Assembly: GCA_024699855.1 (NCBI GenBank)
Contig: JAMPIQ010000001.1
Coordinates: 10,168,001 to 10,232,000 of the forward strand
DNA: 64,000 bases
DNA from: Aphelenchoides besseyi
Lineage: Eukaryota > Nematoda > Chromadorea > Rhabditida > Aphelenchoididae
Direction: 5' to 3'
A program made the position numbers and the translations under genes. This document shows positions 1 through 64,000 of the stretch, piece after piece. Every line of letters starts with the position of its first letter. The first letter of the stretch is position 1. The notes below the pieces were generated by a model, which ran no database searches, was not told the DNA's origin, and saw only the letters and a list, made by a program, of their open reading frames with translations.

Positions 1-54
1 GTGTTTCTGCACCAACGAAATCAATTCGCCTCCACGACAAAAACATTCGAGACC

Positions 55-1427
55 TCACGATGCTTTTCGATTAGAAATGGCGGTTTCGTAAAAGAAAAAG
101 TTGCGACCTTTAAGCCTAAATAATAATGAAAGACTTAACGGAGAATATTTTAACGTCAAATCAAGCTCATTGGTCGTTGCATTTCTGCTCGTTGAGTCAT
201 CGAAAGTTTTGATCCAAAAAACCTGAGGGCCAAGAAAAATGAGTCGCGTGAAATTTTCGATAAACAAACGTCGTCAAATGTCCACTCCCGCCCTCTTTCT
301 CACGTTGAATCGGCACTCTCCATGTGTTTGCTCTTGCACACAATCATCCAACGCAAAATCGACTCAAACAACAAATTTGGGAGCGCTCGAGTTAAATAGT
401 TTTTAAGGAAAACGGACAGCTCACCTGATGGAGAATCGAATACCGAGTTCGTGTTTACGAAGAACTTTGCATGATTGGCCAATCCGAAGTGTCGAAGCAG
501 ATCGTCATTACTCGTAGTAGACTCGTTGCTGAATGTGAGGATTGGAACGATGTTCTCATGCATCCACGCCGGAAACAACGACAGCGTCTGAACAGCATTC
601 AATGGAGCTCGAGATCGATGAACTCACCAATTGAATGTCCGAATCGATTTGATCGTTAACTGAACCCATGAAACTCGGTAAAACAAAACCGACTGCGTGA
701 ATTCTTTCTTTTGCTGCTACGTTGAAATAGTCGGTCACCACTGATGCCAACTCGCGATTAGCTTTCAGTCCTCTAAAATGAAGAGTGTTAATAACCGATA
801 CTGTGGAGTTTACGTTGGATCGCCAATTCCCGGTGTGTCGATTACCACTGGACGATAAGGCATATTTGTGCCATTAAACACATATTTTGTTACCGCTTTC
901 TCGGGAGTAGTTTGATCAAAGATCTAAAAGATAATTTCAGCATTTGGCTTCAAATTGAACCTACTTCATCAGCGATCTTGTAACGATGTTTCCTGAAATG
1001 GCCGTCTAGCTATCACCAACCTCTTCAAACTCACGTGTCGAATTCAACTCCATAGAAATAGTTGCAGAGAAAATCAATCAACGAGCTCTTCCCTCCGCCA
1101 ATCGGTCCGACGAGCACAATCGTTCGACTGGGACGATTGTAAGTGTCTGCAAGAGAATAAGAAGACACGAAATAAACTAGAACCTTTTTCTTGTCCCGCA
1201 TAAACTACTCGGACATTGTCAGTTCCGAACGATTCGCCTGCGAACTGGGTGATCCGTGACAAAGGCATCTTGTCGCAAAGAAATCCAATGACGTCTCTTA
1301 CACTCCAACGGCCTTCCAAGTTCCTTCCATTTCGAGCGGTTTTCTGTTCGCCGTTCCAATTTCACTGACCCGTCCGAGTGAATCGTGTGTTAATGGAGCG
1401 TTAAATGCGTACTTTTGACAAGCGAAT
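55..1427 (-). CDS. P-loop GTPase-like protein (AIG1/septin-like G domain), partial, frameshifted
   Basis: At least five exons on the minus strand encode a nucleotide-binding G domain. The P-loop reads GPIGGGKSS (about 1085-1110) and the switch II motif DTPGIGD lies near 825-845. It is followed by the stretch GLKANRELASVVTDYF and, further on, ILTFSNES in the place of the usual base-recognition loop. This order matches a family of predicted GTPases common in nematodes and fish. Introns of about 45 nt fit canonical splice sites. The exon ending at 1427 reads well as ...SEIGTANRKPLEMEG and then loses frame. The next good frame begins with EGRWSVRDV, and the break lies in a TGGAAGG-flanked 11-nt insertion near 1313-1331. 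The first exon was not found, and the last exon (55-267) may splice off the window. Family call fairly sure; integrity doubtful. Confidence 0.6.
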
Positions 1428-1439
1428 CTGAAAACAATT

Positions 1440-2730
1440 CCCGATCACTAACGAGCGCGAGTATTCAAATTCCGAGTTGAAAAGCGTTTCGCAAACTGAT
1501 TACTCGGCAGATGGACGGTCCGGAGAGAAGCGCGGAAACTGATAAGAAGCAATTCGGTCCCAACGAATTCGATTCCCTCAACTTTCGCTCTTCAACACAA
1601 AACCGCTGGGAATCGGATCTCAACGCGGTTTAAGCGACGCAAAAACCGAACGATATCGAATTTCGTTCGAGTTCATCGATTGCGTCGGTGGTCAACGAAA
1701 ACAACTTCGCTCGCTAATTGCAAACTTCCCGTACAAATCGGAGCTTTTTCTCTCCGACGCTCATAATCGTCGCGCTTTCGGATTTGTGTTTTTCGAAGCG
1801 TCGAGTTCCGGTCATCTCAAAAATTTCAAAAACGCCGCTCACGCAAATTCACGAGCGCGTTTGAGTAAACAAACTCGACGGTTATCTTCCGACCGTTTGC
1901 TGCCAAATCGAATTCGTCAAAAGCGGGGGATCGACGGCTTGTCGTCGATGGAAAGAAACGTTGGTGAATGTGGGAACAAAGACGCCCGTTGATTCCCATC
2001 ATCGGCTCATGACCTCGACTGAGCAAATAAGAACGGCGACTGTTACCTTATTTTTATGAGTTTGTCGACGAAAATCCTCGTTCGAGCGAAAAGAATCGAA
2101 AATCATAAACGAAAGTTGCCAAAAGCAACAAGTTCGCTCGTTGGGGCGAAGATAAGAATCTGTCAATTAGAGATGAGTTTCTTTTTTGTTCGTGACAGAA
2201 TGTGAAGTCAACAAATGAAGTTGTTTCCATGAACTAAAGCGAACGTTCTTTTCGGATCGATGGGAAGTCGAATGGAGTGCTCTTATTGTTATTCAACGTG
2301 ATGTCAATGACCTTAAAATCTTAAAAGTTCAGACTCTGAGTGAGTTCAGTAGTTTCATTAGAACGCGAAGCCCGTGAAGAATCACGATTATGCTCTTTGT
2401 CGTAATTATCAACAAATTTAAACGACAAAACCGATTATTCGCCAATCACTGTCTGCATAGAACGTTTATTCTCAATCTTCTCGGTCGTTCTGAACTCACT
2501 TGCAATGTTCTCACTACGCTTGTGACCTGTGAATGAGCAAAAGAAAAGCGATAAGCGCCTTTGTTTTTGTTGTCTGCGTAGTCGTGGAATTGAAGTCGTC
2601 GATTAATCCAGTTGCTTATACTTTTAATTTCGGACGAAAATGAATCAACACGACAGTATGTTAGCTGATTCATTTCCATTTCTAATCGAATTCAGAGCTC
2701 GTCGTATTGTACGTCGAGCCACTAGAGGAG
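1440..2730. other. gap between divergent genes
   Basis: No convincing exon was found on either strand. The open frames lack splice context and coding character. Several GATA-type motifs (TGATAAG near 1537, AGATAAG near 2150) could belong to the promoter of the nuclear receptor downstream or of the GTPase upstream, but this is only a motif match. Confidence 0.3.
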
Positions 2731-4192
2731 ATGTCCAGTGATTCGATCGATCCTGTTGTTCCTATAAACTCAGCAGTCTTCAAACCAAAACGTCTGATTG
2801 ACCGGCCCAAGACCCGAGTTAAACGCGAACCACAGAGAAACTGTGTCATCTGCGAAGCGCCAGCCTTCTGTAAACATTTCAATGCGATTTCATGTGAAAG
2901 TTGTGCGGCTTTCTTTCGTCGCACAGGTTTGGAATCACTTTTATCTTTGAGTCTACGATCAGCTTCCAGTTTCTTGTCGACATCGTTACACATGTACGCA
3001 CAACAAAACGTGCGACATCACCGAATCCAACGGTCGAACACTGTGCAAATTCTGTCGCTTTAAATCTTGCATTATAAAAGGCATGAATATCGGAGGTTGG
3101 CACTCAAATTGGCTTGTTTCTCACCGAATGTTGTAGCGGTCGAAAGTTGCAGTCGATTTCGTAGGTTTCCAAATCTTTCTGATGAATCGCTACTGTGGCG
3201 TGTGGTTGTTGCACAACGTTCCACGTATCTCAGGTACAAATTAGAGGTTTTACGGATCTACGAGCTTTTAGTCGTTATCAGTCGTTGATTCGGTCATACG
3301 GCGGAAATCAAGCGATCACGAAGATGGGAGTCGAGAATCCAACTTGTTTGCACATTTCTATTGCTGTTGCTTCGGAAGTTCCGGTTCTTCTCGACTATTT
3401 GAAAGCCACGGGTTTCAAAGAAATTGCAGAGCACGAAGACGAATTTGTACGTTCCATCAACTCGTTTGTTTTTATGTCGTCTTTAGCAACAATTGAGTAA
3501 AGCACTCTTCTACCCGTGGCTTTGTTTCACTGTTGTCATGCACAATTTGCGCAACAGCGGCCACATAAGGAATGTTGCATTTGTTGTCGATGAAAGTTTC
3601 ATTAAAGTCAATTGGGAGACCGTGGGTTTGATGATCAGTAGCTGTCATGGTCTCAAAAATTGTCAAACGGTTTTGGAGTAAGCAGGAAAATGAGTTTTTT
3701 GAGTTTATTAGTCAATTCAGCTACACTATGAGATACTACAAAACATGTTTGGAAATGGCGGCTCGACTTCATTCACTGCGTTTTGAGGTTTGTTTTAAGT
3801 GAACTTCAAAAATCAAGTTTTTTAGGACGTTGAACATTCGGTAATTTTCCACATTTTTGCTCTACAACTTACTTCGAAGATTCTCAAAAACAATCCATCT
3901 GTTCGTAGTCAATTGTCCGATGTATTTGAGCAGCTTCGTGCTTATTACATTGCCAACCTCGACAATGTTGCTGTGCGACTGGGAAACGTGGTTTTGATTT
4001 TGAGTCAAATGGAGGTTTGTAGACCACCGAAAGCTTCAGATCACATGTGTTTAGCACTTGGTTACTGCGTTCAAAGATTATGCCATGATCCTGGAACTCA
4101 ACGGCCACGTGCCGGTCGTTGCACGAACCCTCGGCTGCAGCGTTCAATTAGCGGAGTTGTTGGGTGAATTTCAATTGAACAAAAATCCTTAA
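2731..4192 (+). CDS. nuclear hormone receptor (nematode-type), NR 1
   Basis: Eight exons. The DNA-binding domain starts at CVICEAPAFCKHFNAISCES with the P-box CESCAAFFRR. The second zinc finger, after an intron at 2927-2969, has cysteines in YTC, KTCD and LCKFCRFKSC. Later exons give a helical ligand-binding domain, for example HSVIFHIFALQLTSKIL and FEQLRAYYIANLDNVAVRLG, ending at TAA 4190-4192. The start is the ATG at 2731. Introns are 35-45 nt with good GT/AG signals, including one at 4015-4054. The protein should be a nuclear DNA-binding transcription factor of the expanded nematode NHR class. Its ligand and targets cannot be told. All splice phases I checked are consistent, so the gene appears intact. 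Confidence 0.85.
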
Positions 4193-4397
4193 CAGCATTT
4201 CATGAAATTGCTCGATTTATGACTATCGATGAGCATTTTTGGAGATAAAAGAGCACTCGATTGCTAAGCTAGTTTATTGACGTTGAATTGCGCATATCCA
4301 ATTAGTTCAATTATGTCAATTGAGTTGTGGTAAATATAGAAATCAAATTGATAGCAAAGTTTGCAAGTGTTATTTGGCAAGTACGTCACTATAATCT

Positions 4398-5108
4398 TCA
4401 ACCCAAGCGAGCGTTAGTGTTCAATCCAACTTGACGTTTGCCGACACGAAGTCCCACATCGGTATTCAACAATTGACGTGCAATGCGGTCATGAGAATCA
4501 TTCTTACCGAAACCACTGAAAAACAACTTTTTTTATCCAAAACATACAACTCACGCTTCTCGTTTGCCAACTTGAGTTCCGACATTGGCACCCAAAAGTT
4601 GACGAGCAATACGAGCATGCGACTCGTGTTTATCAGCTCCTTCAAATCCACTGTAATATACTGTTAATTTGAGACTTTTCATTTTGAATATACGCTTCGC
4701 GTTTTCCAACATTCGCTCCAATTTGTGTTCCCAAAAGTTGACGAGCGATCCTCTCGTGTTTTTCCTCGTCATTGTTGTCAAATCTACTGCAACGACGTTT
4801 TGATTAATCAAGTAGTTTCACACTCACGCTTCACGCTTTCCAACGTTTACTCCACCTTGTGTGCTCAGGAGTTGTCGTTTGTAACGCAGTTTGGGTTCAC
4901 CGTCGGCCATTTCATTGCCGTAGAATCCACTAAATCGATCACTCTGTTAACTCTAAAGCTCAGAACCTTACGCTTCTCGTTTCCCAACTTGTCCCTGTGC
5001 TCCAACGGAAACTTGTCGTTTATCAATATTGCCACGAACACCAACGTTTGCCAACTGTGCCGAAGCAACAGCGATAAGGACTACTAGAAGGAGACACAAG
5101 AACTTCAT
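4398..5108 (-). CDS. repeat-containing secreted neuropeptide-like precursor 1
   Basis: Five exons. A signal peptide (MKFLCLLLVVLIAVASA) is followed by one repeat per exon. Each repeat ends in V-G-K-R, a dibasic cleavage site with a Gly amide donor. In the four QLL repeats it starts at an Arg-Gln junction (for example IAR/QLLGTQ). Predicted products are about 10-12 residues with N-terminal Gln (possible pyroglutamate) and a C-terminal amide, for instance QLLGTQIGANV and QLLGANVGTQV. The last exon adds a divergent QLLNTDVGLRV repeat and ends in QVGLNTNARLG. Exons end in the same phase (GKREA), consistent with growth by exon duplication. A TATA-like box (TATAAAAG, minus strand, about 5165-5172) lies upstream. 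I do not recognise the family; the neuropeptide role is inferred from processing sites. Confidence 0.8.
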
Positions 5109-5164
5109 TTAAAAAAAGAAAGCAGCTGGATGACAGTTCACCTATCGACGTTGAGTTGACTTCG

Positions 5165-5172
5165 CTTTTATA
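5165..5172 (-). promoter_or_regulatory. TATA-like box of peptide precursor 1
   Basis: TATAAAAG on the minus strand, about 57 nt upstream of the precursor's ATG and in the right orientation. Motif match only. Confidence 0.45.
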
Positions 5173-5575
5173 GTTCGCTGAGGTCTTCAAACGTTTCGCA
5201 TCGCCCCCGTACTTTTTCTCCGTTCTACAATTGCGCCAGCATTGTTGTAAACATATTGCTCAATAACAAAGGTCAACGGAAGGGCAAAATAACAAAGTCG
5301 AGCGCCTTGAGGCTGTCGAACTTGTTCAGTCTGCCCATTTACTTTCCTTTTGTGTAAACTACGATACATTAGCAAGATCATAATTTTGGTCACTAAAACA
5401 AACAATTCGACGAAACTGTCATTTAAAAGTTCAATTTATGATCGAGGTGATAAACAAGCCGGAATTCATCTCATGACCCTTTGATCTATGATCTCGTCTT
5501 AGTTTTTTAATTCTGTACGCTTGATCAATTGTTCTTGATGGCTTATCTGTGTCATTTTATTAAATAGTTTATCGA

Positions 5576-5773
5576 TCATAACTTTCGTTTGTAAACAACT
5601 ACATTTTGAAACTTAAGGCGATCGATCACTTGGTCTATTGGTTCCATTAACGAACAGCCGAATGCATTGACCACCTTTCCATTTTCTTTGCTCTCAGTGT
5701 AATAACTGTTACAAAAAAGTTCCCAGTTCGCAAATTGATTTTCGTTCATTTCGACAGATGTCCATTCTGTCAA
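5576..5773 (-). CDS. possible small ORF, unknown
   Basis: 65 codons from ATG with a NWELF stretch. The gene nested in the SF1 intron carries NWKLF in a similar setting (see 19928-20563). No signal peptide is visible and no splice sites are obvious. It may be a fragment of a small gene family or chance. The rest of the gap 5109-5906 shows nothing. Confidence 0.25.
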   Translation of the reverse strand: MTEWTSVEMNENQFANWELFCNSYYTESKENGKVVNAFGCSLMEPIDQVIDRLKFQNVVVYKRKL

Positions 5774-5906
5774 TTTTTATATCGTAGTTTGTTTTAAAGA
5801 TTAACCTCAAATAACATAAGAAAATTCGATGCTTATTGAGTTTATTGTGCTATTAATACAATTTCAATTACACGAAAACTAAGATTCTCATCGAACTTCA
5901 AATCGC

Positions 5907-6440
5907 TTAACCGGCACGAACATTGGCGTTGAGTCCAACTTGGCGGGCAGCTCTGCTAACTTCTTTTCTGAAACATCCAACAAATTGAGTGAAATGAAAT
6001 TGTTATTACTTCCCAGTAAAATGCATTTTATCGACTGATCTCTTCCCAACGTGGGTTCCAACACCGGCGTTCACTTGACGAGTTTGACGATGTTCACCAT
6101 TGAAGTCCTTCTCACCATTGAAGTGATTTTCTTTGTCAAATCCGCTAAATTACACTCCAGTTTACTTTTTAATCCTTTCATCTTACGCTTCACGTTTGCC
6201 TACTTGGCCGCCGGCTTGAGTTCCCAAAAGCTGACGAACGACACGATGGTTCCCATTGAAGTCCTTCTCACCATTGAAGTGATTTTTGTCGAATCCGCTA
6301 AATTGCACTCCAGTTTACTTTCTAATTCTTCTTACTTACGCTTCACGTTTGCCTACTTGGCCTGATGCTCCGACATTTGCCAGTTGACAATATGCAACGG
6401 CGACAAGCATCATGAGCAGAACGATGTTGATTAACTTCAT
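5907..6440 (-). CDS. repeat-containing secreted neuropeptide-like precursor 2 (paralogue)
   Basis: Four exons with the same design as the precursor at 4398-5108. A signal peptide (MKLINIVLLMMLVAVAYC) leads into a QLANVG start, then repeats ending in VGKR. The units include QLLGTQAGGQV and QVNAGVGTHV, and the last exon ends in QVGLNANVRAG. Exons 2 and 3 share spacer text (HFNGEKDFNG) and their preceding introns are nearly identical, which points to a recent internal exon duplication. A TATA-like box lies about 100 nt upstream (near 6539-6546). The two genes are tandem and on the same strand, so they arose by gene duplication and may be co-regulated. Confidence 0.8.
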
Positions 6441-7300
6441 GTCTAACAGGACTAGTCGATTGAGGTAGTTAGGTTAAATCGACTGCTATGTGGTAGGAAT
6501 AGAAGCTGAAGTTAAGATTTGCACTTTTTGGATTCCTCATTTTATACGAAACAGTCCAAAAACAAACCGTTAGGTGTGTGACCATAAAGTGTAATAAACA
6601 GTTAGAAATTCAAGGTCATCAGCTTCTTTTCATTTCTCTTTTCGCTCACGAGTTTAATGACCTTTGATTCGGTTGTAAACAGGAACGTTAAATAAGCGGT
6701 GAAAAACAATCTGGAGGCGTTTTGATTGGCTCTTCGTTTTACAGCGTGGTCAAGAAACTGGAAAGTTTTGATTGCAATCGATGGTAGTTCCCAGTAAACG
6801 AAAAAACTCGGTCACTGAATGGTCGGTAATCGATCTTTTTCCTCCAACTGTAAGTTAAAACACATAAAAAGGTTAAAACATTGATCAAGTGAAGTCGTTG
6901 ATGAATACAAAAAATAACAAAGCTGCACGCCTTCGCTCATCAATCAAAAACGTTTGCAAACAGCAATGAGCTTGAGACTAGGGAATTACATTATGATGAA
7001 CATAATCGCATCCAATTCACCTGTGAGATTTGTTCATTCATTTGGGGTGATCTTCGCTCAAACGAACTTTACGTGTCATTGTAAACATCGCACATTTAGA
7101 TCTTATCAAGTCAACAACTCAAATTATTTCATTCATCTTAAGATAAAAATGGAGCCAGTTTGTTTAGCTCCCGTTGATGAAACAGCGTTCATTCACGTGT
7201 GAGTCCGTTTTCGAAGTCTGTGCAAAACATTGAAGACACGCCCAAACCAATTTCTTTACACTTTTTGAACGATTGCGCGACGTTTTGCTGCAGATCGAGA
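6441..7300. other. intergenic, no gene seen
   Basis: AT-rich. Open frames here lack splice sites and coding character. It probably holds the promoters of the peptide precursor to the left and the secreted peptide gene to the right. Confidence 0.3.
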
Positions 7301-7308
7301 TATAAAAG
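7301..7308 (+). promoter_or_regulatory. TATA box
   Basis: TATAAAAG about 36-43 nt upstream of the ATG at 7344, in the correct orientation for the small secreted peptide gene. Confidence 0.5.
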
Positions 7309-7343
7309 AGAAACATTTGATCTTCAACCATTTAGTTGTCTCA

Positions 7344-7659
7344 ATGTTCAAGAAATTGATCTTTTTTGTCTTCGCACTTATGCTTTTGGCTTCGACTTTT
7401 GCCACTGCTGGCAACCCCGTCGAGTTGGTTTCGCCAATTAAAAATCTGACTAATTGCTAATGATTTCAGTGAGCAAACCGGAAAGAGCGACGGTCAACAG
7501 GTTCACGTTCGTGCTCTTCGCTCTTCTCCCAAGTGAGTTTTTGAGCTTCAACATCAATCAATCAAACGTTCGACTTTCAGGCAAAAGCAATGCACTCCAT
7601 TTCCCGCATGTGCGAGCCAATCAAAGACTCAACATTTCACTGGAAGCGGGGACTCTTGA
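7344..7659 (+). CDS. small secreted peptide precursor with a two-cysteine motif
   Basis: Three exons (7344-7423, 7470-7532, 7581-7659) joined by introns with clean GT and TTTCAG ends. They encode about 73 residues: a signal peptide (MFKKLIFFVFALMLLASTFA), a short polar pro-region, then LRSSPKQKQCTPFPACASQS and a tail ending in GSGDS. The two cysteines (C-x5-C) could form a loop. It has a TATA box close upstream, typical of highly expressed small secreted products. No known family recognised. It may be a signalling or defence peptide, but the sequence does not decide. Confidence 0.65.
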
Positions 7660-7797
7660 GCTGATCGAACATCTTTGATTTGTCACCACGTTTATCTGCT
7701 AAACAACCGCGACACCTCGTCTTTAAACTTCGATCACATCGATACATGATCAGAATAAATCATTTTGCCAAAATCACGTTTACAGATTTCATAACAA

Positions 7798-8255
7798 TCA
7801 CTTGTTCTTCACTAAGACCGTTTTTTGACCGTTGTATTCGAGAAGCTCTGTTGTGGTCGTACCTTTTGTTTTCATGTCAACTTTGCTCGTAATATGTGCT
7901 TTACGTTCCTTTTCTGACGCAGCATCCTTTTGGTCCGGCTCGACAGTGTAGTATTTTGTTTCCTGAATTGATTGCAAACAGAAAAATAGTCTGACTCACT
8001 TCTGCCCATTCTCGTTCTTCGTAGACCGGCGCCTGAATCAGATCACGAGCTCGACGGCCATGCTGATGCATATCGATAAAAGCGTAGAGCTGAGCGGCAA
8101 TGTAGATTGCAAGCAAAATGCAAGCAGCCCAAAGAAACGATCCGATCCACTGCAATAATACGATTAGAAGATCAAGAATTTTAACTACTTACTGCATCGC
8201 CGATCGGCAGGCCGGTGATCCACAGATACGAACTCGAGTTATCATTTTCCGACAT
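7798..8255 (-). CDS. small single-pass membrane protein
   Basis: Three exons give a protein of about 125 residues. The N-terminus is short and polar (MSENDNSSSYLWITGLPIGD). One hydrophobic segment follows (IGSFLWAACILLAIYIAAQL), and then a charged tail with EEREWAE and a Thr-rich stretch, ending in LVKNK. Introns of 37-43 nt fit GT/AG. It lacks a cleavable signal, so it is probably membrane-anchored with a cytosolic tail. No family recognised. Confidence 0.6.
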
Positions 8256-8810
8256 GACAGCGCAGTTTGAAGGTGTTGAAATGAAAAGGAAATCGAACAA
8301 AATGCTAATTTTCGAAAACAGAATGAACGTAATTTGGAGCAGTGGAATTCGATTGAACTTCAAATGAACGTGCTGCTGTCAAATATGTGCATTGTGATGC
8401 AAGGTGATCCAAAATTTCAATTCAACGCCCGACTATGTCTGTCGTACATCTTATTCATAAACCTTTCGAAGACTATTAACCCACCAAATTAATCGCGCGA
8501 ATTCAATTCCTGTTTCTAATCTTCCGCAGAAAATATAGGAAGAAACTCTTAGCAAGCGGCTTCACTTCATCTATTGCTCATCAACATTCAAACCGTCTTT
8601 TTTCAAGTGTTTTGTTGAATAAGAAAGTTTATCAAAATTGAACCCATTTGATTGTTCTCAACGAAATAGATTTTTGAGTCTGAATTTCTAGCTAGAGGTG
8701 CCATGATCTTGGCATATTATGCAAAATGTAACCATTTCTCAATTCATTTATAAATTTAATCTGCGTTTTAGGTCGCTTCCCAGTTAGCAGTCAACTTCTC
8801 AGCAATCGAA

Positions 8811-9620
8811 ATGGATCCCAATTATGAAGATGCTCAGGGAGAATTCTACGTACCGCAGAATCAAAATCGTCTCTACGTTCCTTTACATCGGCAACGGGAG
8901 TTCAACGACTTGCAGACTTTGGCGTCATCGGTGTTGACAGTCGAAGAAATGGCGTTTGCTTCTCCGAAATTGGCCGCTTGTTTGCAGGTCAGTTAACATT
9001 AATTAACCAAAATTTATGTTTCTAGTGGACTTACATTCGGCATTTTGCTCGGCAATTGAGCGACGATCTTCGCTCGGGCAAAGTCGCTCATTTGCCGGTC
9101 TATCCACCAGTCAACAAGGACCGTGAATCGCGAACTTTGGAAAACTACTACGTGAGTTGTCTGATTTTGCTTGTTGACAAGAGCTTCAGAGTGTCTACAA
9201 ATACGAGACCAAAATCAATCACATCGAAGAGCGTCAAAACCAAATCGACTGTTTGGTTAGTTTTCAATCTCTATTTGGCTCATTTGATTTCAGCAATCGG
9301 AACTACGTGCTCGTTTGGATGTCACTGAGCGAGTTGTGATGTCCGCATTTGTTGAACGTTTTGAGCGTTTGAATCGAAAGGTTAGTTTTTAGGTACTAGT
9401 CGGTTGGATCCTCGTATTTTAGTACAAACCGCTTTTGAACCAATTGCACAGTTTAAAGGTCCAATTCTACACTCCATCGATGATGAATATGGACAACTCA
9501 GTGAACGAGTGCTCTAAATCAGAAAGCTTTCACTCGACTTCAAGTGAATCGAGAGACTCGACAACCATGTATTGTTCTACGTGTTCCAGTACGACTATAA
9601 CGAACAGTCAGAGCGATTAG
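8811..9620 (+). CDS. unknown protein with a helical, charged middle
   Basis: Five exons with 36-42 nt introns, ATG 8811 to TAG near 9620, about 240 residues. The N-terminus is acidic and polar. The middle (WTYIRHFARQLSDDLRSGK, then YETKINHIEERQNQIDCLQS) is rich in charged heptad-like sequence and may form a coiled coil. The C-terminal 60 residues are Ser/Thr-rich with two cysteine pairs (YCSTCS). No signal or membrane segment. Not recognised. Phases agree across all introns I checked, so it looks like a functional gene. Confidence 0.6.
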
Positions 9621-9913
9621 AATACAGGTCGTCGCAATAAACTTCCTCTTTATTCGTTTGAAACACGAGATTGTTGGCTTCAAAGCCCAGTCAATAGTCA
9701 GGATCATGCTGATTGATTAAAGCGTGTATTCGTCTTTCAGTATCCCAACAAATTTATCGACTCAAACAAAATAAATAACCACAGAGACATTAATTGCCAA
9801 ACGTAATAACCGTTACAATAGGAAGACACAAAGTAAAGAAAACGGAATAAATTATCACAATCATCCTACTTATTAAACACCACGGGAACACAAGTGATTT
9901 TGGGGTTAGAGAT

Positions 9914-12810
9914 TTAGAGCTCAGAATGTTTCTTCTGATCCATTGATTTCTTGATTGGCGTCGTTTTGTTCACCTGCAAATACCGTGCTAGCAATCGAAA
10001 GAAAGTGGAAACGAACCTGAAGATACGAGAACATACGCATGAATTGACGTTTTTTGTTTCCAACTCGAGTAGTCGTTTTGGCCAACTCCTTTCGAAGCTT
10101 CTAAAATTGGAGTCATCAAACGAAAAGATGAAAATCAAACTCACACGACGTTTCTCTTCCTGCAGTTTACGTTCTTTTTGTTCCTTTGTTCGCAACAAGT
10201 TAACCAACTTCGAGTGTTTGGAACGCAACGTTTGAGTGTCTGCATCGTAAGCTTCGTCTTCCAACCACGTCTTCAGAGTAGCAACTTCGTCCACGATCGC
10301 TTTCAGATCATCAGGGAAGTCGGTTTGTTTGAAAGCAGCGTCTTCTTCTAATCGGAATCCCAAATCAATGACCATCGATTCCAAAGTGTTGAGTGCGGCT
10401 TCACGATCTCGTTTTGCACGTTCGGCTTTTTCGAATTCTGCTAAAACGCGTCCGGATTCCGAGATTTGTTGAGTTGAAAGCGACGGATAGACGGCCGTCG
10501 ATTGAACCGGCAAACGTGCACGAACGTGTTTCTTTGGCGGATCTTTGGGTTTGACCGGTGCAGTTGTAGTCGAGTTGTTGGTTTCATTAGCTGTTTGATT
10601 GGTTCCAGTTGGCAATTCCGTTGATCTGATTTCTTCGCCGGTTGGCTGCTCGGTTTTTGTTGTTTCATCGGATTGTTGTGGTTCAACGGGCGGTGGTTTC
10701 GTCGTTGATTCGTTCGAATCGCCTGCATTTCCGTCGCCAGTTTGCTCACTCGTCTCTCCATCACCAGCCGGTTTTTCGTCGTCACTGCCGCTTGAGAACA
10801 TGGATCCCAATTTGCCGACGATTTTGGACAAAGTCGAATTCGAAGGCGGTGGTCGATGTTCGAGTTGCAATTCGGCCGATTCGACTTTGACAACACCGTA
10901 ACGAGTAAAACGGAAAGCCGCTTTGATGCCGTTGAATTGATAGTTCTCGCGGTCGGTCAAATTCGCTGTTTGTGCCTCCAGAATCTTTGCCACGTCTTTG
11001 ACATTCACAGTCAGAAGTTCTGTTGATTCGACAAATTCTTTTCGTTGCTTCTCACTCAAGTGTTCTAACGATCCGTAGTGAAGACGGAAGTCGAAATCCT
11101 CTTTGTGTGACGTGAATGTGATCGTTTTGCGTGGACCGGGCATTCGACTCATTAGTCCGTAAAGCTCGCGAGTTATCTGTCGCTCCACTTGTTCGGTATT
11201 TCCACTTGCTTCTTCCGTGTCATTCACAAGACCAGTGAATGTGACTTGGATCGGATAAAGAAGAGCGTCCTGCACGTCGAATGGTTTGACTCGAAATCCT
11301 TTGCTCAAATGTGCAGCTTCGTAGACAGCTCCCATAGCAATTGCTTCATCGGTATTAAGGAAACGTCCAAGTTCTTTTCTGCAAATTCATTAGTTCGAAA
11401 ACATTCACGAATTGAGTACTAACCCTTTGAAGAAGTTTTTCAAGATCTGTTGTATAGCTGGAACTCGTGTGCCAGCTCCCATCAGTACGATCGTGTCAAC
11501 ATTCTCGGCGTTGAAGTCCGCCAATTTCAACGCGTCTTTCAACGGTTGAACCAACAACGGAAGCTGATCTTTGATAAATTCTTCGATCATCTCTCGCGAA
11601 ATCTTTGTTTTGAAGTCTTTGTCTTCGAAAACACTTTCGATTTGCGCGTAATGTTCGACGTTGGCTGACAACACCTAAAGAGAAGTCAAAAAAACGGAAT
11701 GAACGTGTAAACGCACTTGTTTAACGCGTTCGGCCTCTTTCCACAATTTTGCCATTGCACGTGGATTGGTTGTGATGTCAACGGAGGTTTTGTGTTTAGC
11801 CCGGAACTCTTCAACCAAATGATCACGAAGTCGATCGGTCAGATCTTTTCCACCGGTGGTTCGATCGTAACCAACACCCAAAACCTTCAACGCGGGCATC
11901 TTTTCCTTCTTGTTGTTCTTGTCATCAATCAATCGATACTCGACGAGAGTAGCAGTCGTTGTCGTTGAGCCAACATCGTAGACGACCACCGTTTGCGGCT
12001 TCTCGGCGATATCTTTGCGACGGAATATTCCGTAGTTTAAAGCTGCAGCCGAACCATCAGAAATCAACTGAAATACAAACAGACGATAAAAGAAATCGAA
12101 CGAATAACTCACGGTTAACAAGTGGAATCCGGCAATTTTGGCGGCTGTTGCAACGGCCGTTCGTTCGGCCTGATTGAAGTACACGGGAATCGAAATGACA
12201 ACGTCCTTAACCTGCTGATCGGCGAAAGCTTGAGTTTGTTCACGAGCGTTCCAAAGAATCATCGCCAAAATCGTTTCGATTTCATACGATTTGTTGCTGA
12301 AACGAAATAAAACTGAATCAGTTAAACGTCATACTCGATGTCAAAGACCACGGTATTGCGCTCCGGATGAGGGCTGAGCTTCAAATGCGGAAAGTCTTTT
12401 TGGTATTTGGCCACAATCGGATTGTCGAATTGTTTTCCGATTAGATCCAGTGAGAAAGTGATCGCGTTGGCCGGAAATTTGACGCTCTAAAACTTTAATT
12501 CGACCAATCAATGAAAGCGAAACCAACCATCTGAGCGGCCACATCGCCGAAAGAACGTTCGCCATTTCGCAGTCCGATTATGTTTGCAGTCTTCCGATGG
12601 GATTCCTTGTTGAGAACAATCTCCATTGGAATACCCGGTTTGACCAAACCAATTTTAATGTACTGAGAGCCCAAGTCCACGGACATTGCGGCCAAATTTG
12701 CGTCTAAACAACAATCCGAATGATGATAACAAGTCAACTCGCTTACCGCATCGTTGAATAAGAAGCAGCGACAGAAGAAAGAACAGTGAAGTCGCTCGAA
12801 ACAACCACAT
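9914..12810 (-). CDS. hyou1: HYOU1/ORP150-type ER Hsp70 (Hsp110/Grp170 class)
   Basis: A multi-exon gene. The signal peptide ([21 protein letters not shown]) leads directly into an Hsp70 nucleotide-binding domain. Visible motifs are [17 protein letters not shown] (phosphate 1), [35 protein letters not shown] (phosphate 2) and [16 protein letters not shown] (adenosine). The substrate-binding region follows, then a long acidic Glu/Ser/Thr/Pro insertion (about 10560-10800) and a helical lid rich in Lys/Glu. The protein ends in KKHSEL, a variant ER-retrieval tail; the human protein ends in NDEL. It should act in the ER lumen as a nucleotide-exchange factor and holdase for BiP. Acidic insertion and length fit the Grp170 class rather than BiP. 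Confidence 0.9.
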
Positions 12811-13449
12811 GGTTATCGGATACGAAGATGGAAAACTGAAAGACGGCGAGAAGAACCCGCGAAAAGGACCGAAAAACACAATTGAATCTAAAAGAGAAAA
12901 GTAAAATCAAACGCAAAATCATTAGTTTTCAGAGGACTTCGAGGGTTGAACTTAAGAACGCGTGTACAAAATAAACTGACGTGTTACAATTTTTGGGTCT
13001 TCTGGCGACAGCAACGTTTTCTCGGCGAACTCACCAAATGCAGTTTTCTTGATTAAATCGACAAATCTGGAGATCACTGATAGAAATCCAACTGACTCGA
13101 TGACTAGGAAATCACTGGAACTCACTTCTCAAGACCACCAAACGAGACGTTTAGTGCAGACGTCACCTTTACGTGGCCACTTGCTTTCTATCGATTTCCG
13201 TTATACGAACAGATAACCACCATCAAATGGTCTTTCGCTTATTTTTCTTAAAAAAACCCAAATCAAAGGTCGAACAATCGAAAATCAATCCAATTTACTT
13301 TCGTATAAAACATTTACAAAAACATTAGAAACAAAAAATGTTATTCGTCGAGGTTGTGGATTTCAAATGATCAGTTCGATAGTAAGACGTTTTTTTGCGA
13401 TTATCCTGAAGTGCAAACGATTAGGTTATGTTTACAAACAAAAAGCCTA
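12811..13449. other. intergenic, no gene seen
   Basis: Likely HYOU1 promoter and the 3' region of the secreted peptide gene. Nothing else supported on either strand. Confidence 0.3.
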
Positions 13450-13740
13450 CTAGTTGTTCATTCCAAGTCCTTGACCAAGTACGCGGCCGAGACGTTCCAG
13501 AGGTCCCTTGTGTCGCGGGTATCCGCCGTAGCCTTCGCCAGACTCATCCATTCCACCCATCGGACCGTTCATAGGCCCATTCATAGGTCCATTCATAGGA
13601 TCAGGACCATCGCCGTTCATCGGCCCTGGACCATTCATTGGCCCCATTCCTGGTCCGCCTCCCATTGGTCCCGGTCCCATTTGCGCATTGAGAACGATGA
13701 AGACGGTGAAAAGAACGAGAAGTTGGAGACGAGCGTTCAT
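13450..13740 (-). CDS. Gly/Pro/Met/Asn-rich secreted peptide
   Basis: A single exon of 96 codons. The signal peptide MNARLQLLVLFTVFIVLNAQ is followed by tandem units of the form M-G-P and P-M-N-G (several GPMNGPMNGP repeats), then a C-terminal segment with GYGGYPRHKGPLERLGRVLG. A TATA-like box (minus strand, near 13800-13807) sits about 60 nt upstream. Small Gly-rich secreted proteins of nematodes include antimicrobial and cuticle-associated peptides; this one is not assignable. It shares a Met/Gly/Asn repeat style with the gene at 23373-24099. Confidence 0.65.
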   Translation of the reverse strand: MNARLQLLVLFTVFIVLNAQMGPGPMGGGPGMGPMNGPGPMNGDGPDPMNGPMNGPMNGPMGGMDESGEGYGGYPRHKGPLERLGRVLGQGLGMNN

Positions 13741-14132
13741 TGTAGTCGAGTGAAAAGAAGAATGCGAAAACAGTTGAGCAAATCGACTCGAATACCCGGC
13801 TTTTTATATCTTATCGAGTAGGCGGTGGCAATCAAACGACTTAAAAGATGTTTGTCCGAAGATTTGTTTGGCTCAAAGATCAAGAGACCAACTTTCGGCA
13901 TTGCGCCAAACAAACATGTTGACTGTTTACCCTCGCTGATTTGCGTGTGTCGAAATGCACTTAGGAATTTGCATTCGGTGATCCGTTTTCCATCAAATTC
14001 ACAACATACCAGGGATATTTGTTTCAGACGTCAACGATCAATCGCGATTGAACGACGGAAATCCTTTGGTTTTGGATAGGCCAAAATTTATGTGCCAAAT
14101 AACCTTCGCAGTTACGAGACTTTCTCTTGCAA

Positions 14133-14624
14133 TCAACATGATTTCTGTAACAAACAACAAATCAATGACGTTCGGTTTTTGTTGATTAACCACAACGAGA
14201 GTGTGAAACAAAGTACAAGATAGAACAAACAGAAGTTTAGAGGATTCAGTTGAATTACCTGCTTACTCGCGAACCCAATTCGTTCAGTTCGCTTGTTCAA
14301 AAAACGATGAAAATGATTCGAATACTTCACGTCATCCATTTCCTGCAGATGACGACCAAAACTTGGGTATCGAAATTCCAAGTAAGTGGTTGTCTGAGAG
14401 CGTGGAAAGCTAATTAACGCAAACAAGACACGAGATCTTGGGGTCCGTTCCCGTAGCGAAAACACATCCGGTGAGCGGCGAAAATAGATACGACAGAATT
14501 CGAATTTCGTCAAACAATCAAAAAGAACGTTTCGTTTAACGTCAAAATCCCACGGCTTTGCACGTTCTTTGTTTACATCCGTCGATAGGCAACCACAGGC
14601 CGTCGACGTTGTTTCTCGCTTCAA
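14133..14624 (-). CDS. doubtful open reading frame
   Basis: A 163-codon minus-strand frame with no signal peptide at its start and a hydrophobic stretch near the end that is more like intronic T-rich sequence read through. It contains a plausible donor near 14264 and an acceptor near 14151, so a short spliced gene is possible. No family resemblance. The rest of 13741-14865 shows nothing. Confidence 0.2.
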   Translation of the reverse strand: MKRETTSTACGCLSTDVNKERAKPWDFDVKRNVLFDCLTKFEFCRIYFRRSPDVFSLRERTPRSRVLFALISFPRSQTTTYLEFRYPSFGRHLQEMDDVKYSNHFHRFLNKRTERIGFASKQVIQLNPLNFCLFYLVLCFTLSLWLINKNRTSLICCLLQKSC

Positions 14625-14865
14625 ATGTGTTTCGCCGTTTGCTTTTTAAATCTCAAGCAATTTTCAATCAGCGGCTTTCATATTCCTTTCGCTGTTTACC
14701 AGTCTCGTGAAGCAATTAGTCGAGTTATGGCAGTTTTGTATCGGTGTTATGACTCAACTAACGTTCTCTATTTAGCAGTAGATTAAAATTGCGGTTATTG
14801 GAAGTGCTTCTCGTTTAACTTATTCGTTGTTTAACTGTTCACATTAGTGAGTGAAAAAGGTCAAA

Positions 14866-17665
14866 ATGCCAGGACAACGCAAGATGAACGATTACAAAGG
14901 ACAAAATTTTGTATCGATTTTACAGAAAAATCGTTCATTTTTTGTTTCTTCCAATGTCGTCTTGACAATTTTGAATCTTTTATTGCTTCCAGCGTATTAT
15001 GCCGTTTCCTACTTATCTGCTTGTTGGAGTTGTTATACTGACGAACATCTTCGTTGTTTACTATCAGTTCAAATCCCCGTTTCATGAGCTTTACGGTGAG
15101 CTAAGTGCCAAATGTCTTTACGAGTTTATAGCTTCAGATCAATACTCATCTAATCAATCTCGTCGTTTATCCTCGTTTTTTGGTTCCCCAACAGTTCCAC
15201 CGCTTTACAATTCGATTTTCGTTCAAGATGACAAGAAAGGAAATGGCGATCGTTTAACTATTTCGGATGTTGTTAATCTCAGGTCACTCAACATGAGCAA
15301 TAAAGTCAATCATAATTCTTTAGGCATTGTGTTGGTATGCCATTTCAAGTTTACGTTCACGATTTCAACTCATCGGCTTCTCCTTTGGCTCAATCTTTCC
15401 ACACAGAAATGAGACAATCACCGTACGCAACAGACAAAGTGGCTGTGAGTTAACAATCCAAAAACGGCCACAATTCGATTTCAGAACTCGTGTTTTTTTG
15501 TTTACATTGCCGTCGATTCAAACGAGAAACTTTCCGAACTACCGTTTTGGACCGGTAATGGAACGGGAATTATCGTAGTTTTCGTTGATGGAAAAGTTCG
15601 ACAAAAACAAAGCGGCGAAGAGCGTGCGATCTTCGTTGGAATGAACGATGCAATCGAAAGGTTAGCAATACACAACAAATAGCTAGAACTCGAGGTTTCA
15701 GAAGCAACGGTCCGCTCGACTTGAATTTGTATACCAACGTGATGGTTCCGAATCCCACGAATTACGAACATTTTCCTATGATTTATCCGTTTCGTCCACG
15801 TCTTCACTTGCTTTCTCTGTTCGTTTCCACGGCTACTCGTCAAATTCAACAAGTTTTCTCAGCTGACAGCTCCAAGACAACGTTCATCGAATTGAAGTGT
15901 CGCGGTTCAACAAACCTTGCATTGGGTTTCTGTGAAGACGATGAGTTTCGGGGTTGGTTCAAGTTTATAGCGTTTTCTAATCGATTTCCAGCTACCACAT
16001 TGAAAAGCTCCGTGTTTACAATACTGATGCCCGAAATGGAACGTTTCGCTCAACGTTTCTACGAGTCGCTTCTTTACGGCGCCATTCCGGTGATCGTGAG
16101 TGATGAATTGGATTCGTTGCCTTTTGCTCAACAAATTCGATGGGCAAAAGCGGTGGTTAGTTTGAAAATTGAATGACATCAACCGATCTTTCAGATTCAC
16201 ATTCCATCACACTTTTTGTTTGAAATCGAAACGATCGTGCAGAGGATATCAATATCACAGACTTTGGAGCTGAGGCGAAACGGACGATTTTACCTGGAGA
16301 ATCATCTTGCTGATACAAAAGGTACGCATTAACGGGATGTACAAGGATATGATTTCAGTTCTTACTCGTTCTTTTTTGACTGCAATTCGAAATCAACTAC
16401 GATTACCACCACCGCTGGAACGAGCTCATTATGCGAATATCATTCATTCGACTCAACCCCATGGCCCAACTCTCTTGCCACAAACCGAAGAAAGAAAGCG
16501 AGTCATGGATTTGGATGAAGTGATTTAATAGTAAAACTTTCAAAACACTTGCAATTTTAGAATCTCGATTACATCTGGAATGTTAATCCCGTTTATTTGG
16601 ACTCTCGACCACTTCAACCGCTTCGTGAACAGAATCATGTTCTTGCCGACATGGACTCTGTGGTTTCTGGACTTCAAACAATCAACGTAAACAACGAGTA
16701 TTTTGCTGCAAATCTGAGTGGAAACTACGTAACTGAAAAGTTCACGGGTAAAATTCAAAAACCAACAAGTTAGCCATCAGTATTTCTAGTGGTTATGCCA
16801 TCATTCAGACGAGACAAACAACTTCGTTACACGTTGGAAATGTTGAATGGAAGTCGTTTTCTTGACTCGGTTGTTGTTCTTTGGAACGATCTCGCACGAC
16901 CAATACCCATAGATTTGATTCCGATCATCAGCGTTCCAATTTACGTTGTGAATGCATCTGTTAATTCCTTGAACACGCGATTTCTGCCTTTCGATTTGAT
17001 TCGAACTGAAGCGATTTTGAACATGGATGACGATTTCAACACCCACCGAGATATAATCGACTTTTCTTTTCGGTATGTTCATTTCAATCAAACAAACGAC
17101 AATCGTCGAAGAGTTTGGCGTGAAAACAGACATGCAATCGTTGGACCAAATTTCCGAATGGGTTACATGCAAAAGCCGGGAATTGGTATTTACAATCCCC
17201 ATCCATCTTGTCAGCAGAATCTCATACTCACTAGTGGAGCATTTTTGCATCGTGTAAGTCATTTCGTGGTGCTTGTTATAGGAAAGATTGCAGATATATC
17301 ACTACGCTTATACTCACATGTTGAATCAACTGATTCTCGACCACATTGCCAAGAATTTCAACTGCGAAGACATTGCCGTCAACTTTTTAGTTTCCCATTT
17401 GACGCGAAGCCCACCGATAAAAACAACTCCGTCCATCAACACCAGGTGAGAGTGTGGACTTCAGAATTACGAAACCTGATTTAGCGGTAAATTTGCAAAC
17501 TCCGGTGGTCTGCATCAACGTGGCAAATCGCATTACGAGACCCGATCAAATTGTGTTGCAATGTTTGTTAAGATCTTTGGATACAACCCATTGGTTGTAA
17601 GTGAATGGCGGGCCGATTCGATGCTCTACCGCGAACATTCATCCAAGTGTTATTCCGTGACCTAA
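14866..17665 (+). CDS. rib-2: exostosin-like heparan sulfate glycosyltransferase (EXTL3/RIB-2 type, GT47 + GT64)
   Basis: A multi-exon type II membrane enzyme. The in-frame Met at 14999 precedes the signal anchor TYLLVGVVILTNIFVVYYQF; the ATG at 14866 adds a spliced cytosolic tail. A GT47-like half includes ERFAQRFYESLLYGAIPVIV. A GT64 domain begins at VVMPSFRRDKQLRYTLEMLN and has the DxD motif LNMDDDF (near 17018-17035), then VWRENRHAIVGPNFRMGYMQ, NLILTSGAFLHR and NCEDIAVNFLV. It ends in FVKIFGYNPLVVS...SVT at TAA 17663-17665. It should act in the Golgi on heparan sulfate chains. In C. elegans, rib-1 lacks GT64 and rib-2 has both domains, hence the symbol. Exon edges in the middle were not all fixed. 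Confidence 0.8.
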
Positions 17666-18854
17666 ATACGCGTGCAATTCGAACGTTATCCGTCAACTTG
17701 ACTTAGCAAATCACTTTTCTTGCCGGTGTTTTTTTGTTGAAATAGTTAAAGAATAACATTTTACAACAAACAATCAAGAGAATGACCAAGGATGCTTGGA
17801 GTTATTGGCAAGTTTTCTTTCAACAGAAGAAATAATTGTCCTGAAGTCAGTTCAAAGTCTTTAGTTGAACATACAACATAGATAGCACTTCGAAGATAAG
17901 TGCAACTCAAGAAGCGTAAATTGAGGTTGTCTAAACAAACTCTCATGCCAAATAAAACACAAATTCCCCGTTATTTAAAGGTTCTTCGATGCGCACTTTC
18001 CTTTCCACTGTGCGCTTTTCCACCCCACGAAGACCTCACGCGGCGCGTAAACTCAAAAGGCGAAGTGAGTATAAGTGAGCTAGTGCTCAACGATTTGTGT
18101 GGTCCACTAGTATGGAGTTTGCAATGGAATTTAAAATCGAAATCGTCGAATTAACAACGGAAATTAACTGAACGTCTACAATACATAGAAACCAACAAAT
18201 GATGTTAATTTCAGTTGAAATGATTCAACTCTCGATTTTCCAGATTTCTCTTCTCGGACCTCCGTGTTCGTTCGCGAGTAGAGAAACGAGAAGGTGTCTT
18301 TAGCGAGCGATGCGTGTGGCCGAAAGAGTGATAAGGTTGTAGGATAAATTTGTAATACGAGGATAAAGGCTGTGGATGTTGATTAAATTTGAGTTCTAGA
18401 TGCTTGCAAGAAGATACAATTGATTTTTGGAGATTTGAGGATTCTTAGATTTTGGCAGAGCTCTTAGGGTTAATGACTCGTTCAGATCTTAATAAGAGCC
18501 CAAATTGTTAGATATGATTAGGACGATTCTTCTCGACGTTCTAACTTGAATGTCAGCATTCCAGCGAATGCAACGTTCACAAAGCGCCAAAGTGAAATTC
18601 GAAGCGAAAGCTTTCGTTCGCCGAAAATGCCAAGCGACCGTCTTCCCGAGCTTTTCGTTGAAATGGTTTACGTCAAGTTGCATTTTTTTGACAACCGTTG
18701 AAGCCCTTGAAGGTTACAAGACATTGAACTTGAGGTTGTTCGTGGGTCGATGTACTTCTTGACGATAACCATCGACTCAAATTGTGCGCGTTTTTTTGAG
18801 CTTTCGCTTCGTTTGAAATCTTGGTTTTCAGGAGGTCATCAAATTTCTTTGGCA
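17666..18854. other. intergenic / SF1 upstream region
   Basis: No supported gene. Two short open frames lack splice support. An acceptor (TTTTCAG, near 18831) just upstream of the SF1 start could be a 5'UTR intron or a trans-splice site. Confidence 0.3.
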
Positions 18855-21800
18855 ATGGGCCGTCGAGATGCGTCGAAGACCGGAGCCAATACTGAGCCGC
18901 TACCTTTCGTCCGCCAATTCGGTGGTGTCGGCGGCGAACAGTCGCAAGAGAATTTCGATCTTTCCAGCTTAGCGGACATGCAACCGATCAATCAGTTAGA
19001 ATACGGCGTCTCAACGAGTGGAGCTGATGACTGTAGGTATCTTTCGATTATTTTTACTTCTGTTCTTCAGCTCGAAAATGGTCGTCGCCGGCCCGTCGCT
19101 CGCGCTCCCACTCACGGGAACGTTCGAAGTCCAAATCCAAAAGACGAAAACGTTCCCGAGACGACTCGTACAGCAGCAGTCGTAGACGTCGTTCACGTTC
19201 GAGATCTCGTGAACACCGACGTAGAAAGCGTAAGACAAAAATCTTTAGCGTCTGTTTTCATTTAGTTCTCAGATTCTCGTTCTCGCAGTGACCGAAGTCG
19301 ATCTCCTCGCCGTTCGGATCACGGTGCGGAGTCGAGTTCTCGGCCAGCAAATCCACCACCATTTCCCCCGAACGCGAGTTTGCCGGCTCCGATCGTCGAA
19401 GTCGCGAACAAACTGCCACCGCATTTGCGTGGTCAGGTTGTGGCCCAAAGTCTGTTGGTGAAGCCCGAAGCTCGTAAGTTCGTTTACTTTTATATTGTTG
19501 CGTCACATTTTGGAATATGCAACAAGATAGTTAGCGCCTTTTGCAATTTCAAAAATCAACAGAAGTGTTTGTACTTTCCGAACCACTCAACTGGCTGCTT
19601 GTTTATCGTTTGAACGTTCACACGTCGATCATTAGCTCACTACAAACTAAGCAACCACAAATCGTTATGTTTTCAGTTTAAAGGGTGTCGATCTTAAGGT
19701 TTATTCTTGAGACTTTGCTTTTGATATACATGAAAAGAGAAGAGAATGCACAGGAATTACTGTTATGTACAAGGAAACAGAGTGAGCACTGTTTTCACGA
19801 AAAGTCGACTGGAAATCTGAGATCCAATAATTGACTATGTAAATGAAATAAGTAAAATAACTGAATTTGTGGAATTTCGTGAGGATAACCGGTCATTAAC
19901 GAAGGGAAACGAAAAAGTAGCCATCGATTAGGTCCGAAAGTTGATGCTCGCAACAACCGTATCATCACCATCACCTTTTGTTCGCACACAGTCAGCTCTC
20001 CATTGATTTTGATCTTTTGATCTCCAAAACAAATGATCCGAAGCAGCACACACGCCAAATAGCAGAGATGCATTAAAATTTGCTTTTTGCAGCAGATCAC
20101 TTTGTAGAAAACAAATAAGTCGACTAGTGGTTGCTTTGAATCCTTCAAACATCACAGTCACTTGTCCATTGTTTCCGATATTTGGTCCCAAACAATTCGA
20201 ATTAATGTGTGGATCATTTTCATTGTAATGAAAGGAATCATGATGGACTATTGAGTAATAGGGACACCAAGTTGATATGTTTGAATACGTGAGGTCGGAT
20301 TGAACTTGGCGATTTAACAGCTCCGTTAATACCCAAAACATCGTGCATGGAACACTCGCAAGTCGTTCATAAAGAAGTTGTTTTGATTAAAGTATTCCCA
20401 AAAAAGCTTCCAGTTTTGTTGACTGCTGTTAAAGTTCGACGAATGTGCTGTAGTTGCTGCATGTTGAACCACTTGAGATTGTAAACAACCTATGTTCGAC
20501 GACTTTAACCGAAACGAAGATTCACACACACTAATAAGAGAACACCGATTATTCTTTTGTCATGCATTGTGCTCTTGGTAATGGCAATAGTTTGGCAATG
20601 GTTTAATGTTTGTTAGTTTTAGTCACATTATTACCGCTGTCATTATCGATTGTATTCTGAACTTATTCATCTGTATTCGAGAGGTTGAATTCGACGTCTG
20701 ATGCAAACTTTGCAGTAAAACCATTGATCCTCATCGTTGAGTTAAGGTCTACATGATGATAATGGTTAAAAACGGAACCATTGTTGTCTTTCAATCGACG
20801 CAAATTACAATTCGTTACTGCTCGGAGGATTGGCAAACATAACTTGAATCGGCATGGCGATCCAATGAGTAGCCATTTTTTTGTCCTCTCAAATTATTTC
20901 AACTAATCAATGACATAAGTGTTGAATGCTTAAAAAACAACAACTATGTCTCTCAAACTATGTTCATTGCATACCAAAAACGATCAAGAATCATCATTGA
21001 GTTCGTTTGCTCACATTAGACGTTAAAACTGTGTCGGTGGATTGAAGTTTTAGCTCGAACATTGCGATTAACTTCCGGTTAGATTAATTTCATTTTTTCC
21101 AAATCTAACACCACTTTTGAGTTCTGATTTATAAATCAACCTGCCTATTTCAGTTCCACAAGTACTCAATCAGGCGATCATGACATCCACTGCTCATTTT
21201 CATGGAACAATGCCTACACCCTTGTCAGCGGAGTCCGGCGATGGAGTTAAGGAACGAAAGAAGAAGTCACGTTGGTCCACGACGAAGCAGTTTGTGCCCG
21301 GAATGATAACTATCTTACCGTCAAATTTGGACGACAATCAACGAAAAGGATATTTACGTGCGTCCTTTCAGTTCTCTTAGTATTCACAATTGTTTTCAGT
21401 TCAATTGGAAATTGAGGAAGCTACTCGAAAACTACGATTGGCAGAGTTCAGTACACCTGAGGGCGTCGAAAGGTAAACGGTATTTGCGTGTTGTTATCTG
21501 ACTTCAAATGTTTAGAAGTCCATCTCCTGAACCGGTCTATGATTCGAATGGAAAACGTTTGAATACGCGAGATGTTCGCAAACGTCAAGAACTCGAGCAG
21601 TTGAGACACGAAAAGATTCAAGCGCTTCTCAAGGTTAATCCCGCTTACAAACCACCGGCCGACTATCGGTTAGTTCATCGGTCTTAATTTCTTTTATTTT
21701 AACTGTTTAGAGCACCAAATATTCGCTTGCACGACAAAGTTTACATTCCGCAGGAAATGCATCCGGAAATCAATTTCGTTGGACTTTTGATTGGACCACG

Positions 21801-23059
21801 TGGCAACACGTTGAAGGCGTTGGAAGCTGAGGTAAGTGACTAATCGACTGTGTAATCGAAGTGGTTTCTAGACTCAAGCAAAGATTATCATTAGGGGTAA
21901 GGGATCGGTGAAAGAAGGAAAATTGGGACGACGCGAAGGTCCGATGCCTGGCGAAAACGAACCACTTCACGCGTTTGTTACCGGCCCAGATCGAGATATC
22001 ATTAAGAAGGCGTGCGCAAAAGTAAGTTGACAATCGAATTCAACGGAAACACAATTTCTGCAGATCACTGAGATCATCAATGCGGCACTGTTGATTCCCG
22101 ATGGTCAAAACGAGCTGCGAAAATTGCAACTTCGTGAATTGGCGGTTTTAAACGGAACTCTTCGTCCAGAAGACATAATGAACGCGGTCAGATGTTCGAA
22201 TTGCGGTTCGGATCAACACAAAACGTGGGAATGTCCGGATGCACCAAACGTCACAGCGAACATCATTTGTACGTTGTGCGGTAATGCGGGCCACATAGCT
22301 CGTGATTGTAAGGCTCCACGCACTAATGCGGACGGAGAGATCGGAGTTGCAATGGACGATGAAGTGAGTGAACAACAATTTATCGCTTCAGTTCATTTTT
22401 CTTTTTAGTATTCGGCGTTGATGGCAGAACTCGGCGAGAAACCGGCAGAAGCGAAACCAGCTCAAGGAGCTGCTCAATTTGGAACCTTCAAGCAACCATT
22501 TCTACCTGGACAAACAACTGAAGCAGAAGGTAAGAACAAGAAACAATGTTCGTATTCAACATTAATTTCAGGTCCTTCACAAAGTTTTGCTGAACGTAAT
22601 GCAACCGGATACAGAGGTCGTGGAGCCTACGGTTATGGTGGCCGAGGTGGATACAAGCGAAAAGCCAATACATACGATGAAAGTGCATACGGTTATGGAA
22701 GTTTCGAACCGGAATCTACTGTTGATCCGCAAACTGCTGCCTACATGAGTCAATGGGCTGCCGGTTTGACAACCGAAGGATACGGAAATGGCTATGAAGG
22801 AAGTACGTTGACTCTTTTTCTATTATGACCTTTGAATTTCAGTGTCAGGTGTTGATATGAGCGCTTATTATCAACATTATGGAATGGATGCTTCCGGCAA
22901 TTGGATTCCACCACCTCCGACGGCTCCGGACGCGTCCACCGAGGTGCCATCGACATCTACGGCCGCAGACTTCCAACTGATCGCTCCACCACCACCTCGT
23001 GAGTCTTTGAGAGCATTAAGATGTTTATCTTCGTTTTTTTAGCTCCACCGTCAGATTAA
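18855..23059 (+). CDS. sfa-1: splicing factor 1 / branchpoint-binding protein, with N-terminal RS domain
   Basis: The first three exons encode a short leader and an Arg/Ser-rich domain ([14 protein letters not shown], about 19080-19300). After a 1.7-kb intron come the SF1 core elements. These are the U2AF-ligand tryptophan motif [16 protein letters not shown] and the helix-hairpin with [20 protein letters not shown], a double SP phosphorylation site. The KH-QUA2 domain follows ([33 protein letters not shown]), then two CCHC zinc knuckles ([14 protein letters not shown] and [14 protein letters not shown]) and a Gly/Tyr-rich, Pro-rich tail ending at TAA 23057-23059. It recognises the branchpoint adenosine with U2AF in the nucleus. 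Introns elsewhere are short; only the first long one contains another gene. In C. elegans sfa-1 lies in an operon with uaf-1; no uaf-1 lies next to it here. Confidence 0.92.
19928..20563 (-). CDS. unknown secreted protein nested in the SF1 intron
   Basis: Lies antisense inside the long SF1 intron. The first exon gives a signal peptide ([20 protein letters not shown]), then a short 20-nt gap that resembles a tiny intron, then a Gln/Asn-rich exon with [21 protein letters not shown] second frame (ending at 19928) encodes 120 residues with paired cysteines ([33 protein letters not shown]). The two frames cannot be joined with a normal-sized intron, so there is either a frameshift near 20335 or an unusual splice. 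Not recognised. Confidence 0.4.
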
Positions 23060-23372
23060 ACGCTTGGAACGAAAAAGTTTTTAATTTATATTTAACTTTA
23101 TTTGTCACATAAAACGGCAATCATTGGGCATTGTAGTTGATGCGACCAACATAATCTTGTTGAGTCTCCTCATTTTCTATCTTCTCTGCAATTCAATTTT
23201 GTATTCGCGATATTCTGTTTGAAACTTATGTCTAACTTTTGCCTACGAATTGTCTAATGATAAACGACTTCACAGGAAAAGCCACTGAAGTAGTTGGTGT
23301 TTAATTTGCAGTCGTAGATTACAATTCCGCGGAAAATCGGGATTACAAAATTGATGGTCGAGAGGACAACAA

Positions 23373-24099
23373 TTAATGGAAATGTCGTGAATGTAAACGA
23401 TTTTCGAGTTTTTTCAATTTTCTCTGAACTTTGGAGGCCTGCGGTCTCCCGGTAGATCGTCGTTTTCGTTTGAAACAACACGGACAGCAACCGTCACCAC
23501 AGGAGCCGCTGTAGTCGCCGCAATTCGAGTTCCCTGACATTTGTCCGCCGTAGCCTCCGTTGTTTGAATAGCCGTTGTTACAGTTCTGTTGCATCATTTC
23601 GTTGCCGTTCATTCCCATCGAACTTCCGTAGGCGCCGGTGTTCATTCCGAACGCGTTCATTCCACCGTTTCCATTCATTCCGTTGTTCGAGTTTATTTGT
23701 CCATTGGGTCCGTTGTTGCAACAGCAAATCTCTTTGCCAGTTGGAATCAGCACTTGACCGAGTGGTATCAAAGTTGCTGAAATTATACATTGAGATTTGT
23801 CTTCATCTCGACTTCATACTATTCGATCCCGGCGGCAATGCCGGAAGATTCTTGAGCACTTGCTTGATCACATTGTGAGAATAGGGACTGGATAGTCCAT
23901 TGCTGTTCTCACCATAATCGGAAGGTCCATTTGTGTTCGGATGGTTGGGTAACGAGTGGAAAGATCCGTAAGAGCCACATCCTCCGTAGTTGTTCATTGG
24001 CATGAAGTTCCCGTTCTCGTAGTCACCCCATTGCTGAGCTCGTAACAAAACCGGCAGAATAGAAAGACTGAATAATTGGCACAGAAGTTGTTGGAACAT
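23373..24099 (-). CDS. secreted Asn/Gly/Met-rich, Cys-rich protein
   Basis: Two exons joined by a 43-nt intron in phase 1. The signal peptide (MFQQLLCQLFSLSILPVLLR) is followed by a Tyr/Asn/Gly-rich segment, then KEICCCNNGPNGQ and low-complexity MNGNGGMNAFGMN repeats. A tight cysteine cluster (CGDYSGSCGDGCCPCCFKRK) precedes a strongly basic tail (KRKRRSTGRPQASK). It is probably a secreted structural or metal/disulfide-rich protein with possible dibasic cleavage at KRKRR. No family recognised. Confidence 0.6.
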
Positions 24100-24583
24100 A
24101 TTTCGAAATCAGCACAAACTGCAACGGTTACCGTACGATTTGAGTGAATGAAAATGCAGAAAACTTCTCACCGACTCCGCAAATTCGTTTGAAGCGATGT
24201 GCAATGAAGATGACCGGAAGTTCAAAAGACGGGAATTTACAGACCCACGGATCTTCTTCTCCGCCCACGACAACGCAAATTGCAAACAAAGATTCCCGTC
24301 CATCGACTGTTTGTTTTGACCAAATCGACAAGAATAGAAACCGAAGTAGTTCACGGACAACGTTATAAGTTTTATTCGATTAGCAATTAAAATAGAAAAA
24401 AACAAGAAGTGAAAAGTTACAACAAAAGTTGATCCAAGGATCAAAAAGTTAATAGCAAACGAACAATTGTGGAAAGGAAGACAACAAATAGACGTTTTAT
24501 TCGATCAACAACAACGACCTTTTAGATAGAAAATTCGGCACTCGCTATTTAGAAGTTACATAAGACACCAACAAATAAATAGA
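24100..24583. other. intergenic, no gene seen
   Basis: 3' flank of the PNUTS-like gene and 5' flank of the secreted protein. Overlapping open frames on both strands have no supporting features. Confidence 0.3.
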
Positions 24584-27500
24584 CTAATCTACGGGCATCG
24601 GTGATCGTATGTCATTCGACATTTCGGCGGCCGTTTGCGGTGAAGAGGATCGTGAATGATCGTCTGCGGCGCCGACGTTTCGTGGTGGACTACGATCCGA
24701 TGAACTCGAGTACTGACGACCAGCGGACTGTCGGCCTCGTCGTCGTTCCGATCTAACTGGACTACGCGAACTGGAACGTCGTGGCGATGAAGATCGTGAG
24801 CGATTTCGACGACCCGAATGAAGAGGCGAACGAGATCGATCGCTGAAAAAGCGATAAGTTACAATGATCTTCCGTTGCACTTACCGTGATAGCGATCGAC
24901 TACGACGACGACGCGGTGGTGAGCGACGAGTCTCGTAATTTCGATCATGACGACGTCCACGTCCACTGAAAAAGCACGTCAACTAAGAAACAAAAAAATC
25001 CTCTTACCGATCATCTCCACCTCTAGTTCGAGGATTGTTCCTACCGCGATATCCTCTGGCACTCGAACTGCCACGAAATCCTTCGGTCGAGAAGGAGGAG
25101 CCGCTTGAACCGAATTGAGCGGCCATTGAATTTGCGTTGACGGGCATCATATTCGGATTCAACTCGTCGACGTTACCCATTACAACATCTTTCGTTGGAC
25201 TTATGGGCATCGGCGCTGTTGGCACCGCACTTCCACGAACCGGAGCATCACCGTGCAAAAATTTACATGTTTCTCCGTTACGACAAGTTCCTTGTTTCCA
25301 AAAGCGGCAAGTAATTGTTGGTGCCCGCCTTGCACCGTAACCGCCGGGTGGTGGATTGTGAAAGAAGGCGCCTCGTGGAGTGATCGGTCGAATTCCCGTT
25401 GGTGGAAATCGTGGTCGAAAGTTTACAGTTGAACGCGTTGGAGAAGAACCGAAATGAGGAACCGTTCCGGGTTGTAGATATGCGTTGAATGTTGGGTTCG
25501 GTGCTGTTGATGGCATTGCAGCTCCTTCTTCCTGTGCATACTGATAAAAGATAGTAATCTTAATTTCATGGTCGAAAACTTACGTGATTAGAGCTCGAAC
25601 TGTAACTGTTCAATGCAGCCAAAGTGTCGAAAATGGAGCCAGAAGTTGATCCACTTGGTGGTTCGTTTGTTGAAGCCGATCCCATTTGAGCGCTTTCGAC
25701 TTTGTTCAAAATAGCCGCTAAATCGATTCCCGATGTTAAATTGTCGATTGGATTTCGACCGGCAATCGTTGCGAGACGAGATATTTCGGTCATCGTCAAA
25801 TTGGCTTTAGATCCTGCTGCAGTGTTGTTATTGTCGCTTGAATTCATCGGATTCATTGGTGGTGATTTGGGCGCTTCAGTAGCCAAACTCGACTGAAGAT
25901 AATCCTGATCGACAAACGATGGTTTGACATCGGCGCGAAAGTCCTGATCGGTTAGTGACGCCGACATTTGAACTCCGCTTAAGAGCTCAATGACTGAGTT
26001 GTGATCCGTGGGTTTGGTCGGCTGACTGGTTGAAGAGAATGGTAGCGGTAAGTCGAGAACACTTGTACGCGGAGTTGTAATAGTTAATGTGTTTACGATT
26101 GAATTGGTGGCCGAATTGATTGCAGAAGTACTTGGATCGATGGTTTGCAATGGAATAATAAGTAGGTTTTGGTTTTTCGATTCATCTGCGGCGTTCAAAA
26201 GCTCTTGATCTTCTTCATTATGCGGCACGATGGCACTAAAATTGAAAATAACTTCAAATCAAAGACTTCGAAACTTACGCTGTTGGATTGATAAACGATG
26301 CCATTGCCGTTTCTTCGCGTTTTCGTTCCAATTCAACCAACAAACTGTTGTGACCGCGTTCAATTTTTGGTCCCGGCCAACGTTCCAAGTGAATTTTCTT
26401 GGTCCTGGGCGATAGATTGGCGACGTTTGGTAGCGGCAATTGACGTGGATCCAAAATTCGAGCGCTACTGGTGGTCGGTCCGGGCGAAGAAGGTTGTTGA
26501 GCGTTTGGAATCGTTTTGTAGGCATTCATGGCCTCATCCAATGCTGCTGCTCCATCGTTCCAGTCGAGCGTTTTGGATTGACGCATTAGCTCGCCTTCGC
26601 GCATCATATCCGAGTGCTTCATGTCGGTGTCCATGTCGATCATTTGCTGTTTTGTGACATTAACTGCAATTGAAGTTGAAAACGAATTCATAGGTTTCTG
26701 TTTACCTCGTTCATTCAATTCGCTTGCAAATTCTTTAACTTCTTCCAATTCCATTCCATAATCATCGGCGAAGCGAATCTTTCTCGTCTTCTTTTCGCTT
26801 TCCGTCAACGCTTCACGTCGCAGAATTCCACCGCCGGGATTCGGTTTTCGAACAATCGGTTCGCGAGTTTCGCTGTTGTTGGTTGTGATCGGCAAGCTCG
26901 GTTTCACGTCAACGGGCACTTCGTTCGGCAACGGGATTAGACGAGGAACTCGAGTGGCCGTAAGTTTGGGGCGACCACCAGCTCGTTTGGCTTCAACATT
27001 AAAAGCGTTCAAGAACGCATCAGAAGACGACAAAGACGGTTTGACACGAGAGATCTTTAGTTTATCGGCATTCGAAGTTTGTTGTTCAGAATCAATTCCA
27101 TGCAATAGAGGTACTGGTTTCTTTTGTTGGGCAACAGGTTTTCTTCCAGAGCTGATAGCTTGTTTCGATGGGGGAGCATCATCCAAATCGCCTTCAAGGC
27201 CTGAAACAAAGTAAAATAGTAAAAGTGAGTTCTTGCTGGAAAAATTGCCATCGATCACATTGCCATCAACATTCCATTCATGCAACATAAACCCGCGGTG
27301 GGAAAACAAAATTCACGGAGTTCCCCAGGAGTTGTGCAACAAAACGGTAATTTTAAAATCGAAGAAAACTTTGACTTGTTGATTGCGTGCTTCAACGATT
27401 CTCCAACACATCCCTCACCGCCAAACACGTTTCTAGGGCTTTGGATCTCTTTTTCTGGGGGAAACATTCATCTCGATTGCGGAACAACGTACACAGCCTT

Positions 27501-28528
27501 TGAACGTGATGGTCTTTTAATTTCATTTCCAATTTCATTCTTTTTGTAGTTCCTTTTTCGTTCGATTAATTGAGTAGAATGGAAAAGGGCCTTTAGATTT
27601 GAGCATTTTATATGCTTTGGAATGGAAATCAATTGAACGATTTGCCGTCTACCAAGATTCTCAGATTGGTAGCAATAAGACAAAAAGTTACGGGTGATAT
27701 TAAAAGAAAATTTGATGGAATGCTGATGGCAATGATAATCAACGACAATAATCGACTGTGTGTCAATGGGTCGAGATGTACCTGCAACGGCAAAACATTT
27801 GAATAACCAAGCTAAACTTAAGCTCCTACCTGTCGATCGTCCTTTGCTCAACTTGACTTTGGCTTTTGTTCGCGTCTTCGTCGGTTTCGGTGTTTCTTCA
27901 TGTTTGATGACTGGTGGAGTTGGATCGGAACTCGAACTCATGTTCTTGTCCATGGCGTCCGTCAACTGATCGATCAAGTTGACGTCCGATTTCTCCGGCT
28001 GTGATGCAGGAGTTGTCGAAGCAACCGCTTTCATTTCACTAAATAATGACAAATGAAGAATTTTGAGGAAACAATTTTAACCCACGTTTTTGCTGTCGAG
28101 TCGGCTTTCTTTGCGGTTTCTTTCTTTTCCAGCATCTGATTTCCTTCTCGGACGATTTCGGTCCAGTTTTTGACCAACTTCGTGCTCAATGCCTTGATAG
28201 CTGAAAGCAGTTAAATGATTGAAGATAAACAAAAAGAGCTCTTACTTTCGTTGGGGTGAGTTTTGGAGAGTTTTTTGACCAACTTCGGAGTTTCCGTGTG
28301 TCGCAACAATTTGAACGTTATTTTCGCCTGAAAGTCAACAGTTGGATTTCTATCAGACATCGGAAACTGACTAATTTGCACGTCTTCAACAAGTGAATTA
28401 TCTTGTCGCAGTCGTTGTTCTCGATGGCCGGCTTCAGCCACTTCTCGAACTGATTCCAGCCCTGGAGCGTGGTCAGACGTTGCGCACTCTGCAAACGCGC
28501 TTTTTCGGCGACGTCCTGATGTCTAAAA
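24584..28528 (-). CDS. PNUTS-like PP1 regulatory subunit (PPP1R10 family)
   Basis: Multi-exon. The first recognised exons (28528 down to about 28090) encode a TFIIS N-terminal (LW) domain: LQGWNQFEKWLKPAIENND, ITFKLLRHTETPKLVKKLSK, IKALSTKLVKNWTEIVREGN. This matches the start of human PNUTS. Then come a disordered region and a PP1-docking RVxF-type motif in KKTRKIRFADDYG (near 26770-26790). Next is a CCCH zinc finger, CRFWKQGTCRNGETCKFLH (near 25260-25320), in Pro/Gly-rich sequence, followed by an RG patch and a long Arg/Ser-rich tail ending at TAG 24584-24586. PNUTS targets PP1 to RNA polymerase II during termination. The RS tail after the zinc finger is not seen in human PNUTS, where the finger lies at the C-terminus. 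The initiating exon was not found. Confidence 0.7.
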
Positions 28529-29064
28529 TCGCAAGTTAAAGCAAACTCGGGAATTGAGCGTCGAACAGCAATTCCGCGTTTTCATGTCAATCAACAAAAA
28601 TGATTCCCGAAAGAAGCGAATGCGCAATGATAAGATTACAGCGAAAGTCGACGGTTTCCCTTCACTTTGTAGGGAAAGCGTTTGGCGCAACGACGGGAAC
28701 GTGGATGCTTAGCAACGCAAGACAAAATACAAGGATATTGCGCTCTTCCCAATCAACAGTTGAGCGCTTCGGGTAAAACAATCGCACGAGTCTTAAAAAC
28801 CAACTCTACGGGCAAATCGACCACACGCGAAAAATTGGCGCGCAACGTCGCTCAACTCGGGACTTTTTGGCGTTTCGTTCGGTCGACGTGCACGGCGCTT
28901 AGGACCGGGTATTTGGTCGTGAGTTTTCGATTCCTTTTTTCAGTCTTTTACGTTTGATTTCGATGGGATTTGAGTTTTGCCATCGTCCTTTCGCGTGGGT
29001 CTTCGTTGGAGTGCAATTAATTTGGTTGTTTTATTTGTGATCAATTGGGAAAGTGAGTTTGCAA
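28529..29064. other. gap with unresolved 5' end of the PNUTS-like gene
   Basis: The first coding exon of the PNUTS-like gene should lie here or further right. The needed splice phase (2) was not matched by any obvious ATG exon. A plus-strand open frame (28682-28957) is GC-richer than its surroundings but has no recognisable features. Confidence 0.25.
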
Positions 29065-29959
29065 CTAATTCTCGACATCGGAAACAAATTTACAAGATTC
29101 CGGCGACCAGTTCATGAATCGCCCGGAATTGAGATCAGAAGACCCGATTAGATAAAGAAGACCCGGAGATTTTGGAAGCACATAAACGGAAATCGATTGA
29201 TATGAAAACGTGGAAATTGCCTAAAAAGTTTTGATGAACAAACGCACGACAACGATTCATCGACGAATTCGCGTGGTCGACTCACGACCCTACGAATCTC
29301 CGGAAACTGTTTCGGTCGTTGAATGTTGCGGTTTATGATGTGAACTCGTGGACCGGCTGGCGGTGGTACGGCACGATTTGCGTAACGCAAAATAAGAGCT
29401 GAAAATCGAAAATAAACCAAATAACCGAACCGATAAACTCACTCTGTGGTTGTTGTGTTTGTTCTTGTGGAATATTGGAGGTTGTAGTCTCCATTTGGTG
29501 TTGTTCTTCTGGGTCCTCTTCGTAAGTCTCTTCCTCTTCGAACGGATTGTCGACCATCGTTGTCGAAGGCCCGGCTGTATAATAGTCGTATGTTTGTGGC
29601 GCTTGTTGATCGTAGTAGGGATTCGATTGCCAAGTGGAATAATCTTCTCCAACCATTTGCTGCCCATCGCCAGCCATTGAGTTCCCGTAGCCGAAGTGAG
29701 GATCTGAAGATGTCGTTTCAAATTCCACCGCCTCCGGGACCAAATTACCATTCATCAAATGTTGCTGATCGGTCTCCATTAGAACGGAGTTGGGATCGGG
29801 AGTTTCGAGAAAATTTACGGGAAACGCGTAATCGGAAGTGTGACTGCTCGGCATCCCGTAGACCGCTGCTCCACCGGCCAACGTCGGCGACTGATGAGTA
29901 GGCTGTTGAAGAAGCTGCATATCCTCAGCATCTTCCAAGAAATCGCTCGAGTTCTCCAT
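29065..29959 (-). CDS. acidic Gln/Pro/Thr-rich protein, unknown
   Basis: Starts MENSSDFLEDAEDMQLLQQP at 29959, with an exon of about 170 residues rich in Gln, Asp/Glu, Thr and Tyr (YDQQAPQTYDYYTAG, EEEETYEEDPEEQ). After a 47-nt intron comes a basic stretch PPPAGPRVHIINRNIQRPKQ, then a possible last exon to TAG 29065. The composition resembles a disordered nuclear regulator. It could be the 5' part of the PNUTS-like gene to the left, since the strand is the same, but splice phases do not join the two directly. Confidence 0.45.
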
Positions 29960-31095
29960 GTGAATAGAATATCGTAGTTTACGGGTCGACTAGTCGATTA
30001 ACAGATGGTCCATAAAGTTGCTGGTGTGAAGTTGTTGTATCTGAATAAGTGGATTTCGACTACGAATTAAAAATCAATAGCACGCAAAAATGGAAAGCGA
30101 TTTCGTTGTAAATAAGCGGAAATGAGTGGGGAAAAGAACCGGAACGGACGGCGGCGATGAAGAAACAGAAGAGTGAGCGGACGCCACGCAAACGCGATTC
30201 CACGGTTTTTGGTGAGAACGCTCGAGAGCGCGTGCGAAAGAGACGCACATTGTCGAGAAGCGTGCGATGACCGGCGGAAAGATACGCACACGACGCAACA
30301 GAGCGGACGCAAGAGATTGAAAACACGTGATCAAATGCGTAGATCAACGTTTCGAGGAATCGGCTACACGAAAAAAGAGTCGCAGAAGTGAATTCAGAAG
30401 TCAAATTCAAGAAGCAGAGGACGCGCAAAAAGAACACGATGACAACGCGCAAATCAATCAACAAGAAGTGAAATAAACAATTTGAAGAAGCCGAGAGAAA
30501 AAACGTTTGAATTCGCAGAGAAAACTGAACGTCTGTTTGTCGCTATGAACCTCCAATTAACTTCAGATGTTGCTCGTAATTCTTGTGGTTTTGAGTTGTG
30601 AAATTTGTGGGAAAGCTGGCCGCAAGTTCCGACTATTAAATTCCCAAACTGTTCGTTTCTGCGATCTGAATTGTTTATCGTGACTGGAAACAAAAAGCGA
30701 CGTGCGTCCGCAGCCGACGGACATTCGGTTGGAATCGCTGGGGGACTCAACGGACTTTCAGTCGGTAATTTTCATTGACAAACGGTTTCCATTCGATTGG
30801 AAATGAAGAGGCTGCTAACAAACAAGATTGAGCTCTGTGTAGGAATCAGAAATCTTTCTGTTAGAAGGCGACTTATTCCTAGCGATGATGGTCAAAAGAT
30901 ATGTTGTGGGTACTACTATGTTCAACTGAAGTTGCGTGGCTGAAAGCTTCGAACAAATTTGCATATTTAAGATTGAAAAACAAAATTTGCAAGAACAAAG
31001 TCACTGACCTTAAACGCGCAATTCATTTGCGTTGTTTTTGTTTTGGGAAGCTGACGATATTCGTGTTTTTGGTGATGTGGATCAACGAGGAGACG
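29960..31095. other. intergenic, no gene seen
   Basis: All three minus frames stay open over part of 30060-30330 because the plus strand is purine-rich, not because of coding. No splice-supported exon. Confidence 0.3.
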
Positions 31096-32640
31096 ATGGC
31101 GATTTGGCATGTGGCTATATGGAGCACTTTGTTCTTGGCGATTGCTGGAGCCGATCAGTATGCATGTGATGGCAATTTTGAACGTAACTTAAAGAACATT
31201 TCTGAGTAACAGAGCTATTTAGCTGCTCCGTTTGAATATGAGAAACCGGACGGTAAAGAAGTTCATCCGATCTGTCCAGGCGATTTCAAATCGTATTACG
31301 AGTTTTGGATGGTGGAAAAGAATTCGCTTGTGGAATATCATGACAAAGTGACTTTGCCTTGTAAGTTTAAGGTATTGGTTTGAACGATAGCAAATATTCT
31401 AGCAATATATCGCGAAACATGGGAGAATAAAGCCTTTGAAGGGCCACTTAGTGTGGACACAGGTCTTTACTATTCGCTTTACAATGAAGATCGGTAAGCT
31501 AGTATTGCTATAACTCTCATCAGTATTCGTTAGTTATATGTACTCAGTTTTTCAACCAGATAACGGAATACATTGGATTTGGGCAAAGTATGTTTAAAAG
31601 TATAACTGTTCAATATTTGATAGGAACTGTACAAATCCCGGATTGTCGATAAAGGCTAACGATATGCGCAACGCAACGTTCGAATTTGCGTTTGGTACTC
31701 GTCTTTTCTTCAACACGACTCATTTCATTGAACTGGAAAAGTTATATGAGAGACGGTATGCACATAATCGAAGAAGCTCTGACGATATGTCCTATGTTTC
31801 TATACGTTGAGAATTTTTTTATAGAAAAAATGAGGGTACAGTCAACTACATAAATGATGAAACACCACCCCCAGCGCATCACATATCTGAAATTCCACCA
31901 CATGAGCTGAGTGAGAATATGAAACAAAAAGTTCAACAATACTGTGGTGTAAGTCTCCAAATATGTTTTCAAAGTGTTACCCATTTCTAGAACAATCATT
32001 GTGCAGTTGATATGAACAGCGATGGCTCAAGCATGGTCATGGATCAGAAGCACAAGATTGCGGTTCACAGAAGCGGAATGGATTTGATTACGAAGAGCAA
32101 AAGCAATGGGTCAAGACCGCACTATTTGGTTCGTCATGCCGGGTAAGTGTTAATCATAGTAACTAACTTCATTCAATTGTATAGCAATTGGTTTTACTTT
32201 CCAAAAAACTTGAACACATTTGAAGACAAGAAGGGATTCTTTGACAAAACGAACAGTGGAAAAGAAGACTGGGACCGACGTTTCTTACTTCTTCCGATTG
32301 TTCACGATAACGATCAGTTCTTTCAACGTTCAACCAAATGGACTACGACCGTTATACTGCCAACAACTACGAAACGTCTAACAACTACAACCGCTGCAAC
32401 CAGTCCACGTCCACCACCAACTACTACCGTTCGTCCGACTACTACAGCAGAAAGGTTGGTTTTTGGAGTCTCAATAGTTAGTGATTTTGACGCTTTAGCC
32501 CATCGCTTGGCTATGCACGCGTTGCTGTTAAAGAGGAGACCACTACTTTGCCGGCCACCACTAGTGGATCAATGAAATCGACCGTTCATTTGCTTACGTT
32601 TCTCGGTTTCGATCTTTTGATTTCGCTTTTTGTTCGTTAG
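31096..32640 (+). CDS. putative GPI-anchored, Thr-rich surface protein
   Basis: A signal peptide (MAIWHVAIWSTLFLAIAGA) is followed, over about eight exons with introns of 36-45 nt, by a globular ectodomain. Visible parts include DGKEVHPICPGDFKSYYEFW, KNCTNPGLSIKANDMRNATF and PHYLVRHAGNWFYFPKNLNT, with several N-glycosylation sequons and paired cysteines. A mucin-like Thr/Pro stretch follows (TTTKRLTTTTAATSPRPPPT). The C-terminus has a small-residue site (TTSGS) and a hydrophobic tail VHLLTFLGFDLLISLFVR to TAG 32638-32640, which suits a GPI anchor signal. The splice between the signal exon and the next exon did not resolve in phase. Family unknown. Confidence 0.55.
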
Positions 32641-33658
32641 ATATTGCCGTTAATTTTATTTGCGTTGCTTGTGTAACGGCTATTCTTTTGGTTTAAATAA
32701 AAATTTCCGTATAAAATTAATTGGTCTTAAGAGTAAACAGACCGTCAATTCATGATGTCGAGAACTCGAAGCGTAGATACGCTAAAGAACTCTCTCCATA
32801 AGTTTAATGAAACTAGTTTTTTGGCATGTTTAAGAGCTAAAAGTTGAATCACTCTCACCGGTCGTCGACAACCTTGCAATCTGTCAATTCGCTTTAATAT
32901 TGAAGCAAGGCCTCCAAAATTCTATTCACTGACCACAGGATCAGAGCTTACCGATACCTAAGAACGAACTGAAAAGTCAGTCGACAAAATTGTTGACTAG
33001 CAAGGAGAGGTCTTGAGAGGTTCTCGCCAGTTTTGGCTGACCTATTTAAATAATATATGGGTACGCCCAGTGCTTTTTCCCCAGCGCCACCAAGATCACA
33101 CACTAAAAAACCTTTCATTTTAAGGTAAATATTAAAGTTTATAAGGGATTTTATGACTATCTTCAGAGTATTTTACATCTGGAATATTCGATACATACAA
33201 GCCCTTTTAATTTTTTAAGACAGACTACTTGATTTTAAAGACATTTTCATGCATATTTTGCGCCATTTTGGCTGTGTTATTTTTATAATATAAGTAATAT
33301 TTAGTTGGGCTTCTCTAGCACATTACAAAGTTTTACGCATAAACTTAAAAAAGCATATTCAAAACATGACCATGCACAAGCTCTTGCATAAAACTATTTG
33401 TTTGGCGCTTGGCGCACTATGACGTTTTTGCAGACTTTTGTGCATAAACTGTTCAAAATGTTCTAGTGGTTTTATCTGACGGTGTTCTAAACTTTGAAAT
33501 TGTTTTATCAATTTTTTGACAAATTTGACAGTTTTTGGTCTTTTTTGTCAAGCAACTGGACACGTTTTCTCTTTGAACGAAATTTTTCAAATTTTCATTT
33601 ATGGCATTCTGTTCACATTTTGCTTTACAGCGTGTCTCAGCCAAAAGTCAGATTTTCG
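32641..33658. other. AT-rich gap, no gene seen
   Basis: Follows a poly(A)-signal-like AATAAA near 32694. The stretch is rich in A/T runs with no coding signals. It leads into the dead transposons on the right. Confidence 0.3.
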
Positions 33659-34201
33659 TGAGCGTATTACTCCGTTGTTGATAAACTGTTTTTGATGCGG
33701 TTTTTTGTATTTAGTAGGCAATTCCTGGGAATTTGCTTTCTATCATTTGCCTGTCAAAATTCATCGAAAAAAGCAAAATTCTAAAGTAGCAGCTTTTTTC
33801 GTTCAAAATTTCAATTTTCTTCGTTTGTTATTTGTTGTCATGAGTTGGTTACCCCAAGAAAAGGCATTTCGTGTTCTTGAGTTTGCCAAGAATTTCGCGC
33901 ATTAGATGAACGAGCTTTTGGAGCCCGGTCACTCCAACAGGCAACCGAGAGAAATTTCACGGTTTGTCTACTTTCTGTTCTTCATCTCTTTGTTTCTAGC
34001 ACGGCGCGTACAGAGGATACGGTAGCAGAAGTTCTGCGCTTGATTCGTGAAGATCTGGATCAGTCTGTTCGCGCACTGGCACTCGCTGTGGGGACTTCCA
34101 AAGATTTTGTTCACCGTATCTTAAAAGTGGGTCTTTTTTTGTTCTTCTTAACCTACTTGAAATTCTCAGGGTTTGAGTTTTCATCCTCACAAGATTAGGG
34201 T

Positions 34202-34436
34202 AGAAGAAAAGCAACCCCACGCTATTACAAAATAATCAGGGCTCCGACCTCTGCGTTTCACAATATTTCGAAATCTTCTGCGCTCCGGCCTTCTGCCTTA
34301 ACAATATTACGAAATAATTGGGCCCCGCCTTGTGCGTCAACGATGATTCAATGATCCAACGTTTTTTTCAGGTCCGCCTACGATCACGTGAATTTCGTTT
34401 TTCGTGCTCCTAACCCGATGGACGGACTTTTGTTGA
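34202..34436 (+). repeat. degenerate Maverick terminal repeat
   Basis: Starts AGAAGAAAAGCAACCCC and runs in step with the left end of the intact Maverick at 36248, including GCAGGGCTCCG..CTCTGCG and ATCACGTGAATTT, but with many substitutions and gaps. It is an older relative of the element, in the same orientation as its left end. Confidence 0.7.
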
Positions 34437-34641
34437 CCAGTAAACGTTGATTTTGTTTGAGTTGATATGGTAACCAAAGCAATCAAATAGAATGGAAATT
34501 TATTGGTATAAACGAGTTTTAAAATGGACTTGTTCGGCAGTGGGTCACGTGGTTATTTGGTAGACTGGGAAAAATTTGAGTAACGCATCGTAATCAATTA
34601 CAAAAAAAGTAAGGTCAATCTTGCCGGAAATGAACGAAGTG

Positions 34642-34925
34642 GATGCGTTGTATGAACTGCAACGCGTGGGTCGAAACGTACGACAAACGACGTTACGGAA
34701 CCCGAGGTGGGTTTACAAGTCTACTGTTTATGAATATTGTTCTTAGGCCTCCATTGTCCCGCCGAAATAAACTTGCACTTACAGTGTTAGCGTTTGTTTT
34801 TACCGGTGCGGCAAAAGCGCGAATTGATTCATTGGCAAACAATCTTTGTGAACTTGCGTTTACGATATCCGTTGAAAACGGTCGGTTCAATTTCCTTCAC
34901 GAACGCATTGCATTGTTGGTCAATT
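34642..34925 (+). pseudogene. fragment of a Maverick-type MATH-BTB gene
   Basis: Matches 38280-38560 (reverse strand) through an exon, an intron and part of the next exon. Translated in the shared frame, both give NCNAW(V/I)ETYDK and RELIHWQTIFV; differences fall mostly at third codon positions. An in-frame stop is present. It is fused at its 3' side to mariner sequence within GGCTTGGCC. Confidence 0.7.
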
Positions 34926-35334
34926 CCCGGCTTGGCCTCCGTATTTACCCGACCCAACACCGTGTGACTTCTTTTTGTGAGGCTACGTGAAGAGCTTTGT
35001 GTATCGGACAATCTCGAGGATCTTCAAGGGCGGATTGTGCGAGTGTTCAACAACTTGCCACAAGAGATGATCGGCAGTCGGTCGAGGATTACCACGTCGC
35101 CTCAAAGAACTGTTGGACAATAACGGGCAAAGCGTGGAGATTTGAAAACAAAAAGACAAAAATCAATAAACAGGAAAAAAGCTCTTATTTCAGGATTTTG
35201 CAGTTTTCGATGAATTCTGACCGGAATTCTGACAGATAAAATGATTGAAAGCCAAATTATCAGGAATTGGCTACTAAATACAAAAAAAAGCATTAAAAAC
35301 GATACACAGACACCGGAGTAATAAGCTCACCAAA

Positions 35335-35470
35335 GTCAAAGAAACCATGGTTTGCGAAATGCGAGATGTCACAGTTACTTTGCGCGACAGCCGTACTCAA
35401 ATCTTGGAAACTGCATCTATTCGTGGCTGACAATTTGTTTCAATCGGAGGATTGGCTCAAATACAGACTC
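35335..35470 (+). pseudogene. SmD3-like (small nuclear ribonucleoprotein) gene fragment
   Basis: The stretch from 35335 reads VKETMVCEMRDVTVTLRDSR followed by TQILETASIRG and a stop. This resembles the Sm1-Sm2 region of SmD3 (EDNMNCQM.., VTVTYRDGR.., FIRG). Only one exon-sized piece is present and it stops at 35428, so it is a dead copy, perhaps carried here by the surrounding transposons. Confidence 0.5.
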
Positions 35471-36247
35471 CAAAGGAGCGCTGGTATGTAAGGTTAGGAA
35501 CTTCGTTGGTTTTCCTCCTCACAATAAAAGGTACCAGTAGATTAATGAACCTTGGTTTATTAAATCACGACTAATAAAATTAAACAAAATCTTGGATAAG
35601 TAGAAAGGATAAAAGAATTTGAGCGTCCGTGTGGTTCGTGACGAAAATGATACGACTGAACTTAATCGACGAATGATGTAACAGTGGTGGTTTTAGAGTG
35701 GACGGGATCGAACTAAAAGATCATTAGAAAGTTTATAACGAGACATTACAGGCACCTGTTGGGTGGACTCATCAGCTTAATTTTTTGATCATTGTTGACT
35801 TCATTCTTTTCCGAATTAAATCTTTACAAAAGGTAATTTTTTGTGATTTTTAATTTTTTAAGCATAATGAAAATTCAGCGTTAGTTTGTTACATGCTACG
35901 AATTACCGCCAATAATTATGGATTTAACTATAATAGTTGGACTTATTGTTATGGGTCTTGACCGCCACAATCACGGACTACCATTAACTCCAACCAGAAT
36001 AAACAGGATAAAATTTATTATCCGGTAACAACAATAAAATTTCAGAATTAAACGAATTAGATCAACTTGAAAACAATAGTGATATTTGATGATTGCATTG
36101 ATGAAAAAAAACAAGACAGCATTGCTAAATTCTATTCAAAAAAGGCATACAAACTTCGATGTATTTTATTTGACTCAAAAATACACAAATTTACCTAGAA
36201 ATAATATTAGACAAAACACCAACTTATTTATTCTCTTTGAGCAAACT
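35471..36247. other. AT-rich gap left of the Maverick
   Basis: No gene or repeat recognised. It ends with the target-site copy CAAACT (36242-36247). Confidence 0.4.
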
Positions 36248-36579
36248 AGAAGAAAGGCAACCCCGCGCTATTGCAAAATGAGCAGGGCTCCGCCCTCTGC
36301 AAAATATTTCGAAATCGTCTGCGCGCCCGCCCTCTGCGAAATATTTCGAAATCGTCTGCGCGCCCGCCCTCTGCGTTTCTTTCGAAATCTTTTGCGCTCC
36401 CGCCCTCGGCGTCAACCGGCGATCAGGTACCGTATGCCGCAAGCCCTTCACTCGGGTCACACGCAACTGAGCCGTTCTGAATTGAAAACTAAAAAGAGGA
36501 AGCGTTTTATGTTCCGCCCCGAGCACAATCCAATGGCCGCGTGCCCGCCAATGATTCAGGTTTGCCTTCAATCACGTGA
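36248..36579 (+). repeat. left terminal inverted repeat of the Maverick
   Basis: 332 bp, starting AGAAGAAAGGCAACCCCGCG. It matches the right end base for base by eye, except that it holds one extra copy of a 37-bp subrepeat (CTCTGCGAAATATTTCGAAA...) near 36295-36370. It ends at CACGTGA. The stop codon of the membrane protein gene lies inside it. Confidence 0.93.
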
Positions 36580-37191
36580 ATTTTGTACTCCCAACCCGAG
36601 GAACGTTTGCTTATGGTAACCAAAGAGAGCATAGAATATGCAACAAAATAGTAAACAAACAAAGATTATAATCCAAGTCAAAGCAAAGGTTAATGAAAAG
36701 GACAATGTGGGGGAGGGGTATTGAAAACAGTTGTAGAAAGGTGTGAAGCTGCAAAGAGAAAAATGACAATGCTCGTAACCGTAAACTGCCAATTGTAACG
36801 CGTGTTGTTTGGAAGCAACGACTGAGGTTTCAGGCGAACAGTTAAAGGTGAGAAAATTACCGTTACCGTGAAACGAAATTTTGTTGACGAGCACGCGGAT
36901 GAATAGCCATTTGTCTTTGTAATCCAGCCATTCAGTTTCGTTCGGATTACCGGAGATTTCCACTCCCCAAACCGTAGTGTTTTCTGGCGGCAAACGGTTC
37001 CGCAACGAAAATATGCATTCACCCAACGCGACGTGATAATCAATTGGATGCGCGAGTTCGTCGAACATCAATCCAAACCAGAATTCATTTTCGGAGTTGA
37101 GAAAAGTGCGATCAAAGAGTTTGCCGGTAACATTCGGTTCGATTGAGCGGCAATGTACAAAAAGGAGGGAAATTATGAATACCGACTTCAT
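36568..37191 (-). CDS. glycosylated type I membrane protein of the Maverick
   Basis: 207 residues in one exon. A signal peptide (MKSVFIISLLFVHCRS) is followed by an ectodomain with four N-glycosylation sequons (NVT, NTT, NET, NCS) and several cysteines. One strong transmembrane segment (TFALTWIIIFVCLLFCCIFY) and a short cytosolic tail complete it. It is the leftmost gene, reading outward, with its last codons inside the terminal repeat. The layout suits a surface protein of an enveloped particle. It is far too short for the herpesvirus gB-like fusogens reported from other nematode Mavericks, and no such gene is seen in this copy. Function unknown. Confidence 0.65.
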   Translation of the reverse strand: MKSVFIISLLFVHCRSIEPNVTGKLFDRTFLNSENEFWFGLMFDELAHPIDYHVALGECIFSLRNRLPPENTTVWGVEISGNPNETEWLDYKDKWLFIRVLVNKISFHGNGNFLTFNCSPETSVVASKQHALQLAVYGYEHCHFSLCSFTPFYNCFQYPSPTLSFSLTFALTWIIIFVCLLFCCIFYALFGYHKQTFLGLGVQNSRD

Positions 37192-37230
37192 TACAGGGGG
37201 TTGGTTGTAGTAAAGTGTTTATTTAGACTT

Positions 37231-38780
37231 TTAACGGATACAGGGGAAAATGTCAAGTAATTGGCTGGCAATTTCAGAGTAGGTGTCGAAAAAGTCTTCA
37301 AAGTCCTCGAGTTGGCGTATTTCATCGTAATTATCGTACGCGAACTTCAATGCGTGAACGTGTAACTCTTTGAGATGCGGACGATCGAAAGCCACTTTCA
37401 GGACCGCGAGCACGTTTTTGGTTGTCAAATTGGTAACGATCGAGTCGACGCAAGTTTGCTGGAAAATGGAATGTAAGACAAAAGCGGAGAAAACGCACCA
37501 CAAGATTGTCGATTTGATAGCAGTCGGCAATGGGCAAAAGTTCAGCGGCAATGTCGTTCAGATTGTCAACCTTGTTCTCGTAGATGTAAATGAGCATCTT
37601 TTCGACCATTGCAACTTCAAAACCTTTGATCCTAACCACTCCGCTCGTTTGTTCTTTGATTTTCTTGTCGAACATTGCGCGAAAGATTGGAGAGCTGCCG
37701 GAAACAATTGCTCTACAAATCTAAAAGTGAAACTTGGGTGTGAATAAAGCAAATAAATATCAACTTTGAAAATCTTGTTTTCGACGTGAATTTCAGCATC
37801 CGAGAAGAAGGGATTGTTGAAAAAGGATGCGAACCGCTGATCGAAAATCGGTTTAGGGGGAGGCGTTATGAAGGCGGTGATTGGACGAATGCTGCAATGG
37901 ATATTGAACGGGCCTTCGACGATAAAATCCTCAAGTTGACTCAGTGTTTCGTAGTGCGAACAACCACGAACCGAATCATTCAAAAAATCATGATTGAATG
38001 CTGAAACCGAAAAACTAGAGAATAGGGGGAAAACTTACAAATTTTGCGCAGGCGGTGATTTGTGTTTTCCAACCAAAGGTCGAATTGGATGGTCAATTTG
38101 GAGCGGGCACCAAACGTGTTCACTTTCAGTTCAAGAGCACAACGATTTAGGTAATAGCCACCGTCGCCGCGCGGATAGAAAACTAGAGCAAATTTGGCGT
38201 CTTTTAATTGAGGAACCGTAAATTCATCGCTTTCCCATGGTGTTCCCGTTCGAATGTCGGCGAATTGAGTGGCCAAGTCGCGAATGAGCCAACAATGTAA
38301 TGCGTTTGTGGCGGAAATTGAACCGACCGTTTTTACCGGATAACGTAAACGCAAGCAAACGAATATTGTTTGCCAATGAATCAATTCGCGCTTGTGTCGC
38401 GCCGGTAAAAACGAACGCCAACACTTTGAGTCGGCGTTTATTTCGACGGGACGATTGAGGCCTAAAGAACGATATTCAAAACCAGTAGACTTGTCAACTT
38501 ACCTCGGGTTCCATAACGCTGTTTGTCGTACGTTTCGATCCACGCGTTGCAGTTCATGGACTGAAGAGTTGACCGGAGGCTCCATGATATGCATTTCAAT
38601 ACACGCATCCGATGGCTCGACATCGTTTTTGGGTGTGAACCGTAGATAGAACTTGATGGCTCCGAATTGCGGATGATCGAAGGCGAAGACGTCGCTGATC
38701 CACCAATCATCGACGGCCGCCTGCTGATAACGTTTGATGTAGTCCTCGATGCGCCAAATTGCTACGGTCGAATCTTTCAT
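37231..38780 (-). CDS. MATH-BTB protein (two MATH-like parts plus BTB)
   Basis: The first MATH-like domain starts STVAIWRIEDYIKRYQQ and includes FAFDHPQFGAIKFYLRF. A second starts ALHCWLIRDLATQFADI and includes KDAKFALVFYPRGDGGYY and FDLWLEN. The BTB/POZ domain follows (FFSDAEIHVENKIFK, SGSSPIFRAMFDKKIKEQ, VEKMLIYIYENKVDNL, IADCYQIDNL) with a BACK-like end. In nematodes such proteins are substrate adaptors for cullin-3 ubiquitin ligases. The correct frame shifts near 38550, just before NCNAWIETYDK. The same base context occurs in the relic at 34.65 kb. It is probably captured from the host. The region between it and the next gene (38781-39049) shows only an upstream acceptor-like TTTCAG. Confidence 0.75.
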
Positions 38781-39049
38781 AGGGGAAGCCGTTTCTGAAA
38801 CATAATGAGTTAAACTCAAGAATGCCGAGAAAAATTTTAAACAAATTTCCGAATGCGCTTATCGGTGCGAGTGATCGGAGCGGAGCGCGAAAGCGATTTT
38901 ATTTTGACCGCAACGTGAGAGGGCCATAGGGCGTTCACTTATCAATGCGAACAATCTGATCGCAAAAAAGCACAGGGCCAAAGTGTGTAACAATTTTCGG
39001 GCCAAAATGTAAAGATTTTGACAAATGTCAATTTTGTGAATTGTGTGTG

Positions 39050-39725
39050 ATGGAAAATATTAAGGACCGTGAACTAGTTAGCCAATTATGGCGTTCGAAA
39101 GTGGCCAATTATCCAGCGGTTGTTTATCGTTCGGATGATCGAGTATTGATGAACTATTTCCCGTTCCTCAATACGGCCGCCGCCGCCTACACGCCGCAAA
39201 AGTTGTTGCGGCGCTTCGCGACGGACGAAACTCCGCTAAATGCCGCCAATATTCGTCGCCAATGGATTCGATTGGTGTTTCACCGGCTAATCGATGCGTT
39301 GGCACTCGACGTTGCTTTCCCGGCCCTAAAGCAGGTGGTATTTTCGGTGGGCTTCGGATCGAGTCAATTATAATCAATTTCCATTCGTTTAGGTCATTGC
39401 TGGCAATGATCCGATTTGGAGTGATGAGCGTTGTTGGGCCGCAACCGATATGGACACGAACCCCGATGACTCCAGCGTTGAACCGGTAATTAACCGGGTG
39501 TACATCAATTGCGATTTTGTGCCATTGCTGCCCGGGGAACCGGGCTGGAGCCCGAAAACAATGCTCACGACATTGATCCACGAGCTTGTTCACATGTTAG
39601 GAGCTTATGTGGGGGTTTGCATGTACACCCACGGGCCGCTCTTTGATTTGACGACTTGCTTCGTTTTGGAGCGCCTCGAAACTGCAATTGGAGTGCAGTT
39701 GGAACTCGCGGACATTAAGTGGTGA
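39050..39725 (+). CDS. SprT-like zinc metalloprotease
   Basis: Two exons with a 58-nt intron. The second exon has the active-site motif TLIHELVHMLGAY (HExxH at 39579-39593), followed 12 residues later by THGPLFD. That is the HGPxF signature that supplies the third zinc ligand in SprT/Spartan proteases. The protein is about 205 residues with a helical N-terminus and no signal peptide. SprT-like enzymes cleave proteins cross-linked to DNA. In an element whose polymerase is of the protein-primed type, a role in removing or maturing the terminal protein is conceivable, but that is inference. Reads intact. Confidence 0.65.
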
Positions 39726-39881
39726 GTGATGAATAGAAGGAAAATCAAACGGTTGAGATTTTAGAAGTGAGAGTTCCAAACGGCGCAAATCGAGAAGCCC
39801 GTTGTTTTTCAAATTTGTTTGTAAAGTTTGTATTTGGAATGCCTAGAACAATCAACGTGCAAAGAAATGAAACGTCAAAGA

Positions 39882-39889
39882 CTATATAA
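39882..39889 (+). promoter_or_regulatory. TATA box of the Maverick TBP gene
   Basis: CTATATAAA about 30 nt upstream of the TBP ATG at 39916, in the sense orientation. Similar boxes occur near 48490 and 52204. Confidence 0.55.
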
Positions 39890-39915
39890 ACAAACTGAAC
39901 AAATGTTCGTGAGTA

Positions 39916-40494
39916 ATGGAAGTTAAATTGGTGAACATTGCCGTTGCATTCGATATTGGAACTTCGGTGGATTTGAACCGAATTTGCAATATGTTAGCTT
40001 GTACATACGATGCGAAAAAGTTTTCGGCATTGATTTATCGTTGCAATGGAGCAATTAGAAACGAAAAGATTTCGTTTCTGTTGTTTTCGACCGGTAAGGT
40101 TGTAATGACGGGTGGAGTCAATGAAGATGGAAATGCGGAGGCGCAAAGATTTGTCGATCGTGTGAATAGTGTCACAAAGTTTCAAAGCCGAATCCACGAC
40201 TATCGAATAACCAATCTCGTTTATCGAGCATTGATGCCCATTCGGCCGCCGTTGCGTTTGAATGGTTTGCAAGAGGTGGGAGCGAAACTGTTTTCTAATT
40301 ATCAATTCTGTTACGATCCCGAACTGTTTCCGGGCATGCACATTTTCGATAAATGTCAACGGGGTTGTGTAATTATGTTCACAAGCGGTAAAGTGATGAT
40401 AACCGGAGTCAAAAAGCGTCGTGCAGTTGAAACCTACAAAAAATTTTTGCGCGAGTTAGCTGCCAAGTATGTGCAAAGATTGTGTTGTGAATAA
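39916..40494 (+). CDS. TATA-binding protein homologue
   Basis: A single 192-residue exon with two TBP-like halves. The first half has KLVNIAVAFDIGTSVDLNRI and ISFLLFSTGKVVMTGG. The second has NYQFCYDPELFPGMHIFD and GCVIMFTSGKVMITGVKKRR. These match the conserved features of TBP: N-(I/V)-V-(S/A)-x-(V/F), the FSSGK(M/V)VxTG turns of both halves and YEPELFPGL between them. The length fits the saddle domain alone, with no N-terminal extension. It diverges strongly from eukaryotic TBP, so it is not a recent host copy. It is predicted to bind TATA DNA in the nucleus and direct transcription of the element. Reads intact. Confidence 0.85.
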   Translation: MEVKLVNIAVAFDIGTSVDLNRICNMLACTYDAKKFSALIYRCNGAIRNEKISFLLFSTGKVVMTGGVNEDGNAEAQRFVDRVNSVTKFQSRIHDYRITNLVYRALMPIRPPLRLNGLQEVGAKLFSNYQFCYDPELFPGMHIFDKCQRGCVIMFTSGKVMITGVKKRRAVETYKKFLRELAAKYVQRLCCE

Positions 40495-40663
40495 AAAAGA
40501 TTGCACTTTTGATGCGCCAATGGAGCGTATTTTAATCGAGCGAGATTGTTTTGAGAAAAATTATCAGCGGCGGGCCGACGATTTCGGATCTGCATTTTTT
40601 CATCAAACGGGGGGGTTTTTTTTTGCAAATGGCGTTCAACTCAACTGAACAGTGAAAAATCTT

Positions 40664-40944
40664 ATGCCGGTCGAGTCACGTGTACTACGAGGCGATACCG
40701 CAGTGGAGATTGGGTTTCGTATCTCCGTCAAGATGGTCGTTCGTCCGACTAAGGTAATGATTTTTGGGGTATGTTTTTGAATTCTCTTTGAGTACTTTTT
40801 TTTATTCAGCAATTTAATCGAATGTTGTAGGCGTGCAATCTTTGTTGTGATTGGAAAAGGTTACAATCGGCCAACAAATGGATTTCCGCTGAAGGCGGAG
40901 ACTTTAATCAATGGAGCTATTTGATCGAGCCAAATCACGCCTAA
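40664..40944 (+). CDS. small cysteine-containing protein of the Maverick
   Basis: Two exons give about 67 residues, ending in YLIEPNHA at TAA 40942-40944. The junction gives TKACNLCCDWKRL, with clustered cysteines (C-x2-CC). The intron (about 40754-40830) ends TTGTAG. Not recognised. It sits between the TBP and polymerase genes. Confidence 0.45.
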
Positions 40945-40992
40945 TAGGTTGTGATTGCGTGTTCCGTCCGTTTACATTGAACAATTTCAGAA

Positions 40993-43900
40993 ATGTCCGA
41001 ACAACCGAACGCCAAGCGCAATCGTTTAGACGAATCGGAAGCCCTTCAACAACAGAGAATGTCCGAGGAAGCGGCCGAACAGCGTCGAGCGCTCGACGAT
41101 GAACATGTACGAAGATTGATGCGGGAACTGGCCACCTGTAGGATTCCTTTGTAAATTCGGTTTTTAATGTTTGCAGATCCGGCGAATCATTTGGAACAAA
41201 TCGTTCAATATGCGCGCTCTTACTTTCCACGCCCTCCGCCGCCAATAAGACCGCCATATTTCGAACTGCCGTTTGCGACCAATCAGCAACCGCCGTCACT
41301 AAGCGGCAATGAGGCGGCGAGTATTTTGGAAGGCGAACAACACGGTTGGCCCGATGTCTATGAGGTCATCAACAACGATCGTAAGTTGTTTCCGATTTGA
41401 TTAGTTTGTGTTTCAGCGTCTTTGGTCACTCAGCCGATCGACGAGACTCTTGCTCAAATTGCCGAATTTGGTGAGTCGCGTAAACGAATGAAAATATAGA
41501 GTTTGTGCTTTTACAGATGCCGTACTCGAACGCACCACACAGCGCGGTGCAGGCAGATCGGCGGATGCCGATGAACAGTCGTTGTTCGATGCACCGGTTC
41601 GCGGCGATGTCGTCGAGGAGGCGAACGGTTTCATCAATGTGCAGAGTACATCGCACAATTGGCGCCGCAACGACATGCTGAGCCACTTGGATGTTCGGTT
41701 AGTTGTTTCTCGTGTCGAAGAGGCCCGCCGCCCCGATTTGTTGTGGGAGCGGGTTTTTGGGCGGGTTTTTGAAGAGGCCAATCAATGGTGGCTCCAGCGC
41801 ACACCGCAACAAGTGGGAATTATTTTGGAGGCTACCGGTGTGAAATTTGGGATTCCTTTTCGTTCACCACTCGAAAATAATCCGCACGCATGTGCTGTTG
41901 AGTTGGATCGGTTTCTGAGTCAATCCCAGCGGCAAATTGTACTTGCCGACATTCCTCTAACCATTTGTATTTCGGCGTTGTTTGAATAAATTGTTGTAGT
42001 TTCACGGCGACTAGTCGCAAAGATTGGTATATTCGATTGTTGTGCGAAGAACATATGTTTCGATGATGAGGGGCGGTTGAGAACTGAGGTTTTGGTTCGA
42101 ACGCAACAACAATTGGAGTCATTAATTTCCAACGAATGGCGTCTGATCGTGTATCCCGAAGAGGGAAATGTCGAGTTGTGGAAGGGCAACTACGCGACGC
42201 ATGCCATCTGTTTGCGGTTGATAGCGAATAAACTCGTGCTGTTCAATGCGGACCGTGTTTTTTTTGCTGTAAGTTTCGACTCTCTCTCGTTCTCACATTT
42301 CCTTAGGACAATGAATACTGGTGTGTCGAGTGTAGGAAGAAGATTCATCGAAAGTGCGGCAGCCACAGTGCCGGATGCCCGATTTGGTGTCCGCGATGTC
42401 GTTGTGTGGGGGCCGAGAAACCGTGCCCCGTAATCTCGGGCGAACCGCCAATCTATTGTCAAATGTGCCATTACACGTTCAACAATCGCCAATGCTATCA
42501 AAAACATTTGGAAAGAGGGTCACGCGGTGGGCGTGCCGTATGTGCGCGGTTTATGCGCTGTCTGGTGTGTAACCATAACTATTCTTATCGAGGCGTGCAC
42601 CGTTGTTTCATTTGAACTTTTGTTTGTATTTTGGAGAATCGGCGCCAATGCAGCTGGTCGCACGATCGAACGCCGATGGAACGTGTAGAAAGTGTAATCA
42701 ACAGCACGACAAACAATCTCGTTGTTTTATTCCAATTAATTCAGGCATGTAGTCTATAACCGATTGTTTCGATAAACTTTGTAGACGTGAATGAAGTTTT
42801 ACGTTATGTGTTTTTCGACTGCGAAACACAACTCGTTAATAATAAGCATGTGGGTAATGTGGTTGTGGCGGACGTGATTTGTACGGCGTGTTTGGACGCG
42901 AACTATCCGTTCGAGGGGCTTCTACGTGCGCCCGCATGTCGTTGTTTTTTGGAAACCGTACGTTTGGAACACGAATGGCGTGCCGAAAATACCGCCCCGA
43001 CGCTTTGTTTTTACGAGCTTCGATGCGACGGATCGGAATGCCGTCGAGCAGTTTGTCGAGTTTGTTGTTGGCCCGTCGACACACACCCATAAAGACGATT
43101 TGTTTGAGTCATAACGGCGGCAAATTCGACATACATTTGATTCTTGAACAACTGAACAAAACTGTCGGGCATTAAACCCAAACTCGTGCAAAACGGCTTC
43201 AAAATCTTCTCGTAGGTTTTGTGGAGGAAGCCAAAATGACCTTCTTGCAGGATGAGTATTTCATCAAAAAATGGTGACAAGCTAATCTTCAAAGACTCCA
43301 TCAACTATTTTCCGCGTGCACTCGCCACATTGCCCGCAATGTTCGGGCTGCCGGAAGCCAAAGGCCATTTCCCGCATTTGTGGAACAATCCGCGCGATTT
43401 GCAACGCGTCGAATCGCAACTCCCACCTCTTGACGCCTACGAACCGAATCGTTTGACGGCGGCGGCGCGCGAAGAACTACGCCAATGGTGGGAAGCAAAT
43501 CGGCATCAAACGTTCAACGTGAAAGAGGAGTTGGTGCGCTATTGTGTTCAGGATGTGGTGGTGTTGCGACAGGCGTGCGTGGAGTTTCGGAACGTTCTAC
43601 GTACCCAACAAAACCTCGATCCCTTTCAACGCGCCTCCACATTGCCGAATTTGGCGCTCGAGGTGTTCACCAAGCGTTTCATGCCGCCGAATACGATCGT
43701 TAATATACCAGAAGAGGGATTCGCGAAACGCGATCGTCAATCGGTGATCGCGTTACGGTAGGCGCACGATCAATCCTCGCCCAAAAATTTTTCAGGTATT
43801 TTCGTTTACGTGAACTGGAAAATCCGTCTATTGTTGTGCGCGATGCCACCTGGTTCGTGGGCGAAAAGCGTTTCGGGCACAACGGACTGAAACGAATCGA

Positions 43901-45860
43901 CGGTGTTGTAGGTGTTTTCTCTTTTGGCCCCCCACTCCCATTACAGGTTGTGGATAGGGCGACGGGCCAAGAGTTGAGTGCCATCGAGTTTATGGGCTGC
44001 TATTTTCACGGCTGCAACGAATGCTATCGCTCCGACGCAATGCGTTTGGCGCACGGTGTTCCGGCCGTGATTCTACGCAATCGAACGGAGCAGCGTATTC
44101 GCGAACTACGTCAAAAGTTTGGCGACGTCCAAGTGGTGCGTGAGTGTCATTTTCGGCGCGAGTTGAGCGCGAATCCGCAACGTCGTGCCCTCTACGAACA
44201 AACCAGCGTGGAGGAGCCGTTGAATCCGCGAAGCGATTGTTTGCGCGGCGGTCGAACCGAAGCCTTCAAAGTCTATCATTGCTGTGTTCCCGGCGAACAA
44301 CTCATACACATTGACGTGGTGAGTTTTTGTTTGTTTGTTTGTGTGTGTTTGTATCTGTTTTCAGGTTTCATTGTATCCTTACGTAATGAAGCGGCGCGAA
44401 TTCCCGGTTGGAATGCCGACCGTTCTCACGCGCGAATCATTTATTGGACAGCAGTGGACGACGGCGACACAAAATCGTTGGCGCGGGTTGTTTAAGGTGC
44501 GCGTGGAGCCGCCCCGTGCCACCAACCACGCGCTACGTTCAACTGCATTATCGTACACGTGCCGGACGTTTCACTTTTCCGTTATGCGGCCCGTGCGCGG
44601 ACGCCGATTCGCCGCCTCGTTCCTGTCCGCATAAGACGGCGCGCGAGAGGGCGTGGATTGGCGGCTACACGCATGTCGCGCTCAATCGAGCCTTGTCATT
44701 GGGTTATCGGGTAACCGAAATTTTCGAGGTATACACAATTTGGCGCAGATTTCACGCACACCTTTAGGTTTATCATTGGGACGAGTGGGCGAGTATGGAG
44801 CGGGGCAATTCGTTGTTCGCCGGCTATATGGACTATTTTTTGAAGGAAAAGGTGGAGGCAAGCGGTTGGCCCAAATCGTGCGTGACGCCCGCCGACAAAC
44901 AGCGTTTCCTCGACGACTACGAGCGCCACGAAGGAATTCGTTTGGATCCACAACGTATTGAACTGAACGCCGGACGCCGCAACACCGGTAAAATGTTGAA
45001 CAATAGTCTATGGGGAAAAATGTGTCAGAATCCGATTGAAACAATGGTGAGAAGAGAGAAAGAGAAAAAAGACTGTTTTTTATAGATTGATTATGCGACC
45101 AACGACGACGAGTTTTTGCGTTTGATCAACGACGATCGCTACGAGCTGATGAGTATTGAGCCGGTGGCGCCGGACAAGGAACGCTTGCAACGACGCCTGC
45201 GGCGCGAGTTTGTTCGCACGCCGCGCTCGAACAATGTTCCCGTGGCGTGTTTTGTTACCGATCACGCACGCGACGTGCTTTTCGATTACATGCAACAGGT
45301 GCAGGGAGAGATTTTGTACATGGACACGGACAGTTTGATTTACGTTTTGGAGGAGGGACAGCGCCGTGTGCCCGAAGGCGATCGTTTGGGTCAAATGACC
45401 AGCGAGCGTCCGGGTCGGCGTATTATCGAGTTCATATCGTAGGTTCCATTTTTCAGCCTTTACTTTCTTTCAGCGGCGGACCCAAAAACTACGGTTATCG
45501 ACACGCGGACGAAAAGACGGGCCAAGACGAATGCGCGTTCATCAAGGTGCGCGGATTCACCCTCAACTACACAACCGCCCAATTGCTCAACTACGAGACG
45601 GCGCGAAACATGATTCTTCGGCGTTTGTAAGTCGTTCATGCGGGTGTGTGTAAATTTCCTGTTGCAGTACACCGTTCGATTTTGACGATAACGAAGAACC
45701 GCACATTGTTGTTCCGTACCACCGAATCACGCGCAACGCCCGTGCTGAACTCCACAATCAACACATGAACAAACGCTACGGTCTGGTCTACAACAAAGGT
45801 TTTGTGCGCAGCGATTTGCGTATTCATCCATTTGGTTGTTTGTGTGCTTTGTGTCAATAA
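40993..45860 (+). CDS. family B DNA polymerase, protein-primed Maverick type
   Basis: A long spliced gene. The N-terminal region is polar, then comes a zinc-binding zone (YWCVECRKKIHRKCG, IYCQMCHYTFNNRQCYQKHL, CNHNYSYRGVHRCF), as seen before the exonuclease in Maverick polymerases. Exonuclease motifs are FFDCETQ (Exo I) and SHNGGKFDIHLI (Exo II, near 43108). Polymerase motif A (HIDV/VSLYPYVM) is split by an intron at 44319-44364. Motif B is TGKMLNNSLWGKM (near 44985) and motif C is YMDTDSLIYV (45316-45345). It ends in CLCALCQ. Apparent frame changes lie near 42945, 43090, 43155 and 44520, mostly at homopolymers. The catalytic residues themselves are present. It convergently abuts the integrase gene, with 6 nt between stops. 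Confidence 0.85.
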
Positions 45861-45866
45861 ATTTTT

Positions 45867-46946
45867 TCATAAAAACCGGCTCGCAGCCACCCAGCTATTA
45901 TACTCGTCCGAATAGCCGGCCCATTTGACCAAATGTTCGCGAATGCCGCGCGAATTGGTTCGCGTGCGCAGAACACGTTCGATACGATAGGCCGTGCGTT
46001 CCGCATCCACGCCGCACAGTTCGGGCTCGTAAAAATGTCCACTGATTGGGGCATTGTTGGCATCGCGTAGACAATAGGTGGGCAATGGAGTGCGAAATAC
46101 ACGCTCCACGCGATAGATTTGGTCCGTGAATGTGGGTTCGTAGCCTTTGCGGAACGGAGTTTTTTGAAGCGAAATGCGTACACTATCGCCCACGGTAAAA
46201 CGTGGCGATCGCTGCCGTACCGCGCCGCCGTACAGGCGTTCCCACAACGCACGAGCGTTCCTTTCGTTCACCGAATTGGGAGTCATTTGTGTGGTTCGAT
46301 TGACAGAGTTGTTGATTCCGTTCACAATGTCCGGCAACACATCTATCCAGCGTTCGGTTTGATGGGCGGTCATGTAGCGGTAGAGGCGATCCTTTAGCGT
46401 TCGTACCGCACGCTCCGCCGCTCCCGCGTGCACATCCGGATGGGAGTAGGTAGTGCGCCAGGCGATTTGATGCTCGCGCAACAACGCCTGCACGTGCCGA
46501 TTCGTAAACTCGCGACCCCGATCCGTAACCAAGCGCCACGGTAAATGCGTGAATTGCGCGATCAAACGAGTAAATGCTGCTGCCATGGAGGCGGCTGTTT
46601 TCGAGCGTACCGGCACCGCATAGAAGTGCCGACTCAACACCTCCACGGCGACCAGGATGTACGCGTGTTCGTCGTTCGCGTGCCTCAACTTGTCCATTTG
46701 GGCCAAATCGGCCTGTACATCCGTGTGCAGCCCGGAGGGCACGATTTGGAGGCGCGCGAACCGTAACCGCCGTGCCCGATGAAGCGTGTAGGCGTGCTGT
46801 GCCGCCAGAAAACGATTCACGGCGGTGCGGTCGAGTGTTTTGTCGTATTTGCGCGCCTCGCTCAACAGGCGCGCCGGCGCCGTAAAAGCGCAGGCGCTCG
46901 CGGCGCTCGTGTACAAACGTTTGAGCAATCGTTCTTGTTCGGCCAT
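45867..46946 (-). CDS. retroviral-type integrase with chromodomain
   Basis: 359 residues, intact. The core has the catalytic triad context VQADLAQMDKLRHAND, then LVTDRGREFTNRHVQALL, then AGAAERAVRTLKDRL (D, D, E). A C-terminal chromodomain reads YRIERVLRTRTNSRGIREHL and VKWAGYSDEYNSWV. This is the Polinton c-integrase that inserts the linear element and gives 6-bp target duplications, matching the CAAACT copies. The start overlaps the end of the upstream gene. Chromodomain may guide insertion to particular chromatin. Confidence 0.93.
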   Translation of the reverse strand: MAEQERLLKRLYTSAASACAFTAPARLLSEARKYDKTLDRTAVNRFLAAQHAYTLHRARRLRFARLQIVPSGLHTDVQADLAQMDKLRHANDEHAYILVAVEVLSRHFYAVPVRSKTAASMAAAFTRLIAQFTHLPWRLVTDRGREFTNRHVQALLREHQIAWRTTYSHPDVHAGAAERAVRTLKDRLYRYMTAHQTERWIDVLPDIVNGINNSVNRTTQMTPNSVNERNARALWERLYGGAVRQRSPRFTVGDSVRISLQKTPFRKGYEPTFTDQIYRVERVFRTPLPTYCLRDANNAPISGHFYEPELCGVDAERTAYRIERVLRTRTNSRGIREHLVKWAGYSDEYNSWVAASRFL

Positions 46947-47501
46947 AGCGACGGTCGAAACCCGCCACGACCAAAGATTATGCGATTCACGTCGTTGCGT
47001 TCATTTAAATAGGCTTGCACCAGCAACGCACCGTTCGGGGCGCGGCGTGGGGCGCGTCGCGGGTCACGCAAATAGACGAGAATGTCCCGCAAATTACTTC
47101 CCCGCACTGTCGTCCCATTCGACCGTAGAATCGTATCGTTGGCGCCGAGGAATGCGGGTCGATCGGCGTGAATGCGTTGATAGGTGCGCTCCACCAGCGG
47201 ATCGGGAGCATTTGCGGGTGGCAGTGCCGCTGGCTGTATCGGGGGCGGCACGATAGGTTGAGGCTGTGGATTCAACATTTGGACTTGAAGCGGTCGCTCC
47301 AACGCTTCGGCGTGACGTTTGCGGCGCATACGATCGCCGCGCACATAATTCGCGTGACGCGCATCCGCCGTCTCATTTACAACGGCGGCCAGCGGCGGTG
47401 ATTGTTTTGTTGGCGTTTCAGGGAGTGGCAATTGAGGTTTTCAGGCGTTCGTACATATCTTCGGGCACCAAAACCATTCGCGTCGAATGAACCAATACCA
47501 T
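46862..47501 (-). CDS. conserved Maverick protein (VLVPE type), frameshifted near its start
   Basis: The N-terminus reads MVLVPEDMYERLKTSIATP (ATG 47475-47477, another in-frame ATG at 47501), then hits a stop. The body continues in another frame as LPETPTKQSPPLAAVV, with ALERPLQVQML, a Pro-rich linker and a C-terminal domain including TTVRGSNLRDILVYL. Maverick genomes usually carry a gene beginning M-V-L-V-P-E followed by a basic middle and a G-S-N-I-x-D-L-L motif, and this fits that order. Its role is unknown. The frame change lies near 47420, and the 3' end overlaps the integrase start. Confidence 0.6.
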
Positions 47502-47826
47502 TTTTCAAACGCGAACAGGCGGGTGCCAATATTGAACCGATGGCCTCGCGGCCTTTATCAATCAATAAGCGTTTGGCGGTGGAGGGCGTACGCGAACGTG
47601 CCAAACAGCGTACAAAATGCGCATGTGCATGTAGTCGGCGTCGTTCGTTGGGCTAAAGTAATAAACGACCGCGTAAAATATTCACGCACACCTCCACCAA
47701 CGCCAACAACTGGTCATTTGTGGCGTCGGTGATCAGGCGGGCGTAGCGTTGCGCCGATGTACGACTCTTGGCCACGCGCGCCAAAAACTCTTTTTCCGCG
47801 TACACCAACGCACTAAAATTTGTCAT
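47377..47826 (-). CDS. small basic Maverick protein with in-frame TAG
   Basis: Starts MTNFSALVYAEKEFLARVAK at 47826, overlapping the ATPase stop by 4 nt (ATGA). It continues QRYARLITDATNDQLLALVE and VCVNILRGRLLL, then a TAG, then an in-frame basic half: PNERRRLHAHAHFVRCLARS, with KRLLIDKGREAIGSILAP further on. Small Maverick proteins of this type usually run uninterrupted through both halves, ending in a Gly/Leu-rich segment. So the TAG looks like a nonsense change, or the 39-nt GT..TTTAG segment around it is spliced. Confidence 0.5.
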
Positions 47827-48524
47827 CCTCGTTTTGGAACATAGACAATAATCGGGTGTTCATCGGGCCATATGTGCGTTTTGACGCGTTGAACATCGGG
47901 CGTCCGCGGATGCATATCCACGAGCAGGTAGCTGAAGGGGGTGCGCGTCGCATCATGATAGCTTTCCATAAAATAGGTCGAACGTCCCGGAAACAATTGG
48001 GCGGCCAAATTTCGCACCTGCAGTTCACCGGCCGGATTACGCATTAGGACAATGTAATGGGCATTTTGTCGTGCCGTTCGCATTTCTTTTGTAAACAAAT
48101 GTTGTGTTACGAACACCACACTCACGTTCCAATTATGCGATCCTTTAGTGAACAACGTATCCAAAAATTCGGCTCGCATGTCAAGCATCAGGTCGTCCAA
48201 AATCAACAACAATCGACCGTGCTCATCCTTTTGCGCGCGAATCATCTCCACATCTGGCACACCGGCATGCGCCACCAATTGAGGTATGCTTGACTGTAAT
48301 TGCATGATTCGCGCATTCAACTCCCCGTAGGCGTACAATACCCGTTGAGGACACTCATCGATCAGCTGATCGCATTCGCTTAGGAAACGCGCCAGCCATT
48401 CGGTTTTGCCGCTACCCGTAGCGCCCGCAATTATCATTGTAAAGGGGTGGGAAAACATTGGATCAATGAAAGAGGCGTGACGCAAAATGCGTATATAAAC
48501 GAGCGGCAACTCGATTGCTCTCAT
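47823..48524 (-). CDS. FtsK-HerA-type DNA-packaging ATPase
   Basis: 233 residues, intact. Walker A is IIAGATGSGKTEWL (near 48400-48435), Walker B RLLLILDDLM (near 48190-48220), and a downstream sensor region is VVFVTQHLFTKEMRTARQNA. This is the A32-like packaging ATPase of Mavericks and related viruses, which drives genome translocation into capsids. The first ATG (48524) lies upstream of a TATA-like box on the opposite strand. An internal Met (MFSHPFTMIIAG, 48458) is an alternative start nearer the usual family length. Confidence 0.92.
   Translation of the reverse strand: MRAIELPLVYIRILRHASFIDPMFSHPFTMIIAGATGSGKTEWLARFLSECDQLIDECPQRVLYAYGELNARIMQLQSSIPQLVAHAGVPDVEMIRAQKDEHGRLLLILDDLMLDMRAEFLDTLFTKGSHNWNVSVVFVTQHLFTKEMRTARQNAHYIVLMRNPAGELQVRNLAAQLFPGRSTYFMESYHDATRTPFSYLLVDMHPRTPDVQRVKTHIWPDEHPIIVYVPKRG
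48490..48498 (+). promoter_or_regulatory. TATA box of the virion gene block
   Basis: GTATATAAA in plus orientation, followed by a likely 5'UTR intron (about 48543-48591) and the ATG at 48606. It overlaps the ATPase 5' end on the other strand, so this spot may be a divergent promoter. Confidence 0.5.
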
Positions 48525-48605
48525 TCCAAGGAGCGGATTGTCACGTAAGTTTTGTGTTTTATCAAAAGTTGTGTGTATGTTATTGCCGCAGGACGTTTTA
48601 CTTGA

Positions 48606-49218
48606 ATGAGTTCCGGATCGTGTAGCCGCCCGGGGATTGTAAGTTGAGCGCGCTTCTTTCGATTCTTTTTCCCTCTAACTGCAGGATGTTAGGGCGTTGA
48701 ATCGCATGTTGAATCGCTGGAACCTTTTTGGCGCCAAGTCCAATTACATGCACGGTCGTCGTGCTCCACCGCCGATCAGTCCCGATTGTCGGCCGTCGGC
48801 TTCCGAGCCGGCCGTCGATGGTCGTCATCGACATTTTGGTATGCGATTGCCCCTGTTGTTGTATTTGTGTCAAGAGCAAAAACTGGAGGCCGGTGAAATG
48901 CGGCGTTTGCATCAATTGCTGATGGCCAATGCGCACAGTTACGAGCAAATGTTGCGCGCCTCGGAACTGCGTTTGCGCATCGACGGCCTGCCGAACACAA
49001 TCGCCAATCGTCTTGTTCATTTCGAAGGATTCGCACTGTCGGCCCTGAAACAACCCGCCTACAACGGCTTCAAAGGCGTCACCGTCGACCAACACTATTA
49101 CAGTCGTCATCGCATTCGCCTTCGCTATGCCTTTTTGCCGTGTGCGGTGGATCGCGTGAACGAGCGCTCGTGTAACTATCTTCCGCTAGAACTGTTGGAT
49201 ATCATTGTGCGTACTTAA
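48606..49218 (+). CDS. unknown Maverick protein of the virion block
   Basis: A short first exon (MSSGSCSRPGI) splices over a 46-nt intron to DVRALNRMLNRWNLFGAK and about 170 more residues: basic, Arg/Leu-rich, with LRASELRLRIDGLPNTIANR and HRIRLRYAFLPCAVDRVNER. It ends at TAA 49216-49218. No family recognised. Its position directly upstream of the minor capsid gene suggests a virion role. Confidence 0.55.
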
Positions 49219-49251
49219 ACGATCAACTCCGGCCGTCACACACCCCTAATC

Positions 49252-50013
49252 ATGTTGACGCATTCATTCCATATTCATTTACCGTCCGGCTGTTGTGTTG
49301 ACAATAAAGCGAATAAATTTGTCGTACGTTTGCCACGTAAACTCGAATTCCAATCCCAATGGCTGGTGGGTCTTTCGGCCTTGTACTATCAGCGTTCGTG
49401 GCGTTTCTCTCACCACGACTTTCAATGGTTGGAAGTGGAGTGGATGAATGGGGCGCGAACAGTTCTTCCATTGGCTTTGCCGCAAACGAATGATGCGTTG
49501 ACGTTGAAGCGCACACTGAACACCGCCCTAACGAACGTCAAGTATCCGAAAGAAAGCAAACAGATTGAAAAGGAAGCCATGCGTTTCGATTATGCCGACA
49601 AACGCTTCAGCTTCCATCTCAACGCCCAGCTCGTTCGCAAAGTGAAGTTTGGCGCGCAGCTCGCGTTCATTTTGGGTTTTGCGACGCGTAGCTTCAACAA
49701 AGACGTCTATCATGGCGAATTTGCACCTCTCTCCTTCAATCCCATACCGTTCATTTACGTCTACACGCCGGGACTCATTGAGCCGGTGTGTATGGGCGAC
49801 ACGAAAACACCGTTGTTGCGTATCGTACACGTGAAGGGAGAGCCGGGAGCGCCGGTGGGCGAAACGTTGGAGCCCGTCGAGTATCATCGCCTGCTTACTA
49901 AAGAAGTCGGCGAGATTAGCGTCGAGTTGCGAACCGCGACGGGCGAACTCGTACCGTTCGAGTTTTCCAGCTGTTTATTGACTTTGCGTTTCATGAAAGC
50001 ACCGCTGTTGTAA
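49252..50013 (+). CDS. minor capsid (penton-like) protein
   Basis: 253 residues, intact single exon. The start HIHLPSGCCVDNKANKFVVR leads to LPRKLEFQSQWLVGLSALYY. Later come AFILGFATRS, FIYVYTPGLIEPVCMGD and PLLRIVHVKGEPG, with a final ISVELRTATGELVPFE. This order matches Polinton minor capsid proteins, single jelly-roll pentons. Its stop overlaps the protease ATG by one base (TAATG), hinting at coupled translation from one transcript. Confidence 0.85.
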   Translation: MLTHSFHIHLPSGCCVDNKANKFVVRLPRKLEFQSQWLVGLSALYYQRSWRFSHHDFQWLEVEWMNGARTVLPLALPQTNDALTLKRTLNTALTNVKYPKESKQIEKEAMRFDYADKRFSFHLNAQLVRKVKFGAQLAFILGFATRSFNKDVYHGEFAPLSFNPIPFIYVYTPGLIEPVCMGDTKTPLLRIVHVKGEPGAPVGETLEPVEYHRLLTKEVGEISVELRTATGELVPFEFSSCLLTLRFMKAPLL

Positions 50014-50470
50014 TGCACGCGTTGAGTAATTGGGATATCGACAAGGCAATGCGCCGGCACCCGCGTATACGGCGTGAATTTGCCGGCTGTTTTAGCTGCG
50101 ATCGAATTCCGCCCAATTTGAAACCACCGTACGCGCTGGTTCTGAACATGGCCCCCCATACGCACCCGGCACTCATTGGGTGGCACTCTACGTTCCGCAT
50201 GCGGAATGTTGCGACTATTTTGATTCGTTGGGCGCGAAACCACCGCCCGGTGATATTGGCAATTTTGTGGCACGTTTCCCGCAACAAAACATTTGTTCGC
50301 GACCACTACAAGCGCTAGACTCTTCCGTATGCGGTCACTATGCCATCTATTTTCTCGTCGCACGCATCATGCATCAATCGGCCGCCTCCATTGTGAATTC
50401 GCTAAACAATCTGAACACCAAAGCGGACCTGTGGGTGCGAACATTTTACCGCAAATATTGTTCTACATAA
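50013..50470 (+). CDS. adenain-like cysteine protease, frameshifted as read
   Basis: The N-terminal frame reads MHALSNWDIDKAMRRHPRIR and reaches PPYALVLNM. The active-site frame then begins one base out of step: GTHWVALYVPHA (His), YFDSLG (acidic residue), then LQALDSSVCGHYAIYFLVAR (Gln and Cys). This is the His-Asp/Glu-Gln-Cys order of adenovirus-type proteases used for virion maturation. The break lies in or near a run of six C (about 50152-50157). All catalytic positions are present, so the gene is either freshly mutated or the run length is mis-assembled. Confidence 0.8.
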
Positions 50471-50503
50471 ACGGACCACGTATTTTTTTGCAGACAAACA
50501 AAA

Positions 50504-50872
50504 ATGCATGTGGTTTACGAGCCGGATAAAGAAAACTGGCACTTCTGTCTCACAGCTCCCCTCGACACGCGGGTTCAGTACGGTGGCGGCAGAGCCTATT
50601 TTCAGGACTATACCGCGCAACGGGGTTGCGGTCTGGGAAACCTGAATCGCTGCAGCTATCGATTTCTTTTCCCGATGCAAAAGAGCCCCGAAAACGTAAG
50701 GCCGGCATCTCTGCAGCCGGCCGGCGATTCGGCGCCACCCGTGTTGACGGAGAAGAAGAAAAAGGTGTGCAAGCCAGTCGTCCCAAAACGTCCCCTTTTG
50801 GCGTTGGGCGGTCCCGGTCTACATAAACCGTTGGGCCGACGACGTCGTACAGATATCTTTGGTGATTATTGA
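50504..50872 (+). CDS. small Maverick virion protein with a Gly-rich QRG motif
   Basis: 122 residues. YGGGRAYFQDYTAQRGCGLG near the middle resembles the Y-Q-R-G-x-G-x-G motif of a short Polinton protein encoded beside the protease, compared by some with adenovirus core or membrane-lytic peptides. The C-terminal half is Pro/Lys/Arg-rich (KKKKVCKPVVPKRPLL, LGRRRRTDIFGDY). It has a small intron just upstream (ending TTTGCAG) and lies directly before the major capsid gene. Confidence 0.55.
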   Translation: MHVVYEPDKENWHFCLTAPLDTRVQYGGGRAYFQDYTAQRGCGLGNLNRCSYRFLFPMQKSPENVRPASLQPAGDSAPPVLTEKKKKVCKPVVPKRPLLALGGPGLHKPLGRRRRTDIFGDY

Positions 50873-50876
50873 GAGC

Positions 50877-52198
50877 ATGGCTTTTACGGCCAAAATCGAT
50901 AAGAACACGGAATCCGCGTTCCCGTCCTCGTTGAACCTTTTCACTCTACCGCCCACAAATGTGGCATGCATTCGTTCGCTTCATCGCGAATTCCTGCCCC
51001 TCACACACCGCTCACCGATCATCCGTACACATTTCGCGTTCAGTCCGATAACCTATGGGTGGATTTGTCTCAAACATTCGTACAATTACAATTTCGCATG
51101 GAAGGCATTGCGCCCAATCAAGATGTGTTGTTCCTTTACCGGCCGAAGGAAATCGCTGTGCTCCAATCCAAAACTTTGGCCGCACGTTTATTCGCCAGCT
51201 GCGCGTAACAATCGGCAACGATGAGGTCTACGATTCGGGTACGCTGTTCCCTTTCCGTCAATATCTCATGGACGAGTTGAGCTTGACAAAAGCGCTGAAA
51301 GACACGGTCGGCGAAGCCAGCGGCTATTTTACGCATGAGGAATGGAACAATTACGAGGACGAGGGATTCGCGAATCGCGCTCACATGGGTACGCCGCAGT
51401 CGAACCGTTCAACTGTACTCCCGTCTCGATTTTGATTTGGCCAATCAGCCCTTATTGCTGCTCAACAACACACCGCTGTTGTTCACGTTGTATCGCGCCT
51501 CCGACGAGTTTCTCACCGAATGCCATCCGACCGCCGACATTGTAAGCGGGCGCATCACATTCACCGGACTTAAACTCTTTATACGGTTGGTTGAGTTACA
51601 GCCGTCGTTGAACTTGGAGATTTACAAACTGCTCGAAAGCCGCCCGGTTCAGTATGGGGTGCGGCGAACGGAAATGCGCTCGTGTTTCCTGGGTGCCGGA
51701 CGTGCCGAATTCGATCAGTGTGTGTTTGCGACCGCCGTACCGCGACGCCTTACCTTGGGATTAATCGACTCGCAAGCCTTTCACGGCAACCACCACCAGC
51801 CGTTCAACTTTAAACCATTCAATCTACGCGAATTATACGTTATGGCCGGCGGTCAGCAGTTCCCGCATATGCCCTACACTTTTGACTATCCGAATGAGGC
51901 TTGTACTCGCGCGTTTGTGGATTTGTACAACACAATGGGTCATTTGCAATCGAATGATTCTCCGGGCATCACTAAGCAACAATTCCGCAGCGGCTGGAAC
52001 ATTTACGCCATTTCCCTATCGCCCCACAGCGCCAATGATGACGGTTTCGAACTCGTGCGCACCGGCTCCACCAGCATACACTTACGCTTCGCCACGCCCA
52101 TTGCGGCTCCGGGTGTCGAGCTGGTTATATTGGCCGAATTCGATCAAGTGATCTCTATCGATCGCGATAGGCGTATCTTCACGGATCTCAATGTTTGA
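50877..52198 (+). CDS. major capsid protein (double jelly-roll), frameshifted as read
   Basis: The N-terminal frame has SAFPSSLNLFTLPPTNVACI and REFLPL. Later pieces in other frames are YTFRVQSDNLWVDLSQTFVQ, RTFIRQLRVTIGNDEVYDSG, TLFPFRQYLMDELSLTKALK, LYSRLDFDLANQPLLLLNN and SFNLE-like YKLLESRPVQYGVRRTEMRS. The order matches Polinton/adenovirus-hexon-type major capsid proteins. At least three frame changes (near 51003 in a CACACA tract, 51172 in an A4 run, and about 51390) interrupt it, while the last 240 codons to 52198 are open. The virion shell would not form from this copy as written. Confidence 0.8.
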
Positions 52199-52203
52199 GC
52201 GGG

Positions 52204-52211
52204 TATATAAG
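52204..52211 (+). promoter_or_regulatory. TATA box
   Basis: TATATAAG about 31-38 nt upstream of the ATG at 52242. It matches the other two TATA boxes of the element and is a plausible target for the element's own TBP. Confidence 0.55.
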
Positions 52212-52241
52212 TGCGACAACAACAATGACCATTCATTCGCC

Positions 52242-52427
52242 ATGCATTCCGCCCTCGAACAACCGCCCGTTCTTACGTGGGACGAAGAGGAAACCGAGGA
52301 GGACTTTTCAGGCCTAATAATCATTCTTTTCATTCTCTACATGTTTGTTTGGACGTTCGGTTTCACGTATTGGTTATATCGACGGTTGCGCATTCCGCAC
52401 GCAATCATTGCCCCCTCAAACATTTAA
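52242..52427 (+). CDS. small acidic single-pass membrane protein
   Basis: About 61 residues. The N-terminus is acidic (TWDEEETEEDFSG), followed by a hydrophobic segment (LIIILFILYMFVWTFGFTYW) and a basic tail (LYRRLRIPHA). It has its own TATA box. Its stop overlaps the stop of the J-domain-like gene on the other strand. Not recognised; it could be a virion or host-membrane protein. Confidence 0.55.
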   Translation: MHSALEQPPVLTWDEEETEEDFSGLIIILFILYMFVWTFGFTYWLYRRLRIPHAIIAPSNI

Positions 52428-53087
52428 AAATACTTTATTGCCTTCGTTATGCATTGCCGAAACCGAATGCTTTGCAACAATATTTTGACGCGTTTCACCG
52501 GAATTGTGCCCATGTAGCGATTGGCTTCTTTCGCTTTGGCGTGCACGAGTTTGGCAAACGCCAGCCCCAACGGATTCATTCCGCGACCGTGATTGTTCAG
52601 CACAGCGCAAGCAAACTCGTAGTCTTGCAATTGACATTGGAATCTATAAACAAATTTCTCTCTCTTCCTCTCCACTCTCCACTCGCCTGTTGCATCGAGA
52701 CGACGCCGGTTTGGTTGCTTTTCGGGTTGAAGGGCGATGATTTTTGGCAATCCATTTGGCATAATCTCTAAACACACATTGTACGTTGAACTTTTGTTTT
52801 CCCACCGTTCAAACTTTTGCGCGTTCATGTCTTTTATCATCTGCACGGTCGCATTGATTCGCTTGATGAGTTCCTCGTTCTCCATTGTTCGTGCCGACTT
52901 TTCCACATTCTCACCACCTTCCCCGCTTTTATCCGAATGAAGTTTAAGAGCGAGTTTGGCCCGTGCTTTCGAAATTGCCGCCACATTGTAGCGGGTTTCG
53001 CGATACTCCAAACACTCGTACAGCAATTCGAATACTAAAAATCGAGCCTTGCTCTTATCGTACTTGCTTACCGTTTTCAGTTGTCAT
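52424..53087 (-). CDS. J-domain-like protein of the Maverick
   Basis: A short first exon (MTTEN) splices over about 38 nt to VFELLYECLEYRETRYNVAA, then ISKARAKLALKLHSDKSGEG and ELIKRINATVQMIKD. The pattern LALKLHxDKxG with flanking helices is that of DnaJ J domains; the HPD loop here reads HSD. The remaining 120 residues are Arg/Lys-rich and unrecognised. J domains recruit Hsp70; polyomavirus T antigens use one during infection. With Pro changed to Ser in the key loop, Hsp70 stimulation is uncertain. Reads intact. Confidence 0.55.
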
Positions 53088-53102
53088 TGGTCAAAATCTG
53101 CA

Positions 53103-53534
53103 ATGTCCGATTCAAAATATGAAAAAGTTCCGTGAGTTTGACAACCGGCGGCGGCGACACCCCGCGATTTGTTTCAGGCGTTTGACGATCAAAGTCTGGA
53201 GTCGATCGTTGAAATACGATGGGAAGGCAAAGAAGGCGACCGTCCGCTTGACCGGAATTACTAGCAGCGATCAGCAAATGGAAATGCTATTCTTCGACAC
53301 GTTCGCCGATTACGCATTGGATTCGTTCGAGGCGAACAAGGTGGCTTGGGCGTTTTCAATCGTTCGCTATTTGTGCCTTAGGTCTACACATTCTTCAACA
53401 TTAGTCGTTCGCGGGACGACGCCACCGTCTTCTTCTACAACGCATCCTCGTCGTTCATTTGCGGCGAGGTTGAACTTACTTTTGTTGTAAGTGATTACAA
53501 TGCATTACTCAAATTTTTCCAGTCTACCAAATAA
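53103..53534 (+). CDS. OB-fold protein resembling RPA ssDNA-binding domain
   Basis: Three exons with short introns give about 110-120 residues. The core reads RLTIKVWSRSLKYDGKAKKA, TVRLTGITSSDQQMEMLFFD, TFADYALDSFEANKVYTFFN and SSFICGEVELTF. Strand order and the pattern F-x-D..(V/A)-D....L..xxKVY.(F/I)...I resemble RPA70 DNA-binding domains. It would protect single-stranded DNA during strand-displacement replication by the element's polymerase. Its divergent first exon starts only 15 nt from the J-domain gene's ATG, so the two may share a bidirectional promoter. The family call is by eye. Confidence 0.55.
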
Positions 53535-53623
53535 CCACGTAACGCCCTGCCGAACAGGCCCATTGTAAAGCTTTTGAATCAATAAATTTTTGATTGTTTT
53601 CTTTGGTTACCATATCAAGCAAG

Positions 53624-53918
53624 TCACGTGATTGAAGGCAAACCTGAATCATTGGCGGGCACGCGGCCATTGGATTGTGCTCGGGGCGGAACATAAAACG
53701 CTTCCTCTTTTTAGTTTTCAATTCAGAACGGCTCAGTTGCGTGTGACCCGAGTGAAGGGCTTGCGGCATACGGTACCTGATCGCCGGTTGACGCCGAGGG
53801 CGGGAGCGCAAAAGATTTCGAAAGAAACGCAGAGGGCGGGCGCGCAGACGATTTCGAAATATTTCGCAGAGGGCGGAGCCCTGCTCATTTTGCAATAGCG
53901 CGGGGTTGCCTTTCTTCT
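53624..53918 (-). repeat. right terminal inverted repeat of the Maverick
   Basis: 295 bp, inverted copy of 36248-36579 lacking one 37-bp subrepeat unit. Followed directly by CAAACT. Confidence 0.93.
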
Positions 53919-54110
53919 CAAACTGATTTAGACTTGACTAAAATTTTCAGTGACCAATATAAAAGAATTAGTAAAGATAAATTCAAATAATTATGTAATC
54001 TTGCTTGGAGCAATGACTCTGGATGTTTTAATTGATAAGTCATCAAAAAAGAATTATAGTGGATTTAGGAAAGAATTAGTGCACTTTTATTTGCTAAAAT
54101 AAATAGGGGA

Positions 54111-54185
54111 GGGTCCCAATTCATCCCCACCGATTCGTCCCCGCGCCGATTCATCCTCCATAACTGTTCATCCCTTCCAAAAAAT
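54111..54185 (+). repeat. left inverted end of the Mutator-like element
   Basis: Contains CCAATTCATCCCC, CGATTCGTCCCC, CGATTCATCC and CATAACTGTTCATCCC. The right end carries the inverse of this block. Confidence 0.6.
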
Positions 54186-55916
54186 CCCCCTCAATTTCTA
54201 ACACAAACATTCTAGAATGACGTTAAAACGAAGAAGGTCAATTCGTAAACTTTATAGAATGCGCAAAAAGAGTGAAGTTGAAAAGAAAAAACATAATGCA
54301 AGTTGATTATGAGAAATGAGTTAACTGGAAGAGAATCCAAGAACTGTAATTATGAGATTGAAAATAGTAGTACTCGTAATATAAAATGTCAAATTAAAAG
54401 TTTTGGACGAAGGATTTCAAGTATTCCATTGGCGTTCGATTGCCAAGTCCTTCTGCTACAATTTGTTTAATGGCTTCGTGTCTCCACAGCCAAAGATCGT
54501 TTCTGTGATTGTGATTGGGACAACGCCAAGTGTTTATCCATGTCATGGCCACGCACGAGTCGAAGGTTTTGAAGCTTCTCAATTAAGTTCGAAGCCCACA
54601 AACTTGTTGAGGGCTTGATGAGCGTTTTCAGAGAATTTGTTGGTACGCAAATCATCTTACGACCTTCGTTTTTGCATATTCCTGTAGTCGTATGAGTTAC
54701 AAACGTAATCTTTTTAAAGAATACTCACAATATTTCGTGAGCGAACGTTCTTGGCTTAAGACGACCATTTCGTTTCTTCTCACCGATGTAATTGGTTTCG
54801 AACCAGGAAATTAATCCCAAAATTGCATTCGTTTGGATATCGTCAAGAGTTAAGCTATTTAAATGTTCCACGAGTTCGGTCCACACAATGTCGATTTTAT
54901 CCAATGGAACAAAACTCATGGCCGCAATCATTTTACGGTTGAAGTTCAGGCCACAAATCTTCAATGTAATTGAAAATACGTTCGTAAGTAGCGGCAGTCT
55001 TGTTCTCGAGTAGGACATAAAACAGTGGGTAGGCTTTCTTCACGCCGTTTATTTGTCGTTCACACATGATTGTGAAAAGCTGATAAAAAACGCGAGGTTT
55101 GATCTGAATGATGATTTAAGCGAGTAATCTGCTGATCATTACTTTGAATGTGCCGTCTACGTACAGTGTGCGAACCAAAGATGACCATTCTCGATTCTTT
55201 TCTGCTCCAAAAATTAAGATGTGTGAATGTTCAGGTTCTTGTTCTTGTGAATCCAAAAAAAGAAAAGCTCGATTTTGATTGAATTTGCAATGATCAGGAA
55301 GCACGAATTCGCTCGCGTTTGTCGGATCAATTCTTTGTTGTCCTTCTTTCTTTCGCGCCCGATGAACCAAATTGCGAAGTGAATTATCACTAGAAACGTT
55401 TAAGTGCTGAACGCTCTCTAGTCTTTCCAAAACACGAGCACAAATTTAAGTTGGTTTCTAAATGAGAATTATAAGTCGAAGTACTAAGAAGAAATCAATT
55501 TACTTCCACAGTCTCTCTAGCTCGAGTTTTGACGTTATTCAACACGATTCGACGTCCAACTTCTCCTGGTGAACTGTCATGTCCCGAATGTGTTGGATAC
55601 TCGTGAGCAATTTCACCGTTCGAAACTTAAACCACATTGGCATTTGCACGAACTCGAGCACGACATCCTGTTTTTTGAAACAACGAACATCACCATGAAA
55701 TGTATCCATCTTTCAACTCTCGATGTTTCCAAAACGTGTGACTATTGACGACGAGAATCTTCTGTTCACGATTTGACCGTAGCATAATAAGAAAATACGA
55801 TTTGGATGACAATTGAACTAGTAGTAAGAAACACTGACGAAACAACAAGATCTGAGAAAAAAATGTTTGTGTGCTCGTAGTTTCTTTAAATGATTTCAAA
55901 TTTGCGATCAAAAATT

Positions 55917-55998
55917 TTAGGGATGAAGAGTTATGGGGGATGAATTGGACCGGGGATGAATCGGGCGGGGATGAATCATGACGGGATGAATCGGCGGG
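55917..55998 (-). repeat. right inverted end of the Mutator-like element
   Basis: Inverse of the left end with extra copies of the GATTCATCCCC unit, so the two ends differ in length. Confidence 0.6.
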
Positions 55999-57112
55999 GT
56001 GTCCGCCGCAGCCAAATCGTCAGTCTGACAACCTTTCATCCGCTTCGCTTTCCCAGCGAGCGCGGATCCGAAGTCGTCTGTCGGCTCGTCGTTGTTTCTT
56101 CTAACATTGTGACCAATAAACTGCTTTAATTTAACTACGGTCACGGATCGTACAGCGGATGAATTAGGACGCATTCAGCCTGTGTATTTTTTCTTTGGAC
56201 TCGATCGAAACGGAAAGCTCGCATTTACCGAAAGATTTGCTTCATTATTCGACATGCTGTTCGATACGAAAAGCCCCATGTGTAATGATGGCCTTGACGA
56301 ATATGTCGATGAAACGAGTAAGGTCGTTCATCAGAACTCTGTTAGACTACATTTCACATTTTAGAGCCCGACACCTACAAACGGAATATCAAGAAAAAGA
56401 TCAAGGAACAAAAAGTCAAGTTTTTGGCTTTGTCAAACATTCAAGTGTTATTACCTTGATTTAATACTGTCTTGGATGTCGCACAAGCTTAAAATCGATG
56501 TTGCAATTTACCACGGAATAACATTTCCAATACAAGCAGTTGCCATTGTCCATTATTTGTCGAATTTGGAACCACAAGCATTAACGAACGCCGATAATTT
56601 TTGAAAGCTTGCCAACCAGACGGCCGATGAACGTCCAATATTGAGATAAAAGAGTATTCACATTCACTTTTATGTGTTCAATCTCAGCATGATGAACAAT
56701 TTGTCTGCTGCTCGAGCGTTGTGTGGAATCGCGTATGGCTGAAAGAACATATCGACTTTACAAGCATCTCACCTATGCGGAAATCGTTACTGTGTCAATT
56801 ATAAGCGCATTTTCCCGGAAACCTTTCGATCGAACATTTCGCGGGAACTCTGCTTCAATCGTTCAAGTGTTCTGCCTGTATCCATGCGTCTACAGGTCCG
56901 CGCTGCATCTTCATGAACTCCAATGGTAGACCAAGTTGCCGCAATGATCCGACAAAAGACTCGTGCATCTGCGACGAAAATTGTTTTTCAACTGGTAACC
57001 AATAAACTTTTTAACATTAACTGTTGACTTCTAGTCGAACTTATAGTGACAGGAAGTATTTTATTGTGGTTTCGATTAGTTATTTAGCTGAGACTTGTAT
57101 AATGCGCGAGCT
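55999..57112. other. gap with short open frames only
   Basis: Frames at 56182-56464 lack start context and family resemblance. Possibly remnants of an unrecognised repeat. Confidence 0.25.
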
Positions 57113-57406
57113 ATGAATGCACAGCGTAATGAAGGCTACATGTAAGTTTTTTTCAGTGAATTTCGCAATTTTACTTCTCTTATTTTCAGTATCTCATTGC
57201 CGACTCCTCACAAGACTAGCATCATGTTCGAGATAGAAAAAGCAAAACTACCGCCTTTTTCCGAAGGACGTATTGTCACTCCAAGCACAGCCAATCCCAA
57301 CAATGCGAGCTATATTGTGAACGTAAGTCCTATTTCTGTTAATACATTATTTGACATTCTGATTTAGGTATACGCTCCAAATCATTCCATTCTTTATAAG
57401 CCGTAG
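57113..57406 (+). CDS. small spliced ORF, unknown
   Basis: Three exons with good splice signals (GTAAGT/TTTCAG and GTAAGT/TTTAG) encode about 65 residues starting MNAQRNEGYI, including SIMFEIEKAKLPPFSEGRIV and NPNNASYIVNV, ending YKP at TAG. No signal or domain. It could be a truncated gene cut by the adjacent mariner insertion, since the element starts 90 nt further on. Confidence 0.4.
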
Positions 57407-57497
57407 TCCGCAAAATGGCCGCTCATACGATTACGTCTTTTTTCAAGACCTATTCTCTGGCTTTACTTTTAGTGCTGTACTGACTTTTTCAACAATA

Positions 57498-57736
57498 CAG
57501 GGTGTCCCAGCTGAAATCCCCATTTTTAAACGCTTATAACTTTTTTATGTGTGAACCGATTTTTATGAAACTTTTTTTGTTGAATAGCCTGAAGTTGGCA
57601 TTTTTGTTTCATATCAAATTCGATACAAATTTCTCAACGGAAGTCATCGATAAAAGCTAATTTCTGAAATGAGCGCTTTTTTCACTTGCGTTCTCTCTTT
57701 CATTTTTTCCACTCAAAATTTCTCATGGGGTTTGGT
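57498..57736 (+). repeat. left TIR of the mariner-like element
   Basis: 239 bp, near-identical inverse of 58433-58671. Confidence 0.9.
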
Positions 57737-57761
57737 TGGCTAAAATCAAAAAGTTTATGCT

Positions 57762-58420
57762 TCAAATTTTAACGTTTTTTCCATCATTATCGATAACCAG
57801 TTCCAATCGACGTTCATAATCCGTAATTGCACGATTCACCATATCCTGCGGCAAATTCGCAAATTCAAATTCAATTCGACTTTGCAAGTCGTTCAAATCC
57901 GTTGGTTGAGTACGGTAGATTTTTCCTTTGACATATCCCCAAAGAAAGAAGTCACAAGGAGTTAGATCGGGACTATACGGAGGCCACCGATGAGGAGCTG
58001 GGTTTGCCGAAGTTCCACGACCCATCCAGCGCAGTGAAAACGTGTCGTCCAACCAATCCCGGACTGCAACCTTCAAAATGCGATGAACGGAAGATTTGGA
58101 GGGCATGTTTTCAAGATTTGCTATTGCTCGCACCGAAAGATTTGGATTGTTGCGAATAACGTCCAAAATTGCTTCAACGTTCTCTTCGCTACGAGCCGAC
58201 CTGACAAAGAAATCAGAAAAGGAAATCAAGAAGACGAACCGTGATCGATTCGGTTTTTTTGCTTCACAAGTCCCGCGATTCAAAAGTTCATCAGTCCAGC
58301 GCGAAAAGTTCGTTCGATCGGGTACAGAAGCGCGCCGACTCAATCCAAAATGACTGCGGAATTGACGTTGAACGGACGTTGCACTTCCAGTTTTGGCAAA
58401 CACCAGAACACAGTACGCCT
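57762..58420 (-). pseudogene. mariner-type transposase, catalytic core deleted
   Basis: The N-terminal part reads QEKAYCVLVFAKTGSATSVQ and FGLSRRASVPDRTNFSRWTD. A helix-turn-helix follows (ENVEAILDVIRNNPNLSVRA, SKSSVHRILK). It then jumps straight to VRDWLDDTFSLRWMGRGTSA and WPPYSPDLTPCDFFLWGYVK. About 130 residues carrying the first two catalytic Asp residues are missing. The third (PDLTPCDFF) remains. The first ATG after the repeat is out of frame with the coding part. Confidence 0.8.
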
Positions 58421-58432
58421 TTTCTTGAGCAG

Positions 58433-58671
58433 ACCAAACCCCATGAGAAATTTTGAGTGGAAAAAATGAAAGAGAGAACGCAAGTGAAAAAAGCGCTCAT
58501 TTCAGAAATTAGCTTTTATCGATGACTTCCGTTGAGAAATTTGTATCGAATTTGATATGAAACAAAAATGCCAACTTCAGGCTATTCAACAAAAAAAGTT
58601 TCATAAAAATCGGTTCACACATAAAAAAGTTATAAGCGTTTAAAAATGAGGATTTCAGCTGGGACACCCTG
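58433..58671 (-). repeat. right TIR of the mariner-like element
   Basis: 239 bp, near-identical inverse of 57498-57736. Confidence 0.9.
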
Positions 58672-58723
58672 TAAACAAATTTTTGGCTGTTTTATGTTGT
58701 GTCTATTTGTTGACAGAGCAGCT

Positions 58724-58742
58724 CCCCGCCGCTCCGCGGCGG
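58724..58742. other. perfect GC-rich hairpin
   Basis: CCCGCCGC-TCC-GCGGCGGG: 8-bp stem with a 3-nt loop in otherwise AT-rich intergenic DNA just outside the mariner. Function unknown. Confidence 0.4.
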
Positions 58743-58885
58743 GAAGCTACTTGGGTTTGGCTTTGTTTAAGAAAATTTGAAGATAAAGAAAAGAGTTTAT
58801 GAAGAAAGAAGATAACAGACGGCACATCGGGCGAAAAAAAGAATCGCGATTGTTCGGTTTCGTTCTCGATTTCAAGGTCCGATGA

Positions 58886-59486
58886 CTAAAGGGAGGTGTT
58901 AACTGAGGTAAAGCAAAAGCCGTTTACCATTTGGAAACTCGAATAGTTTCGAGGACAGCCACGCGCATTGATCGAAGACACTGCGACTTTTGTAACTGAA
59001 ATGAAAGATGAGTGGAAGCTGAGGAGTAGAAGAGAGCTTACCGTTGCACTCCGGCTGCCCGTTGATGAAGTCGGCTGATGGTTGTTGAGATAAAAGAGAG
59101 TTAGAACCAAAATCTAAAAGCGAAAGAAGTAAGGAACGAAGAGTAAAATGGACTTGCCGAATTTAGTGCGCCGACTGTAGAAGATGCGGGCGATGAAGCG
59201 ATCCAGTCCAAATCTGCAAACAGACGATGATTAGTAGGAAGTAAAAAGAAAATGACTTACCGATGCGGATTGAAGAGTCGCGGCTTTGGATTGGTGAAGA
59301 CGACGGAAGTTGCGTTGATTTGATGTAAATTTCCATATTCATTTTTGATTTTCGGGGTTCAGTCGTAATTTTGCATAAGCGAGCCGAGTTTGTTTCCATT
59401 GGAGAGTGAAAAGAGGAAGGCAAATTGGCATGAATCGCACTCTGTTTTTCATTCGAAAATAAACGCGGAGAAAATCGGTCGCACAC
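58886..59486 (-). CDS. possible multi-exon gene, unknown
   Basis: Four exon-like blocks on the minus strand with good acceptors (TTTGCAG, TTTTAG, TTTCAG) and donors (GTAAGT, GTAAGC, and one GC-type donor GCAAGT). The first block includes METNSARLCKIT, Ser/Pro-rich sequence and SSPIQSRDSS. Phases allow more than one reading near the 3' end, so the product is not fixed. A (GACA)n tract lies just upstream at 59489-59511. Confidence 0.35.
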
Positions 59487-59488
59487 AG

Positions 59489-59511
59489 ACGGACAGACAG
59501 ACAGACAGACA
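59489..59511 (+). repeat. (GACA)n microsatellite
   Basis: Five to six GACA units, short. Confidence 0.7.
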
Positions 59512-61337
59512 AACTGTTCTATAGCTTTTTTGATTTGGATATGAATTACACTAATTATAACGCAGAGAAACTTGAGAATTCATTTCTAGTTTAGCACGTC
59601 GTTTTGATGTAGGTAGTGCGAAATTGTTATGTTTTGGATCAGCTAACATCACCTTCCGACTTAATTAACTTTTTAGATCATTGAGAGTTATTACAATTTG
59701 TAGCTAATAGAATTTATCTATCGTTTATTTGTTAGAATGATTGCACTTTAAAGTAGGTTTTAATTTTAAGTTGGTGAGTAAGTTATTCTAAAACTTTCAT
59801 GAAATATGGCGCAATCAACAAGCTGGCAAAGGAAGCTATAAATAGGCATTTTGCTAATAAGTATTATAGTTTGCTAGACCGCGAAGAAGAAGGTAAAGAA
59901 ATGGTTAAAAGGAAGCATTGTGTATATGGCAATGACCAAAAATGGACAAACTTATTAGAGAAGCAACAAACTTAATGCCGAATATCCAAGCAGATTTACA
60001 AGTGTATTCAAAGCAAGAAATATCTAAAACAAAATTTTATCCTAATTGAGACTAAAGTTTCAAACAAATATGTTAGCTGATATGATTAAATGCAAGTACT
60101 TAAAAATGTCAGATTAAATCAAATGAAATAATGATTTGGGAAGTAAACAATGATAAAAAATGTAAGTTTGTTTCAATTGGAACTTTCGATGGATATTTGA
60201 ATGAAGATTTTTGAATCAAGAATGGCAATCAAATTGCTTTAAAGTTGAAAACAATTTTATTAATGATGATTGTCACAATGATTTGCAAATAAATTCAGAA
60301 GGCTATATGTTGAAATCAGTTTGTCAAATGTTTAATGATCAAAGTGAAATTTAGAATTGTTGTTGAAAGAAAGTCCAAAAGCTTTATACAACGAATGTTG
60401 AATTTAAGTTCTGTTGATGTAAAATTAATCCAAAATGAAGTTCTAGAAGTTAAGTTTTGTAAACAAATAGGTAACAACTTGATTGCATTTGCAGAGTCGA
60501 ATGACATTAAAGGTTAAATTCCAATCAAAATTAAAACATATGGAGATAAAATTTGGTATCTGAAAGACAACGTCATTGTGAATAAAATTGACTTCACAGT
60601 AAACAAAGCAGTCACAAATTTAAAAAACATTTGAAATACAAAGTAATTATGACTTTGCATTTTCGACGAATGAAGTGCTTTTTCATGAACATATTTTTAA
60701 TGATTTGAAAGCAACATTGAAGAAGAGTTGATTAATGAAATGCAGCAAATGTCCAATGTTGGAATAGATTGAAGGAAAATGAACAAAATAGTGATATTCC
60801 TCATGAAATAATTAAAGAACTGAATGGATTTTTCGAAGCATGCTGGTTGAGGTATTGGAGAATTTATGTGACTATTGGAGTAACTCTAGTTTATGTTTTT
60901 GCGTGTTTTTTCGATTGGCCTTCAACGTCAATCTCTTCGGCAAAACCGTCGATTCCCGAAGGCAGCAAATTGTTTTGTGGGAAATCACGTTGATTAAACG
61001 TCATTCTTTAGTACAAGTACCATCGGGATCAGCTGTCGGAGTTCAATCTGAACAGCTGAATGCAAAAAGTGTGTCTATTGTTTTTAGAAGTCAATGATCG
61101 TGTTTAACTTCGTTTATCACTTGATAGTCATGATGTAAAGCTTGTGGTAACCTAATCACACTACAAGTTCGTTGGAAATTTGATTGACTACGACAAACAC
61201 GCTAATCGTATTTAGTGCTCAATTGACGAATGTGAAAATTTTAAGGAATTTTGATTTTCCAGAAAACGTGGACAATTAAATTACCACACAACCCGCTAAA
61301 CTTCAAGCCACATACTAAGATGTAGTTGTGTTTTATA
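59512..61337. other. very AT-rich island with broken frames
   Basis: Base composition is markedly richer in A (plus strand) than the neighbouring genes. Translated pieces look protein-like but are broken by stops (for example KYGAINKLAKEAINRHFANK, KKCKFVSIGTFDGYLNEDF, IPHEIIKELNGFFEACWLR). It could be a decayed transposon or a transferred fragment. No family recognised. Confidence 0.35.
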
Positions 61338-62684
61338 TCAGGCATTGTAGATTTGTTTGAAGTAGTCGACAAGGCCTTCGGGTTCATCACATTTCTGGTT
61401 GACCGGAAAGTAGTTCAATTGAAAGATAATCTCGAATTCACGCATTTCGTTTATTGCGCTCTGAAATTATCATTTTGATTAATTTCAGTCGCTTACTCAC
61501 GCTAACGTCATTTATCAAAAGCACCATATTGCCAATATGCACTTCGGCATCTGCGTATTTTCCACTGAACGATTTCCTAAGCGCATGAAATAGACGATTG
61601 AGATGTTCACGTGGCTTGATTTTCTTTGGAAGCATTTCAATTGCTTAACAAGAGTAGGTAAGACATTGGAAATAACCACAAATCTAATCGTAAAGTCAAA
61701 ATGTGACATATAATGGCAATGTCAGATAGTTCCATTTTACTTTGATGAAAACTTCTAATACTGTTTAACCACGTGTATTGAACTTCGTGCAACTTTGTGC
61801 TAATCACATCGACATTCTGAAGACCAGCAATTGGAACGCTCTCGACGAAATGATGTGAAATCTGTGGTTTAACAAAAACATCTTTTTCGTCGATCATCGA
61901 CAGTCGATTTTCATTATGACCGTTGTTTCGTAGAGTATAGTATGCGCTATAAACAAAGACCCAATAAAATGAAAGGCGATTTATATACGGTTCCTACAAA
62001 CTTAGATTTTTATTGTTTACATGACACTTACGATCTCATTCTCGCTTAGCATGTTATAAATACCAGTTTCTTGCAGATAACTTCTGATAATCGGTTGTTC
62101 AATTTGAAGCAAACCAAACTGCTCGTACAAACTCGGTTCATTCGTTCTCGTCAGTTTAAGCTGCTTCTGAGCCCACGCTCGTTGAATGAAAGCAAAATTG
62201 AATCGGTTAATCGTCCCTTCGTACAACATATCTTTTGCTGGTAGCTGTAAAATTTGTGGTTGATGACGTGCAATGATGAAATCAAAATTCAGTCCAATTC
62301 TGACACATTTTTGGAAACGACAATACATGCAAACACGTTTGGAACCTAAAATAAAACATTCTTAGCGTTGGCCCTTATAATTACGAATATCAAGACGACA
62401 ATCTCCGTTCTCTTTGCAAAAATAATCCCGATTTTGTTTGATGGAGCGGCGAACGAACGTGGCGCTAAAATATCTGATTAGTGACCTCAAAGCAGCTTTT
62501 ACCACGCGTTACAGATGATTCGACCGTAGTTCCGATGGAAACATTGGTCATTACAAACGTGGCATCTCATTGCTATTTCCAACTCGAGTTTTTGACTTTC
62601 ATGAAACTCAAAGGTTCCTTGTTTCCGTCGAGGCTGTGCCGAAAGACAGGTGTATAATAACGGTGTTACACCTCTCTCTGACAT
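61338..62684 (-). CDS. nuclear hormone receptor (nematode-type), NR 2
   Basis: A spliced gene. The first zinc finger is MRCHVCNDQCFHRNYGRIIC, with P-box CNACATFVRRS across a short intron. The second finger reads YFCKENGDCRLDI, then SKRVCMYCRFQKCVRIGLNF. The ligand-binding region includes VQYTWLNSIRSFHQSKMELS and REHLNRLFHALRKSFSGKYA, ending GLVDYFKQIYNA at TGA 61338-61340. The P-box CATFV differs from the CAAFF of receptor 1, and in receptors this region decides half-site choice. The start at 62684 is uncertain; ATG 62560, next to the finger, is an alternative. Confidence 0.8.
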
Positions 62685-62953
62685 TCTAATTAACTTAAAA
62701 GCTTTTGACACACGCTATTTTTCGTTTGCATACGCTGACATCTGATACTGCGTTTCTCGCTGCTGCTCATTTGATTGGATGGTTTCTTGGTAACTAAAAT
62801 ATGTTCGTTTCTTAGGGCAATCTTATGAAGATCAAGGATTATAGTTTCTGATAGCTATTATACTTACAACAAACATCGAGTTCTCGTTGTTCCCGAACAT
62901 TGATATTCGATTATGTTGAACAGTGATTTATTATCATAATATCAATCTTAAGC

Positions 62954-64000
62954 TCAATGCTTATCAATACGTTTGCTAAAGGCGATATCATTGAACTTGT
63001 ATTTCATGACATCTTTAATCTTGTTGTTATCTTGTGATTCGTATTTCAAATGGATGCAGTGATCGTGTAAGATTGAGGCAGGCAGTTTGAAGCTTCTTGC
63101 AAACCCACTTTGATATTCAAGTCGAAGGGCACATTGGTTGTTTTTTTGTTTCTTCTAAAAGTCTTCTTTAGTCTCCATCATCACTGCACTTAAACTTGCA
63201 TTGTTAACAACGAGCTTAGACGGAATGTAAATGAAACCACCATCTTGTTCGTGAGGCAAGCTACTTTTAATTGCTGCCTGATAACCGATAGTCCAATTCC
63301 CGTTGCAGTCGCCATAATAGAACCCATCCGCATGGTTTCTATTGACCTTGTGTCCCTTCAACAACATATCTAAATGCTCGTGTCCGAATTGAAGACGATC
63401 GACATTCAAATCCAAAGCTCCAAACTCATCCCATTTGAATACAAACGGAACTTGTTTTTTGCCAATCATATAACTGTAAGAATGGTTACCATTAGCTCTT
63501 CAATATCAACAACCTCAAAGCGCCGAAATGCCACTGAAGTCCTCCGTACTGATACACATCGGTTTTCTTGCACGTTTTCTCATTAAGTCCACCAATCGTC
63601 ATTTGACCGGTGGAATAAACACCGGAAATCGTTGGATTTCTGCAAAACGGTCACATCTACCAAATTCCGTGAAACTCACCTATCAGCTGACATAGTGACA
63701 ATTGGCATCGATTTGCTCTTGAGGATTGGCAACCAAACTTTCTCTTTAGCAAACGCACTTATCGGCCACACACCTGCAACTTCGGCAGTGCACGAGAAGT
63801 TCGATTCAAATGTTTCGGCAATCACGAATTTGTGCTTTCGCATTCGGCTTGAATCTGTGCCCAGCTGAAACTTCCGAGTAATTTTGACTGAACAGAACTA
63901 CTCACCGCAATCGTATCCTCGTGAACTGCGCCCCAATACAAACGAGTGTAACCGGAATGACTATGCATATAATGGTGAGTCCGGGATTTCCTGTAATCAT
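62954..64000 (-). CDS. aspartic-protease-like protein, 5' end outside window
   Basis: Four or more exons. Parts resembling the pepsin fold are YTRLYWGAVHEDTIAV (flap-side strand with DTI), HKFVIAETFESNFSCTAEVA, GVWPISAFAKEKVWLPILKS and STGQMTIGGLNEKTCKKTDV, followed by LQWHFG. Later come GFYYGDCNGNWTIGYQAA and FIYIPSKLVV, and then a last exon with NNQCALRLEYQSGFARSF. Where pepsins have the second catalytic D-T-G-S/T, this protein reads FKWDEFGALD, so at least one active-site motif is lost. The first catalytic motif would lie beyond the right edge. Probably secreted. Confidence 0.5.

Follow-up and report, generated by a model that had tools for sequence, protein, structure and literature searches.

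The 64,000-nt window of the Aphelenchoides besseyi genome analyzed here (contig JAMPIQ010000001.1) contains a 17.7-kb Maverick/Polinton at positions 36248–53918 (Table 1). Elements of this type have long terminal inverted repeats (TIRs) beginning with AG; here, the TIRs are 335 and 298 nt long and their ends read AGAAG. Across 335 alignment columns, the two TIRs differ by 1 mismatch and one 37-nt gap, which corresponds to the difference in tandem units. The preliminary description of this DNA had called the TIRs essentially identical, and this is correct except for the extra 37-nt unit on the left. It had also reported a perfect CAAACT duplication, which is indeed present at both flanks, and other copies have 6-bp target-site duplications of their own (GGTAAG and CACCAC). 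The TIRs and the 6-bp duplication, together with genes for a type B DNA polymerase (PolB), a chromodomain integrase, an A32-type ATPase and capsid proteins, confirm the earlier assignment to the Mavericks/Polintons. Outside the element lies an older relic, one piece of which matches the MATH-BTB region of a second copy of the element (C2, see below).

Table 1. Features of the Maverick/Polinton and its flanks in the window
Feature	Positions	Strand	Remarks
Older relic outside the element	34202..34937	+	Pieces 77–85% similar to TIR and element segments
Left target-site duplication, CAAACT	36242..36247	.
Left TIR	36248..36582	+	One 37-nt tandem unit more than right TIR
Putative membrane protein, 207 aa	36568..37191	-	Signal-like start, hydrophobic segment at C terminus and three sequons (by eye)
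MATH-BTB type gene	37231..38858	-	Several frames; BTB, Pfam E 1.8e-12
SprT-like metalloprotease candidate	38960..39725	+	Two frames; HELVH (HExxH zinc motif) in second frame
TATA-binding protein (TBP), 192 aa	39916..40494	+	Two repeats, one open frame
PolB	41492..45630	+	Full set of exonuclease (ExoI, ExoII, ExoIII) and polymerase (A, B, C) motifs, spread over different frames
46-nt intron in PolB, GTGAGT...TTTTCAG	44319..44364	+	Removal joins motif A; splice sites assigned by eye
RVE integrase with C-terminal chromodomain, 377-aa frame	45867..47440	-	Pfam rve E 3.4e-13, Chromo E 7.8e-7
A32-type packaging ATPase, 233 aa	47823..48524	-	Pfam Pox_A32 E 4.3e-8
PAZ-like protein, ~170 aa	48697..49218	+	44 residues near C terminus with PAZ C-terminal signature
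Minor capsid (penton) protein mCP, 253 aa	49252..50013	+	Homologous to other Maverick loci, beside their MCP
Adenain/Ulp1-like cysteine protease candidate	50013..50470	+	Frame interrupted in window copy
Major capsid protein MCP	50903..52198	+	Frame interrupted here; long open frames in other copies
Small protein, one hydrophobic segment	52236..52427	+	By eye
ORF previously described as J-domain-like	52424..53026	-	HSD replaces HPD; Pfam DnaJ E 0.15
ORF previously described as OB-fold	52948..53490	+	OB-fold label unsupported
Right TIR	53621..53918	-
Right target-site duplication, CAAACT	53919..53924	.

In place of the about 18 genes counted previously, we list 14 candidate genes, seven of which (BTB, TBP, PolB, integrase, ATPase, mCP and MCP) are firm by homology. 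The frame of PolB (Pfam E 5.3e-14) shifts at several points, at least one of which is an intron, and the N-terminal part of the integrase likely lies in another frame in both the window copy and the C2 copy. The putative capsid pair was identified by homology and by the gene order common to the other Mavericks of the genome, to which mCP pieces are 25–41% and MCP pieces 25–38% identical. Homology thus bears out PolB, integrase, ATPase and two capsid genes of the core set proposed in the preliminary description, while the protease becomes a candidate: its matches to Peptidase_C5 (E 0.016, C2 copy) and Peptidase_C48 (E 0.13, copy C3) are both under the Pfam cut-off, and its position and its His and Cys motifs, as judged by eye, fit an adenain/Ulp1-like protease. 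When nine element proteins were compared with PHROGs at E 0.1, the integrase alone matched (6 families, transposases among them) and eight had no match. Single-sequence queries with the minor capsid protein, TBP, ATPase and integrase, by which close relatives are detectable, found no relatives in viral contigs.

The C2 copy is collinear with the window copy, has its own target-site duplication at another site and differs from the window copy by 17 substitutions in 17,050 columns. Therefore, the element is not a product of chimeric assembly and has moved recently, in agreement with the recent insertion proposed earlier; the same copy also answers the concern that an assembly join might lie inside the element. 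The two copies also differ by 26 indels, 25 of which are not multiples of three. In the window copy, the MCP frame is in four pieces and the protease is in two frames, while both are open in C2; conversely, the window copy has open frames for TBP and the integrase core, both of which are broken in C2. Some frame changes in PolB and in the upstream part of the integrase are common to both copies, and one of these was shown to be an intron. Decay of core genes was our first reading of these breaks. However, six pairs among four Helitron copies, which served as a control, had 0 substitutions and 2, 4, 5, 5, 6 and 8 indels of 1–3 nt in ~3 kb. Because these substitution-free copies have a density of small indels similar to that between the element copies, the small indels that break the element frames are likeliest assembly noise, and decay was placed behind this explanation. 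Noise private to one copy does not account for every frame change, since PolB frame changes and the off-frame upstream part of the integrase are found in both copies. The previously claimed completeness of the element consequently holds for its structure, but in this assembly the reading frames of MCP and protease are broken and that of PolB shifts repeatedly.

Alternatively, the element could be structurally whole but genetically dead, with real indels breaking its frames; any movement would then have depended on proteins from another source. The fragmented MCP and protease frames, the 25 indels that are not multiples of three, and the shared frame changes in PolB and the upstream part of the integrase, with an intron shown for one only, fit this explanation. 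Nevertheless, we consider it unlikely: indels outnumber substitutions, unlike in neutral decay, the Helitron pairs reach a similar indel density with no substitution at all, and C2 has open MCP and protease frames, while the window copy has open frames for TBP and integrase core. A capsid-bearing Helitron was considered for the C3 copy, which combines a TIR and a capsid block with PIF1 helicase genes that match Helitron_like_N weakly, and this reading was rejected. Because a 3,000-base piece of the Helitron part has nine other full-length matches in the genome, this part is most likely nested inside a deleted Maverick.

Beyond the core genes, the TBP and BTB genes are solid, and the gene set is in this sense expanded, as proposed in the preliminary description. 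The TBP gene named there has a clear Pfam match (E 9.2e-24) and matches TBP in the PDB (E 1e-19) over residues 6–178. Over these residues, four Phe and the YxPELFPG stirrup align with those of solved TBPs; we take the former to be the intercalating residues that bend DNA and the latter to be the TFIIB contact. Compared with a second element, the dN/dS of TBP is 0.29 in frame versus 1.44 and 0.99 in two other frames, and it is 0.34, 0.37 and 0.45 against three fragments. The element-type TBP recurs in several element-like places in the genome; in aligned stretches, it is 23–36% identical to three cellular TBP-type loci, and among phage records it matched three halovirus records at 25–36% identity. 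Nine upstream regions, with three of the nine starts being guesses, contain no convincing common promoter motif, and TATAWA occurs twice in their 1,170 nt versus 11 times in 35,342 nt.

The remaining accessory genes are less uniform. In the MATH-BTB gene, the BTB part is clear and resembles a large family of BTB genes in this genome, reaching 65% over a stretch of 80 residues, while MATH was recognized by eye and has no Pfam match. For the SprT-like protease, the HELVH motif is read directly from the sequence, but the profile match is under the cut-off (E 0.12; 12.7 versus 25.6 bits); the gene recurs at 88–90% in two other places besides C2, with dN/dS of 0.20 for its second and 0.40 for its first frame. 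Three further labels given previously are weak or lack support. The J-domain-like protein scores 12.6 bits against a DnaJ cut-off of 27.8, and its frame is split at the same position in both other copies. The OB-fold protein matches nothing in Pfam at E 1; its single PDB match (E 1.6) is to a transcriptional regulator that is not OB by name. The glycoprotein, i.e. the 207-aa membrane candidate, has no family match and was named from features read by eye; compared with the second element, it has 80% amino acid identity over 121 codons and a dN/dS of 0.53.

The PAZ-like ORF was absent from the preliminary description. Its Pfam match to PAZ (E 6.5e-5; 23.3 bits versus a cut-off of 28.8) covers positions 60–102 of 123, and the length of the match is 43–45 of the 123 positions. 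It also matches the PAZ domain of Ago2 in the PDB (E 7.4e-4) and, using hhalign, a profile of 10 host PAZ exons (probability 83.7, E 8e-6). A single-sequence fold prediction gave a pLDDT of 35. That the ORF resembles PAZ by chance and encodes no PAZ protein would account for the sub-threshold Pfam score and for a match restricted to 44 residues. We hold this to be improbable because the Pfam, PDB and host-profile comparisons agree and because a further locus in the genome, the ORFs of which are weakly PAZ-like themselves, is 43% identical to the ORF over 58 residues (E 6e-10). The codon score points in the same direction (0.303 versus 0.131 for the antisense ORF), although this score separates genes poorly.

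It is still less probable that the accessory genes are passengers, i.e. host gene fragments caught by chance and with no role for the element: the similarity of the BTB gene to other BTB genes of the genome and the finding of the PAZ gene in two and the J-like gene in three copies of this lineage only are in line with this, but the dN/dS values between elements (TBP, 0.29; second SprT frame, 0.20) and the recurrence of TBP, SprT and BTB, each in several element-like places, argue against it.

Mavericks/Polintons of nematodes and other animals are 15–20 kb long and have TIRs, 6-bp duplications, PolB, an integrase that often bears a chromodomain, an A32-like ATPase, an adenain/Ulp1-like protease and two capsid genes, for a double and a single jelly-roll protein. 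The element is of this size and resembles them in its ends and core genes, with a chromodomain on its integrase, a candidate for the protease and a putative pair of capsid genes, and it differs from them by the addition of TBP, the SprT-like candidate, MATH-BTB and the PAZ-like gene. Some nematode Mavericks have a large gB-like fusogen gene. Among the scanned ORFs of the element, no Pfam family matching such a gene was found; the longest unassigned stretch is ~1 kb (40495–41491), and the sole notable membrane candidate is the 207-aa protein. The genome also contains a second Maverick lineage, for which seven PolB loci were compared and nine loci have mCP adjoining MCP; it shares PolB, the capsid genes and the mCP-MCP order with the element. 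However, its PolB is 28–33% and its capsid pieces are 25–41% identical to those of the element, and among the matches listed there is no element-type TBP, SprT or PAZ within 60 kb of its loci. TBPs are also encoded by large eukaryotic DNA viruses. In having its own TBP, this virus-like element is similar to these and to haloarchaeal viruses, although the latter are unrelated to this element type and their TBPs are 25–36% identical. Viral suppressors of RNA silencing are known as well, and the PAZ-like product is predicted from sequence to be possibly small-RNA-binding or Argonaute-mimicking; unlike in these suppressors, only a PAZ C-terminal signature is recognized in the element ORF.

Based on these data, we suggest, with a probability of about 0.7, that the element is a Maverick of a distinct lineage in this genome, in which core genes replicate, package and integrate the element and captured genes act at the host interface. 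In this model, the element would copy its linear DNA with its own protein-primed PolB, its cysteine protease would process the capsid in which this DNA is packaged, and its integrase would carry out integration. Among the captured genes, which would work at the interface with the host, TBP would bind element promoters and bring in the TFIIB/Pol II machinery of the host, so that the element would control its own transcription. DNA-protein crosslinks, e.g. those of terminal protein at the element ends, could be cleared by the SprT-like metalloprotease. The MATH-BTB product could guide proteins of the host to the Cul3 ubiquitin ligase, and the PAZ-like protein could act by binding the ends of small RNAs or by competing with the Argonautes of the host. 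The earlier picture of a small virus with transcription and replication helpers is retained for TBP, by its sequence and purifying selection, and is plausible for the SprT-like protein, but not for the OB-fold and J-domain proteins. In other words, the element may govern how it is transcribed and could perhaps disturb RNA silencing. More speculatively, and rather doubtfully, an initiation factor kept by selection, a PAZ-type decoy against Argonaute silencing and a crosslink protease for protein-capped ends could together make up a self-governed, silencing-evading element.

Large DNA viruses are thought to choose their own promoters rather than rely on host TBP. If TBP is under selection in an animal Maverick, then such elements can likewise choose their own promoters and do not depend on the host TBP. 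With a PAZ-like protein encoded by a mobile element, it could be tested directly whether transposons act against the Argonaute pathways responsible for their silencing, and the two near-identical copies at different insertion sites represent a clean case for dating Maverick movement.

We suggest that the element is best explained as a functional Maverick/Polinton with captured genes at the host interface, a reading to which we assign a probability of about 0.7. The window spans C1:10168001-10232000 of an assembly that comprises 47.4 Mb in 31 contigs, of which three are large (18.1, 17.8 and 10.0 Mb). The left and right terminal inverted repeats (TIRs) of the element align over 335 columns with one mismatch and one 37-nt gap, which represents one additional tandem unit on the left side, and CAAACT lies immediately outside both TIRs. 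The preliminary description had raised the possibility of an assembly join within the element; because there is a collinear copy on contig C2, and because the copies have separate perfect 6-bp duplications, we conclude that the element is not a chimera. Apart from ~1.5 kb of inserted sequence in its BTB region, the C2 copy is collinear from end to end. The C3 copy (loci L036/L037) is a deleted Maverick that retains TIRs and a capsid-protease block, the latter ~98% identical; neither PolB nor most of the remaining element sequence was found there. Inside it lies a Helitron-type element encoding PIF1 helicases, a 3-kb piece of which has nine other full-length matches genome-wide. Just upstream of the window element, positions 34202-34937 hold an older relic with pieces 77-85% similar to TIR and element segments.

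Locations of the element repeats, element copies and TBP-type loci (C1, C2 and C3 are contigs of the same genome; plain numbers are window positions)
Feature	Location	Remark
Inverted repeats of the element	36248-36582 and 53621-53918	
C2 copy	C2:549843-569064	perfect 6-bp duplication GGTAAG
C3 copy	C3:240669-252718	perfect 6-bp duplication CACCAC
Cellular TBP-type loci	C2:5973209, C2:10375576	
Third cellular TBP-type locus	C1:2728567	presumably TLF-like
Interrupted TBP	C1:16677604-16679656, C2:3226619-3228671, C3:9154378-9156430, C3:623876-630771	

Pfam recognises the core genes (PolB, 5.3e-14; rve, 3.4e-13; Chromo, 7.8e-7; Pox_A32, 4.3e-8). For the minor and major capsid proteins (mCP and MCP), Pfam was blank at E 1 and the PDB sequence search at E 10; compared to the capsid proteins of a second Maverick lineage in the same genome, mCP pieces are 25-41% and MCP pieces 25-38% identical. 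At nine loci of that lineage, mCP is followed by MCP on the same strand, and its PolB is 28-33% identical to that of the element (seven loci). No gene is assigned to the ~1 kb from TBP to the first recognised PolB frame (40495-41491), some of which is also conserved at C2:3467.3-3470 kb. Three labels of the preliminary description are weak: the J-domain match has an E-value of 0.15 and HSD instead of HPD, the OB-fold is unsupported by Pfam and PDB searches, and the glycoprotein was named from features seen by eye, without a family match.

With the TIRs left out, the window element and the C2 copy differ by 17 substitutions (0.1%) and 26 indels over 17,050 aligned columns; 25 of the indels are not multiples of three and 22 are 1-3 nt long. 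MCP is in four pieces in the window and open in the C2 copy (481 aa), the protease is split over two frames in the window and open in the C2 copy (183 aa), and TBP is open in the window and in two pieces in the C2 copy. A 377-aa integrase frame is open in the window, and none of this size is among the C2-copy frames listed. An unrelated Helitron served as the control, with six of its copies (L061-L066, taken from 10 full-length matches) compared in 15 pairs. The six pairs within L063-L066 have no substitutions; their indels, all 1-3 nt long, number 2, 4, 5, 5, 6 and 8 over ~3 kb. L061 and L062 differ by 4 substitutions and 4 indels; against L063-L066 (four pairs each), L061 has 9 substitutions and 5-8 indels, and L062 has 5 and 2-5. 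Because the mean indel density of the six substitution-free pairs (~0.8 per kb and copy) is similar to that of the Maverick pair (~0.76, or 0.65 with 1-3 nt indels alone), we infer that most private frame breaks are assembly noise in repeats, with slippage in the animal as a possible alternative. More generally, since substitution-free Helitron copies differ by such short indels, gene frames in repeats throughout this assembly need care. Genuine decay, with the frames of the element truly broken, appears unlikely; it is favored by certain frame changes common to the window and the C2 copy, which led us to raise its standing slightly and to lower that of a functional element from 0.72 to 0.70. 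The upstream part of the integrase is in a different frame in both copies alike. In the window element, the PolB motifs are spread over different frames, and one of the frame changes is clearly due to a 46-nt intron within motif A. Only the window has the 219-aa J-like frame intact, and both other copies are broken at about the same place, which for this gene only points away from assembly noise.

A PAZ-like ORF, absent from the gene list of the preliminary description, matches Pfam (6.5e-5), the Ago2 PAZ in the PDB (7.4e-4) and, by hhalign over 44 columns, a set of ten PAZ exons of the host (E 8e-6 at a probability of 83.7). Its codon score (0.303; antisense ORF, 0.131) helps to support it as a gene, without cleanly separating the classes (seven core-gene pieces, -0.058 to 0.328; a further six ORFs that are not genes, -0.319 to 0.160). 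Beyond the two element copies, the sole match lies on C1 (C1:15790538; E 6e-10, with 43% identity along 58 residues), where two adjacent ORFs are each weak PAZ matches (0.089 and 0.0012). These ORFs (L040:5536-6194; C1:15790.5-15791.2 kb) resemble the PAZ C-terminal part and are the nearest relative of the PAZ-like protein. The recognisable similarity is limited to roughly the last third of the PAZ domain, so that RNA binding by the protein is a hypothesis. Two pairs of PAZ loci have identical scores and frame lengths (C1:10156457/C1:10361128, in opposite orientation with the window in between, and C3:2617842/C3:2990473), possibly reflecting recent Argonaute gene duplications or duplicated assembly.

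The SprT-like assignment stands on its HELVH motif, while its profile score is under the cut-off; against a copy of the gene on C3, dN/dS is 0.20 for the HELVH frame and 0.40 for the preceding frame. In the proposed MATH-BTB protein, the BTB part is certain by Pfam. This BTB recurs at 88-89% in six further places, and at five of these, pieces of element-type TBP lie a few kb away at most. One C2 place is 79% identical along a 53-residue stretch and 48% overall, and the remaining BTB loci, presumably host genes, reach up to 65%; these resemblances suggest that the BTB gene was captured from this host or a relative.

To our knowledge, TBP and PAZ are not part of the usual Polinton gene set. Among the matches listed, no element-type TBP, SprT or PAZ lies within 60 kb of PolB or capsid loci of the other lineage, and viral contigs and phage records, when searched, yielded no relatives apart from halovirus TBPs. 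Residues 6-178 of the element TBP align with solved TBPs (PDB sequence search, 1e-19), Pfam scores both repeats, and the alignment retains four phenylalanines and YxPELFPG, which we take to be the DNA-intercalating residues and the stirrup, respectively. Identity to the three cellular TBP-type loci is 23-36% over aligned stretches; an additional Pfam match is at C2:13256656. At four related places TBP is interrupted by ~1.8 kb after residue 24, each time beside an 88-89% BTB gene, in what looks like an amplified derivative family. An 89% relative lies at C2:3468596, where TIR sequence is also present, and shorter pieces elsewhere in the genome are 71-87% identical. Against C2:3468596, dN is 0.055, dS 0.192 and dN/dS 0.29, whereas reading the remaining two frames gives 1.44 and 0.99. 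Fragments read on the right strand, three in number, give 0.34 (89 codons), 0.37 and 0.45 (74 codons each). Thus, these substitution patterns indicate that the TBP gene has been retained for its protein during divergence of the elements.
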